Of a stretch of DNA of 64,000 nt, positions 1-64,000 are shown piece after piece. The stretch lies in assembly GCA_002917775.1 (NCBI GenBank), contig KZ627160.1:132917-196916 (forward strand), written 5' to 3'. The notes below the pieces were generated by a model. That model made no database searches. It was not told the DNA's origin and was given only the letters and a program-made list of their open reading frames with translations. Made by a program: the position numbers and the translations under genes. Each line of letters starts with the position of its first letter. The stretch's first letter is position 1. This DNA comes from Glaciozyma antarctica PI12. Lineage: Eukaryota > Basidiomycota > Microbotryomycetes > Kriegeriales > Camptobasidiaceae.

Positions 1-3000
1 GAGCGAAATATAACGCACTCCGCGAAATTCTGCGACGCGCTGGTCGACAGTGTCTGCGACGTAGTACTGGTAGACGCTCGTCTCCTTCGCTTGACCGATT
101 CGATGAACGCGGCCGACGGCTTGCAGCTCCAGACTCGGGTGGAGGAGCGGCTCGACGAGGAAGACCTGAGGAGGGGGTGTCAGAAACCTCTCCGTGAGGA
201 GCAGCGAGAGAATACGAACGTGTTGCGCGCTGCGGGGGGAAGGATCGGTTGGTTTCGCTCCAGTAACGAGCGAGACAAAGCTTACCAGGTCAGGTTCAGT
301 CCAGCGGCTTGAGACTTGGTGTGCTGAAACAATAAGGGTGTCAGCATTGAATTCGAAAGCAGTGAACGGCCGACGAACGAGGAAGAACGCAGCGACGGCT
401 GGGTCTTGAATGAAGCGCGTGACGGTCTGCTCCTTCTTCCCGCCTAGTTCGAGTCGAACGAACTCGATACCGTTCCGCAGAAACGCCTGCATGAGAATCT
501 GAAGAGCAAAAAGGGTCAGCTGCGCGCCTCGAAAAAAGCGGGAAATAAACGCACGGCGAGCGATTCGGTCCATGCGGAAAAGATGACGATCTTGGTCGTC
601 GGATCCTCGCGACGAAGGTACTTGACGTGCTTGACGACGAGGTCGCTCTTCGAAGACAGCGGCTGAACCGTCTGGACCGCCTCAATCTCCTCGAGCTCCG
701 CCGCCGAAATCGTGCTGAGCTTGATCGGCGCCTCGTACTCCTCCAAATCGTCCATCACGACGTCCTCGCTGCGATCCAGGTTATCGACCTTGGTTTTCCC
801 CTGCTGGTACTTGACGCGCTCCCAGTCGCCTTGCTTGAGCTCGCGCTTGCAGATGGCACAGTTGCGGCTCCGCGCGCGCCAGGCGTTGAAGCAGGCGTCG
901 CAGCTGAGATGTCCGCATGCAGTGAGAACACCTGAATTACCCTCGTTAGTGATCCATCGACAGAGTAGAAGACGAGCGACGAACCTGCGGTGAAGACGTC
1001 CGAGCAGATCGTGCAATGCGTCTCCTCGATGTTCTCGTTCCCTTCCGCGCAGAGACTCTCGAGGTAGCGGCGTTGACTGGCCTTCTTCTTGAGGTTGATC
1101 TCGAGCTTCTCTGTCGCGCGAGACACGTGAGCCAGGTCGCCCGACGACAGCGGTCGAGAGAACACGTACCCTCCTCGTCGAATCGCGTCTGCATCTCGAC
1201 CGCGAGACCCTTCCACTTCTTCGCCTGAACGTCGGGATCCATGATCGCGTCCGAAATGAGCTGCAGCTGCGCGAAGTATTCGAGCCGAGCTGCGTGAAGT
1301 CAGTATCGCAGAGGAGGCAAGGCGAGGAGTGAACGCACTGTTGAACGCCTTCGTGATGTCTTGAAGCTCGCTCCGAAGTCGGTCGCAGATCTTCTCCTTC
1401 GCGGCGAGCTGTCAAACAGCATCAGTAACTGCTCAGCACGCGCACATACGACGTCAACTCACAGTCTTCCTCAAGCGCCGCGACTCCATCTCGATGAGCT
1501 GAAGCTGAACTTGCCGAGTGGTGTTCTCGCCAGCGTCTTTGAGCGACTTGATGAGGTTGCGAATCGGAACGACGTCGACCTCCTCCATATCCTCGCCTTT
1601 CGCCTCGGTCCGCTCAACGAGAAGGTCGTATCGAAGAATGTCGCCAGGGGTATCGCCGAGCTCGAGCGTCGGAGCAATCTTGTCCTTAAGGAGTCCCTTG
1701 CCCTTCTTCTCGCGCTTGCGACGAGAGCCATCGGCGGCAGCCCAGACGTTCTTCTTGTCGGCGAAAGCGTGAGCGTCGATCCCTTTGGCGTCGGCACTGT
1801 CGAAAAACAGATACATCAGCGTCGCCGGTGAAGAGCGGGAATGGAGAGACGCACAGCGCGGAACGTTCGCCGGTAAGACAGGCGCGCCAGTCGGAGAGGA
1901 GGACGGCGAAAGCCTCGAGGTAAACGTCGAGCTTCTCCTGCAGCTCCGCGCGATCGGCGTACTCCTCCCCAGTCGCATCCTCGCCCGCCACCGACACGCG
2001 CGTGTACATCATCGTGAGCACGCTCTCCCTCCATCTCCACAGGAGCTCGGCGTCTGCGAGCGAATCAACATCAGCTCGACACGCGCCGAGTGTACGGAAA
2101 GGACCTACAGCCATTGAGGACGTCCGTAGTCGCCTCGATGTCGTCAAACACCACCTGCGCGACGAGTCCATGGCCCGTCTTATTGAACTCGAACTCGAGA
2201 TCCTCGATCTCCAGCGCCTCCTCCTCGTCGCGGTCGTCCATCTGAGTGCGCAACCGCACGATCGACTTCTCAACGCGATCCTCCCAAGGCTTGAGCAGCG
2301 TCTGGCGCAAGAGTTCGGCGTCGGCGTAGGCGACCATTTCGAGCTCGGAGAACTTGCCGAGGCTGCAAGGCGAAGGGTTAGCAAAAGCGACCGGGGAATG
2401 TAGAGCGACGCACTTGAAGTAGGCGGAGCCGACGAGGAACTGAGCGGAGTGCTGGACGATGAGGAGCTCGCGAAGTCGGCTTCGAAGCGCGCTGATGCGC
2501 GAAGCGAGCGCTCGCTCGAGTTCTGACAGAGGGATCTCGTCGTCCGCGACTTCGTCGTCGTCGTCCAGTCCGAGCGCCAAAGCTCCCGAGATGCCCTTAT
2601 CGTCGACCATGGAGCCCGTTGACGCAGAGCGGTTCCGCTTAAGCCTGTAGCGACCCGTCAGCACACCCTCGTTTGGCACAGGAGAAATCACGCACCTCTC
2701 AGCCTTGCGATCCTGCCATACCTCGCGAATGTTCCCCGCGACCTCCTCAATGACCGGTCCCAGCTCCTCCACCGCCTCCTTAAACACCTCCAACGCCTCC
2801 TCGAACCGCTCGCAGCTCTCGATATCGAACATGAGGAATTGCGCCCTCCTCACGCGCATAGCCCAAAGCGAACGAAAGTCGCTCATCCAGCTCGAGATCG
2901 CGGCTTCCATCATCGTTGCGAGAACGTCTTCGACCGTCTTGAGGACTTTTCCGAGACCCTTCTTGTTCGCTTGACCGATTTGAGGGTGGCAGCAGAGTTG

Positions 3001-5591
3001 GCGGAGAGCGACGAGCCAGCGGTTCTGCATTCGAGGGTCAGCGAGCGGATTTGCGCAGGGGGGTAGGAACGGACCATGTCGCCCTTGTCGGGACTCCAAA
3101 GGATGAGGTTCCCATCCTCATCGAACGAATCGTGCTTCGGCGAACCATCCTGGTCGAGTCCGAGCTGCTCCAGCGCCTCCGTGTACCTACGTCCCTTATC
3201 AGCGCCTCCCCATAAAACGGCAGGAACCTCAACGCACCTCGAATCATACCAGTACTTCTCGACCGCGCCAAACTCGACGGGTACGACGAACCTCCTCTGA
3301 TGCGGAATGACGAGCTCATGCTCTACATGCGCCTTGAGCGTCCTCGCGCCCATCTGCTCGCACACCCTCACGAAAGTCGGCACGTCCGCTAGGAGCCTGA
3401 AGAGGTGAGCGCGACTACTGCCGGCGGGCTCGATCTTGAGGAAGCGGAGGAGTCCTTGGAGGTCTTCGATGCGGGTGTTGAGAGGAGTGCCGGTGACGGC
3501 GAAGGAGAACTTGCGAGGGATGAGGGAGACGGTTTCGGAAGTGAGGGAGACCTGTGCGGGGTGTTAGCGGGGCTTGAGGGACGAGGGAGGGACGTGCGGT
3601 GTCGCCGACCATTTGCGCTTCGTCCATGATTACGCGCAGGAAGTCGATTTGAACTAGCAACGACCTGCTATCCATCAGCGTCGTCTCGACTTCGCACAAC
3701 AATCGCCAGCTCACCTCCGATACCGATGCCGACCCTCCTTGCCCGACCTCAGCGAGCGCTCGTGCGGCTTCCTCGCCAGCACGACCTCCCTCCGCAGCAC
3801 GTCAAACGTTGTAAGAATCACGTCGTACGTGTCCGCAATCTTGCGCGCCGTCACATTCTCCTTGACGTGCTTGATGCTCTGCTCCTTTCATCAGCTGAGC
3901 TCCTCGTGGTTGAGGGGAAGAACGAACCTCGTAGCGAAGGACTCGAAGCCCCGGTGCGTGCTTCTGAATCTCGCCCTGCCACTGCTCGACGATCGCAGTG
4001 GGAGCGATGATGAGTGTCAGTCCCGTCGGCTGGACTTGGGAATCGACGATTCCGTTGTAGTAGGGCGGTCGGTCGTTGCGTTCGGGCTGGCGGTCTGCAG
4101 TCCCAAGTCAGTACGGCTGCGAGGTGAGGCAGAGGAGGAACGCACGGAGAAGGATGAGGCTGAGGACCATGAGCGACTTGCCGAGTCCCATCTCTTCGCT
4201 CAGCAGACCTCCTCCAGATCCGACGTCTCCCTGTCCCTCCTCGTCCTCCTGCTGCGAATCGTCAGCCTCGTTCTCCCTCCTTACGACGAACGAAGCTCAC
4301 CTCTTTCCTCTCCCCCAAATCCAGCGGATCCTCAACGCTCAACTTCCCCGCCACCCTATTCAACCAAAACTCCCTCTCCACCCCCTCCCCATCCTCCCTC
4401 CTCACTCTCTCCCACAACGGACCCCTCCACAACTCCCTCAATTCTTCCTCCTCCAAATCCTCCAACACGACCTCCTCTTCTCCCTCCTCCTGCATCTCCA
4501 TCTCGTCCTCCTCCCCCACCTCCACCACCTCCACCTCCTCCTCCAGCGCAGGTTTGACCCTCTTACCCTCTCGCGCCAATAACCACCTAACGCTCCTCGA
4601 TTGAAACGGCATCAACGTTGCTCCCAGTCCCTCGGGCCTCAGCAGCTCGTCCTCCCTCTCATCCACCCCCTCCTTCGCCTTCCCCTTCCCCTTCCGATCC
4701 CGCACCGCCACTCCCCTCACAGTCCTAGGTGCCCTCCTCAAACACCTATAGAAGTCCCCAATCGTCGTCTCCCCCTCCCACCCCTCCGGCGTCTTCGTCG
4801 GAAAGAGGTATTCCACAAACATGGCGTGCGAAGCCGTCGCTGCATGCTCGAAAAACGACGGTAGGAGGGCGACCTTCACCCTTAGTCGGAGGGACGAGTC
4901 GAGGGATAGGTTGAGGGAGAGGAGGGAGAGTGAAGCGAGGGAGGAGAGAGCTTCGAGGAGGCTTCCTTGTCCTAGAGGCGGTGTATGGTTCGGCCACAGA
5001 CGGGGGTCGATAGGGTTGATCCGGAGGAGATGAGTCTGGGAAGAAGGGAGGGAGGTGGTAGGGGTTACGAGGGCGTGAAACCGGTCTTGCTTGGTGGGGT
5101 GGAGGAGCTCGACGGGGTGTGCGGTGCTGGAGAGGAGGTTGGTGGTGGGGAGGAGGAGGGAGAAGGTAAGGGTGGCGATGGGGATCGGGGAGGAATCGAG
5201 GCGAGGGCGTTTAGCGTCGGAGAGAGTAGAGGGGGAGTGAGGTCGTTTGCCGTTGGGGAGTGCAGGAGCGTCGGCGGGAGTGGAGGCGAAGAGGTCGACC
5301 AGAGTTGCGTGGAAGTGTTGCTGTGGAGGCGTTAGCTGTCGTTTCCTGGCTAGGAGCCTGGCTAAGCTCTCTTGGCCCCAACTGTGCTCCTACAGGCCTC
5401 CGTTGAGTCCCTGTACCAGCACCCAGCGTCGTAGAGAGCCGACACCAAGCAAGCACCCTTTCCTCCCCCCTTTCCTCCCCTTCCGCCCCCACAGCTCCCA
5501 AGCCGTACATCCCGCCACCCAACTGCCCTACCGCACTCCTCCCAACCGCACTCACCAGCACAGCCAGCTCAGCCACCACTTGTTCCTCCAT
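1..5591 (-). CDS. SNF2-family helicase with embedded RING finger, SHPRH/Irc20 type (3' end outside window)
   Basis: DNA-dependent ATPase and probable E3 ubiquitin ligase acting in DNA damage tolerance in the nucleus; in this family the RING sits inside the helicase C-terminal half. Seen, reading leftward: a first exon of 12 codons from the ATG at 5591 ending at a GTGAGT donor, exon 2 starting at 5320 after a CTAAC...CACAG acceptor, Walker A EEMGLGKS near 4190, motif II as IMDEAQMV near 3620 (DEAQ, as in SHPRH, not DEAH), a RING set CTICSDVF / CGHLSCDACF / CAICKREL at about 1025-840, KIVIFSAW near 600, and motif VI VHRIGQAKETSVYQYY at about 112-65. The frame is still open at base 1, so only the extreme C-terminus is missing. 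Many short introns interrupt it; not every exon was phase-checked. A Rad5 or Rad16 homologue is less likely because of the DEAQ box and RING position. Confidence 0.9.
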
Positions 5592-5771
5592 CTTGCGTCC
5601 GAGCCAACCGAGATCGGTGCACTCGCGCAAAGTCGACCTGGAAGACAGCCGGCGGCGATTCGTTCGGTCGCTGTCGGCGCTGGCGTGGCTGCTGCTCTTT
5701 AACGAGTCGGGCGTGCGGGCGGGGGGAGGGAGACGAGCGCAGGCGAGCGATGAAATAAAATAAAATAACTT

Positions 5772-5787
5772 ATTCGACCTGTCGAAT
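5772..5787. promoter_or_regulatory. 7-bp-arm perfect dyad in the AT-rich gap upstream of the SHPRH-like gene
   Basis: ATTCGAC-CT-GTCGAAT, two 7-base arms around a 2-base centre, inside the only AT-rich stretch (5755-5805) of the 283-base gap between the helicase start (5591) and the dehydrogenase stop (5875). Both genes are on the minus strand, so it lies in the promoter of the first and downstream of the second. It could be a dimeric factor site; nothing else supports a function. Confidence 0.3.
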
Positions 5788-5874
5788 TAATTGATTTATC
5801 CAAGCTCAGCACGTCGAGGCGCGTCCTCCCCCGCGGAGAAGTGAACTCCGCATTCCCCTCCCTGCGCGACGACT

Positions 5875-7543
5875 CTAAAAGTTCCTAACCTCCTTAATCC
5901 CTCCCACCTTTTGAGGTTCCTCAACATCTCCATCGTCCCTCTTCGATCCGAATCCCGTATCGTGCGGCGTCGCCTTGAGCTGCTCGGTGAGCTCGTGTTA
6001 GCGCCGCCTTGCGAAGAGAGGGGAGGGAGAGGAGAGGTAGGAGAGGGAGGGAAGGACGTACGCCGGTGAAAGGCTGCAGACCGGTGGCTAGACGAGGGCC
6101 GGCAACGAGGGAACTCCAGTCTAGCGCGCCTCCGCCATGCGCTTTCGAGGTGATCAAATCTGCGCGCCCATCAGTTCGCATAATCAATCGGCAGAGTGGA
6201 GAGGAACGTACTGCAGTGAGCCTGCGAGGGGTCAGCTAGGATACAGAGAGGAGGAGAGGGGGACGTACGAGGTCGATAATGGGGCAGGTAGCCTCGACGG
6301 ACGCAGCGAGGTGGCGGATATGGTTCGCATCTTTCAATCCTCCAGTGATCGTGAATCCCGTATCCCCGCTGAACTGGTTCCCTCGGATCTTGTTCCCGTC
6401 TGCTTCTTCGTCAGTTTGCGAGGGAGAGAGGAGGGAGGAGGGACGCACAGCCGATGAAGGAGGGCGCGGGGAGGAACTCGGTGATAAACTCCATTAGGAG
6501 GTCCGCTCCGACTCCAGTCTTGTCCGCCAGCGTCATGCTCTCTGCGAGTAGCTCGACGATACCGAGGATGAGGGAATTTCCGTCTGCGCTTTCGATCAGC
6601 TTGTTTCCTACGTTTGGGGCGGAACGAAGGCACTGAGCTTGAACGCAGCTGCTCGCTCGACGTCGCTACCGACATCAATCACTTTCCTCCCCATCGCAGG
6701 GACGAGGAAAGGCTGTACGCGACGCTTGGCAAAGTAGTCCCCCGAAAGAACCCAAACGAGCTTGGCGGATTCAGCCTGTTTTCTTCATCAGCGCGCGAAA
6801 CGGAGGAAGAGCGAGGGACGCACGACGGGAGGAGGTCCGAAGACGGGAGTTTGGAGGTAGTGCGTCTTGGGGATCTTTGAAGCCTCGCGCTCGAGATCAC
6901 CTGTACCAGCGCATCAGCTCTTTCCCCTCCGTACGAACGAGAAAGAACGCACCAGCGGTGGTAGGGTAAATCGTACTGCTCTCCACAAAGATGGTTCCCT
7001 TCCCACGCTTCTCCACCTTCTCCCTCGCTCCCTCAAACAACTCCTTGTAAACACTGTTCACCGCCTCGTCCGACGCCAGAGACGTGATTACGATATCGCA
7101 TTCCAGCGCCATTTCGTGCAGGGAAGCGGCGTGGGCGATTGACTCGGAGACGGGAGGGAGCTTCGAGGTCGTTCGGGTGAAGAGGGTGATAGGAGGGCAG
7201 CCGTTTGATTGGAGGTAGGCGGCGAGATTGGCGGACATGTGGGATCCCATGTTGCCCTGCGTTCTCACACGGTGTCAGCGTTGGAGAAGGTGGTGGGGTC
7301 CGTCTCCCCCCTGCCGTTGCTTTCCTCTTGGTGCCGCCCCAGCCACTCGGTACACTCCGATACACTTTCCATACGCAATCCGATCCCTCCGGCTCTCTCC
7401 CACCGCCCTCCTACCCTCCCCCTCGGTGTCCCCATCAACCTCCCAATCGATCAACCCCTCCGTCAAAGCGAACGCCTACTCACGAGTCCCACGAACCCAA
7501 TCTTGTCGCGGTGGTTAGGGTGTGCGGTGGTGCTGTCTGGCAT
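5875..7543 (-). CDS. NAD(P)-binding 3-hydroxyisobutyrate dehydrogenase-like protein (beta-hydroxyacid dehydrogenase family)
   Basis: Predicted oxidoreductase of the 6-phosphogluconate / 3-hydroxyisobutyrate dehydrogenase superfamily. The true mitochondrial enzyme works in valine breakdown; the substrate here cannot be told. Exon 1 runs from the ATG at 7543 (MPDSTTAHPNHRDKIGF) and joins across a 227-base intron (7257-7483) to give the Rossmann signature GFVGLGNMGSHMSANL. Next come the substrate-loop region CDIVITSLASDEAV, the conserved VESSTIYPTTAG, the central block LVWVLSGDYFAKRR, the linker helix SADGNSLILGIVELL and the C-terminal NQFSGDTGFTITGGLKDANH. The stop is TAG at 5875. The second Rossmann position is GLGNMG as expected. 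No mitochondrial presequence is obvious, so a cytosolic paralogue is possible. Same strand as its neighbours; no sign of a shared transcript. Confidence 0.85.
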
Positions 7544-7789
7544 TGTTGGTAGCTGCGAGAGAGGAAGAGGTGAGATCAGCGAGGTGCGGTGGGGAGATGG
7601 GAGTGGATCTGGGGCAGGGAGCTGCTGGAAAGCCTGCGACTGGATGGGGTAGTGAAGGTGGTGAAGGAGGGCTTACTCGGGGTGGAGTTCAAGCCGGGAG
7701 AGAGCTGAGTTTGCAGTGGAGAGAGAGGAAGGAGAGAAGGAGAAAGTGTCGGTGGGGCCAAATGACGTACCCGCACCGGTTTCGTATGG

Positions 7790-7928
7790 AGTAAGTAAAT
7801 TGCTTACCTTTTGTTTCAGAGTAAGTAAATTACTTACTCTCGCTTGAGCGAACAAGTAAATTACTTACTTCCAATTCAGCGAACCAGTAAATGACTTACT
7901 CTTCAATTCCTCAACAAGTAATTTCCTT
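7790..7928. repeat. Five imperfect palindromes in tandem, 30-31 base period
   Basis: Cores reading GTAAAT (last copy GTAATT) begin at 7795, 7825, 7856, 7887 and 7918, i.e. steps of 30, 31, 31 and 31 bases. Each core sits in a near-palindrome such as AGTAAGTAAATTACTTACT (7820-7838). Spacers differ in sequence. The array lies between the PAN6 stop (7940) and the dehydrogenase start (7543), both on the minus strand, so it is about 250 bases upstream of the dehydrogenase. A step of 31 bases is about three helical turns, which would put all sites on one DNA face. Best guess: a cluster of binding sites for a dimeric regulator. Confidence 0.75.
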
Positions 7929-7939
7929 AATCCTCTGTA

Positions 7940-9764
7940 TCAATTCAATTCAAAATCAAAGACCAAGTTATCAATTAACCTGGTCCTCCCCAACATAACC
8001 GCTCCACTCAACACCGCTCCTCCCTCCACCACTCCCTCCAACTCGCTCAACTCAACCGGATCATTCAAACAAACATACATCAACTTGACCTCAACCCCCT
8101 TGTCCCTTGCCTCACCCTCCACCTTCCTCACCCACGCCCTCGCAGCCTCGCACACCTCCTCAGCCTTGACTCCCCCCGCCTTCTTTCCCTCCTCCCACAC
8201 CTTCTCCGCAGCGTGGAGCGCGTCAATGAGGACCGTAGCCCATTCTCGCTCTTCGGGTCGGAGGTAGGCGTTTCGGGAGGAAAGAGCGAGGGAGGTGGAG
8301 GAGCGGTAGGTCGGGATGATGATGAGGGATGAGGCGGTGGGATGGGAGAGGTGGAGGTCGGTGAGCATGCGGCGGAGGAGGAGAGCTTGTTGGACGTCTT
8401 TTTGACCGAAATAGGCTCGGGTTGGCTGTGTCGGTTCGTCTCAGCAAAGTTGGGGGGATTAAAGGGAGAAAGGAAACGAACCTCGACGATGTTGAACAAC
8501 TTGAGAACAACCGTAGCTACGCCTCGAAAGAAACCAGGCCTCGAAGCTCCCTCCATCCCATCCTGCAACCCCTTGACCTCCACAAACGTTCCCCGCTGCT
8601 TCGAGACCTCGGTCGTGATACCACTCGGGTAAAGCGCTTTGACGGGAGGGAGGAAGAGGGCGCCGAGCGTGCGAACATCGCTGGAGGAAGGGAGAGGGAC
8701 GGAGAGGGAGGAGAGGATTGAGAGGTCGGATTCAAGCGTGCGAGGGTAGGTCGAGAGGTCTTCATGAGGGGCGAATTGGGCGGGGTTGACAAAAATGGAG
8801 ACGATCGTGTGCGTGTTGGCGAGGAGCGAGGCGCGGACTGTAGGAATACGGGATTAGTGCGAGTTCGGTAGGAGATGCGAGCCTGGGGCTGACGGCGTTC
8901 TACCAACCAATCGAAGCTGCTGATCCACTCCCGTGAGCAGGCTTCAGCCTCGAGCGTAGGGCGTCTCGCCATCCTACAAATCACGCAGAGCCCGCTACGC
9001 GTGCCCCGCTGCCTCCGTAGCGCTCCATTATTCTCCACAAATTCTCCAACTTCCGCGACCGGGACTGATGGCTCAACCAAGGCAAGGTTCCGGCTCGAGA
9101 GAAAGCGGTGAGCATTGCCTCTCTTCAAGTCGGTCGCGGAGCTCCCTTCGAGCCCGAAGGGTCGGGCGTTTCGAGAAATAAACTGGGGGAAAGCCGTATC
9201 ACCATCAGCACACCCAGTCCAAGAGCAATGTGTGTGCTCTCAGTACTGGGTGTGAGCCCTGCTCGTCCCCTGCTCCTCCTCAACCTGCCGAGGGAGGGCT
9301 CCACCTCCACCGGCTCCTCCTCCCTCCCCCTCCAACGCGCACTCCCCCTCGTTCACTCTTTAACGAAGGGGTGAGCACAGCCACCAAAGGCTCAGCACGA
9401 CGCCAGTCGGTCGCGGAGCTCTGTTCCAAGCCCAAGCACATATTGGAGTAGCTCGAAAGAGGGCAAAGGACAAGGACCACGAACACCCAGTCCAAGAGCT
9501 CTGGGTGTGCTCTCAGTACTTGGTGCGCTCCCTGCTCGTTCCTTGCTCCTGCCTAGCTCCCGTTCCTCCTTCGCTCCCGTCCCGCCCACCCCCCTCCTCC
9601 CAGCCGAACGCAAGCGACTCACCAAGGCTCAAATGACCCTCATGCAACGCCCCCATAGTCGGTACGAACCCCACTTCTCCTCCATCGGCACGGCAGCGGG
9701 CGGTCCAGGCACGAACCTCGGCGACGGAGGTGAGGATTGGGAACGGGGCAGTTGGGAGCTCCAT
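7940..9764 (-). CDS. PAN6: Pantoate--beta-alanine ligase (pantothenate synthetase)
   Basis: Joins pantoate and beta-alanine with ATP to make pantothenate, the last step of vitamin B5 synthesis. The ATG at 9764 ([20 protein letters not shown]) gives the length expected of the family. Motifs in order: [15 protein letters not shown] (the HIGH-like ATP site), [16 protein letters not shown] after a long intron, [32 protein letters not shown], and the [11 protein letters not shown] block. The stop is TGA at 7940. The first intron (8838-9622) is 785 bases, more than ten times the local norm, and holds a diverged tandem repeat; splicing CTT G|TC gives L-V-R-A-S as in other PanC proteins. Divergent from coiled-coil gene A, with 499 bases between the two starts. 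Confidence 0.95.
9100..9650. repeat. Diverged direct repeat (about 275-base step) inside the PAN6 intron
   Basis: Two blocks recur in the same order: AGTCGGTCGCGGAGCTC at 9128 and again at 9405 (step 277), and CACCCAGTCCAAGAGC at 9211 and again at 9484 (step 273), the latter followed in both by a similar GTGTGCTCTCAGTACT stretch. Sequence between the blocks is poorly conserved. This looks like an old tandem duplication that lengthened the intron. I see no gene in it on either strand. Confidence 0.65.
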
Positions 9765-10263
9765 CGGGTTAAGGCGCGGGAAGCGGAGTTTGGCGGCGGG
9801 AGGGCGAGAGTGGTGGGGTGGATGAGGAGGGAGGGAGGTGAGGGGTGGAGGAGGGAGGTGTGGAAGCCGGTAGAAGACGCCGAGAAGAAGCTGGGGAGGC
9901 AGGGGGGGAAGGAGGACGCTGGCGCGTTGGGAGGTGGTTGATCACACGTGGCTCTTCGTCGTCGACGTTGGGAGTGTGTCAAGGTGGATGGGAGATGGAT
10001 TGAGAGAAAGGCGGGAGTTCGGTGGAGGAGGAAGCGAGTCGAGCGAATCTCGGAGTCCGGCTGGCTTCGCTGAGTCGGAGCTGGCTTTAAGGCGTTCGTG
10101 AACAGTCCTGCAGCGAAGAGTAATCTTAGGAGTACGTAGAGCACCTGTAGAGCAGCTTGAGAAGAGGAGGTCGAAGGCCTGAGCGAGCGAGGACTTCGTC
10201 AAAATCGCAAGTGCTTTTTTCCGTCCCCCTCCCCTCTTTCCAAACCTCGCCTCCACGCTCACG
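9765..10263. promoter_or_regulatory. Divergent promoter region, PAN6 / coiled-coil gene A
   Basis: 499 bases between two start codons facing away from each other. It ends in a pyrimidine-rich leader just before 10264, common ahead of genes in this window. No TATA box or known operator was recognised. Open frames across it look like shadows. Confidence 0.6.
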
Positions 10264-13001
10264 ATGCCCAACCTATCAGTCAAAGACCGGCGTGACAAGG
10301 CTCAAGTCACGCAGAAGGAGCTTCTAGTCTCGCGTCGCGAAGGTCGCGAGCTGGACGAGGCGAAAGCGAGTATCGCGCAGCTTGAGCGGCAGCTGGCCGA
10401 GGCGAATGCGGCGAGGGGAAACAACGGGAACAAGGAGGATAAGTCGGCGTTCAGAGTGCTGGAGAAGGAGCTGAAGGAGGAGAGGAAGAAGGTGAGTTGG
10501 TGGTTCGTTGGTCAGATGAAGGTGGGAGGCTGCTTCGACAAGGGATTCGCGATGCAGTCAAGCGAGCGTTGTGCTGGACGGGCGCTGATTCTTCTATGCA
10601 GGTTGCGCGACTCGAGGAGGAACTCGCCGAGCAGTACACCGTCCAAGCGCGTCTCCAGGCCGAACTCGACGTCGTGCAAACCAAGCTCGACCAGCACGAC
10701 CCCGGTGCCATCACCCAGCTTCGCTCCGAGCGCCAAACGGAATTCGAAGATCTCGTATCGAAGCTTAAGGCGAAAACCACGGAGCTCAAGGCGTCGAACG
10801 AGAAGGTCGCCTCGCTCGAGAGGCGCATTCGTTCGCTGGAGCAGGAGAAGCAGGCTGTGATTATGGAGAGGAACGATGCGTTGACGGAATGTCTCGAGAA
10901 GAAGAAGGCTTATTGGAAGGAGGAGGGAAAGGCGCTGGAGGCGGCGAAGAAGGCGCAGGGGGAGCTCACGAAAACGCAGAAGGAGCTTGCGAAGGCCGGC
11001 TCGAAGCTGCGAACGCTCGAAGGCGTCGCCAAAGCCGGTGCGGAGGAAGATGGTGTAGAAAAAGATGGGGAGCCTTCAGGGAGCGAGGCTGATGGGCCAG
11101 GTGCGTACGACGAGGCGAAGGAACCGACCTGCTTTGCGAAGCCGTGAGTCTCGCTACCGACCTCGTAAAAACGAACTGACGCAGATCATCGTGCAGTCCT
11201 CTCTCGGCCCTCGACGTGGCGAAAGAGCTCCGCACCGCAAAGGAGAAGCTCAAGACCCAGACGAAGAAGATCGAGGACCTCAACACTCGCCTCGCTGAAG
11301 CGGATCAGGTCAACGCCAGGTGCGTCGATTCCGCATCTGCGAAACTGCTAATCTCACGCATTCTCCCAGATCTCGTTCCACCGAAGCCGAATTACACGTC
11401 CAGAACTCGAAGCTCGAGAAAAAGCTTTCCGCCGCTGAGAGCAAGCTCGAACGTCTCGCGTCCATCGAGGCCGAATGGAAGACCAAGTCCTACCAGTGCG
11501 CCCTCCCTCCTTCCTTTTCGTGGTACAATGACCTGATGCACTCTTTGCAGACTCATGACCGAAATCTCGACGCTCCAGTCCGACCTCGAAGAAGCGAAGC
11601 AGCAGCGCAACTCCGCCATCCAGGAGCTCCTTCTCAAAAAGGACGAGCTCGCCAGCCCCCTAGCTTCGCACGCGCAACGAGTTGACTCTCTCGAAGGCCG
11701 CTTGCAGCAGTCGGAATCGAACGTTGCCAGCCTCGACCAGGACCTCCAGGAGGCGCACGCGACGATCTTCCGCCTCCAGTCCTCGTCGGAAGGGAACGGC
11801 AACAAGCGCGATAAGCGTGAGCAGTATGTGGAGGTCTCTTCTCGCTCGGTCGATGCGCGCTAACGCCTCGCTACCCAGGTTGAGGTCGCCCGTCTCCTCC
11901 GTCGGAGAACTTCAGGCCCGGAACACCAAGTTCGAGCACGATCTCTGGCTTAAGGACGAGGAGCTCATCGCCGTCAAGACTGCGCACGCGAAGGAGGTCG
12001 CCTCGCTCCGGTCCCAGCTCGCCGCGTCCACCGTCTCCTCCGAACTCTCCGCCACTCGCAGCGGACTGTCGGCGCGCGAATCTCGTATCGCAGCTCAGGA
12101 TCGCGAATTGGTAGCGCTTAAGTCGTCGCCTCTCGGAGCTCAAGTCACTCGTCTCGAGAAAGAGCTCGCCGCTGCGACTGCGACGAACGCTCGCCTCGGT
12201 CCCATCGAAGGGAGACTCGAGCAGTGCGTCGTTCGCTCGTCTTTCTGCTGATCACTGATCGCTATCGCAGGTACAAGACGAAAACCTCCACTCTGGAGTC
12301 TGAGAACAAGGCCCTCACGAAGCGCAACTCTACCCTCGCCCGCGACCTCAAGGTCAAGGAGAACGAGCTCATTCTCGTTAATACCTCTCACGCGAACCGC
12401 CTCGCTCAGCTCGAATCGGAACATTCCAAATCGACCTCCACTCTCCTCTCAACAATCACTCTCATTGGAAGCGACCTCGCAGACGCGCAAGCTCAGGTTC
12501 CGCTTACGACAGCAACTTCGGAGGAGCTCGCTATCTCGGCGAAGAGGGAGAAAGTCGAGCTGAGGGAAGCACGCGAGGAGGCTAGGAGATATTCTGAGAG
12601 GGTTAAGAGTTTGGAGGACAGGGTTAGGGAGTTGATGCAGGAGAAGGAGGGGTCGAGTGCGGAGGTCCGGAGCGGAAGTTTCGCAGGGCAGAGTGCGTCG
12701 CTTCATGGTTCTCTCCTGGGGAGCAAGCTGACACCACAGCGCAGGTGCGGCGGCGAGCTCCAGCACCTATCCGACTTCGGTCAACTCGACTGCTCGACCC
12801 TCTCTCAACAACTTCACGCAAGGCGGCTCGGAGCACTCGAAGTTCGTCGTTCAGCAGCTCGTGTCGTCGATTCGAGGCCTCAACTCGGCGAACGTCGCGC
12901 TGAGAGACGAAAACAGTTCGTCATTCCTCACTTACATTCGGTACGGAGCTGATGAACTTCGAGCAGCGGCGTTGCTGTTGCAGCTTGTGGGGGTTGAGTG
13001 A
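10264..13001 (+). CDS. Coiled-coil family member A (intact reference copy, 758 residues)
   Basis: Unrecognised protein, almost entirely predicted coiled coil. Nine exons fit base by base: 10264-10491, 10602-11143, 11185-11319, 11370-11495, 11551-11823, 11879-12223, 12271-12692, 12745-12915, 12967-13001, giving 759 codons with stop. N-terminus MPNLSVKDRRDKAQVTQ is basic, then heptads (LDEAKASIAQLERQLAEA). Middle exons repeat a theme of LEKEL / LE..LEQ followed by YK, each joined by a phase-2 intron splitting CA|G. A Ser/Thr-rich linker precedes the C-terminal cassette SKFVVQQLVSSIRGLNSANV, whose last intron (12916-12966) splits the Thr codon as A|CG before ALLLQLVGVE and the stop. No membrane segment or signal peptide. 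Close paralogues flank it, so it is a member of a local expansion. A structural or scaffolding role is only a guess. Confidence 0.8.
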
Positions 13002-13106
13002 GATGGAGGGAAGGAAAGAGCGGAGGAGAGAGCACGCTGAGGAATACCATAAGGTGCGAGCTGAGAGCTGAGAGATGACGAGTCGAGAGGAGAGTTCCAA
13101 CAACAT

Positions 13107-15216
13107 CTATTGCACACCGACCAGTCGTATAATAGAGAAGCTAGAGTTTCCGGGAAGAGGAGAACGGCACGCACTGTTGGAGCTTGTAAGAATGCGTTGG
13201 CAGCCTGCAAGCTGGCGACCATCGTCGCGAACTGACCGAGGACGAAATCCCCGAGTGTTCGACGAGCGCCGAGTTGAGTTGGGGTTGTGGCGGTGGTGAT
13301 AGAGCGATGAGAAGCAGAGGTGGTACAACTTGGTGAACTGCGAACCAAGAGAGAGATCAGCAGCGATCAAGAGAGTGCGAACGAAAAGACGCACCCGCGA
13401 CTTCGACCTCCCACAGCCCCGTGAGCCACCCGGTCTCCCCCCTCAGATCCTCCATCCTCCCTTCCACACGCTCAGCAGCCACGCGCCACTTCTCCTGCAC
13501 ACGCACCGCCACCTCCAGCCGCACCTCCTCGTCCCTCCTCCCCTCCTCCACCTTGCTCCTCGCTACTCCCTCTCGCAGCTCCCTCAGCTCCTCTCGCCTC
13601 CTCGGCGTATCCTTAATCGGAGCCGGCGCGCTGGGCTGAACGACCTCGATGTTCTGCTCAAGCCGATCTTGTTCCGCCGAGAGTGAAGAGACGGCAACGT
13701 CCTGAGCTTCGGCTTTCAAGGTTTGAGCCGTTAGTGCCGGTACGTCCTCGCTGAAAGCTAGGTCGGCGGAGCGATTCGATAGGTCGCGTCGGAGGTCCTC
13801 GAGCGTGAGGCGTGAGGCTTCGGACTTGGAAGTGGGAATTAGCAGGGGTGAAGCATGAGCGAGGGGGGAATAGCGCACTCGTCGATGAGGTCGCGATAGC
13901 GGGCCTCGAGAGTCGTTTGGAGCGAGATGATCTCGGAGTCGGAGCTGTGAAGACGTAAGCCAGCAGAGCTGGGAAAGCGGAAGGTGTATCAGCTTATGCG
14001 ACAAGCTGTTTTTCGGAAGCTTGGCGGCCTCGAGGCGGGAGATCTTGGACTTGTATCTGCAGCTCCATCCTCAGCTCAAGCGAAGAGACGACGGAAAAAA
14101 AACGCACTGCTCTGGCGTCCTGACGACCGTCGCAAGGTCTCGCTCGAGGAGAAGGATCTTGGACTCTGAAGTGGAGAGCTTGTCTTGCAGCCGACCGAGC
14201 TCCGATTTGTACGAGGAATCAATGTAGGTCTGGAGGAGGTGAAGCTCATTCTGCGTGAGGGCGAGCTCCGCGTGAGGCTCGCGTTGGCGGTGATGAGAGC
14301 CGCGTTGGCGGCGTTGAAGTTCTTCTTGAGTACTTCGAGAAAGTCCTGAGCTCGAAAGCTGGAATTGGGTCAGCGGCGTACGTGAGGGAAGATGATGAAG
14401 AGCGCACCTGCTGATGTTCTTGGCATCTCGAGCTACGGTAGACTCGAGCTTCGAGAGTTGTGCTACGATGGAAGTGAGAGTTGGAGACGGAATGGCGCGA
14501 GTGTCCGGGGAGTCGAAAAGGACCTCGTTGGGGGGAGAAGGAGGTCGGCGCTGAGAGTTGGGCGTTGAGCGTTGAGGGACAGTAGTCCTCCTTGAGGGGG
14601 GATTTGTCCTTCTGCGCAACAACGAGGTTCGCTGCGGACGCGGCGAGCTGCTCCTGGAAGTCTGCCTTGCGCGAGTCGAGGCGCTGGTAGTCGGCAAGAT
14701 GGCGTTGTCCTCGGCCATCGTCGCAAAAGCCTCCGTCGCCGCGGCCGCCTTTTTCGTCGCCAGATTCCCCTTCGTCACCTCCCTCCGCAGCTGCGCAGGG
14801 CCGTGATTGTCCTCCCCTCCGCCGCAGTCTTCTCCTTCGCCCGCTCCCGCGCCTCCCCCTCAACCCTCCCAACGATCTCCGCCAAAGACGACACCTTCTC
14901 GTGCAGTATCCGTAGCTCAGCATTCTTGTCGTTGACCTGCGCGAACAGCGTGTCGAGCTCGACGCGTTGCTGGGAGTCCGAGAAGAGGGCCTTCGAGTCG
15001 TCCTGTTCGACCCCGTCCGTCGCCTGCTCTCGTCTTCGCTTTCGTCTTCGAACAATCTTGAGCGCCGCAAGCTCCTCCTCCATCACAAAGACCTGCCGCA
15101 CCGACATCAGCTCCCGTCCTCCCCACTCTCTCCCGCCTCGAAAACAAGCTCACCTTGTTCCACTCCCTCCTGCAGCTCAATCTCTCGCGCCTCGGGCTGC
15201 TCCTTGTACGATACAT
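13107..15216 (-). pseudogene. Coiled-coil family member B, decayed by several frame breaks
   Basis: Family similarity is clear in pieces: MYRTRSSPRRERLSCRREWN then VFVMEEELAALKIV after an intron, ADYQRLDSRKADFQEQLAAS, DFLEVLKKNFNAANAALI, ELALTQNELHLLQTYIDSSY, YKSKISRLEAAK, DSEIISLQTTLEARYRDL, and the cassette parts DFVLGQFATMVASLQAANAF and RLVGVQ before TAG at 13107. These pieces lie in different frames with no splice sites to reconcile them: breaks fall near 14790, 14700, 14285, 13260 and 13120. The CA|A-TAC phase-2 intron and the last-intron position survive, so it descends from a spliced family gene. It is tail to tail with A, 105 bases apart. Five or more breaks make pure sequencing error unlikely. 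Boundaries are approximate. Confidence 0.7.
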
Positions 15217-16292
15217 TCCCTGAAAGCTGATTCGAACCCTCGACTCGAGTCCAGAGGTCTACATCCGACATCGCCGTCTTCTCGAGCTGTCGTCCCTCGT
15301 CTGCAGGCACGTCGGAACGCGTCTCTTGAGGTTCGACTGAAGGCGCCAGCGGGCCGCTGATCCCGCGGCCCACCGCCCGAGATAACTTGCTGAGCGAGTC
15401 GAGAATACCGGAGAGCTCCTGCGCTGGAGGAAGAGAAGAGCGGCTGGCCCTAAGCTTGACACAAGCCCTCGCGCGTGAAGGATGAAGTCTACGAGGGGCT
15501 TGACTCAGAGTTGCCGAATGGGGACCTGCAGACAACTTTCGAAGCTCGCTTGTCTAGTTTCCTTTCCTCTTGCCGCTACACATCTTTTTAGCTCAAGCCA
15601 AAAAAAACCATCTCGAGATCGTACGATGGTGCATGCCTGCTCCAAGTTTCAGAACCGTACACCCAAAGATGATTGCGCGGGGATGTACCTAAGAGCGAGA
15701 TTTCGAGCCCAAACACTGTCGATTTTGGGTCATCACGCGCGCTCCGGCGATCCAAACACCTCTCCTTAGGTACATCGATGGGCTCTCTCCTCGAAACTTG
15801 AGAGGACGCCCTTTGGTACAGCTGTAGTCAAGTGATACATCTAGGTCGAATTTTTTCGCCAGGGCGTACGTCCAGAGGAAGAGGCAGGAGAAGGCAAAAG
15901 GTGAGAAACCGCATATTTCGATTTCTGCAAGTCAGCCAAAATCGGCCGCTCCGAGTCGAGCCCCTCGCAGACTTCATCCTTCACGCGCGAGGGCTTGTAT
16001 CAAGGGGAGGCTGGCCCGGCTCTTCGACGAGGTAGACGACGTGGAGGCTGCCTGCCGTGCTCCTCAACTTCTCCACCTCTGCCTTTGCAAGTTTACTCAG
16101 CTGAGAACCTGCCTACCGCCGTACGAGCTGCTCCACCACCCCAAGCCCAGCTCCTCCCACCCCGCGCCTCCCGCACACGATCCGTTCTCGCGCCCCCGTC
16201 CTCAGCCCTCCTCCGACGCCTCCTTCTCTTCTATCTCATTGCGCACCGTCTCCTCAACAGCACTTAACCCAGGCCCCACCAGCTCCAGCAAC
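15217..16292. other. Intergenic region between B and C with an inverted-repeat element
   Basis: About 1.1 kb without a convincing gene; a region of former promoters facing away from each other. It holds an inverted repeat at 15682-15776 (listed separately) and a CT-rich leader from about 16110 to the C start. Open frames here lack coiled-coil or other recognisable character. Confidence 0.6.
15682..15776. repeat. Inverted repeat, 13-base arms around a nested stem
   Basis: GATGTACCTAAGA (15682-15694) is matched by CCTTAGGTACATC (15764-15776), 12 of 13 positions complementary. Inside, GCCCAAA and TTTGGGT form a second possible stem. About 95 bases in all. It could be a small non-autonomous element with short terminal repeats, or an RNA hairpin; no flanking duplication was established. 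Confidence 0.4.
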
Positions 16293-18052
16293 ATGGCCGT
16301 CAGCAGCGCCAAGGAGCGGGCGGACTCAGGCGCTATCGCGTCGCTAGTGGAGCTGCAGAGAAAGGGGGAGGAGGACGAGGGGATTAGGCTGGAGGACTTT
16401 CAAGCGCAGGTTGACCGGCTGAAGGTAGAGCTGGTGGAGGCGAGAGCGGCGAAGGAGACTACGGGGGACAAGGCGGGGACGGGGACAGCGTACGTTCTCT
16501 TGTCGGTTCTTGCGAGCGGGAGGTTAGCTTACGGGATTTCGTAGAAGCGGTTCTACATCTGTGACAGACGAGAAGGTGGAACTCGAGGAATTCCAGGCGT
16601 CGGTCAACAAGGTCAAGGAGGAGCTAGCCGAGGCTCGAGCTGCTCGAAGAAAAGACCTCGAGGCGATTGGTAGAGAGCTTGGGGATGAGAACGAGGGAGG
16701 ATTGGCTCCAAGGTGTGTTCTCCACGCTCGCGGGAGACACGAGCACGCCTCACGCTTTCTCACTTCGCAGCGAAGGATCCGCTGTTCTAGCTGTGTTGCG
16801 CGAAGAACTGTCGGTCGCGCAGCGCGCTCTCGCCAGCCGGACTGAGGAGGTGGAAAATATGCTGAAGGCAAGGGCGGAACGGAAGGCGACGTGCGTCGCT
16901 CGTCTTGGCTCGCTTCGCCGACACCAACTCACACGCTCCTCCCTGCAGCCACATATCTCAACTACGCGAGCTCGAGGCTGGGTTCTCGAGCCGCCTGGAC
17001 GAGGTGAGTGCCGCCAACGAGGCAAACCTGGAAAAGGTCAAGGCGAACGTCCTGGAGGTTATCAATGTGAGCAAGGAGTGAGTGACCCGCTTCCACGTCT
17101 CGTCAGCGGATTAATCTTTACCGCAGGTCTTCAGGCGATACCTCGACCCTCAGAGATCGCATCAAGGTTCTCACGGAGCAGTGCGCCACCGCCCTCAAAT
17201 CCGTCTCGCTCAAGACAACCGAACTCGCCGCCGAGAAGGCCTCAAGAGTAACGCTGCTCAAGGAAGTCGAAGGACGACTCGGCATCCGCGTCACCCACCT
17301 CGAGAAGGAGCTCGCGACTGCCAGAGCGGCTAACAAGAAAGCAGAAAGGTACGTTCTTCCTCCGATCACTCTCTCACTCGAACTAACGAGGTCCCCGCAG
17401 TTACAAATCCCGTATCACGACGCTCGAAAGCGCGCTCGAGACCTGCACGAACAAACACGCGGCTCTCGGTCGCGTTCTCGGCGTCAAAGACATCGCGTTC
17501 GAGGCACTGTTCGCTTCTTCCGTCGCGAGTGAGGATGAGGTGAAGAGGTTGGAGGAGAAGCTGAGAGAGGTGAAGGTGGTGGCGGAGGCGGTGATGAAGG
17601 AGAAGGATGAGGCGACGTGTGTTTTGAGGAACCAGATCGCGGGGATTTCGGCGGAGCTGAGGAGCTTTCAAGAGGGTGTCAAGCTGCTCAAAGTCGAGTA
17701 TGAGGAGGAGAGGAGAGTGTGGAAGAGCCTCGGAACTGCCGGTGCGTCCTCGCTGGCCTTTTCGACGACCGACCGCTGACGATACTCCAGCCGCCGACAT
17801 TCCTTCACCACCCCCACCTCCGTCAATCTCACAACCCCCCTCCCTCCCATCCCCCCTCCACTCTCACTCAGCACTTGTCCAGCACTCGGATTTCGTACTC
17901 CCTCAGCTCCTCAAGATGATCGACGACCTAAATCTCGCCAACACCGTGCTACGAACTTCGAACAGTACGTTCCTCTCTCTCCTCCACCTGCTCCTCGCTG
18001 ACTCTCCATCGTAGCATCGTTGCTGCTGCGCCTCGTTGGCATCGAGGTCTGA
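16293..18052 (+). CDS. Coiled-coil family member C (nearly intact)
   Basis: Starts MAVSSAKERADSGAIASL at the ATG 16293, a different N-terminus from A, then heptads. Later exons join in phase: ...LAP|S-EGSAVLAVLREELSVAQ, THISQLRELEAGFSS, SSGDTSTLRDRIKVL, YKSRITTLESALETC, a linker AADIPSPPPPPSISQPPSL, and the cassette ALVQHSDFVLPQLLKMIDDL with its last intron splitting A|CA before SLLLRLVGIEV and TGA at 18052. The only problem is the first junction: exon 1 ends in phase 2 at a GTACGT donor near 16492 while the reading DEKVELEEFQASVNK needs phase 1. That is one base out, so either an assembly error or an early truncation. No membrane segments. Confidence 0.65.
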
Positions 18053-18366
18053 GAAGGCTCGCACCACACGCGTCGTGCGAAGGCTGCTGGTCGCGAGCGG
18101 AGGAACATTCGTGGTCCCTGCGTGGGCCGCTTCCTATGACACGCCGTCTTCTTCGCGATTCCAGAGCAGAGGGAGGAGGTGGTGGAGGACGACCAGCAGA
18201 GTCGGGGAGGGGGAGCGGACGAGCGTTGCGGTGAGGAGCTGGAATGGAACTATTTATCGAGCAAAGCAGCTACGTTTGCACATGTCGAGCGTATTTCGAC
18301 CCCCTTCGACGTGACCTGCGGACTTCCGCTCTCCCTCCTTCCTCCTCACCCCGCCTATCATTGCGC
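18053..18366. other. Gap between C and D
   Basis: 314 bases of 3' region of C and former promoter of D. I see no gene or repeat in it. Confidence 0.5.
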
Positions 18367-19695
18367 ATGCCCTCCTGCACCAAAGAACGCCGCGACGAAG
18401 GCGCTGTCTCGCAATGAGGACGCCTGAACGCCCGTCGCGAACTCGAAGCGAAAGCTGCAACAGATCAGCTGGTCAAGGAAGCTCAAGGCCAAGAGGAAGG
18501 AGCTCAAGGCGTCGAACGATTAGGTCGTTTGGCTCGAGGAACGGCTGCGGAAGTTCGAGGGGGACTACCGAGAGCTGAGGGAGGAGAAGGCCTCCCTGTC
18601 GGAGGCTCGTCGCGCGAATAGCACTTTGCAGGAGGATCTCACTGCAAAGGATATGCAAGAGCTTGCGGCGCATAGAAAAGTGCACAGTTTGTTTTTTTGA
18701 CGAGCTGAGGAGCTGCTGGAAGCTTGCGCAGGAGGTCGTGATCCGAACGAGAAACGACATCCAGCAGCTCTGCGAAGGGTAAGATTCCTTGACCCCATCG
18801 CCACGAAAGCGTCGCTAATCGGTCGTGCAGAGACGAGAAACTCAAGGCCGAACTCTTTGTCGCGATGGGAGACTCGAAGGTCGCTCAGCTGGAGCGGGAG
18901 CTTGCCAAACTCCAGGCCGCCAACACTCGCCAGCTCGTCGACAATGCGAGGGAGGTTGATATGTTTGTGCTCGACCGCTCTGGAATCATCAAGCTAATCT
19001 AATCAGCCTTGCGAATCGCAGGCACCAGAGCCAGCTTCTGACCCTCGAGCATTCCGAATCTCGCGTGACCTCCCTCGAATCGCAACTATCTACTCTGCGC
19101 TCCGAATCCTGAGCCAAGATCATCTGCCTAAAAGCCCAGCTCGCCTCCGCTCAGCAGATATGCGCTACGAGCTCGACGGACGTTCTCGCCACCGCTGCGA
19201 AGCGGGATCAGGCCGAGCTTCAAGCGGCGCAGGAGGAGGCGAAGACGAATGCGGAGCAGGTTTTGAGCTTGGAGAAGAGGGTGAGAAAGCTTTTGGGGAC
19301 GGAGGAGAGGAGGAGGGGGAGCGAGAACGGTCTTGCTGCGAAGGGTGCTGGTGCTTTTCGACTTGTTGTGTCTCCCGCGTTTCCGCCGGGTTGCACGGGC
19401 TGTTCCTCGTCCTGGGAGTCCTCGGTCGCTCCCGTTTCGACTCTCTGCTCCTCCCTTGCCATCCGAGGAGAACTCGCAGTTCGTCGTTCAGCAGCTCCCG
19501 TCGACGGTCGAGGGGCGAACGTTGCCCTGAGGAGCGAGAACAGTTCGTACTCTCCTTCGAAATCATGTGTGTAATGGCTTCTGAACGTATTTTTCAGCGG
19601 CGTTGTTGCTCCAGCTCGTCGTCGGAGGAGGGAGTTTGGTAGCGAGTGCCTATCTGCATGTTTTGTTTCGATGGGAATTTGCCGCTTATCGATAA
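18367..19695 (+). pseudogene. Coiled-coil family member D, decayed (in-frame stops)
   Basis: The N-terminus MPSCTKERRDEGAVSQ aligns with A (MPNLSVKDRRDKAQVTQ) but the next codon is TGA; the frame then resumes as GRLNARRELEAKAATDQLV. Further family segments are LKASND followed by a stop, VVWLEERLRKFEGDYRELRE, LREEKASLSEARR, VAQLERELAKLQAANTRQL, LLTLEHSESRVTSLESQL then a stop, and AELQAAQEEAKTNAEQVL. The cassette SQFVVQQLPSTVEG is followed by a small deletion relative to A, then ANVALRSEN in another frame and, after a recognisable last intron, ALLLQLV. At least three stops and one indel; no splice arrangement removes them. Its 3' third is close to A and E at base level, so the copy is fairly recent. 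Confidence 0.75.
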
Positions 19696-19829
19696 GCATG
19701 CACGTACGCTAGCTGTTTGCCTCCCAGACGTCCAGATATACGCACAAGCGGAAGAAAAACCTCCACATCGACTTTGCGAGGAGCGTGCACAGGGCCTCTG
19801 CCCGAGGTCCGAAGCTCCCTCCTCTCTCC

Positions 19830-19853
19830 CCACCACCACCACCACCACCACCC
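19830..19853. repeat. (CAC)n microsatellite ahead of gene E
   Basis: Eight CAC units immediately upstream of the E start codon (19866), in its presumed 5' leader. Confidence 0.85.
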
Positions 19854-19865
19854 CAATCTCTCAGC

Positions 19866-21728
19866 ATGGTTCCTCAGCTCAAAGGCCGGCGGTACAAGGC
19901 GCAGGTTGCGCAGGTTGCGCAGGGAGAGCGACTGGAACAACGCCGGGAGGAGCGCGAGCTGCTCGAAGCACAGGCGACGATAGAGCGGTTGCAACAGGAA
20001 CTGGCGGCGGCGAAGGCTTCTGTGGCCGGAGGAGGCGGAGGGGAGCTCAAGGGGGGGCTTAAAGCGTTCGAGAAGGAGCTGAAGGATGAGCGGAAGAAGG
20101 TGGGTTCGTCCTGTACCTCCTGAAACAGTCGCAGAGCTTACCCGTTCTGGCGCAGGTCGCGGTTCTCGACGAGCAGCTCGCAGCGGGGAAGATTTTACAA
20201 GAGCACCTGAACGCCGAGCTTCTCGCGCTTCAAGCTCGCGGAGATCAGCTCGAGGAGCAGCTCAGGACGTCGGCGGAGAAGGGGGAGCTGTTGGAGAGGC
20301 GGCTTCGATGGGCTGAGGAGGACAAGAAGGCTGGGAGGGTCAGCTGCCGGGAAATGATTAGGGAGAGGGAGAGTCTGAAGAGAAGGTGGAGATGAGTCCA
20401 CGCGATGGGGGAAGAGAGTGCGAGAGCTGATGGGGTTGCAGGTCGGGCATCTTCAAGGGGAGGTCGAGGGCCTGCGGAAAGAGTTGGAGCAAGCGAGGGA
20501 GAAGATCGTCGTGCTGAGACGAAAGGCCGACGCCGGAGTCCTAGGAGTTGTTCAGGCCCTGACGGCGGTGAGTGCTTCTGCGGAATGTGGGAGACGGGGC
20601 GCTCATCAGTCGGTCGTGCAAGACGATGCCAGCGGCGATGGCCTCGTGTCGAGGGCTGTACCCGGGTTGGTCCTTCGCTCGCTCGTAGAGACGCCGATTA
20701 ATCGTTGCGCTTCCTCTGCAGGCTTTGGAATGCCAAGCGAGATCTCGAATCGAAGCTTCAGCTCGCCACCAACTCGCTATCGGCACGAACAGCCGAAGTG
20801 GAGAAGCTCACCTCCGAAGTTAAGGGGCTTCGCAAGTCCCAGTGCGCTCGTCTTTCCCCCGAGCGCTGGAAGAACGCTGAGTTCCAAATTCGCAGATCTT
20901 CAGCGAGCTCGAGAGTCGCGACGATGGAGTTCAAGATCACGCAGCTTGAGAAGGACCTCGCCGCTGCCAACGCCGCGCGTCTCACGCCGGTACAGGCTCG
21001 ACTCGACGAAACGCTTCTCAAGCTCGCTGAGAGCACCAAGACCGTCGAGCAGTACGTCCCTCTCTCCTCTCTCCACCACGAGCCGCTAAGCCTTCGCATC
21101 GCAGCTACAAATCCCACTCGGCCTCTCTCAAGTCCTCCAACCTCTCTCTCAACCTCGAAATCAAGCACCACGCCGCCGATTTCTCGCATCAAGTGGAACA
21201 GATTACTGCACTCGAGACCCAGCTCGCTGCCGCGAAGACGGATCGAACGGAGAGCGTGACGCAGGTCGCGGCGCTGAAGGCTCGATTGGTGGAGGTCGAG
21301 AAAGAGAAGTGGGAGGAGGCAAAGAAGGGGGAGAAGGGAGCGGGAGTGAAGGGGAGGAAGGAGATGTTCGAGGAGCGGGTCAAGGAGGGCGGTGCGGTGG
21401 GGGGGAGGAGGAGGGGTGAGAGTGTTGGAGAAGCTGGTGAGTCCATCTTCCGCCTGAATCTCCCATGTACTAATCCTGCCCCCTTGAACAGCTTCGACGA
21501 CGTTCAGTTCGGCGACACCAACATCGACGAATCGCACCTCAGACTCCGAAGACCAGTCGCAGTTCGTCGTTCGTCAGCTTATTTCGACGGTACAGGGTTT
21601 GGAGGAGGATAAGGTGGCGCTGAGGAAGGAGAATAGTGAGCTTTCGCTTTCTCGCGGGGCTGGAGGTTGTTGCTGATGGCGGTGGGACAGCTTCGCTTTT
21701 GATGAGGTTGATGGAAGTGGGGCGATGA
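19866..21728 (+). pseudogene. Coiled-coil family member E, two unresolved frame breaks
   Basis: The start MVPQLKGRRYKAQVAQ and heptads RREERELLEAQATIERLQQE are family-typical, and the first intron joins KK|VAVLDEQLAAGKILQEH as in A. Frame is then lost twice: near 20385 before VGHLQGEVEGLRKELEQARE, and at the junction before LWNAKRDLESKLQLATNSLS (about 20722). From there it reads cleanly: MEFKITQLEKDLAAANAAR, YKSHSASLKSSNLSLNLEI, then the cassette SQFVVRQLISTVQGLEEDKV with the last intron splitting A|CT before SLLMRLMEVGR and TGA at 21728. With two corrections it would be a full gene, so an assembly problem cannot be excluded; called a pseudogene provisionally. Confidence 0.55.
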
Positions 21729-22440
21729 GGAACACGTCTTTCGCTCTTCCTTCTACAATACCACTGGGGATCGATCTTGTAGCTGGGCGTGCAGCGGACA
21801 ACGATAGGACTGGCTCGACTTCGAGAGTGCGTCTTCTGTTTCGCTAAATCGGCGGACTCCTGGCTTTCTTCGTGAGGCTCAGCTACTTTGCCCTACTTCC
21901 CTATCTGAAGTCGATGGGGAGAACACCCGCCTTGGATGAAGGGGTGCGAGCGCGGCGAACCCGCCGAAGTCGATTCGAGTGGGCGGCCCAAACTCTTCTT
22001 CCGTTTGTTCCTTCGACTTGGCCCAGCAACACGACCCGACATGCAGTACGGGACTACGGAAAATGTGCGGTCGCCGCAGCCGCCAGGCTTCCACATGGAG
22101 GAGTGGGACGGCCGCTGTCACGACCTTTGCGAGGACCTGGACGAAGCGGTGCCGCAGGAGACAGCAAGCGACGTGCTCCAGGACTCATGCGACAGCTTCC
22201 GTCAGGCGGTCGCTCGGGAGAGTGAATCAGGAGCTGCTAGGGTGAGTTCTTCAGCTGGCCGCGGTCATTGCGCAGGGTGGGTTGGTGGATCGGAAGGACG
22301 CTGATGTCCTCTTGCAGTCCGACAGGTTCGCACAAGAGCAGCGTGCTCCAGTCGGTCCGCAGAGTCGTCTCGGCAACCGCATCCAGCAGCTCGGCCATGC
22401 GCCCCGGCACCTGCGTTATGCCCTCATCGAGGACGGCAAC
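21729..22440. other. Gap between E and the readable part of F
   Basis: Should hold the F promoter and 5' exons. A frame beginning MEEWDGRCHDLCEDLDEAVP (about 22096) and two possible small introns near 22240-22320 may belong to F, but I could not connect them in phase, and the basic MxxxxKxRxxK start of other copies is absent. Confidence 0.4.
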
Positions 22441-25123
22441 CAGGGCCTCGTTATAAAGCTCGAAAGAACCGTGGGCGAGCTACTCGACGAGCTACACGAC
22501 GAGCGAAATAGGCTTTATGAATTTGTAGACTGGCAGGGTCTAGGAACTCGGAACTGCGAGCGAGAAGGTCTCGGAGCTGGAGGACCGCCTTCGCCTCGTT
22601 GAGCACGACAAGATGGTTCTGTTGGAGGGAGAAGAGGCGCAGTCGACGGAAGTGGGTGCTGCTGAAGGAGATTTGGCGGAACGGAGGGAGGAAAGGGTCG
22701 GCCAGCTGCACGGCGAGGTTGCAGACGCGATGCTGGAGAGGGACAAGGCGAGGAGCGAGGCGGAGACGGTGCGGAAGGAGATGTTGGATTCGGGGAAGAA
22801 GCTCGCAAAGATCCATAGGCAGATCGCTGCCGCCGAACAGCGGTCCTTGTTGATGGGGAATGAGGAGTACAGGAGGATCAACGAGATGAGGAGCGAGGCA
22901 GCGGCGTTCGTCTTTCATTCGAATCTCTCGCTCGTCAAGCTGACCTGGGCTACCATGCGCAGGAGGTCTGCTGGAAGAGACGAGCTTTCCATCACGAAGA
23001 AGGAACTGGTCGCGCGTCTTGCGGAGATCAAAGCTCTCAAAGCTAGCGTCGCCCAGCTCAACGCTTCGTTCGTCCTTGTATGCCTTCTCAGCAAAGCCGA
23101 AGACTGACGAAGTACGACGCAGTGCTATATCGAACGCTTGCGAATTTCGCAAGAAGACCGCGCAGATTTGGAAGGACCTCGCCTCCGCCGAAGCGGAGAA
23201 GAAGAAGTCCTCGCAGTAAGCGTTCTGCCTCGGTTCCACCCTCGACTTGACTGACAGCGGACTGCAGGTACCTTGCCGAGATATCGTCCCTAAAGATTGA
23301 GCCGAAGGACTCGAAGGAACGCCACGCGATCACCGCTCAGAAGCTCTCGCTCAAGACGGACGCCCACGCCGCCGCCCTCAGCTCCCATGCAGCCTTCACC
23401 GAAGCCCTCGAATCCAAGCTTAGCAAGTCTGAAGCGAGGGTTGCTCAGTTCGAACTCGACCGGAACCCCTCGTCGCCCTCTACCGCTTCGGCGCCGGCGT
23501 CGAGTGATCGGAGCGAGAGCGCGCAAGTCCCCGCGAATCTCGACGAGCAGTGAGTGGTAAACCTCCTTTCCACCATCCCGCAAGCTGACGGTAATTCCAA
23601 ACCGCCGCAGAGCTACTTCGCCTCAAACCGCTTCTCATGAATCGCTCGCAGACCTTCGAACCGAAAACTCGAAACTCGGCCAAGAGCCCTCTCGCCGGGC
23701 GAGCTTCGCACGCGGCGGCGGTCACGTCTCTTCAAGCTCAGCTCTCCGAATTGGCTTCCACCGCATCCGTAGAGCGCGCAGCTCTTGAACGAAGTGTCGC
23801 TGCTCGGGACCGTGAGCTTCGCGCTCTCGTGGCGTCTCCCAGTACCTGCGACGTGGACGCCAAAGTCGCTCACCTCGAGAAGGAGCTCGCTGTCGTCACA
23901 TCCGCCAACGCCGACTTTATTTCTATCGAAGCCAAGCTCGAGCAGTAAGTCGCTGCTCCGGATCTCAGATTCTCCGCTGATTTGAGGATCGCAGGTGCAA
24001 GGAGAAGATTTCGACCCACGAAGCGTCGAGCAAGGCACTGGCGAAGCAGAACTCGTCCCTCGCTCGCGACCTCTCCCTCAAGACTGACGAACCCGCCGCC
24101 CTACGGACCGCCGAGTCGACGCACATCACCTCTCTCGAATCCGAACTCGCCAACTCCATCGCCGACCTTTCGGCGATCCTCTCCAAGAACGCCACACTGC
24201 AAGATCGGCTCGTTTCGACGTCGTCGACCTCGTCCAAATTGGACGTGACGCTGAGCCGCCTGAAGGAGGAGCTGTCCTTGGCCAAGGTCGCGATTGCTCG
24301 TCTAACTCCTCTGGAGATGCAGCTCAGCGAGAGCGGCAGGAAGCTCCAGGAGTACGTCCTGCTTTTGCTAAGTCTGAACGGCGCTAAGCTCTCCTCTCAC
24401 AGGTCTCAAGCACGAATTGCTTCCCTCGAAACTTCTACCCGCGCTCTTAAGAAGAACAACTCGGCTGTCACTCGCGACCTCTCCACTACCCAAGCCTCGT
24501 GCGAATCCCGCATCACAGCTCTCGAATCGGAACTCGCCACCGCCACCCACGACGTCACCGAGCTCCAATCGACCAACTCTCGCCTCGAGAATGACCTCGC
24601 AGCGCAGGATCGCGAGATCTCGAGGTTCAAGGTTTCGACTCCACCAGCGAGCCCGAAATCGTCGAAGAAGGACTCCGGACTTGCTGCGAAAAGGAGGGAC
24701 GTCCAGTTGATGGAGGTGCAGGAGGAGGCGAGGAGAAATGCGGAGAGAATCGGGAGCTTGGAAGCGAGGGTGCAAGAGCTTGTGCATGAGGTCGAAGTGG
24801 CGAAGATGGACGGTGGTAGTAGTGAGTCCTCCCTCTTCGGCCGAGCGAGGTTGCGACGCTGACTCTCTCAGGCTACACGCCATCCGCGCGACCTTCATCG
24901 TCAGCCGCGTACTCGACTTTGCCTAGCTCGGCGTCGCAGGCTTTGGAAGATCGTTCAGCGATCACTATCGAGCGATTAAGGTCGGCACTTGCGGGCCTCA
25001 GCGAAGAGAACGAGTCGTTGCGGAGGAAGAACAGTGAGCCCTCTCGCTACGCTCCTCCGTGCGTGCTGATCGTTGTCGTTTCCAGCGACGCTTTTGATGG
25101 AGCTCACCGCCGGCGAGGGGTGA
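22441..25123 (+). CDS. Coiled-coil family member F (5' end unresolved)
   Basis: Readable from about 22560: SEKVSELEDRLRLVEHDKMV matches the A segment NEKVASLERRIRSLEQEK. Then LDSGKKLAKIHRQIAAAEQR, LSITKKELVARLAEIKALKA, a Ser-rich block, VAHLEKELAVVTSANADF, and two successive exon repeats starting CKEKISTHEASSKAL (24000) and SQARIASLETSTRALKKN (about 24404), each after the CA|G or GA|G phase-2 intron. The C-terminal cassette is the most diverged of the long copies (ITIERLRSALAGLSEENESL) but the last intron is in the usual place, A|CG before TLLMELTAGEG and TGA at 25123. The start codon and first exons are not established, and the upstream coil ELLDELHDERNRLYEFVD is in another frame, so the 5' part may be broken. 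Confidence 0.55.
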
Positions 25124-25289
25124 TGATTGGGAGCTTGGAGTAGTTCTGAAGCAGGAGGGATACGTCCCGACAGTATTCCAATTACGACTGCTTGATGCCT
25201 CGCGACTGCTTTTGCCGATAAACAAGCGCGAATCACCCTGACTAGAGAGCCGTCAGCACCATCCCCTCCCTCCCTCTCGGAAAGCTCAC

Positions 25290-25642
25290 CTAGCCCGCCA
25301 TCTTCCACGCCACTCCTCCCACCGCCCACCCCGCGAGCGCCAACACATCCTCCCACCCCACTCCCCTCGTACCAGCCGCCGCATCAAACGCGCTCCTCCC
25401 AACCCCCGAGCTGGCGAGAATAGGGCTCTCGAGCGCAGCGACTGCTCCTCAAGGAGCTTGAGCTGAAACGTTTCGGAAGCGTGGGACGGGAGCGTACCGG
25501 CGGAGCTCTCGCGCGTGAGACCGAGGAAGGGGAGAAGGTAGGGAGATGTGCACGCGGCGGCGGTGGCGGCGGTGAGGGCGCAGAGCAGCGTCGTGGAAGG
25601 CGCGGAGGTCTTGGGGGGCGAGGGGGCGGAAAACGCTGCCAT
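25290..25642 (-). CDS. Small hydrophobic protein of unknown function (about 98 residues)
   Basis: Two exons. ATG at 25642 (MAAFSAPSPPKTSAPSTTLL) leads into a hydrophobic stretch LLCALTAATAAACTSPYLL. A 56-base intron (GTACGC...GAGCAG) joins to VAALESPILASSGVGRSAF, and the C-terminus DVLALAGWAVGGVAWKMAG is a second hydrophobic segment before TAG at 25290. It is thus probably a two-pass membrane protein, perhaps mitochondrial. A GTGAGC follows the stop directly, so a 3' UTR intron is possible. Without the intron the frame runs into Arg-rich sequence, which supports splicing. Convergent with F; same strand as RPN9, 210 bases downstream of its stop. No family was recognised. Confidence 0.5.
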
Positions 25643-25852
25643 AGTGGGCTTGAGGATGTGGTGGGGAGAGGTAAGAGTGAGCGAGGCGAGCGAGACGCGC
25701 CGAATTGCCTCCTCGCTGTGCCTCCTTGCTGGCTACGAAGCAGATCTCGACGACCAGCGCAGATACCAAAACCTCCGAGCAGATCTGTCGCGAGAAAACA
25801 CGAAAGCAAGCGTCTCACCCCGCCGTATGACATCTCAAAAAGCACTCTCCGC

Positions 25853-28460
25853 TCATTGCACCAGCAACTCGGGCGCCTGCAACTGGGCAAAGCCCGACAC
25901 TCCCACAACCCGATCCGTCCACCTGCGCACCGCTCATCAGCCCCGTACTCAACCGGACGAACAAGAGGTACTCACGCCGTTAACCGCTCCCTCAGTCCAT
26001 CAATCTGCTTCCGGTCCAGCACGCGAGGCTGCACCCATGAGATGCTCGCCGTCTCAGAAACCTGATCGAGGGATCCGCGTATGAGCTTGAGCCTGTCGCA
26101 TCTCCGTCAGTACCCGCACTGCGTAACGAAGGGAGAGGAACGAACGAAAGGGCTTTCATGACGAGGTGCTCGACTTCGTTTTGAGGAATGTTGGCTTCGG
26201 TCGCGATCGTTCCAAAGGGGAGGACGCGGTCCGAAGTAGGGCGACGGAAGACGGCTTCGATGAGAGCCATGAGGCAGATCTTTTGGCGAAGGAAGACACA
26301 GTTGTTCTGCAGGATCGACTGCGGGCGTATCGGAGTCAGCTACGTCGAGGGAGGGAAGAGGAAATACGTACGCTCTCGGATATTGTGGGCAGGATAGCGT
26401 CGAACTGGGCGATGTCGCCGGCGTTGCAAGCGAAGAGCATGTTCTTGATCCACTCGTTCTCCGTCCCGACCAGCGAGTCCAGAATCGGGTGCATCAACTG
26501 CGTTCACTCATCAGTCTCATCGAACGCATCGAACGCAAGGAAAGGGAACGCACCAGCTCTCCAAAGTTGTAGATCTTGCCCAACAGCGCCGAGATCCCGA
26601 GGTCCTCTGCTCGCTGCGTACGCTCAGCAGGTGCCAACTCGGTGTTGATGTCGATGCACGCGAGGTAGAGGAGCGAGTTCTTGTAGTAATCCGCGTACTC
26701 TGCCTTCGCCTATCCGCACCACATCAGCCATGCTCCGACAGCGAACAAACGACCGAACGCACCTTGAAATAATCTCCCGAAACCCTGTAGAACGCCGCAT
26801 GCACCGCCAGATCGACGCTATCCAGTCGGTCGAGCACCTTCTCGCACGCATCCATCCCCGCCTTGGTCCCCTCGTGATCTCCGAGCAAAAGCTTGTAGTG
26901 CGCCGCCTCCATCGTAGCGAGCACGAACGCCTCCTGCGTGAGGGGCGTATCGACCTTGTCCGCGAGAGCATTCACGAACGCTAGTCCCTCGGTGCCGTCT
27001 GCGAGGGCGTTTAGGTTGCGGTAGGCGAGGGAGGGAGAAGGAACGCACCGGTGATGTGCCGGGCGACCTTGATGCCGATCGCGGCGAGCTTGAGTTGATT
27101 GATCTTGCTCGAGAATGACTTGATGAAGGACTCGTAGAGGTCGACCTGGTACGGTCCCGAGGCGGGGACCGCAAGGAAGCCCTCGATCGTGTTGGTGAGT
27201 TGGTACCAGAGCCTGAGGAGAGAAAGTCAGTGTTGAGTTTGTCGATTTGCCTTTAGAGTGCAAGCTAAATGAGGTCACCAGCACCCTCTATCATCGCACT
27301 CGGCCGCATCGCTGTGCGAGCAATCATCCGAGGATAAGATGCTTGCGCCCTCCCTCCTTTCCGGCTTGAGGTCGGTCCACTCCTTGCGTGTCCTCTCCTC
27401 CGTTCTCGTCGCGTACTACGCCTACAGCAGAGGAGAAGGAGCTGCAGTCACCCTGACGCGCTCTCCCGCTCACAAGGCGGGAAACGAGCAGCAAGGGGCC
27501 TGCCCAGTCCTCTGCTGTGAGTTCGATCTCGAGGCTGAAATTCAAGGCCAAATACAAGCTCAGGCACAAGCTCGCAAGCTCAGACTTGACGCCCGTTCGC
27601 CCGCTCTCCTTCCCAGCCTCTCATCGCGTAGCTCACGCCGCCCAGGAAGAAGGTTCTCAACTTCATCGCCATCTCGCGTTCCCACTGCTCGTTTGAGCAG
27701 AAGGGGTGAACGAGGAGCGCTCAGCTGGTCCTGCCTCTTGAGCACGGCTTCCCAGCGCCCACCACGGATCGGTCTACTAACGCCAACCTCGGTTAAGCTC
27801 CCGGACGAGTGCTGAACTCGCCCAGTCATTCGATGTCAAGTCGCCGTACCCATATCCAAGGGAGCCGGGGCGTGCGGCCAGCAGCTCCTCGACAAAGCAC
27901 GACAAAGCTCGGCACATCGCGCAAGACGTGCGAGCTACGAGAGCTCACCCTTCTCGTGCGTAGAACCAGAGCTCAGCCATCCCCGTCTGAGATCATAGCC
28001 ACGCCCCAGTCTGTCAGCTAGCGCGACGGAAGTCATCAAGTCATCTCCGGGCCTTATCCAGTCCTGCATTCAACGCAAGTGGCACGGTCACCAAGCTATC
28101 GCGCCGTGGGCTGCTCCGTCGAGCGTACCTCGAGCACGAAGAGAGGCAGTCCGCCACCCTCGCGGATGGTCCCCGACCCTTCGGAATCACTCTCGGCGAG
28201 CTGGTGGAGGCGCGAGTAAGGGACAAGGAGCTTGACCAGCTCCTTGACTGCTCACTCAATCGCGAGCTTCCCACCAGTCCAGTCCAGCCCAGCTCCCTCC
28301 CTCCCTCCCTCCCCCGCTCATCGCCCGACCAAACGCCCACTCACTTGTTCTCATAAAACCTCGCAAACGCCTCGTAGTACGGCCTGAGCTCCTCAGGAAG
28401 ATGAGGGTTGGTCGAAGCTTGAACGAGGTAAGTCGCTGGGTCGAGCTGGTCGATGTCCAT
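25853..28460 (-). CDS. RPN9: 26S proteasome regulatory subunit Rpn9 (PSMD13), PCI domain
   Basis: Non-ATPase lid subunit of the 19S regulatory particle. ATG at 28460 gives MDIDQLDPATYLVQASTNPH; exon 1 ends PYYEAFARFYENK, completed across the intron as AA|G before LWYQLTNTIEGFL, matching yeast Rpn9 (FYEEKLWFQL). Later segments are typical: LLGDHEGTKAGMDACEKVLD, YYKNSLLYLACIDINT, LGKIYNFGELLMHPILDSL, and the PCI winged helix FLRQKICLMALIEAVFRRP / EVEHLVMKALSLKLIRGSLD / ISWVQPRVLDRKQIDGLRER. A last intron splits GC|G and the protein ends QLQAPELLVQ, TGA at 25853. Intron 1 is unusually long (27213-28344). A short GTC repeat lies just upstream of the ATG. Confidence 0.95.
27213..28344 (-). other. 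RPN9 intron 1, 1132 bases, content unexplained
   Basis: Donor GTGAGT and acceptor CTCAG fit the conserved join YENK|LWYQ, so the intron is firm. Its length is about 20 times the local norm. Open frames on both strands inside it (plus strand 27339-27815, minus strand 28041-28340) have no recognisable family and no splice support. It may hold a decayed insertion; I could not show terminal repeats. Confidence 0.7.
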
Positions 28461-28942
28461 CGTCGTCGTCGTCGTCGTTTCGGGTGAGATCGGGGGAGAG
28501 GAGGAGAGGAATAGGGCGAGCTAGGAGAGAGTGCTGAGCGTGTTGGGAGGGGGGCGGCCGCGTCACCCTGCTGGCTAAGCGGCCTTGAGCTGGGTAGTAG
28601 CATAGTCGGAGTAGCAGCCAATCTCGCAACCGAGGTCGCTCCTCTTCTTTTATTCGAGGAACACGGGCGTAGAGTGGGCTAGTGTGGGATTTGGGCCAGC
28701 CGAGAGCTGAGCTACAAGAAGATAGAGACCGTAGCGACAATTTCTTGCGAAACTCGCTGCCTCGGCACTCTCGCTGGTGAGGTTTAACGTGCAAGGAGGA
28801 GCTGGATGAGCTGGCGACTCCATCAGCGAATCTCATGATGTGAACTTTCAGTCTATTTAAATTACAGGAACAAACAAGCAACAGCGCATTCCATTCCATC
28901 CGCCACCGACTCCGCAAGCACACCAGACCGCACACCAAATGC
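28461..28942. other. Intergenic region between RPN9 start and gene G stop
   Basis: 482 bases: the RPN9 promoter side (with a GTC microsatellite at the start codon) and the 3' flank of G, including an AT-richer patch near 28850-28870. No gene seen. Confidence 0.5.
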
Positions 28943-29911
28943 TCAAAACCACCACCTGAAGCCCGTCCTCCCCCTATCCGCCTTCGCCTCAGCAAGCTGC
29001 GTCTCAAGCCCCGCACATCGTTTGTTCGTCCTGCTCAAATCAACAGCGAGGGAAGCATTCGTAGCCTTGAGAGACGCGCAGCGGCCCTTGTACCTGCGGT
29101 ACAACAGTCAGTACTCATTTGGGTAGCTCAAAAGACAGAGGACGAACGTCTCGAGCATACGGGTGGTCGAGTCGAGCATGGAAGTCGTCTTGTCCAGCTT
29201 CCCTTGTTGATGTGTGCAGCTAGCGTTCGCGTCGGCGAGATCCTTCTCGAGCTGCGAAGCGTAGCGACCAGTGGTCCAAGATTCGTAGCTCGCGGATTCG
29301 CTGCAGGAACGCCCATCAGGCATCGATAATGGCGCGGGCGAAGAAGCTCACAGAGACTTGCGAAGACCATTGGCCTGTTCCTGCAAACGGTTCTCCACCA
29401 CCTTGCGCTCCTCCCCAGCATACCTCAAACGTCTCCTCAAGACATCGTCTTGCGCCAACGCAGTTCTGAGCTCGCCTTCGACATGATCGACGAGGGACTG
29501 GCGAGCGAGGAGCTCGGCGTCGAGGCGCTCCTGGACGACCTTGTTCTCCGCGATCTGATCGTCCTTCAGCTCGAGCTGTTTTTCCAGAAGAGCCACCTGC
29601 GCCTCCAAGTCAGCTCCAGCTCAATGCCACCCCAGCAGACCTCTCCGGAGACTTCCCCTCTGGCAGTCCCCTTCGAAGCGGCTACTCACCTTCTTCCGCT
29701 CCTCCTTCAGCTTTTTATCCCACAGCTTACGCTCCTCATTTCCCCCTTGGCCTGCTCCTCCAGCACCGGTCTTCGCTTCCGCCAACTCCCGCCGAAGTTG
29801 ATCGATCGTCGTCCGAGCTTCGAGCAGCAGCAGCTCCCGGCGGCGGTGCTCGAGTCACTCTGTCTGCGCCAGCTGAGCTTTATCGAGGCGGTTCTTCAGG
29901 TGGGGAGCCAT
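28943..29911 (-). pseudogene. Coiled-coil family member G, short, with an in-frame TGA
   Basis: The ATG at 29911 gives MAPHLKNRLDKAQLAQTE, clearly the family N-terminus, then TGA, then the same frame continues LEHRRRELLLLEARTTIDQL without further stops to KLKEERKK, where the first family intron falls. It continues VALLEKQLELKDDQIAENKV, ERKVVENRLQEQANGLRKSL, CESASYESW..., a block ending MLDSTTRMLET, and YKGRCASLKATNASLAVDL after the usual phase-2 intron. It ends TGFRWWF at TGA 28943 with no linker and no FVxxQ / LLLRLVG cassette, so the 3' half is missing. One stop plus truncation suggests a pseudogene; an alternative downstream start is possible but would drop the basic N-terminus. Confidence 0.6.
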
Positions 29912-30493
29912 CTTGACAAGTAGAGAGTGAAGCGGAGGAGAGCGAAGGACGCTGCTTCCCTCGAGCCCTCTCTCGGCTCCTTTTTGTGCTTTCGACTTTC
30001 TCGAGCTCTCGTTTGTCTTCCATGCTCCTGAAGTCTGTTGGGAGGCTGCAGCGAGATTAAAGAAGCTGGCGTTCCTTTCTGTGACACACAGTTCGCCCCT
30101 CGCCTCATGGCTGACAGCGCACTCCCACCCCCCCGTCAATCACGGCGCCGTCGAGCTCTTCCTGAAGAAAACCAGAAGGATCACTTGCCTTGCGGCTCTA
30201 CCTCTTTCTCCTCCATTCGTGAATCGACGAACAAGCCGCCGGACGACCGACATGAATTCTCTCCGGTGCGCGGTTTTGAATTCGTGACTCTCGGAGGTCG
30301 AGCGACATCAGTGCAGCTCAGGGTGTGGCCCAACGAGCAGGGGGAAGATGCCAGGCATGCATCCTTAAAACGCGGCCGTAGGAGCGCAGTAGAGCAGCGG
30401 ACGACGAGCGAACGCAGGGGAGCAGAGGCGATCTCATATCCGACGACAGTCCAGCTGTATTCCCAAAAGCCAAAATCGATACGACGCAGCGCT
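29912..30493. other. Intergenic region between G start and H stop
   Basis: 582 bases with long open frames on both strands but no recognisable protein; they have no splice logic and look like chance frames of GC-rich DNA. Presumed promoter of G and 3' flank of H. Confidence 0.5.
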
Positions 30494-33474
30494 TCAGAAG
30501 CGAACGCCAACGAGGCGCATGAGCAACGACGCTGCGAGAGAAAAACGTTAGCGAGCAGCTTCGCCATCGAGAGCGCGCGACGCACTGTTGGAGTTCCTGA
30601 GCGTCGTGTTCGCCTCGTTGAGTTCCTTGACCGTCGTGACAAACTGCTTGAAGACAAAGTCGGAATGCTGGACGAGTGCCGCGTGGGTGGGGTTGTGGGT
30701 TGAGAACGCCTGAGCAGGTGTGGGGGTCGTCGCGATGACCGGCGAGGGCTGGGGAGTGGCCGTGGGTGGCGAAGGAAGGGCTAGAAGTGGTGTCGGTGGC
30801 GAAGGCAGGGCGAGGAGCGGCTCTGCGAAGAAGGGATCGTCAGCGGCAAGCCAAAGGAACCGAAAGAACGACGTACTGGCAGCCTCGATAAGTCCCTGAC
30901 TCTCCGTCCCCTCGTTCCTCCGCTCCATCGCTGCCACCCTTTTTCCCGCCTCCGCCGTAGCCATCAACAGCACCTCCATCTTCTCCTCCAGCGTGGCCAG
31001 TAGTTCGCTCGCGGCCTTCTCCCCTTCGATCCTCCTCAAAGCCTCCTCCTCCAACTTCTTCCCACCCTTCCTCACCTCCTCCTTCGCCTCCCCAAGCTCC
31101 TTCTTCGCCACACCCAATTCCGCCTTCACCGCTCGCAACTGCTCCCTCGCCACGCCCAACGCCTCTTTTGCCTCCTTCAGCTCCTTCTCCCTCGGCTCCC
31201 GCTCCACTTTCTCCCTCTCCCTCTCCCCTTTCTCCACCCTCACCGGCTCCGGCCCCTTCAGCAGCTCCTTGATCCTCCCCTCCTGCTCGGCGATCTTGTC
31301 CTCGAGCAACGTATTCTTCGAAAGGAGCGCCGAGAGCCCCGCGACCGAATTGGACAGTTCGGATTCAACGCTCGTGATGTGGGTCGAGTTGGAGGATTGG
31401 ACGAGGGTAAGCTCGTTCGACTTGAGGCTGAGGTCGCGGGCGAGAGTCGAATTGTCGGTCTTGAGGCTCTTGTAGCTCGCTTCGAGAGGGGAGAGCTTGG
31501 ATTTGTACCTGCGCAAGGGTCAGCTTTGCAACGAAGGAGGAGAGAAACGAACGTACTGCTCGAGCTTCTTGCTATCCTGCGCGAGTCGTGCGTTCGCCGA
31601 TTTGGACGCGGCGAGCTCCTCCTCGAGCTTCGAGACCTTGTCCTTCCACTGCGCGACGGACGGTTCCGCCCAGCCTGGCGCCGAAGGCTCCTCCTTCAGA
31701 ACGTCGTGACGGAGGTGGTGTTGGAGAGTATCGGGTTCGGCTTCGAGCGAGTCGATGTACGTCTTCTGGGAGTTTTGCACGGCGAGGAGCTCGTTCTGTT
31801 TGAACGAGAGAGCTTCGTCGAGTTCGGCGTTGCGCGAGGTGAGGGTGGCGATGCGAGGAGTGAGTTCGGCGATGGTGGATTCGAGCTGGGCGATCTTGAT
31901 CTTGTGTCTGCGAGATGCTTCGTCAGTCGAGCACCGGAGAGATGAGAGGGGGAGGACGCACTGATCGGGCTTTTTGTTGCTCGCGTGAGCCATCTCGAGC
32001 GCGCGCTGGAGTTCGGCGACTTTCGAGTCCGACTTGGAGACTTGAGATCGAACCGCGTTGAGTGCCGCATCTTGCGCGTCTTGAAGGTTGGCGAGTTCGG
32101 TGGTCTTGCGGGCGAGAGACTGAGTCGCCGCAGCTCGCTGCTCGTTCAGACTCTTGACGGTCGCCTTGAGGTTGCTAGTCTCGTTCGAAAGACTGTGCAT
32201 CTGGTCGTCAGCAGAAACAATGAGCCAGGTGAGGAACGAACGCACTCGGAACGCATGCTTCTAACCTCCGCGCGAAGTGTATCGATAGTAGACTTGCTCT
32301 GGTATTCGCGCGTCGTCGCTTCCTTCACGGTCTGGTTGTAGCTGCATAAACGCCGACGCCAGGAGTCAGGAACCGCCTCGCACGACGGAAGAAGCGTACG
32401 CACAGCTCGTTGTTACTCTTGTACCGGGCGAGGATGTTGGCGCATTGTTTCTTCGCCGTAGCCAGCTCTTCGCGAAGCTCGTCGTGAGTCGAAGTAACGT
32501 CCCTGTCAATCCAGCAAAGTTAGCTCACGTAAAATGCGCTCAAGTACGGCCACTCACGTAGATATAACGCCCGACTTGCTCGCCTCGGCCGTCGCCTTGC
32601 GCGCTTTCGCTGCAGTCCTCCTCCGCCGCAGTCGCCTCCGCCACCGCCGTCTTCATCGCGATCTTCGCCGTGCGAAGCTCCTTAAACGCCGTCTCGGCCT
32701 CTTTCTGCGCCTCGTTCCTCTCCGCAACTGCGATCCTCAGCTCCTCAGCCCCAGGCCCGTCCGAAGTCTTCTGCTGGTCCTTCTTGACCTGACCCTTGGC
32801 TAAGCGCAACTGCTTCGCCGCCTCCTTCCTCGCCTCCTCCGCCTCCTCCGCGTCGACGCGAGAGCTCTCCTTGAGATCCTCGAGCTCGCCCTTCAAATCC
32901 TCGTTCTCCTCGAGCAGGACGCCCTTCTCGTAGTCGAGCGCGCGCTTCTCCTGATCTAAATGGCGAACACACTTCTCGAGCGCCGAAACTCGGTCTCGCG
33001 ACAGCTTGAGCTCGTGGTTCTTGTCTGAGAGCTTGGAGACGAGGTCCTGGTGCGCTGCTTGATGCTCGGCTTGCGCGGCGGCGAGGCCTTCTGGAGAGTG
33101 GAGGTCGACCTTCTTCTGCACCTCGACAAGCTGTATCTGAAGCTTCTCCTGCGCGGCTTTGAGCTCGACCGCCTCCTCCTCGAGACGAACGATCTGCGCC
33201 ACTCCGAATCAGCTCCCCACCTGCGTTGGGCCGCACGCGTGCTCACCTTCTTCTTCTCGTCCTTGACCTCCTTCTCGAGCACCTTGATCTGCTGCTTGTC
33301 GCCTTTATTCCACGTATCGTCCTTCCGATCCTTGGCCGAAGCGAGCTCCTTCCTCAGCTGAGCTACGACCGCCTTGGATTCTTCGAGCTCGCGCTCTTCT
33401 CTTCGCGCCTCGAGCTTGGCCGTCTGCGAGAGAGCAGCCTTGTCTTTGCGCTCCTTCATAAATCCTCCGGCCAT
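30494..33474 (-). CDS. Coiled-coil family member H (near full length, one frame discrepancy)
   Basis: One of the longest copies. ATG at 33474: MAGGFMKERKDKAALSQ, then LEARREERELEESKAVVAQL, first intron KKK|IVRLEEEAVELKAAQ, a long uninterrupted coil exon, and repeats joined by phase-2 introns: ...KKPDQ|HKIKIAQLESTIAEL and ...KKLEQ|YKSKLSPLEASYKSL. The linker has a repeated LLALPSPPT unit and Thr/Pro runs, and the cassette ALVQHSDFVFKQFVTTVKEL ends after the last intron (A|CG) in SLLMRLVGVRF, TGA at 30494. Every junction I checked is in phase except one: near 32615 the frame of VAEATAAEED must shift by one base to continue AAKARKATAEASKSGVIS and on into DVTSTHDELREELATAKK. With that base corrected the gene is complete. 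It shares the MAGGF start with I, head to head across 259 bases. Confidence 0.7.
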
Positions 33475-33733
33475 GGCGTCGATGAGAGCGGGGCGCGAGA
33501 GTTGGGGAAGGAGGGAAGGAGAGGCGACTTGGTGGGGAGGGCTGGTGCGCGCGCCGAGTGTGCGGGACTAAGGTGTGCTGCTGGGTGGCTAGTTAAGCAA
33601 GGCGAGTTCCGGCTGCAGAAACCAAGGTCACTGGGAGAGACAGCGGAGGGAGAAGCAAAGAGCCCGCCAACAAAAGACGCGAAGGCACCTCTCACCTGTT
33701 CCCTTTCTTCGTCTTCCCTCCGCACCCAAACTG
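33475..33733. promoter_or_regulatory. Shared divergent promoter of H and I
   Basis: 259 bases between two start codons of sister genes pointing away from each other. No motif was recognised, but the arrangement implies co-regulation if both are expressed. Confidence 0.6.
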
Positions 33734-36700
33734 ATGGCAGGAGGATTCAGCAAACCGCGTGACAAGGTGCAGGTCAACCAGAAGGCGCGTCTCGAAGGAC
33801 GGCGGGAGGAGCGCCAGCTCGAAGAGGCTCTGGCGCTAATAGCAAAGCTCGAACAGCAAGTCGTCGACGCGAAGAAGGACAAGGGCAAGGGAGAGGCTCG
33901 AGGGGGCAAGGGGGGAGCACAAGATCTTGGAGAAGGAGCTCAAGGAGGAGAGGAGGAAGGTGAGTCTATCTCTATCTGCGGGGATCCCTAGAGGAAGGCT
34001 GGTTGGGAGCTCGGAGGGCAGGAGCTGACAGGCGTGCTGAAGATCGTTCGACTCGAAGAGGAGCTAGCGGCGGTTAAGATCTTGCAGGAGCCTCAAGGGA
34101 GGCCCGACGAGCATCGACCTGGGGCGGTGGTGCAGGGCCGCTCCGAGCAGCAGGCGAAGCTCGACGAGCTCGTCCAGCTCACGCAACGCCAGAAAGTCGA
34201 GCTCGAAGCTTCGAACGCGAAAGCTGTGCAACTTCAGCAACGTCTGGAGACCGAGGCGAGGCAGCGGGCGGTCCCCAGCACAGCGCCGACCGCCCGCAAA
34301 GCCATGCTCGCGGAGACCGCCGTCGCCCCTCGTGGGAAGCCTGGGATCGACGAGGCGGCGAAGGACGCGATCAAGACGGTGGAGGAGCAGCTCGCCACGT
34401 CCAACACGAGTCTCGTCGCCGCGCAGAACGAAATCTTGGACTTCAAGGAGCGCGTCGCGTCGTGTGGCCTTCAGCTTTCGAAGCTCCAGGACGCTCCTAC
34501 TGGTTCTGAGACCGAAGCTTGGAGCGCTCAGCTCGAGCAAGATCTTGCCGCCGCCCTCAAGAAGGTCGCCGAGTTCGAGACGAACGCGAAGAAGGCCGCT
34601 CGCGACGCCAGCCGGTTCGAAAGGTGCGTGTCTTCTCTTTCGCGCACGCGCTGTGAGCTGAAGATTGTTGCACCAGGTTCAAGGATAGCAACACCACCCT
34701 TCGGAACGAGAACGCCGCCATTCGTACCGAGAACTCGGCCCTCACGCGCAGTCTGGCGAGGAAGAACGATCTCACTCTCACCCAAACCTCGTCTGCCGAC
34801 AACATCTCTACCGTTAAATCTGAGCTCGAAGCTCTTCGCGCTCAGGCGGCCAGATCGGACGCCAAGGTCGTCGAGCTGGAACACGCCCTCGCCACATCTG
34901 TCACCACGCCTGAAGGGTACGTCTCGACCTTCTCCCCGTTTCCTCCGAGCCTAACTGACGATCCTCTCGCACAGAGCCGACCAGCATCTCTCCTCTCTCG
35001 AAGACTCGCTCGAAGCCGCTCAGGCGGCACTTCAGCAAAAGAGCGAGGAAGTCGAGGACAAGTCGACGCAGCTCGTCGACCAGCTCGCCCTCGTCGCCTC
35101 TCTCCGCAAACAACTCCGCGCCGTCAAAGTTGCCCTCGACCCCTCCGCCGCCGCCCTCATTCTCGATCCCCCAACGGTCGACGACCCCGTCGTCAAGGAT
35201 CCGGAACTCCAGTCTCTCGCCGTCCAGCTTCGGGACGCCCTCGCCATTTGTACCCAATCCGACTCTATCAACGTCGCCAACGCCGCTCTAAATGCCGAAC
35301 AGGAGGCCAATCTCACTATTATGAGAGGTCACCTCAGCAAGCAGACCGACGAAATCAACCTGTACGTCCCTCGCTTCTACTGCCCACATCCCAGCTGAAG
35401 GGACCACATAGGCTCCTCGACCACATACGTCCCGTTATCAGCATCCCGGAGGTCCTCGATATTCACCCAAGCGAACTCGTCTTCCTCCGTGCCTCGACCA
35501 ACGACCGCATCGCCTCGCTCGAATTCGCACTCGCCACTTCTTCCGCCCACGTCAACAGCCTCCTCGCCGAGATCGCAGAGAAAGATCGCAGGATTGTCGA
35601 GCTCGCCGCCGACGCGCCTCTGACGATGGTCAAGGAGACGTCGTCGGTGAAGCGGAGGAAGGAGGAGGTGCAGGAGCTCAAGGAGGAGCTGAAGAAGAGC
35701 GAGAGGAGGGTGGAGAATTTGGAGTGCCGGCTTGGGGAGGTGTCGAGGGAGAAGGACGCGATGATGATGATGGGTGGGGAGGGCAACGGCGATGAGGAGC
35801 CCGAGCAGTACGTTTCTTTCTTCCTTACTTTCGGGAAGTGGCCACTGATGGCTTGCTCCGCAGATACGCATCTCAAGTTGCTTCGCTCAGGCGCGCCCTC
35901 GAGGAAACTCGATCTCTGCACGTCGAAGCAGTCCAGGAGCTCGCGGCAAAGGAAGACGACTACCTCGATCAACTCAAGCGCAAGACGGCGACCAGCTCTC
36001 AACTCGAATCTCAGCTCGCCACCGCCAGCACGAGTCTTCTTGCCTCGAAGAAGCAGAACGCGGGCTTGGAGGAACGGCTCGCTTCGCTTGGTCAACAGCT
36101 TTCGGCGCTGAAAGCCGCTCCGCCGAAGCCTACCGCCGAGGCTAGGATCGCTCGACTCGAGCAGGAGCAAGCCGGCCTCGTCGCTCTCAACCCTCCCCCT
36201 GCCGTCGTCAAATCTCGCTCCGCCGCCAGCGAAGCTCACCTCGCTCACCTCGAACGTCAGCTCACTCAAAGCAAGAAGAACCTCGATCAGTGCGTATTTC
36301 TCTCTCCTCCCTCCCACGCACCGCTAACTTCCTCTGCCGCAGAGCTAAATCCGAGATCATCTCGCTCAAATCGACCCACAAAACCCACTCCGCCACCGCC
36401 TCGACTCCCACTCACGACCTCTCCTCCAAGACCGACGAGCTTGCCCGCGCCACCTCACGCATCACCGTCACCGACTCCGAACTCTCCAAATCCGCCGAGA
36501 GACATTCGGCGCTCCTCAACAAGAACTCGCTCCTCGAAGACCGAATCGCTGGGCTCGACGCCGTGTTGAGTTCACTCAGGTCTTCGAGTTCTGCAGCGGG
36601 AGGAGTGGTTGTGAAGGAGAAGGAGGATCGTACAGGGAGGGACGCGGAGCTGGAGGGGCTCAAGGTGGCGCTGGAGAAGGCGGAGCGGACGAGGGCGACA

Positions 36701-37071
36701 TTAGCGCAAACGATCGAGGAGGAGAGGGACCAATATCGAGTGCTCCGTGCTGCTCACATGGATCTAAGAGCGGGTGAGTCTTTAGCTCAGCGTCGTGTGC
36801 ACCGCTGATGTCTCCCGTCGCAGACGAATCACGATCTCGCCCTTCACCACTACCCACTCCTCCCCCTTCCTCCGTCGCCGACACATCAGCATTTTCCGAG
36901 CATTCAGATTTTGTCTTCCGGCAACTCGCATCGACAATCCAAGAGCTTCACAAGGTCAACACGGCTCTTCGTACCTCGAACTGTGCGTCGTCGTTCTCTT
37001 CGCAACCTGCTCCTCGCTGACCTTCCTTCGCAGCATTAATACTATTACGGCTTGTTGGGGTGGAGAATTAG
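33734..37071 (+). CDS. Coiled-coil family member I (near full length, one homopolymer frame discrepancy)
   Basis: ATG 33734: MAGGFSKPRDKVQVNQ, then LEGRREERQLEEALALIAKL. In exon 1 a run of six G (about 33914) puts the frame one base off: with five G it would read on as EHKILEKELKEERRK, the conserved end of exon 1, and join in phase to IVRLEEELAAVKILQEP. All later junctions checked are in phase: RFER|FKDSNTTLRNENAA, TPEG|ADQHLSSLEDSL, INL|LLDHIRPVISIPEV, EPEQ|YASQVASLRRALEE, LDQ|AKSEIISLKSTHKT. A Ser/Pro linker precedes AFSEHSDFVFRQLASTIQEL; the last intron splits T|CA and the end is LILLRLVGVEN, TAG at 37071. It has a run of ATG codons (MMMM) near 35761. As written the ORF stops at 33989, so this is either a one-base assembly error or a null allele. 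Confidence 0.65.
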
Positions 37072-37570
37072 TGCTGTAAAGTCACTCGAAAATCACGTTC
37101 GGCCGTCTGCTTTGGTCTGCGTGCAAACACGTCCTCCCTCGTTCCTCAGCTCCCGCGCCACCTAGAAGACTCTGCCCGCTTCTGTGCCTCGTTCGTCAGC
37201 GCAGCCTCTCCAGCTTTTTCTCCAGCCCTTCCGGATCCGAACGAAACCCCGCTGTTCTCGCGCAGAGTCGAAATTTGGCGCTGAGGCGTGCGAAGGTCGA
37301 CGGTGGTCGCGCCTGAAGACTCCCGCGCCGGTAGCCCGGAGTGAATTATCGAGTATTATCTGGACAGACAGCGACCGTCGGAGCCAGAGAGAACGTCGAT
37401 AGAGCAAGAGCGCAGGCGCGCAAGCAGATCGAAATCCCTCTCAAGTCCTCGGACTTCTGCAACATCATTCCAACATTCCTCTTCGCCACCTCCACGCAGC
37501 AAGTCTGAAACTCCTCTCTGAAACCCCGAACTTCTCGCATTGGCACCTGGCACCTCGTGCGCTACGCCGT
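37072..37570. other. Intergenic region, I stop to COX8 copy 1 stop
   Basis: 499 bases between convergent genes. The part 37394-37455 resembles 38270-38340 downstream of the second COX8 copy (shared GCGCAAGCAGATCGAA-like and CAAGTCCTCGG blocks), so it is duplicated 3' flank. No gene seen. Confidence 0.6.
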
Positions 37571-37981
37571 TCAAGTCTTGTGCCTGCTTTCGGCGTCAGC
37601 TTCGCCCCTTCCAACCCTTTCGAATGGAACGACGCACAGCTGCCACGCACACGCCAAGAACGGCGTACCGAAACCAATCCCCATGAACGACACCAACAGA
37701 ACGGTGAACATCCTCTTGCTGCTATAGTCTTCTCGCCGAGCAGGGGTCAGCGAAGCTCGCACGTCTCGAGTTTGGGAAGGCGGACCGAAAGGCATGTTCT
37801 GCGTGCGTTGACTTGTCAGTGGGAGTGGGGGCTTGGGGGGAGAGGGACGCACGGTGCCGACTTTGTTGACGGGGTGGAAGGGCTCGTAGTTCGATGGAAT
37901 GCCCGAAGCAGCGCGACGAGGGGCGGTCTTGAGAGCGCGACGGGCAGTGCGGAGGGTGTTGAGAGCTCGGAGGGAGGCCAT
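37571..37981 (-). CDS. COX8: Cytochrome c oxidase subunit VIIc (Cox8), copy 1
   Basis: Nuclear-encoded small subunit of respiratory complex IV, one transmembrane helix in the inner mitochondrial membrane. MASLRALNTLRTARRALKTA is an Arg-rich presequence; then YEPFHPVNKVGT, an intron, NMPF, an intron, DYSSKRMFTVLLVSF, MGIGFGTPFLACAWQL (the family N.PF ... GTPF...WQL pattern), an intron, and HKT before TGA at 37571. Spliced length is about 81 residues. All three introns (54, 57 and 54 bases) are multiples of three and free of in-frame stops, so the whole locus is also one open frame. The second intron has a weaker donor (GTCCGC) and an AAG acceptor, placed by alignment to copy 2. Confidence 0.85.
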   Translation of the reverse strand: MASLRALNTLRTARRALKTAPRRAASGIPSNYEPFHPVNKVGTVRPSPPKPPLPLTSQRTQNMPFGPPSQTRDVRASLTPARREDYSSKRMFTVLLVSFMGIGFGTPFLACAWQLCVVPFERVGRGEADAESRHKT

Positions 37982-38444
37982 GGTGTTCTGGAGGATCGAG
38001 TGTGGTGGAGGAGGCCAGGAGAGAGCGTCGACGGAAAACGCGGAGGCCGAGGAGTAGCTCGCAGAGCTCAGGTCGAGGTGGGCGCTTCCCCTCCTCCGTG
38101 CACCTCTTGGAGTCGAGTTGAGCGGATGTAATGCATTCCTCTACCGTCATCTACGTCCAGCAACGTTCTCTCGAGACGACGGAGAGGACGTGGCTCGCTA
38201 GCGAGCGATTCCCAAGCGCGACGGCGAAGGCTGCAACAGTTGCGAAGGCTGGGTGAGAAGCAGTTGTGATAGAGCAGAGAGCCAAAACAGAAGCGCAAGC
38301 AGATCGAAGCCCGCACAGCGACGTCCAAGTCCTCGGATCCCAAAACCCTCTTTCCAACACCTCTCGCCCAAACCCCCCTCCACCCTCCCAGGAAAACACA
38401 CTGAGCTAGCCCTCGCACACCTTTCCACACCCATCTCCACTCCC

Positions 38445-38864
38445 TCAAGAGGACTCGGCCTTCTTACTGCTTCCGACATTAGCCTCTCTCCTTCCGATCC
38501 ATCCTCGAACAAAAGGAACGTACAGCTGCCACGCGCACGCGACGAAAGGAACCGCCCATCCCAGGGTGATGAGGGAGACGAAGCCAACCGTGAACCGGGT
38601 GGTCTTGTTGTAGTCTGCCGTCAACAAGGGTCAGCGGGGTTCGTGGGTGCGGGGTCGAGAGGGCGCACCAAAGGGCATGTTCTGTGCGCTTCGTCAGTGA
38701 GAGTAGGAAGAGCTATGGAGGGAGGAACGCACGGAGCCGACTTCGTTGACGGGGTGGTGCGCAACGTAGCCCGTGGGGACGCCTGAGGCAGCGCGACGAG
38801 GGGCGGCCTGGAGGGCAGGGCGGGCGGCTGAGCGGAGAGTGTTGAGGGCGCGGAAGGAGGACAT
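38445..38864 (-). CDS. COX8: Cytochrome c oxidase subunit VIIc (Cox8), copy 2
   Basis: Sister of the gene 464 bases downstream. MSSFRALNTLRSAARPALQA presequence, YVAHHPVNEVGS, intron (51), NMPF, intron (54, GTGCGC...GGCAG), DYNKTTRFTVGFV, LGWAVPFVACAWQL, intron (57, with GCTAAT branch point), KKAESS, TGA at 38445; about 85 residues. Exon positions are identical to copy 1. The introns contain in-frame stops, unlike copy 1. Flanks are similar on both sides, so the pair arose by a tandem duplication of about 880 bases. The proteins have diverged clearly in the helix and C-terminus, as expected if the copies have separate uses. Confidence 0.88.
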
Positions 38865-39070
38865 GATAGTTGTTTGAAGTGTTGAGCGTGTGGTAGGAGG
38901 TCAAGAGAGGAGTCGAAGGCTTGGTCCGTGGAGAGCGCGGGCGAGAAGGACGGTTCCCGCGAATTCTGCGAAGAAGCGGCGGCTGCTTAGCCGCGAGTAC
39001 AACTGAGTAGGGGGAGATATCGTCGATCCAGTAGTGTCCGATGTGATGTTGTAAGGCGAAGAGTGACGAG

Positions 39071-40130
39071 CTAGGCGGCCGAAGCAAAGGAGGCTTCGTC
39101 GACGGATTCGACGACAACGGTCGGCGGGATAAGGTGTTGGCGGATCCACTCGCCGTTCAGCATGTCGCTTCCGTCGACTGCAAGGTACGAATCAGGTCCA
39201 CCCCGTGACCAAGGAAGGAGGAGAACTCACCTCGCTCCCTCGCAGCCGTCTCGTCGCGCTCAATCCCACTACTCAAGTGCACTACTGAAGAGGACCAGCC
39301 TCGCCGTCGAGCGCTCGCACTCTAACCACACTCGTTCGTCTAGCTCCATCGTCGCCCGCACCCAGGGCTCTTTATCGACGAGCGTGTAGAGGCCTTCGAT
39401 GATAATAATGCGATGGTGAGGCGTGATGGCAAAGGGCGAGGGTAAAGGGTCGCCCAGGGCGTGCGAGAAGGTCGGAAAAGGAATGGAGGGGAGGGAGGAG
39501 CGAAGGGACAAGACGAAGGAGGTGTACGAGTGGGCGTCAAACGTGAAGGCTGCACCCTGCGGAGGAAGCGTTAGCTGGAGCCCTCGCCTACGCCTCGAGA
39601 GAGGAGCGCACCCGCCGGCGCTTCGCCTCAGCTGGGTCCTGCAAGTTTTCCGTCAACTCCTATCGCTACGCTCCCGCAAGAGGAAGAGCACGCACCGGAA
39701 AGCCCTCGAGCTCTTGCTTCGTGCAGTGCCATCCATCCTGCCCCACACAAAGCGCAACCTGTTCCCGCACCTCCTTCTGCACCGCATTCAATGGTACTCC
39801 TCCTGCTTCCCACCCTGGTACCGCAACCACCTCCGTCTCGTCGAGGACGGTCGGTATCACATGAACGCCCAAGAGCTCGTTGATCCGGTCTGCGAGAGGG
39901 TAGCCGAGAGTCGATTTGCCTGAGCCGGGGACTCTGTGCGAGGGTTAGCTACGGAAGTAGAGAGCGGTGGGGAGAGCGGTCGCACCCTGCAACCCCAATG
40001 AGGATCCGGCGAGGCGCTTCGGTGCTGCACTCGTCGTCAGCGTTTCTTCAGCTGGAGATGGGCAGAGTAGATCCCACGCGTAGTAGAGGGCTAGGATGCG
40101 GTCGGCGAGGTCGTGGATGTTGGCGTCCAT
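39071..40130 (-). CDS. YFH7-like P-loop kinase (uridine kinase superfamily), with a frame break
   Basis: Predicted small-molecule kinase related to yeast Yfh7 and uridine kinases; substrate unknown. ATG at 40130: MDANIHDLADRILALYY, intron, ATEAPRRILIGVAG, intron completing the P-loop VAGVPGSGKSTLGYPLADRI, then VHVIPTVLDETEVVAVPGW, GQDGWHCTKQELEGFPDPAE, FDAHSYTSFVLSLRSSL, the HHRIIIIEGLYTLVDKEPW block (Walker B region) and ERVWLECERSTARL. The next residues VHLSSGIERDETAARER are in another frame; near 39290 a 10-base surplus (TTCAGTAGTG) with no intron logic separates them. The end is DMLNGEWIRQHLIPPTVVVE...EASFASAA, TAG at 39071. Start chosen because upstream in-frame sequence lacks ATG. Confidence 0.75.
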
Positions 40131-40375
40131 CGTCCACTGAGCTGGGTAGAGGGGTCGAGTCGGAGACGACGAGGACGCCTCGGGAGAACGACGGGGAGCG
40201 GGAGCTTGGGAGGTGGCCACGGTGTTCGGCTGGTTAACGTGGTTGCTGGGCGGTCTGCTTTGAGTGTGGGTGAGGAGCGGCAAGGTGGAAGGTGAAGGAA
40301 GGCTAGAGTCGGAGAGCGAGCTTGGTCTGCTCTTTCCCTTCTACCACGTCGTCGAACTGCTCGCTGCTGTACAAG

Positions 40376-41845
40376 ATGGTTGACTCTGCTTCGGGCGCTC
40401 TTTCATCCAGTACGGCAAGCCTCAGCCCCGCTCCACCGCCACCTTCGACGCCTCCTCTCGCTCAGGCAATGGAGCTGCTTGCGTTGTCTGAAGGAGGGTC
40501 CAACCTGGACGTCGAGGGGATTAGGTGTGCTCTGGTGCCCACGTGTAAGGAGCTCGATTCGGGGAGGGAGCGGCTTGTCGAGCTCGAGAAGCAGATGGCG
40601 GCTCCGTCCGAGGAGGCACCGTCTCCGAGGCAGGCTGAACGCACGGCGCGGCAGGCGCAGGAGCTCGCGTTCCATTAATTTTCGACATTATCGGTAGCTT
40701 GGACGGGGCGTATTAGGTACTGGGGCTTTCTGGAGCCTCCTCGGTGGACGCGGTTGACGAGCGATTCATCAAGGCAGCCGTGCGTGTCGTTCCCTGCTCC
40801 CTACGTACTGAAAAACTGACCTGCTGCGGTGGCAGTTTCCACAAAGCTCCGATTCGACCGACTCCTCGCGTAGCTCTCCGCGGCGAGATAAAGGAGCCGT
40901 CCTGACCATCGCCTCTCGGCGACCCGCCTGCGGCCTCGTGCTATTCGAAGGAAGGCGGCACCGCGCGCGGAGGCACCTCGCTCGTAGCCCTCCTCCATCC
41001 CGAGTATCGCGTCATGAGCTATGAGCTCTACTCGATTTTCTTCCTCGAAGCCGCCATGCACCTAACGAAGATCGATGTTGCCCTTGCAGACGGTTCGTTC
41101 AAGCGGTTGCAGACGGCCGTATTCGATCTTTTGGCGATGGGACCCGGCGGCGGCAAGGCTAGCGGCGCTGCTCGACGGCCGTAAGCTTCGGAGCCTCCGA
41201 CGAAGGGGAAAGAGCTTGATGCGGCACGCGCGACGATGAAGGGTCTTCGCGTCAAAAACGCTCTGCTGGAGGCTAAGCTTGGGGAGGCCGAGAAGCGTGC
41301 GAGTGCGAGCGTCGAAGAGAGCTCGCGCCTGGAGGAGCTGGAGGGGATGCTGGTGGAGGAGCGGGCGAGGGTGCGGTCTCTGGAGGAACGGCTTGGGAGC
41401 GTCGAGGAGGAAAGGCTGAGATCAGGACGGCCGGCGAGGCGGAGCGGGCGAGATTGCGAAGCGAGTTGGAGGATGTCTCAAGGGAGCTGCGTGCGAATAG
41501 TGCGTCGATTCTTCTTCTAGCACTGAGCTCATCGCTAACCCCGTTTTGCAGACAAACTGCCCGTCGCCATCACCACCCCGAAGCACGAAGCGAGTCCACC
41601 CTCACGCAGCAACACTAACTTTGTCGTCGCGCCTTTTGCCGAGCAAGTCAAGGTCCTCAACGCCGCGCTCCTACGCAAGACGGAAGAAAACAGTGAGTCG
41701 CTTGTTACACGTTTGACTCGAAGACGAGCTGACGGCGTCGGCAGCTGAGTTGCTGGTGCGGCTTGGAGCTGGAGACGTAGGGGGGGGGGGGACGGCGTGC
41801 TGTTCGAGGAGTTACTGCTGGCCATTCAAACGAGTCGACTGCTGA
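40376..41845 (+). pseudogene. Coiled-coil family member J (short type), degenerate
   Basis: MVDSASGALSSSTASLSPAP opens a Ser/Pro segment, then AMELLALSEGGSNLDVEGIR, RLVELEKQM and a stop at 40676. Nothing family-like is readable from about 40680 to 41200. It resumes KGLRVKNALLEAKLGEAEKR, RLEELEGMLVEERARVRSL, then a frame break near 41420 before GEAERARLRSELEDVSREL. The last exons are good: KLPVAITTPKHEASPPS, NFVVAPFAEQVKVLNAALL and, after the usual A|CT split intron, ELLVRLGAGDV. A run of 12 G at 41780-41791 follows. The cassette variant FAEQVK.LNAAL is shared with K and (less) L, marking a short subfamily. Confidence 0.55.
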
Positions 41846-41984
41846 ATGTTGAACTTCCATCGCTGAGCCGCTCAGCACGGCTGCTCGAGACTTACATACC
41901 AGCTCTGCAACTCGGCTCGATTACATCCTGCTCCCGCGGCCCTGCTCGCACCAGCCTCTCCCCTACGCTCCACACGTCCAAGCC

Positions 41985-43444
41985 TCACTCGTGCGCCTTC
42001 TTCCTGCCTCCATCACCCTTCTTGAACACCTCCTTTACGACATCCCTGATACCCAGATACCCACAACAAACCCAAATTGACCAAATGTCCGACGAGCTTG
42101 AAGAGCCCCGGATGATCCGACTCGCGCTCCGCCCTCCCCAGCGCCTCTTTCAGCGACTGCAAAACAGCGCTCTGCGTCCCCACGCTATCGCTCGCGTCCT
42201 CCATCGCTCCGTCCTCCGAATGCCCGACGAGAGCTTTGGTGAGCCCCGCAGCGAGGGGAGCGATGGAGGGATCGTCGAGTGCGCGGCGGAGGATATTGGT
42301 GACGAGGATGGTGGTGGGGGAGCTTTCGGACGTCGGTTCGTTGGAGAAGGAAGAAAAGCGGAAGAGGAGGGCGACGAATTTCTTGGCGGTCTCTTTGACG
42401 CCGTCGGGAGGTTGTCGAGGATGGAGGAGGATTCCGCTTCAGTGGAAGGTTCGGTGGGAGGTACGGTGAGAGGAGAGAGGTCTGGGGATGAGGAGAGGGA
42501 GTGAATTGTCGATCGGTAGGAGGGGGTCGGGAGTGAGAACGGAGGAGGTCCGGTTGCGAAGCCGTTCACGCTCGCTGCGAGGCGAGCTGGGTCGAGAAGC
42601 TCTTCGCCTGTTTTGGAATATTAGTATCGCCGTAATTAGCGAAGATGCGGCAGAACGAACCACGGTGCGTGCCCTCCCAAGTCCTTTCCATCGCCTCCGC
42701 GACCAACGCCAACCCAGCCATCGCGCCGAGCTGGTTCAGATTACCGATACTTCCCATCGTAGGAATCACAGCTGGCCTCCCGTGGTACGTAGCGACCTTG
42801 AAGTGGGGATTCCTCGGCGAGCTGAGATCGACAGAACCACATGCGAAGGCGTCGACGGACCAAAGTGCGAGGAAAGGGGTGCCGAAATGGTGATGGCGGA
42901 ACGGTACGTGAGGCTTGAAGTGGTTCTGCGCGTCGGAAGCTGTTAGGGAAACTTCTTTGCCAGCGAGAAGGGAGGCCCGTACGCCTCGCACAGCCATAGG
43001 CTCGACCTCGATCGTCGCCAAGTTGATCAAATGACCTGCCTTCCCTGGCATTCTCGCCACAAAGCACGGGGCATCCTCCGCGACTCTTGCTGACCAGAAC
43101 GCCCAAGATCCTCGCGCGCTTAGGAAGTCGTTAACGATGTCGAGGATGGGTTGAAGATGGGCGAGAAGGGCTGCCGGATTGTGAGGGAAGCGTTCAGGGT
43201 AGGTGGTGAGGGAGGAGAGCCGCGCTACATAGTGACGGTAGGCAGAGACGGCGCTGTCGGAGAGGGCGTCGCTTGTGTAGACAGTGAGGCGGTGGAAAAT
43301 GGCGGGAACAAGGCGTTCGTCAGTGAGCAGGCGATGTCCCTCCGACTCAAAGGCGAATGCGGCCGGCGCATACGCGTTAAGAGCAGGCGGAATCTGGGGT
43401 AAGAAGACGTGGGAGAGGTGAGCTGTGCGGTGATAGGCAGTCAT
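41985..43444 (-). CDS. Unrecognised protein, two exons, C-terminal frame breaks
   Basis: A long first exon from ATG 43444 (MTAYHRTAHLSHVFLPQIPP) contains GRPAVIPTMGSIGNLNQLGA and AEAMERTWEGTHR. An intron ending TACTAAT...AAACAG (about 42606-42658) joins to GEELLDPARLAASVNGFATG; reading through it instead would stop at 42566. A Ser/Pro/Thr region follows, then frame is lost at a C-run near 42412: ILDNLP continues as DGVKETAKKFVALLFRFSSF one base off. A helical region NILRRALDDPSIAPLAAGLT ... LKEALGRAERESDHPGLFKL is continuous to LVNLGLL, where a second one-base shift next to a TGGGTATC direct repeat (about 42050) leads to GIRDVVKEVFKKG and TGA at 41985. The C-terminal part looks like helical repeats. 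No family recognised; errors or decay both possible. Confidence 0.45.
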
Positions 43445-43600
43445 GGTAAGAGTAGGAGAGCAAGAGGAGAACTGTCCGAGGAAGCCGTGGTGTCCGGAGC
43501 TTTGGTCTCTTGGTTTCTCTTCCCGGCCGAACAAGGTCCAAGCAGGAAGCGAAAAGGCTGTTCGCGAACAGTAGCGGGGTGAGAGCAGTTTGTAGAGTCG

Positions 43601-46069
43601 TCAATCGAAGCACTGGCATTTCGCAGCGCTCCAAGTTCGCTCGTCGCACCTCGCTGCGATCGCTGGGTCTCTGCACGAAAGTGTATCAGCGTCGCTCTCG
43701 TCAGCTTCCGACCCGGAGAGGTATTCTCACACGCAGTTCTGAAAGCGTCCGACTATCAGCAGGCAGGCGCTAGATCAGCGAGGAAGACTCACAAAGATGA
43801 TGGGCCAAGCGCGCTCGACCGCGTGACCAAAAGTGGGATTCGACGGACCTCCCGAATTGTTGGGGCCCCATTCCTGCCACGAATCGGTCAGCATGCAGCG
43901 AGAAAGGAAGAGCGAGAAGTTTAAGCCCACCTGGTGAATCCAGTGGTCTGCAGGAGCCTGCGAAAGTAACGTCAGACCGGATCTCCATCGTGCGAAGTCC
44001 AGCTCACCTCGATTGTATCGCTCAGCGCCTGATAATGCTTCAGATCGTTGGCGAGCACTCTCCGCTTCGACACAACAAACTGCGCAGCCCACGCTATCTG
44101 TCACCTCAACTTATCAGCTTTCTCTCCAGCACTCCCGCCGGCCAATAACTCACCAACTGCTCTCGATCCTTTGGGCACACCTCGCCCCGAAACGTCTCGT
44201 AAATATCCGTCACATGCGGATACGTCCCCGTTCCCGTATCCTTCCCTCCACACCCGATTGTATGGTACGGCCCGAAGCTAAGGAAACCTGTGCTCCCTAC
44301 GACGAGTTCAGCTCGTCGACGTCCTGTCGAACCCCAGCTGATGTGGTGCTGGAAGAAGAAAGTGTGGTCGGCGAGGCCGGCAGGAGAGGGGGAGTAGGGT
44401 GAGGGGAGGGCGAGGGCGGAGGAGAGGGCGAGGGCGGTGGAGGGGTAATGTGATAGAATGTGGCGAAGGTACTGCGCTCAATTGTGAGAGGGGAATGAGG
44501 TGCGAGAGAGAGGAGACTCACAGTCGCTCCTTCGCGCCCGACATTCTCGAGAGGAATGACCTCGTCCACCCCGAGCTCCGCCTTCAGCGTTCCCGGATCC
44601 TGACCTCCCTTCGCGTAGACCAGGAAGCGCGCCTTCCTCACGCTGATGAAGTCAATCATCCGCAGATGAGCGATCATATCGCGCACCTCGGACGGTGGCT
44701 CGTCGTAATAGGAAATAACGACGTCCACCGTACCGAGGAGGCTGCAATGAGCCGGAGAGAGAGAGGCGGGGAGATAGGTACATAGCGGGGAAGGACCACG
44801 GGTGGGGGAGAAGGGAAGGAGGAGGATCCAAAGAAGGAATGGCGTGAGGGAGAGGAGGACGATGGGGACGGGGAAGGTGGATGGTAGACTTGAGGAAGAG
44901 GCGGAGTCGGAAAGGGAAGGTGACGGTGGTAGCGCTGGCAAGGGAGGTAGGACGAGGTTGCGGTAGTGCAGGCGTGAGATGCCACCGAGGATGGGTTCGG
45001 CGAGGTTGGTGAGAATGCGATCGATGTCGAAGGCGAAGAGCGAGCCGAACCCGTAGATGAAAACGAAAGGCAGCCATGCTCCGGCAAGCTCGTAAGATCT
45101 TGATCCGGCGATGCTCCAGAGGAGAAGGAAGGTGAGATTCCGTGGGAGAATCTCGAGAGGTAAGGATATTGGTGTCGATTGAGAGGAGGCGTGGTAAGTG
45201 AATTGGGAGAGAGGTCCGGCGACGACGAGGGTGATGATTGAAATAACGTCGGAGGCATCGATGCGAGAATACCAATCGTCCTCGAGGAGGGAGGAGAGGA
45301 AGAGGGCGGCGTAGATTGCTGTCGAGAGGACGAAGGCAACCTGCGAAAAAGGTCAGCGACGTCCCGCAGCTTGAGAAAACTCCACTCACGACCGATGTTC
45401 TGAGGAAGAAGTGGGGCTGGTTTTCTATCAGGGGAGTAACGCGTCTTCGAGCACTCTCCAACGCCACCGCGACGACGACGCCAAGACAACCTGGCAGCGA
45501 TGCGGACTTGCCGAAGAGCGCCAGGCCGACCAAGAAAGGTGCAAGGAGGGAGATGTACGTTGCTCTTGAGGTGTAGCTCTTGTTTGCTGCAAAAACGGCG
45601 GCAGGAAGGAGAAGAACCTGCGACCCCAGTCAGCGCCAGAAGCTCCGTCCTCACGCGCGCGGCTCACCTTGAGTCCCGTCCACACGACAGGGTGCACCAG
45701 CCTTGCTCCCCATACCAGCAGGAAGCTGCCCAATGCCAAGGCAGTTCCGTGAAGCCCCATCTCCTTCCATCCTCCGTCCAAGTCACGTCCCCCTCCCTCC
45801 TCATGTCCCATGCGCGACGTCCGCCAGACCTCTGCGCTAGCGAAGAGGACAAGTACAAGTAGCTGAGCTGGAACGAGGGCGAAGAGGACTTTGAGCTGCG
45901 AGTGGAGGGCTAGGTGGGCGAGGGAGAAGGCGGCGAGAGCTGAGGAGAGGATGTAGAGGGGAAGGAGGTAGGGGCGCGAAGGGGAGGCTTGGTGTTGCGA
46001 AGGCGGGTAGGAGGACGAAAGGTCGTCTTCCAGCGGTTCGTACAAGATGGCGTCCTCGGAGAGCCTCAT
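43601..46069 (-). CDS. Multi-pass membrane protein with C-terminal DUF3431 domain
   Basis: N-terminal half (ATG 46069, MRLSEDAILYEPLEDDLSSS) has about eight hydrophobic segments, e.g. YLLPLYILSSALAAFSLAHL, LLVLVLFASAEVW, GTALALGSFLLVWG, VVAFVLSTAIYAALFLSSLL, IVLLSLTPFLLWILLLPF. The C-terminal half is DUF3431: GTVDVVISYYDEPPSEVRDM, RFLVYAKGGQDPG, IPLENVGREGAT, YHTIGCGGKDTGTGTYPHVT, FVVSKRRVLAND. The end is pieced from tiny exons: AWPIIF, then a 6-base exon (AAC TGC, 43733-43738), then RDPAIAARCDERTWSAAKCQ and CFD, TGA at 43601, giving the Cys-rich tail usual for this domain. DUF3431 proteins are glycosyltransferase-like but uncharacterised to my knowledge; fusion to a polytopic membrane region suggests a secretory-pathway or cell-surface role (inference). 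Confidence 0.8.
43733..43738 (-). other. Six-base microexon in the DUF3431 gene
   Basis: AACTGC (Asn-Cys) lies between introns of 54 bases (43739-43792, GTGAGT...TTTCAG) and 62 bases (43671-43732, GTGTGA...GTGCAG). It gives IIFNCRDPAIAARC. A 20-base alternative exon using an upstream AG is also in phase but gives a less family-like sequence. Confidence 0.6.
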
Positions 46070-46750
46070 GGCGGGGTCGTGTGCTCCACACAAGAGCAGA
46101 ACGCGAAAAAAGGCGCGTGCTTGCCCGAACTTGACGGAATCTCCGCGCTCACTGCTCAGAGCACAAAAGTCATCAGCGCTTGTGCTGGGGAGTGCAACGA
46201 GACGAGTCCTCCCCATCATCCCAGAAAGCTGAGCAGGCAAGAAGGAGGATCGAGGAAACGATGGACCGCGCAATCGCCAACCACTCGAACGAAGAGGGAC
46301 CCCTACCGGGAGCAGCACACGAGCTTCTCAGGCTTTAAAGGCGTCCTGAGGGCCTGTTCATCTTGATCACGACCAGGGTCGGACAGGAGATCCCCGGTTG
46401 CTTCGCGAGGGGAGGAGGACGGAAGGACGTGAAGCAGCCGAAGCAGGGCTGGCAGCCTCGCTGGGAGCTCCAGACGAGCCTCGCCGCACCGCGATCACCA
46501 CGCAGACGCAAAGCTGGGCCCCAATCCACGACATAACAGTAAAGTCACTATCGAGTGAGGCTCAGGATCAAGATATCAAGAGGCGACGACGTCACCAGCT
46601 GCCATCCCTCTCCCTTCCACACCGACGCTGATTCCTGCCCTCCTCTCTCGTTTGAGAGCAGGGGTTTCCCCTAAAGCCTCTTCCTGAGACCAGGCAGCCA
46701 CTAAGATCACAGCGAACGCCCGTCGGCCGGGGGCTTGAGACGACGTCGCC
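46070..46750. promoter_or_regulatory. Divergent promoter region, DUF3431 gene / PDK1-type kinase
   Basis: 681 bases between opposite-facing starts. It should contain both 5' leaders. No motif or gene recognised. Confidence 0.5.
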
Positions 46751-49198
46751 ATGTCCAGAGTGCGTCCTCGCCCTCCCCCAGAGGATCTCAGCTAACCGCT
46801 CCTCGCAGTTGACAGCAGCAAGCCACTCGTCCCTTCTCCAGGCCCTTACTCCCCTCGGCGGACCTCCAACGACCTCCACCTCCTCCCTCTCCTCGTCCTC
46901 CTCTGCCGTCTCCCGTCAGTCCTCGTGCCGTTCCACCGCCTCAGTCCAAGCCGTCCCTTTCCGTACACCCATTCGCGGCAATGGTAACAGCAACATGGCG
47001 TACGGTACGAGCGGGATCGGGCGCGGCTTCGATTCGAGCGGGACGACGTCGAGCGTTGGAGCAGGTGGGAGCTACTTCTCTGGCGCACCGATGGAGCGGC
47101 GAGGATCTGAGAACGGGGGGTATCCTGGGTCGGCGAATGGGAGCTCAACGGCTTTGGGGTTGAGAGCGGCTGCGGCGGGAGTGGTGTGCGCCAGGGCGGT
47201 CGGGGAGGAGAGGCCAGAGGTGGCGAGGCTTGTCAGCGAGACGCTGAGTGACCAGCCGGCGAAGGAGGAGGGAGTCATGATGCGCAAGACGGCGGGGGAC
47301 TTTGTGTTTGGGGACGTGTTGGGGGAGGGATCGTACAGCACCGTGAGTCGCGTCTCGAGGGGAGCTGAGCGAGAGGGAGCTGACTTGAAGAGCAGGTCTC
47401 GCTGGTGACGGACAAGCACTTGCCGAACAAGCAGTACGCGCTCAAGGTCCTCGACAAGGAGCACATCAAGCGAGAGAAGAAGACCAAGTACGTCCTCATC
47501 GAGAGGGACACGCTCAAGACGCTCGACGGGCACCCTGGGATCGTGCGCCTGTACTGGACCTTTCAAGATGCGCGGAGCTTGTGTGCGTGCGTTCTGTCTA
47601 CCACGAACTGCTCACTGACCTGGACCGCAGACTACGTCCTCGAGCTGGCGAAGAACGGGGAGCTCCTCAAGTGGATCAAGAAGGTGCGATCTCCCATGCT
47701 CTCCACTCTCGTCGCTCCTGACAGTCTACGCACAGTTCGGCTCCTTCTCGCTCCCTTCGACCAGATTCTACGCCGCGCAAATCCTCAGTGCCGTCGAGCA
47801 CATGCACAGCAAGGGCGTGATCCACCGCGACCTCAAGCCCGAGAAGTACGCCGTCTGTGCCCGTCTTTGAGGACCTTGCTGACGCCCGCGCTCGCAGTAT
47901 CCTGCTGGATGACAAGATGCGAATCAAGGTCACCGACTTTGGGACTGCCAAGCTCCTGGGGGACGCCGAAGTCGTCGAGCCCGAGGTCCTTCCAGGTGAG
48001 AGTCAGTCGTTCGTACTGTTCCTGCTTTTCGACACTCATACAGCTGCACAGGGCAACGGCAACGGTCCCGCTCGTTCGTTGGTACTCCCGAATACGTCTC
48101 CCCCGAGATCCTCTCCGAGAAGAAGGAGTCCTCCAAATCGTGCGTTCTCCCTTCCCTTCTCGCAAGCCTAAGCTAATCCTATCCCCAGATCCGACTACTG
48201 GGGCTTTGGCTGTATTCTTTTCCAAATACTCGCCGGCCACCCTCCCTTCCAAGCTCGCACCGAGTACCTCATGTTCCAAAAGATCATCAACCTCGACTAC
48301 ACCTTCCCGCCCGGCTTCCCTTCCGACGCTCAAGACCTCGTCTCCAAGCTTCTCGTGCGTCCTCTCTACTTTCTACCTCCGCTACAGCGACTGACCTCTC
48401 GCAGGTCCTCGACCCTCTAGCACGACTCGGCGGCGGACCCGACGGTATCGAAGCGATCAAGTCCCACCCCTTCTTCACTTCGTCCCCCTCTATCGACTTC
48501 TCCACCATTTGGAGCACAACACCACCGGAGATCGAGACGGGGTTGGCGCAGCCGAAGAAGGAGGAGAGAGGCGAGTTTGTGATGCCCAAGGGGTTGGAGG
48601 GGTTCGTTAGTGAGGAGGGGGAGATGAGTGATGACGAGGGGCCGAGGGGGAGGAGAGAGGAGGGGAGCGGGACGATGGGAAGTGGGAGTCCGATGGAGGT
48701 AGTGCGGGAGGCTCCGAGGGTCGAGCCTGCGACGAAGTGGTGCGTTATCCTTCTCGCTCTTCGCGGATGGAGGGAAGCTGATGGGACGCAGGACGGGAAT
48801 CCTCCTCCCGAGCGAGACGATCCTCTTCGCTTCCCCCGTCCTCGATCGCGGGGGATTCTTGTCGAAGAAACGCACGCTTATCCTAACCGACTACCCGCGC
48901 CTCATCTGCATCAAGGAGGTTGTCCACCGCGTCACGCTCAAGAGCGAGACCTTTATCGCCAATTCTAGCAGCGGGAGCTCGGCGAAACCGACCTTCCTCC
49001 GTGCCGACGCTGAGGGCGACAAGGTCTTTCTCGTTCGGACTGTGCGTCGATTTCCTTTTCGAGGACGAGCGAGTGAGGAGCTGATGTGGTGCGCAGAGCC
49101 AACGCACGTTTAAGTATGAGGAGCCAACGGGTGGGGCGGCGAGGTGGGTTGCGGAGCTGAGGGATGCGCAGGAGAAGGGTGCGGTGGGGAGGAATTAG
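46751..49198 (+). CDS. PDK1-type (Pkh1/2, Ksg1) AGC protein kinase with C-terminal PH domain
   Basis: Phosphoinositide-dependent-kinase-1 homologue; in fungi these phosphorylate the activation loops of AGC kinases downstream of sphingolipid signals. Exon 1 is 9 bases (ATGTCCAGA, 46751-46759), joined to [20 protein letters not shown]. Kinase motifs: [126 protein letters not shown]. The C-terminal PH-like domain reads [32 protein letters not shown] and [15 protein letters not shown], ending GRN with TAG at 49196. Order (long N-terminus, kinase, linker, PH) is that of PDK1 and sets it apart from other AGC kinases. Confidence 0.93.
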
Positions 49199-49631
49199 AG
49201 TAGAGGGTTTTATGGAAAATACTAGGGAGGCATACACACCATTGATAATGTCCTAGAGCTTGTTCGACGAGAGCGGGCTCATCGAGGCGCGTCCTGAAGG
49301 GCGATTCGCCCCGCGAAGCAGCTGTGCGTCTTTTCTTCTCTGCTCGCGTTCGTCCTCCTGTAGTACCTAAACAGGCTTTCTCCACTCTTTGCGCTTCCTC
49401 CTACCTTCTTACACCGAGTCTGAATGCAGAAGCCTTTCAAAATCTCGTTCGACCTGCGAAGCCGGCGATCTAAGCCCTCTCCGCTCTCCAACATGGTCCT
49501 CTTCTTCCTCTGCTTTCCCAAGTCTACCGTGCGCCATACGAGCTCCCGGAAAGTCCAGTACTCGCGTTCTGTACAATCAAGTGGCATTATGCAGAGCATT
49601 CCTTTGTCAAATCACTCCTCGTCTACTGCGC
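49199..49631. other. Convergent 3' region between the PDK1-type kinase and the VWA gene
   Basis: 433 bases between two stops; only 3' UTRs expected and nothing else seen. Confidence 0.6.
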
Positions 49632-51769
49632 TCACTTCTGCGACCCACAAACCTCATCAGCTCCCATCCTCGCTACGAGAAGAAGAACGTACCTCATCTG
49701 ACGTATCGTAGCTACTATCGATGCCGCCCATCAACAGTTTGACGAGCCACATCTCGGGCGTAAGGTCGACCGGCGGGTTAGCCTTGAGCATATCGTCGGC
49801 CTCGTTCTCAAAGTTGCTCGTAACCTGAGTCGCACTCATCAGCATCAATAAAGGAGCCCTACTCCTCCTCCGTTAACCCCAACAACTCTAATGCTGCCAC
49901 AAAAACAACCAAAAACGCAAAAAGACGCAGAAAAGGGAAAAGGACGCACGTCGACCAATCCACCGATCTCGGGGTGCGAATCAATCTCCTCCAGGAAGGT
50001 GCGCGCCTTCTGGTCGTTGCCCACCTGGCTAAGCTGGAAGCTGACCGCGTCGGAGCCGTAGCGAGTCCGAGCGAGCTCGCGGTTGGCGTTGCTGATAGCC
50101 TTGACGATCGCGAACGTGTACTCTCCTCCCTACGCTCTTTGTCAACGTGATTCCCCGAGTAACGAGAGAGGAAGAGACGCACGGGAACTCCATCGGTGAC
50201 GGCGATGATGAGAACGGGCTTCTGCAGCCTGCCAGCCCTCGCGGGTCCCAGGACGAGCGGCTCGAGGATCTTCTGCTGAAGCGCGGTTCCGAGCGGGGTC
50301 AAGCCTGAGAACTTGACTTGCTGCATGAGGGCGAGCGCCGCCTGCTCCGACGCGATGTTGTTCCCCTCGACGCGCGAGTTCATGAAGCGGACTTGGATGC
50401 CGTCCTGGTCGAAGAGAGAGCAGGCTTGCGCAACGCGACCGAGGATAAGCTTGAGGTCGTCGCTGGACCATCGTCGGCGTCAGTTCCGAGCTTGGGAGAC
50501 GGTAGCGAGGCGGCAAGACGAACATGCGAGTTCCGTTCTCCTCAAAGGTCATCGATCCGCTGTCGTCCAAATAGAGAACCGTGTCGAACCTTACGCAGAT
50601 GCGTTAGCTCTTGCTCTCGACGGAGGATGGAAGGAACAAACAGGGAGAGCTTGGAAAGGTCCATCGCCAGTTCCATCGGAATCCGCCACTCGGCAGCGAT
50701 CTTGGGAAGCGCTCCCGAGCGAGCGACGTTCTGAGCGAGCGCCTCAAGCGATCCCTGAGGATAGAAGGCGGCGAGGTTCTGCGAAACGACAGCATCAGCC
50801 GCAGGTCCGATCCTCTCGCGCGCAAAGTTGACGAACCTGGTCCTGAACTCCCTGCTTGAGCACCTGAAGGATCGCGTTCGCATCGGGTCCACCACCGACG
50901 TGCGCCTGCTGCTGCTGCTGCTGCGGAGGAGGGGCGCCATACTGTTGCTGGGGAGGCGCGCCGTACTGCTGCTGCTGCTGAGGAGCTCCCTGGGGAGCTC
51001 CGTATTGGCCTTGCTGAGGAGCTCCGTACTGCCCTTGCTGAGGCTGCTGACCGTATCCTGCACGCGGCGTACATGATCAGCTCGGGGCGGGAGATGGGAG
51101 CGGGGGGAAGGAGTGGGTGAGAGCCGGACCTTGCTGAGGCTGGCCGTACTGTCCTTGCTGAGGAGGGGGCTGCCCATACTGTCCCTGAGGAGGAAGGGCA
51201 CCATACTGTCCCTGTTGAGGAGGCTGGCCGTGCGAGGGAGGCGCGGCGGAGGTGGGGCGGGAGCCGGGGACGAGGGAGGGAGGAGGTCCGGAGGGAGCGG
51301 AGTAGCCGGATTGCTGTCCCTGGGGAGGGGCTAGAGAGGAAGAGTTAGCCAAGTTACTGGGGGAGTGGGAGTTAAGGCGCCAACACGTCACTCGGTCGAC
51401 CTCCCCACCACTCCGTTGCGGAGTCCATCGAGCTGCAGCGCTCCCCCTCTGCCCCTAGTCCACCGCTGTCTCTGTACAATATAGCAACGTAAAGCGAACT
51501 CACGGGCACCGTACTGCTGCTGCTGGCCCTGAGGGGGCTGGCCATACTGACCCTGCTGAGGCGGGGGAGCACCGTACTGCTGGGGAGCGGCCTGAGGAGG
51601 CGCGCCGTAGGGCGAGGGAGGAGCTCCTCCGGCAGCGTTCTGAGCGGCGGCGAGTTTAGAGGCGAGTCCCTGCACCAACCCAACGGTCAACGTCGCTTCG
51701 AGAGTGAGGTGGACCGAGGTGGCTCGCAGCGCGCCCGCAGTGTCGCTCGGTTGGCTGGGGACGTACCAT
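49632..51769 (-). CDS. von Willebrand factor A domain protein with Pro/Gln-rich N-terminus
   Basis: Probable start ATG at 51769, which forms a 3-base first exon directly before a GTACGT donor (intron 51670-51766), then GLASKLAAAQNAAGGAPPSP. A low-complexity region of PQQGQYGQPP-like repeats spans about 51600-50900. A helical block SLEALAQNVARSGALPKIAA EW... leads to the VWA domain: VLYLDDSGSMTFEENGTRI (MIDAS DxSGS), DDLKLILGRVAQACSLFD, VRFMNSRVEGNNIASEQAAL, TPLGTALQQKILEPLVLG, KPVLIIAVTDGVPGGEYTF (MIDAS Asp). The tail FENEADDMLKANPPVDLTPE and LLMGGIDSSYDTSDE ends K-stop across a last intron, TGA at 49632. The VWA metal-site residues DxSxS, T and D are present. Function unknown; similar VWA proteins are common in fungi. 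The start is the least certain part. Confidence 0.8.
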
Positions 51770-52256
51770 TGTGCTTGAGTGGAGTTCTGAGAGTGTTGAA
51801 GAGGTGATTCGCTGTTCGAGAGCAGGCGTGGGGTGAGAACGGGAGCTGAGGAAGCAGGCCGATCTCGCCTGAGTACGCCAAAGTGCATGTACTCAGGTCA
51901 GCGAGATGACACGGTGGTCTGTCACCTTCGACCAGACCTTCCACGACTGCTCTTGAGCGCTCGTGGCTCTCCTGGACACTCTTCTAGTGTGGCTAGACGG
52001 TCCTTACCGCCGGAGGGATAAGAAGAGCTTGCGGCGCCGGGCTTGTCCCGCCTCCTCGCTCGCCGTCCTCATCGTCGCCGGTGTTGGACTATCCAATGCG
52101 CGACAGTACTCACCCACCACCTAGCCGAACGTTGCTTCTCTTCTCGAGGACCAGCGCAACGCCCAGCGGAGCCTTTCGAGCCTGAGACGACTCGCCTGCC
52201 CAGCAGGTGCTTCGCACGATATTCCTGTCTGCCTCTACTTTTTTTCCTCCTCTCTA
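51770..52256. other. Upstream region of the VWA gene
   Basis: 487 bases between the VWA start and the stop of the next minus-strand gene. An open frame starting at 51888 lies partly here, but its reading crosses the VWA exon-1 donor, so I treat it as chance. No motif recognised. Confidence 0.4.
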
Positions 52257-52645
52257 TCAACGAAGGACCTGCTTCTCGATGTCCTTCGTGACATCTTCGA
52301 GGCGGATCTGGGCTGCGGACTGGGGAGGAAGATCGAGGTCCAGAGTGCTGAGCAAGGCCATGGTGTCGGTGACGAGCGCGGTGCGAAGGCGCTGGTCGAG
52401 CTTCTTGTGCTCGGGGTGGAAGAGGGAGAGGGTGACGAGGGTGACGAGTGTCGTAGATTGCGAAGGGCCCTTGGTCTGCGAAGGGATTCAAGAACGATTT
52501 TGGGGGATCGGTTGAAGAGGGATCTCACCTTGTGAGCAGCGAGAATCTCGCATTCGGAGGGATTCCCACTGAGGTTCAAGGCCGCGAGCGCTTCGGCCTC
52601 CGTAGGGAAGACGGAAAAGTTCATCGGTTCAGGAGAGGACAGCAT
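52257..52645 (-). CDS. Small protein of unknown function (about 111 residues)
   Basis: Two exons. ATG at 52645: MLSSPEPMNFSVFPTEAEAL then AALNLSGNPSECEILAAHK; a GTGAGA...CGCAG intron joins in phase to TKGPSQSTTLVTLVTLSL, FHPEHKKLDQRLRTALVTD, MALLSTLDLDLPPQSAAQI and RLEDVTKDIEKQVLR, TGA at 52257. Helical, soluble, slightly basic at the end. A second Met at residue 8 is an alternative start. I do not recognise the family. Its start lies only about 28 bases from the possible end of the next gene. Confidence 0.65.
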
Positions 52646-52672
52646 CGGCGGTAAATCGAGATGCAGACAAGT

Positions 52673-53272
52673 TCAGCTCGGTAGGGTAGGAAGGTCGAGA
52701 AGGGAGAGGTACGCGTCTGCTTCGTCATAAAGGACGGATGGGATCCAGTAGGTGAGGGGTGGAGAATGACGAACGGAGATGGCGAGGACTACACTAGACC
52801 GCCTCTTTTGAGCAGCAGCTTCGCGTCCATGTAGATTGTGCGCAGATGCAGATGTATCCTGAAAAGCACGTGGAAATCAGCTCCGGGATATTTGCAGGGC
52901 TGAGTGAACGCACCACGTCTTGTCGGCAGTGCTGGTCCAGCTCATCCGCCGTGGCCGTCTGAGCCAGCCCAAGCAGCTCGTACGCCTCCTTCAAGTCGTC
53001 GACAACCTCGAACGTCAAAGGTATCCCCCCTCTCTCTCCCTCTCCCACCTCACCCCAACCTCTTCTCCAGCTCACGAATCTTCGCGTCCCGCACCTCGAG
53101 CTCCGAGCCTACGGGCTCCAGGAAGGCACTCGTCGATTCGTTCCCCACCGCGACTCCTTTCGCTTAGGTTCGGAGCGGAGAGGTGAGGTTTCGATGCGGG
53201 CGGCGAACGTGGAGCGACGTCGGGGTCTGCGGCGGGGTCCGGAGCGATGGGGGCTGATTGAGCGGCGCCCAT
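52673..53272 (-). CDS. Small protein with predicted N-myristoylation site, exon structure unsure
   Basis: ATG at 53272 gives MGAAQSAPIAPDPAADPDVA, with Gly2 and a small residue at 6 as in N-myristoylated proteins. A likely 52-base intron joins to VAVGNESTSAFLEPVGSELE and perhaps VRDAKIRELEKRLG. A later exon EVVDDLKEAYELLGLAQTAT / ADELDQHCRQDV is clearly coding, but its phase fits only if splicing occurs at an internal GTGCGG. The last exon can be read either as DTSASAHNLHGREAAAQ... to TGA at 52673, or, one frame off, as IHLHLRTIYMDAKLLLKRGG ending near 52794. N-myristoylated MICOS subunits (Mic19 type) begin similarly, but the expected CHCH cysteines are not seen. Confidence 0.45.
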
Positions 53273-53463
53273 CTTGTGTGTGTGGTCTCGAGGTCGAGGA
53301 AGAGGGGGAGTGTCGAAAAACGCGAAAAGGCGTTAGGCGCCTCAGCCAAACCTGAGCTGGTGCGAGAGTATCTCCGGCTTGTGGTTGGCGATAATGTTGC
53401 ATAAGTCACACTACACAGGGAGGTGTGTACAAGCGTCCATGCAGTGTCCTTCCTTTTTGCAGC

Positions 53464-56400
53464 TCAATACGTCAGGAAATCAAATGCTGGGAGCCACAAC
53501 CCGGTCAGCGATGCTGAGACAGCGCAGGGGTTCAACTCACTGGCTCGACCGCACTCTATCCCGTCGTCTGTCATTAACACACCTACGAAATGACGAGAGA
53601 TGAGCTTCGATGGAGAGAAGAAAGCTCAAAAAGAAAGGACGAACCTCGGACCTCCGCTGAGTCCAGCTCCAAGCCCAGGTCAAATCTGCGCACCCATCAG
53701 CGACGAAGGAACGAAATAGAAACAACAGAGCTCACTCGATGTACCCTCCACCGGACTGAGCGATGTGGTGGAAGCTGGGCAACGCTGCGAGGTCGACGGT
53801 CCATCGACATAGCTCCCAGGTCTCTCCTGCGAGATGAATAGGTCAGTTGCCGCAGAGAACGGGCGATAGCGAATTCGGAAGCACACCTTCGTCTGTATAT
53901 CTGAGTGGGAACGATAGGTCAGCGACTGAGCCATCATGCACGAACGAGAGCACTCACCGGTACATCCGCTCCGAATCGGAAACGTATAAAACGGCGGCAA
54001 AGATGCTGTCCGACGAGCCTGCACAGAGCAAAGCGTCAGCGACATCTTGGCGGAAAGCCCGTCTAGCCGACCCACCTTTCGAGAACTTGCAGAACTTGGA
54101 CCGCAACCTCTCCCCTTTCCGCAACACTGCTCCCTTCGCCACCAGATCTGCACACTCGTCAGCTCCTTCTTCACCCAACGAAAAGCTTAGACTCACAGCT
54201 CAGCCTGTTCTCGCACACCTCCATCCCTGCGTCGTTCCGCACGATAAACTCTGGCCGCTGGAAGCGATCGATCCCCTCCACCGGCAGCTTGACCTCTGCG
54301 GCACGCCTTCAGCTCCTCTCCCGAACATGGACTGAAAAACTCACTCATGATGTAGCTCCTCGGCGAGATGACATTACTCACCGCCGCTTTCCCCTGCCTC
54401 AGTCCCAGCCCGTACCTCGCCGCACCTTGTAGCGTCGCGACATCACAATCGTTCGGCCGCTCGATGACGTGAATCCTCGCTCCGAACGTCTCCTGCACGC
54501 GCTTGAAGAGGTATTCGGACGCTGCAAAGCCGCCGACGAGGATGAAGGCATCGATGGTCGTCGAGGGGACTTTGGCGAGTTGGTACTCGAGGAGGGAAAG
54601 GACTTGGTCTGCAAGACGGTGAGCGGGGCAAGGCAGCGATAAAATGGGAGAGAGGGGAGAGCGTACCGATGATGGGGTCGAAGACTTCGTGCTTGATGAC
54701 TAGGCCGGGGATAGCGAGCTCGCCGTAGAGGAGTCCGATGGCTGGGTCGTCAGCGCCGACGTTGAAGCAGTTGAACCGGAACAAAGATTCTGCGGTCCTC
54801 ATCAGCATTGCGTTCGGCATAGAGAGTAGCGAACGCACCATCATCCTCGCGCGTCCCGTGATACTCGAGCTTATCCGTTTCCGAGAACGCGTGCATGAAC
54901 GCCGCCAAGCTCGGCTGATCCAAGTGCTCCGGATGGTTTTTCAATCTGGCATCCAGCCCATCAGCTTCCCTTCCACCTACGCGGCAACGCCCAACTCACA
55001 TCTTGCGCAACAGCTCCTCAAACTTGAGATCCACAAACAAGCTCCCGCAATTGCTCCCACTCCGCACGCACATCTCGGCGACCTCGAGCTGCGATAGCTG
55101 GCCCATGAGTTTGTAGACCGCCGTATCGACTGTCCCGCCTCCAGCGTCGCAGATGATAAAGGTCTGCGAGGGACGAAGGTGGTGGAGTGTCGAGAGAGTC
55201 GAGGCGTGGATGGCTGCTGCTTCAGGCTCGCTGCGAGGAGAGCTCGTTAGCGCAAGGCAGAAGGGAGCGAGGGACGAAGCAGCGGCGCACGTAATGATCC
55301 TTAGACGATCCCGCCAGTTCTTATCCCCACCCCTTGAGCTCTGCACAAGTCCCGCCCGAATCGCCGCCTCCCTCATTAGCGCACACCCTGCCGCATCCCA
55401 CGCCGCTGGTACCGTCAACAGCACGTCCGCCGCATCTGCCTCGCACCGTCAAAAGTCGCACGCTCACGCAGGGAAGGAGGACTTACCGAGATCTGCCACG
55501 CTGCCAATTTCTTCGGTGATACGACCCCGTGCGTACACCCAGAGGCAGTTGAGGAAATCGGCGATCACGTCGACGGCTTGCTTGCCGTGTGGGAGGGGTG
55601 GGAGGCGAGGATCTGGAGTGCCTGAGCGGAGGGATTCTGGGGAGAGGAAGAGCCTGCTCGGGTGGTCAGGGTGAAGACTCAAGGGGAAAGAACAAGAGCG
55701 CACTTGAACCATTCGCATCTGCGGCAACGGGGTTAGTGAGATCGCACAGGGGAGAGAGGAGACGGACTTGATCATTCCTGGGCCGACGGCCGAGTTCTTT
55801 GCCTCCAGTCCCCATGCAAGGATCTTGGCTTCCTCGTTGGGCGAGAATTGGGAGTAGAGGATGCAAGAGGGGACTTTGCGGTACCTGCGAGCGGGAACAC
55901 CGTCAGCTCGCTGTCAACACCGTCCCAGCTGTGGAGGGAGCGGACGTCTCGTGGCTCGCAGGCCATGTAAGGATCTGCCGAATCTGTCCTGCAAACAAGC
56001 GGGTAGAGCCAAACGCCACGCCAGAGAAGGTGGTCCTGCATGCACGCGCACTATCAGCTCCTTCCTAACCCAGTCCCAGCCCACCTCACTCACCCAAAAT
56101 CGATCCCAACGCTCAGCTTCCCCTCGTTACTCTCATCCCGTTCCCGTACACTCGCAGCCATCCGTTCCTCCTCCCTCGCCGTCAACCCGCTCTCCCTACG
56201 CGTCCTCGCACTCCTCGCCGTACTCCAGCTCCCACTCCCCTCTACCATTCTATCTCCCCTCCCCGGCCCTCTCGCATACGTCGGAAACGGTCGTGCGATC
56301 TCCCGAGGCTGTGGGAACGTCGGGCTGGGCGCGTAGGAGATGGGGGAAGCTCGGATGAGAGCTGCATGGTCATCGTAGGACTGAGCAGCGCCGGTTAGGG

Positions 56401-56634
56401 CAGAGCGCTGGGTATGGATTGTGAGAGGCGGAGAACGGGGAGACCGGGGAGAAGGAGGGTGGGGGACGGAGGGGTCGGAGAGGAGGGTTTGGCGAGGGAG
56501 GGGTTGGGTGCGAATAGGGTAGGTTTGGGCGGGAGAGGGCGGAGAGGAGGAGGATGACGCGAAGCAGCAGCTGCATTTCACCGGTTGATAGTCAGCGTTT
56601 GCGATACAGCGACGGCGCGAGAGCGTTACCCCAT
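53464..56634 (-). CDS. HSPA12-like Hsp70-family ATPase with MGCCF lipidation motif
   Basis: Actin-fold ATPase of the divergent HSPA12 branch, common in fungi. The first exon is 5 bases (ATGGG, 56630-56634); splicing over 56571-56629 gives MGCCFASSSSS, a strong N-myristoylation plus palmitoylation pattern, so membrane anchoring is likely. After a disordered Pro/Ser-rich stretch the ATPase begins KLSVGIDFG | ...GVAFGSTRLFAG (phosphate 1). Then YRKVPSCILYSQFSPNEEAK, AADVLLTVPAAWDAAGCALM, ITEPEAAAIHASTL, TFIICDAGGGTVDTAVYKL (phosphate 2), GSNCGSLFVDLKFEELLRK, IDAFILVGGFAASEYLFKRV (adenosine) and VIERPNDCDVATLQGAARYG. The C-terminus RATFDFLTY is completed by two small introns, TGA at 53464. No substrate-binding domain of classic Hsp70. 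Confidence 0.88.
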
Positions 56635-56912
56635 GGTGGATCCCAAGCTTGCGGGAGAGCGGAGGCGACGCGGCTGAGCTGGCTGTGCGGAGTAGCTGGG
56701 ACTGGTGCTATTCAAAGCCCTCCCGAGGAGGAAGGCGGGATAACGCTGGAGGAGGGAAGGAGAGCTAGGCGAAGCTGGGACGTCCACACCTTCGCGCGGC
56801 GAACGCTTCCTCCTGTTTCGTTTCTCTCTCGCCCAGAACTCGATTTTCGCCGATCCACCGAGTCTGTTCAGCAGGAATGCATTTTTCGCGTGCCCAACTT
56901 CAAAGCTGCCCG

Positions 56913-57240
56913 CTAGTCCTGCCCCTCGTAACTCAGCGCGACCCCCTGAGCCGTACAAGTCCCCTCGATCTTTTTAAACAAGTCGCTACCGTCGAACCAT
57001 GAACCTTCCCCCCGCAAATTCTTTATCTGCATCACCTCGTCAACATGGAGCGTCCGAAGCGTCCCGCGTAGGTCCCTAACGAGAGCTAACAGCGGACGCC
57101 AGATCTCCTCGCGAGCGTCGACCGACGTGAGTTCGAGGTGGGTGATCGAGGCTTCGCGCAGGCGGAGATAGTGGACCATGAAGGGGAGTTGGGCGATATC
57201 GGTGATGAAGCATGTGAGTCGAGGGAGGTGGATTGCCCGA
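56913..57240 (-). pseudogene. 3' fragment of an LRR/F-box-like gene
   Basis: A short frame, LPRLTCFITDIAQLPF, MVHYLRLREASITHLELTSV, REEIWRPLLALVRDLRGTLR, TLHVDEVMQIKNLRGEGSWF, FKKIEGTCTAQGVALSYEGQ, ends at TAG 56913. It has the leucine spacing of the last repeats of fungal F-box/LRR proteins and is polished like real coding sequence, but upstream (above 57240) the frame turns into Arg-rich nonsense and meets coiled-coil remnant K on the other strand. It therefore looks like the 3' end of a gene whose 5' part was lost. LRR assignment is tentative. Confidence 0.45.
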
Positions 57241-57297
57241 CTCTCTCCCCAAGCAACGCTTCGCCTCCGCCGTCGTGAAAATTTCGAGCTTTTTTTT

Positions 57298-57961
57298 TAC
57301 GCATTCAATGAATTGGGGAAGAGAGAACATGACAAGAAGCCGAAGTTGGGGAGGGAGGAGATTTCGGCGGCGAAAGTGCGCTCGGAGTTTGCGGCGAAGA
57401 GTAAGGAGCTCGAGGTCTCACGCGCGACGTCTCAGGGATTGCGCATCAAGACGGGGGTGTTGGAAAGGAAGCAAGAAGATACAGATTCGCGGGCGAACGA
57501 GAAGGGCAGAGAAGAGCTGCTCGAGAAGCGGTTAGAGCGAGTCGAGGCCGAGTTGGAGGCTACGAGGGAACGGCTTCCGAAGGAGGTGGAGGATCGGTTA
57601 CGTTGTATGAAGCTGAGGGAAATGGCAGACGCGGAGTGTTTCGAGCTTCGGAGGGAATTGGGAGAGGTGTCGGCGAAGCTCGAGTCCACAAATGCGTTCT
57701 CAGGCTCTGCCTCGCTGCGTCGCCTAGAGCTCACTCGCCGTGTCCTTTTTTGCAGAGGCTTCTACCCTCATTAACCCGTTGCCGAGCAGCGAACCAGATC
57801 CTTCATCGCGCACCGTCAAGTTCGCCCTCGCACGGTTTGCGGAGCAAGTCAAGACACTCAACGCCGCGCTCGCCCAGAAGGTTTCAGAGAACAGTACGTG
57901 TGTTTGTTTCCGTACACGCGTTGAAGCTGACCCGCGCTTCGTAGCTGAACTTTTCAGCTAG
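57298..57961 (+). pseudogene. Coiled-coil family member K (short type), 5'-truncated remnant
   Basis: Coil from about 57330: REEISAAKVRSEFAAKSKEL, LEKRLERVEAELEATRERL, FELRRELGEVSAKLESTN. The next intron donor seems lost: where J has AAT-A-GTGCGTC, K has AATGCGTTC. After a normal-looking acceptor (57765) it reads ASTLINPLPSSEPDPS and the cassette FALARFAEQVKTLNAALAQK, and the last intron splits A|CT as in all members, but the end is only ELFS, TAG at 57961. No N-terminal family motif exists upstream; the region instead overlaps the LRR-like fragment on the other strand. A decayed copy closest to J. Confidence 0.55.
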
Positions 57962-58437
57962 GAGTGGGAGAGGACTGAGCAGTGAGAACTGGCCGCGAAC
58001 GCCATAGTGAGGCGACTTCGAGGTCCTGTGCTCAGGCTGCAATCACTTTCGTATCACCGCTCCGCGTCTCTCAAGAACATATCAGGCAGGAGCTTCTTTG
58101 GCTCTGTTAGGTTCACGTACGTTGAATTCAAAGCGAGAAGAGGGGTCCGTTCGAAGAAAGGACGCAAGTCCGGGTTGCTCTTCTCCCCCTCTCCAGGTCG
58201 CCCCCTTTCGCGCGTACACGTCGCCGCCCGCCGCGTAGAACCGCCTCCATCTCTTGGTGTGCGTCATCTCTCGGCGCCTGTGTCCATCGCCCCATTCTTC
58301 CAGGTCGACAACAAGGAGTCGCCGCGAGGCTAGATAGAGCAGAGGTTCATTCCTCAGACTCGGGACTGGCCACCCACAACACCGCGGGCTCTTAACGACT
58401 TACGACCTTAACGACTACGACTTCACACCCCTTCACG
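57962..58437. promoter_or_regulatory. Upstream region of the four-pass membrane protein gene
   Basis: 476 bases; the last 60 before the ATG carry an imperfect repeat of CTTAACGACTTACGAC in the presumed 5' leader. No gene seen. Confidence 0.5.
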
Positions 58438-60362
58438 ATGTTCTCTCTTCCTTCCCGGTCCCCTTCTCCTCTCACCCCTCTCCCTGCACCCCTTTCTCTC
58501 CGATCCACGACCTCCCGCGCTTCCCAATCCACCCTCACGCCTACCTCCGCTACTACTTTCTGGTCTCGCACGAACAGTCCTCTCCAAGCAGGCGCAGGAG
58601 GAGGGATAGCCGAATGGGGCGCGGGAGGCTACGTAGGCGTGCTGAGCCAGGATCCTCGGCAGAGCGTTGTTGGGCGAGGGAGGAGCGGGAGTGATGTGCA
58701 CCTTATGCCTGGTGGGATGGGAATATTAGGTAATCTTTCCCTGGTGGGCTGGAGGGACGGTGCTGACCGGAAAGGCGACAGGTCGCGACGCCCCTCTCCT
58801 CCTCAACGAGCTCCATCGCGCGCGCACTGCGTCGTCCCGGGCCCGTGTTCGCAAATTCGCTCTCTGGAGCGGGCTTTTCACTCTCACCATTATCGGCTAT
58901 ACCGCCTGGTTCATTTTTGAAGTCATTTGGGCGATCATGCGCGCCGGGACCGCTGGACGAGGGATGGTGCGCTGGATTGAGGCGGGGGCAGGAGCAGCAG
59001 CGATGCTGGGGTGCGTTGTGGTGGTTGGATGGCTGAAGGCGCGTACTTCACTTGCAAAGAAGCGGAGAGGCTGACGGCTTGAGCAGACGCGACGACCTAC
59101 GAAGCTGTCAACGCTCGCCTTCCTTCTCGCCACCACGACCTTTGCTCTCCATGTCGCCCTTGCCATCTCCAACTTTGCTCTTGCGATTATCTGGCACGAT
59201 GCCTTGGCCCGGCGTTGTACGTGGGGGGTTGACGTGGGCTGGGTTCTCGGGGCGAGCGGGAAGGAATGCGCAGAGGGCAAAGGCTGGAGCGGCTGGGTGA
59301 TAGCAGCTGGAGTGAGGCTGCTTCTGACGATCTGTATAGGCGTATGCAAGCTTTTGTCTCTTTTCTGGACCCGACTGACGCACTCATCGCCAGGCAACGT
59401 GGCTCATCCTCCTCCGCCAATTCCACACCTCCCTCTCCATCTCCACTATCCTCTCGCCCTCCCTTGCGCCCTCCAGCGAGACTCGAACCATTCTCCACCG
59501 CGGAACCGCCTTTCTTCATTCCTCCCCTTCCCCTCTCGCGTCACCCTCGCTCAGCCACACCGCCGACTACCTCCCTCCAATGCCGGATCGTTCACGCCAC
59601 TACGCTCTCGTCTCCGAGTCGACAATGTACGAGGAGAAGACTGGCAATACCGGTCTCGGCGTCAGGATCGGAGCTGCGGTAATGGGCGCCGTGGGGTGGC
59701 TGCTCGGGGTCGAACCTTACGATCCGAGCAAGGCGGAGCAGAGCAGAAGGGAGAAGGGGGAGAAGGAAGCGATGCTTCTCCGTGCTGGAGGACGTCCCGC
59801 AACCGGTCAGCGGGAGGTCGACGAGTTTGGGAGGATGGGAGAGCGCGTGTACAACCCGGTCGATTTGGACGACCCGTTCGCGCACCACGATCACACGAGG
59901 AGGGACGACCCGGCCTATCCCACTTACCCACCTTCCGAATCCACTTCCTCCCCCAGAACGTCGACGTCCAACCACTCCGAGGCGCCCAGTTATCGCGCGC
60001 TGTTCAAGAACCTCGATTCGACGAACACGACGCCCTCGACTGCCGCCTCCGGCTCCCTCCCCCATTTTTCGCCTCTCGTCCTCGACCGCCCTCCCTCACC
60101 TCCTTCCCCATCACGCTCCTCGTCCGAACGGTCCATCACCCCTCCGCCAGCCGACGACCCTCCGCCCTCGATCCCCTCTCGCCCAACTCACACCGGCTCC
60201 TCCGGCTCAACGGGCGGGTCGATCGTCTATGTTCGTATGAGCGACGGGAGGCTCGTGAGGAAGCTTTCGACGATCGCGAGTGAGGGGAGCAGGATTGGGA
60301 GCGAGGTGGTGAGCGAGGCTGAGGAGGGTCCGGCTGGGGGGTGGAGAGGCGGGTGGAGTTGA
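58438..60362 (+). CDS. Four-pass membrane protein with long cytosolic-type C-tail, function unknown
   Basis: ATG 58438 (MFSLPSRSPSPLTPLPAPLS) opens a disordered N-terminus; the intron after GGMGIL joins in phase to GRDAPLLLNELHRARTASS. Hydrophobic segments: LWSGLFTLTIIGYTAWFIFE, AAAMLGCVVVVGWL, STLAFLLATTTFALHVALAI plus NFALAIIW, and WVIAAGVRLLLTICIG before an exon TWLILLRQFHTSLSIS. The tail from MPDRSRHYALVSESTMYEEK is hydrophilic, with GAAVMGAVGWLLGVEPYDPS, then Ser/Pro-rich sequence and VYVRMSDGRLVRKLSTIASE near the end; stop TGA at 60360. Similar proteins are probably conserved among basidiomycetes, but I do not know a name. Short introns throughout; codon use like its neighbours. Confidence 0.75.
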
Positions 60363-60647
60363 AGGACACTTTAATGATCTGAAGAACCTTTTTACGATCG
60401 TCACTTTTTTACGATACAACAGGAAGAGCGTTTGGGGAGCACGACAGCGAGGACAGGGCAGAGTCGTGAGAGCAGAAGGCAGAATGAACCCAGGTCAGCT
60501 CTCGAGACGGGGCCTGGAGGTATTGTAGAGCACATGCATTGCCTTCCTTGCACCCTTCCCTCCCAGCTCAACCCACGACGCGCAGAGGCACCATCGAAGA
60601 AAGAAAAAAAAACTCGCCTCGAAGGAAAACCTTCTCCGTCCTCGACA

Positions 60648-61456
60648 ATGCCCCCGACTTTCCGGCTCCAGTGCCCCCACGCCAATGCTCTTGTTGTCCT
60701 ACACCGCTCGCCGCAGTGCCCAAGGATCTGAAAGACCTGAAGAAAAAGAAGAGAAGTCAGTGTGCGTTCTCGACCTCGTTCGTCGCGTTGCTCTGCTCCA
60801 GCTGCCCCCTCGGCGCCCTCCTCAGCAAGGAAGACGCGGTTTATTTGCTCAGATACTATCTATCTTTGGTTAATCAACACCGTGCCGCCAGCACTCGATT
60901 CAAGGCGGTTTTATCGGCGCTCTGTTGTCCCTATCTTAGCAACACCAGCAAGCGCCACCGTGCCTGCAACGACTTCCCTTCCCTGCACCACCTCGACGCG
61001 CTTCACCAAACGACCCATCTTCACCGCCTCTACCATCCCCTCCTCCCTCTCTCCCTCGGCCACCCCCACCGACACTCTTGAAGCCCGCTCTTTCAAAGAA
61101 GTCGATCTCCACCTCCTCCACCTCCGCGGACTCAACTTTGAGTCCCCTTCAGAAGACCTCTCGACGATCCTACCCAGTGCAGCCGAGTACTCGACGAGCA
61201 TCAACAAGCATGGCGAGACGGACATTTACGTCAAGACGACTCGACCGATCGTGCGTGCCTTCCCTTCCTGTCGTGCGCGCAGTCCTGATGAAGCGAGCAG
61301 GTGAACCCCGCTGGATTCACGATTGGCGTGCTCGCTGGGATGTACGTTCGAGCTCCCCAGGCTACGCTACCTCCTCGGGCCGAGAGGGCGAAGGAAGAGA
61401 ATAGGGACAAGAGGGTACTGCATCACGAGGAGCTGAGAAAGCGAGCGAAGGAGTAG
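60648..61456 (+). CDS. Small protein, possibly mitochondrial, function unknown
   Basis: Best reading: ATG 60648 (MPPTFRLQCPHANALVVLHR), a small intron, then an Arg/Ser-rich stretch that could be a targeting sequence, TSTRFTKRPIFTASTIPSSL, the well-behaved segment SFKEVDLHLLHLRGLNFESP, AAEYSTSINKHGETDIYVKT, and after a GTGCGT...GAGCAG intron VNPAGFTIGVLAGMYVRAPQ and a charged end VLHHEELRKRAKE, TAG at 61454. The last two exons are convincing; everything before 60950 is uncertain (a second ATG at 60685 is in another frame). No family recognised. Convergent with L, 97 bases apart. Confidence 0.5.
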
Positions 61457-61553
61457 CGAGGCTAGGAGACTCTGCACTGGATGCGGGTTTGTGCATAGGT
61501 ACTGATTTGGATTGCTCAAGCGGGTTCTGCTTTTTTGACGGGAGTGGGGATGA

Positions 61554-62958
61554 TTACTGCTCTTCTCCGCCGCCGACGAGACGGAGCATGAGGTCGGCTA
61601 CGTGAGGCTAGTCAGAGGTCTGCTCGAGTCGAGGAAGGAGCGACGCACCGTTCCCGCCGTCTTTGCGGCCAGCGCGGCGTTGAGCGTGGTGACCGTCGCA
61701 GCAAGGCGTGCGATGACAAACTTGGAGTTGTTGGCCGCGGGTCCAGCGCTGCTTCCAGTCGTCGAAAGCGCCGCTCCGGGCTGACCAAGGGCGACAGGAA
61801 GAGCGAGCGCTGCGACGACGTCGTCAATTCCAGTGCCTCAGCTTCCAGCGCAAAACGAACTCACCTTTAAACCCTCTCCTCCACCTCCCTAACCCTCTCC
61901 TCCATCTCCACCACCACCACCTCCGCCCCCTCCCTCCCCTCCCTCTCCCTCGCTCCCTCTTTCTCAGCCCTCTCCGCCCTCGCCCTCTCCTCCTTCTCCC
62001 TCCTTTCACTCTCCCTCTTTTCGCCCTTGACCTTCTCCAAATCCTCCAACAGTACACTAACCTTCCTCGTCGGCCCCGCCCTCAATTTCCCCTCCGCACT
62101 CTCCGCCTTCGCTCGCCACGAACTCACCTCCCCCCGCGCGCTCTCAAGGTCCTTCCGCGCGCTCGCGAGCTGCGACTCCAATTTCGCCATCCGAGCTTTC
62201 TCGCTTGCATCGACTGGAGGAGGGTTGAGGTAGTGCTGGAGGAACGGGGTAGGCGGGAGGTCGAGCGAGGTGAGGTACGCCGTCAGTTTCGCGGTGAGGA
62301 GGTTCTGTAGCGCGGGAAGGAGAGCTGGGGTGGAGCGGGTGATGGAGAGGGTGTAGAGGGCTCCGTGGAGGGTTGAGGCGTTCGAGGGGTTGGCAGAGAG
62401 CTGTGAGGGTGTTAGGAGGGTCGTACCAGAGGGAAGGGGGGGACGTACTAGGGATTCGTAGATCGGGAGAACTTCCTTATCGCTCGAAACCTTGAGCACA
62501 TCCGACGCCTGCCTCTCCGACAGCCTCGCAAACGTCCTCGGTCGCCCTTCCTTCCCTCGAAGCTCCGCAACGACCGCTTCCCCAGCGCTCAATTGGCTCA
62601 TCAGCTGGTCCACCTGACGCTCCCACGTACGACGCTCTTCCTCCCAGCTTGCTTTCTCGCTCCCGAGGACGAGGAGCTGGGACTCGGACTGGGCGAGCGA
62701 GGAGCGCGCGTCGATGAGCTGGGATTCGAGCGAGGCGAGGTGCTGAGCGGAGTGCGTCGGAGAAGGTGGGAAAGCTGGGGGATCAAGGCTTGGTGTAGCG
62801 GCAGGGGTGAGAGGCTTGGGGAGGGCTGGAGGGGGTGCGAAGGTCGGTGTGAGGAAGGGCGAGGTAGTGGGAGCTGGGGCTGGGGTCCGGGACTGCGTGG
62901 CGAGACGCTCACGGAAGGCGCGGGCGCGATCGAATAACGCTTGAGAGGCGGCGGACAT
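61554..62958 (-). CDS. Coiled-coil protein L carrying the family C-terminal cassette
   Basis: ATG 62958: MSAASQALFDRARAFRERLA, a Pro-rich linker, coil LASLESQLIDARSSLAQSES, then a globular-looking region SERQASDVLKVSSDKEVLPI, STLHGALYTLSITRSTPALL, NLLTAKLTAYLTSLDLPPTP, and a strong coil KLESQLASARKDLESARGEV to EMEERVREVEER. An intron (weak donor GTTTAA or nearby) leads to DVVAALALPVALGQPG and the cassette SKFVIARLAATVTTLNAALA AKTAGT, then after a GTGCGT...CGTAG intron DLMLRLVGGGEEQ, TAA at 61554. The last junction is one base out of phase. The mid-region differs from A-I, so L is either the ancestral, conserved member from which the cassette spread, or a fusion. It is the only short-type copy with an otherwise healthy reading frame. 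Confidence 0.65.
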
Positions 62959-63044
62959 TGTCGTCGTGTGCGAAGGGAAGAGGAGCGGACTTGCGGCGAA
63001 TCTGGACTAGCTGTCAAGGACTCCGCGGACTTGCGGACCTTCTC

Positions 63045-64000
63045 TCAGCACGGCAGACAGTGCACCAAAGAGAGAGAGGTGCTTTCGCAACAGAGTGCAA
63101 AGAGGATGCTTGCGGCTATCGAGCTCGAAGCGAAGCCAGCATCGCAAGTAGTTCTCTGAGCCAACTCAATCTCGCTTGTTGAGCCCCTCCCTAACTGAAT
63201 GTAGCTCCCCAACAAAAACGCCCACCTGCGGCAGAAAGGAGTCGTCAGCCATCGACCACCGCGAATTTAAAGCGAACGTACGATCCCCAGAACGTCGAGA
63301 AAGCGGTTCCCCAGCGCTGCGAAGTCAGGCGTCAGCGAGCGCTTGTAGAACTCGAAAAGGAGCGTACCTGATATCGTTCAGGATCAGCTATTGATGTCTG
63401 CCGCCAGAGTCCAAATATCCTGTGCGTAGCATGAGCCGCGCTGGGAAGCCGAGGGGGCGAAGGACACACCCGCAAAACAAGAACCCAAAGCCACCGATTA
63501 CGTTCCAAAACCCGCTGACTCAGGGAATTAGTAGCCGTACGCCTAGCGAGGAAGAGAGAGAGAGCGCACATCTGCCAGCCAATGCTCTTCGGCTTGGGCT
63601 TCCACCACTTGTCCTGCACCTCGAGGCAGAAAAGCGCCGCCGATACCACAAAGCGCGGAGCTCCCAGCACCTGTTCAGCACCTTCAGCTCCAAACCTGGC
63701 TAGGAACGAGGTCAGAGCGCACCTGCGTCCCCCAGTACAAGCCCACCCAAAGCCCCTCGCTCGACCTCCGCTCGACCTCCCCTCCCACATTCCCTCCCTC
63801 TGGCAAGACTCCTGGCAGCCCGCAGGTCACCAAGATAAAAAAGACGCTAGCTCCAAAGAGCTGAATCGAATTGGCGATATACGCCAGCGAAGGATGGACG
63901 CCGTACCATTTCCAGCGAGGCCGGCGAGAGTGGTGCTGAAGGGGAGGAATTTGAGGGAGCGTGGTGACCAAAATGGTGGCGGTGGAGACCGATGGAGTGG
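63045..64000 (-). CDS. Multi-pass membrane protein (5' end outside window)
   Basis: Reading in from the right edge: RRPRWKWYGVHPSLAYIANS, QLFGASVFFILVTCGLPGVL, GLWVGLYWGTQ, intron, EQVLGAPRFVVSAALFCLEV, QDKWWKPKPKSIGWQ, intron, GFWNVIGGFGFLFCG, intron, IFGLWRQ, intron, RWGTAFSTFWGSWAFLLGSY I..., with a last intron completing TGG. At least four transmembrane segments, with conserved Trp-rich loops between. I recall fungal integral membrane proteins with the PRW..YGVHP / FWGSWAFLxGS signature but know no function. The frame continues about 50 residues past the last helix to TGA at 63045; an unseen intron could shorten that. Only about 87 bases separate its stop from the L start. Confidence 0.65.

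What the first reader, a model, noticed from the sequence alone, without database searches (positions are those of the whole stretch)
10264..62958. A lineage-specific family of at least twelve coiled-coil genes or remnants (A-L) in one 53-kb stretch
Copies at 10264, 13107(-), 16293, 18367, 19866, 22441, 28943(-), 30494(-), 33734, 40376, 57298 and 61554(-) share two or more of: basic N-terminus (MxxxxKxRxxKxxxxQ), exon repeats, Ser/Pro linker, C-terminal cassette. They lie among ordinary housekeeping genes, in mixed orientation, with states from intact (A) to wreckage (B, D, J, K). This is a birth-and-death family I cannot name. In red-yeast annotations such proteins may sit under uninformative labels such as proteophosphoglycan ppg4; that is recollection, not a search.
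Basis: partly seen in the sequence, partly recalled or inferred. Interest (0 to 1): 0.85.

Follow-up and report, generated by a model that had tools for sequence, protein, structure and literature searches.

The report
Red-yeast coiled-coil gene cluster
A red yeast carries a crowded stretch of about a dozen related, partly broken genes for long rod-shaped proteins that look like multiplied and lengthened copies of an older gene also present in other red yeasts; what any of them does is unknown.

Summary
The family is real. Profiles of three modules (N exon, rod exon R, C cassette) recover 17 of 17 left-out modules, far above reversed-sequence decoys. All 12 listed places hold family sequence, but J, K and L share only a divergent C cassette with the rest. 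One more copy lies just left of the window and one remnant to its right. Outside contig C15 the one clear relative found is on C16.

The C16 gene has the same two ends and matching first and last introns. Proteins with these ends occur in three Rhodosporidiobolus species and Rhodotorula toruloides, none with a named function. So the family is older than this lineage; only the C15 cluster may be lineage-specific. Cluster proteins carry R exons (three clear in A, H and I) not recognised in the C16-type proteins. Copies run from open (A, H; C and E with last exons spliced by eye) to broken. N exon and alpha cassette show dN below dS.

Best reading: soluble coiled-coil rods with conserved docking ends, multiplied by birth and death. 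Their role is inferred, not shown. No link to 'proteophosphoglycan ppg4' was found.

The parts
10264..13001 (+). Copy A: nine-exon model, 742 aa, open; N exon 10264-10491, last R exon 12271-12692, C cassette 12810-12914, terminal exon 12967-13001
13107..15107 (-). Copy B: wreck; C cassette split over two frames (13193-13249), terminal exon remnant ending in LVGVQ-stop; start is the model's
16293..18052 (+). Copy C: open; weak N exon without the basic R[RK]xK motif, C cassette 17859-17963, terminal exon SLLLRLVGIEV-stop spliced by eye
18478..19642 (+). Copy D: remnant; DNA match to exon 2 of A (18478-18538, 82%), C cassette from 19453 broken across frames
19866..21728 (+). Copy E: N exon 19866-20099, C cassette 21530-21634; terminal exon SLLMRLMEVGR-stop spliced by eye (the predictor chose another acceptor)
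22613..25123 (+).
28943..29911 (-). Copy G: N exon with an in-frame stop near 29855-29857; no C cassette found
30494..33474 (-).
33734..37071 (+). Copy I: one-base frame change inside the N exon (33734-33959), rest open in the model; C cassette 36877-36981, terminal exon 37034-37071
40376..41845 (+).
57298..57961 (+).
61554..62958 (-). Copy L (beta type): C cassette 61655-61732; one-base frame change before the terminal exon (ADLMLRLVGGGEEQ-stop)

Best explanation
A cluster made by repeated local duplication of a C16-type Sporidiobolales coiled-coil gene (about 400-570 aa), followed by loss and decay. Each protein is a soluble, probably nuclear or cytosolic, dimer-forming rod. A short basic head (R[RK]xK, then RRExRELxE) and a zipper-like tail ending in ENTxLLLxLVGxE are docking ends; the rod between them is free to vary. 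In the cluster the rod carries a repeated exon module (R) that starts after a phase-2 intron and, in the inner copies of H, I and F, also ends in phase 2, so that it can be duplicated without breaking the frame. Because the tail is shared, cluster proteins could pair with one another and with the C16 protein, acting as length variants or competitors. Shown: homology, shared introns, decay, more conserved ends than rods. Inferred: direction of descent and gain of R, dimerisation, location, docking, competition.
For: Module recovery against decoys. The head occurs in C16 and in 6 of 6 other-species proteins; the full tail in C16 and 5 of those 6, since P0007 as annotated runs past it. First intron after KEERKK in phase 0 in A, E, H and C16; last intron phase 1 with a similar terminal exon in A, F, H, I, Z and C16, and in C and E by eye. 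R found at three places each in A, H and I (E < 0.01), best E 0.017 in C16 or P0001-P0007. Tree split A,E,H,I | C16 plus other species, 91.4/91. dN below dS in 6 of 6 N-exon pairs and 10 of 10 alpha cassette pairs. Heptad periodicity beats 100 of 100 shuffles in A, H, I, P0002, P0005 and 99 of 100 in C16.
Against: No expression data; the gene models are home-made and trained largely on the family itself, and several terminal exons were spliced by eye. One of three control proteins, a membrane protein, also beat its shuffles for heptad power (2.37). The tree is unrooted, so the duplication could predate the split from R. toruloides; a tail-only tree does not keep the cluster together (E and F group elsewhere at 26.7/32; J with C16 at 77.6/72). 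dS is 0.6 to saturation, so copies are not recent. R exons have dN/dS 0.3-0.9 over 15 pairs; two alpha-beta cassette pairs (H-J, H-K) have dN above dS. C and I lack R[RK]xK. Nothing shows dimers, partners or location.
Confidence: 0.5

Rival explanations
1. Neutral duplication debris: a duplication-prone locus made extra copies of one gene, now mostly decaying without a function of their own.
For: Six of the 12 window copies are damaged by a frame change, stop or truncation (B, D, G, I, K, L), and F has no recognisable N exon. A small unrelated gene beside I is doubled too. R exons have dN/dS 0.3-0.9.
Against: A, C, E and H read open over 7-10 model exons although dS is near 1 or saturated, longer than a neutral gene should last. 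N exon and alpha cassette show dN below dS in 16 of 16 pairs.
Confidence: 0.3
2. An arms-race family (meiotic drive, self/non-self recognition or host-facing) in which the fast-changing rods are the selected part.
For: Clustered turnover, variable rods between conserved ends, and fast divergence even between proteins of R. toruloides strains (82.5% identity, P0005 versus P0006).
Against: No strongly hydrophobic, membrane- or secretion-like stretch in the six family proteins measured (A, H, I, C16, P0002, P0005). No site-wise test for positive selection was made. Known fungal drive families, as recalled, look different.
Confidence: 0.1
3. Unrelated generic coiled coils that merely share composition.
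For: Low-complexity rods; Pfam and PDB matches are weak coiled-coil noise.
Against: 17 of 17 modules recovered against reversed decoys; shared intron positions and terminal exon; alpha-beta cassette score 34.5 against at most 16.3 in 200 column shuffles.
Confidence: 0.03

Closest known systems
Unnamed Sporidiobolales protein family: P0002-P0007 (Rhodosporidiobolus microsporus JCM6882_001863, R. poonsookiae JCM10207_004981, R. azoricus JCM11251_002045; Rhodotorula toruloides NBRC10512_007912, JCM10296v2_000519, RHTO0S04e04104g1_1)
   Same: Head KPR[KR]DK...RR[ED]NRE in 6 of 6; tail LxxTVxELN..LRxENTxLLL in 5 of 6 (P0007 as annotated runs past it); coiled coil; no Pfam family above cut-off in P0002-P0006
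   Different: 504-567 aa, R not recognised. One protein per strain was found within the limits of that search, against a cluster here.
C16 gene of the same genome (C16:231996-233685, minus)
   Same: Head, tail, first and last intron
   Different: Outside the cluster, 407 aa in the model, R not recognised; beside an aldehyde dehydrogenase-like gene (named by eye)
Birth-and-death gene clusters in general (recalled)
   Same: Local duplication in both orientations with open and broken copies
   Different: This protein family has no named function; the rod varies by exon duplication while both ends are held

Membership tests
Sporidiobolales P0002-type family | N-terminal head (basic motif, then RRE.RE) | tested here: met
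   A, E, H, I and C16 match N profiles; A versus C16 54% over 79 aa. Weak in C, broken in G and Z, not found in B, D, F, J, K, L.
Sporidiobolales P0002-type family | C-terminal tail ending in ENTxLLLxLVGxE | tested here: met
   Five alpha cassettes versus five other-species C-termini: hhalign probability 98.5, E 1.8e-15. Beta type: 92.0, E 6.5e-7, weaker.
Sporidiobolales P0002-type family | Shared intron positions and phases | tested here: inconclusive
   Met between C16 and cluster copies at the first (A, E, H) and last intron. Gene structures of other species were not available.
Proteophosphoglycan ppg4 (label) | Secreted, Ser-rich phosphoglycoprotein (recalled) | tested here: inconclusive
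   No strongly hydrophobic stretch in A, H, I (best 19-aa hydropathy 0.85-1.04); no signal-peptide program was run and glycosylation is untestable. 0 of 6 named relatives bear the label.
Any Pfam family | Score above the curated cut-off | tested here: not met
   A, C16, P0002-P0006: 0 of 7 proteins have a family above its cut-off. Nearest: NET2A on P0003, 30.8 against 33.1 bits. H, I and the other copies were not scanned as spliced proteins.
Birth-and-death gene cluster | Copy-number change between strains or species | not testable with these tools
   Only one genome of this group could be searched

The most novel reading that the evidence does not exclude
The cluster is a fast-evolving set of dominant partners of the conserved C16-type protein. 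By sharing its zipper tail while carrying rods of other lengths, the copies retune or poison whatever structure that protein builds, under an intragenomic or reproductive conflict.
Probability: 0.1. Interest if true: 0.75.

Novelty: new member of a known kind. Interest (0 to 1): 0.42.

Why it matters
It gives an unnamed gene family of red yeasts a working definition (head, tail, introns), an ancestor-like gene and a set of paralogues to test. It is also a clear case of a coiled-coil protein whose ends are held while the rod between them varies by exon duplication, which separates what such a protein must keep from what it may change.

Tried and rejected
Generic coiled coil: rejected by leave-one-out profiles with decoys, shared introns and a column-shuffle control.

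Named family by Pfam or PDB: only sub-threshold coiled-coil noise for the family.

Homologue search with copy A alone: nothing at E up to 1e-3 among 7994 scored candidates. I blame the word filter, because the masked head-R-tail alignment A4 later found 6 proteins among 8000.

Other hits in the genome: the DNA search gave a 74-base match on C11 (78%, E 2.6e-9); it lies in a Lys/Glu/Val-rich low-complexity frame where the N, R and C profiles reported nothing below E 0.1. L gave weak hits on C5 (0.002) and C14 (0.007), and J on C10 and C2 (0.3-0.4); I take these as coiled-coil noise, unchecked.

Link to ppg4: two papers hold 'proteophosphoglycan ppg4' and 'Rhodotorula' (passages read). No paper holds 'proteophosphoglycan', 'coiled-coil' and 'Rhodotorula'. 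No paper holds RHTO0S04e04104. Searches found no paper; some searches gave listings only, with nothing on this family among the rows shown.

tRNA or known RNA behind the inverted repeat at 15455-16004: none in the window. Plasmid match for a neighbouring stretch: none.

Faulty steps: a hand-made model of A was out of frame; the first predictor run merged everything and was retuned; an R-exon dN/dS table was out of frame and was redone; the scripts failed wholly or in part through option and file errors.
Full report
What was checked. The window is C15:132917-196916 of a 20.0 Mb genome in 18 contigs. Its nearest named protein relatives come from Rhodosporidiobolus and Rhodotorula, so I take it to be a red yeast of the Sporidiobolales; the species was not determined. 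Translated self-comparison found related pieces in both orientations across the cluster.

Observation. Three modules recur. N: the first exon, a basic head and then LExRREERELxEA...KELKEERKK. R: a rod exon starting near YKSKISxLEAS. C: a penultimate exon, HSDFVxxQLxxTIxxLNxANxALRxEN, followed by a short terminal exon such as SLLLRLVGVE-stop. Profiles built without the tested copy recovered 17 of 17 modules: C cassettes of A, C, E, H, I, J, K, L (E 1.1e-12 to 1.1e-5); N of A, E, H, I (5e-22 to 2e-14); R of A, H, F (two) and I (3e-23 to 2e-6). The best decoys, reversed proteins, scored 6-13 bits. For J, K and L the other beta copies stayed in the profile. Copies that trained no profile were found at B (6.7e-3), D (7.6e-5) and the left neighbour Z (1.5e-9) with the alpha cassette, and at G (4e-10) and C (4e-5) with N. 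So all 12 places are real, but J, K and L share only the cassette with the rest.

Beta type. An alpha-only cassette profile did not list J or K at E below 5 and gave L 0.084; a beta-only profile gave alpha copies only E of about 3, but found the remnant at window 82584 at 3e-7. Profile against profile, alpha and beta match with score 34.5 (probability 94), while 200 column shuffles reached at most 16.3; that test used terminal exons spliced by eye. J and K also break at the same place after the EN codons, with a phase-1 donor. I take J, K, L and that remnant as a second subfamily, less surely than the alpha copies.

Gene structure. A home-made predictor trained on the window, whose training set was largely the family itself, gave open models for A (9 exons, 742 aa), C, E, F and H. 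For C and E I spliced the terminal exon by eye; for H the second model includes the whole cassette, which the first partly skipped. The first intron is phase 0 in A, E, H and C16. The last intron is phase 1 in A, E, F, H, I, Z and C16. Introns of the rod are mostly phase 2; inner R exons of H, I and F are phase 2 on both sides in the models, the last R exon is 2 then 1, and A's inner ones are 2-1 and 1-2. Damage: in-frame stop in the N exon of G; stop and frame change in Z; frame change in the N exon of I; cassettes of B and D split over frames; K cut short; L shifted by one base before its last exon.

Where it lives. A search with H found C15 between 130 and 170 kb and one place on C16; the C16 protein gave the same picture. 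A cassette peptide found six C15 copies and missed C16, J, K and L. A J peptide found J and K, then noise. A DNA search with part of H also gave a 74-base C11 match in low-complexity sequence. These searches score only the best candidates, so counts are lower bounds. In C15:1-236916, of which six long stretches read N, the profiles found family sequence above decoy level only between about 129.9 and 215.6 kb. Neighbours are ordinary genes: PSD13/Rpn9 (9e-68), a protein kinase (6e-64), pantoate ligase (2e-32) and an NAD-binding dehydrogenase (8e-12).

Relatives. The C16 protein found P0002 in R. microsporus (E 1.1e-6) and a fragment, P0001 (58% over half the query). The masked alignment A4, which contained P0002, found six proteins: one from each of three Rhodosporidiobolus species and three from R. 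toruloides that are 82-93% alike and look like strain alleles. The search scored 8000 candidates of about 213-677 aa by the tool's length rule, so longer cluster-type proteins of those species could be missed; a single copy elsewhere is likely, not shown. The C16 tail, read from DNA, is KKLVKTVRDLNNTVMELRKEN and then TSLLLMLGGVE; the gene model had skipped part of it.

Descent. In trees of head plus tail, A, E, H and I separate from C16 and the other species (SH-aLRT/UFBoot 91.4/91; 92.5/87 with C and Z added), and the other species separate from C16 (99.6/100). Rooted on the other species, C16 is sister to the cluster; the unrooted data also allow an older duplication. The alignments are short, and the tail alone does not resolve this. 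dS between copies is 0.86 to saturation for N and 0.59-1.49 for R, so the duplications are not recent. dN is 0.38-0.56 for N and 0.28-0.73 among the five alpha cassettes, below dS in all 16 pairs. R exons are less constrained (dN/dS 0.3-0.9), and two alpha-beta cassette pairs have dN above dS. R is found at three places each in A, H and I, a weaker fourth in I (0.024), and without a convincing match in C16 or the other-species proteins (best 0.017). That the cluster gained R, rather than the others losing it, is inference.

Function. Heptad periodicity exceeds 100 of 100 shuffles in A, H, I, P0002 and P0005 and 99 of 100 in C16; two of three control proteins do not, one membrane protein does. 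No strongly hydrophobic stretch was seen in those six. R[RK]xK near the start occurs in A, H, C16 and P0002-P0007, not in C or I, and by eye in E; it fits a monopartite nuclear signal (consensus recalled) but also any basic head. From this I infer a soluble rod with two docking ends. Docking, dimers and nuclear location are inference.

Verdict. A real cluster in an unnamed family, whose ancestor-like gene is shared by other red yeasts. The mode of evolution is known; the split between fixed ends and a varying rod is uncommonly clear.

Noticed in passing
window 37571-38140 and 38460-38900, minus: Two neighbouring copies of a small protein that looks by eye like cytochrome c oxidase subunit VIII/VIIc; the second shows in-frame stops in a straight reading, possibly introns. 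Beside copy I, so the locus may duplicate other genes too.
   Followed up: partly
window 15455-15517 and 15942-16004: 63-nt inverted repeat, 90% complementary, about 350 and 290 bases upstream of the head-to-head copies B and C; suggests an inverted duplication with 5' flank. No tRNA or Rfam match in the window.
   Followed up: partly
window 9210-9277 and 9483-9550: 68-nt direct repeat, 87% alike, upstream of copy A
   Followed up: no
window 50909-51593: Short Gln/Gly/Pro-rich coding repeats, partly within a predicted 336-aa protein on the minus strand; no Pfam match
   Followed up: no
window 1-5510, minus: SNF2/Rad5-like helicase with a RING finger, named by eye from the model; RING just below Pfam cut-off. 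Copy Z lies directly downstream, and the predictor fused the two.
   Followed up: partly
window 59075-60283, plus: 402-aa open frame without a Pfam match, between K and L
   Followed up: no
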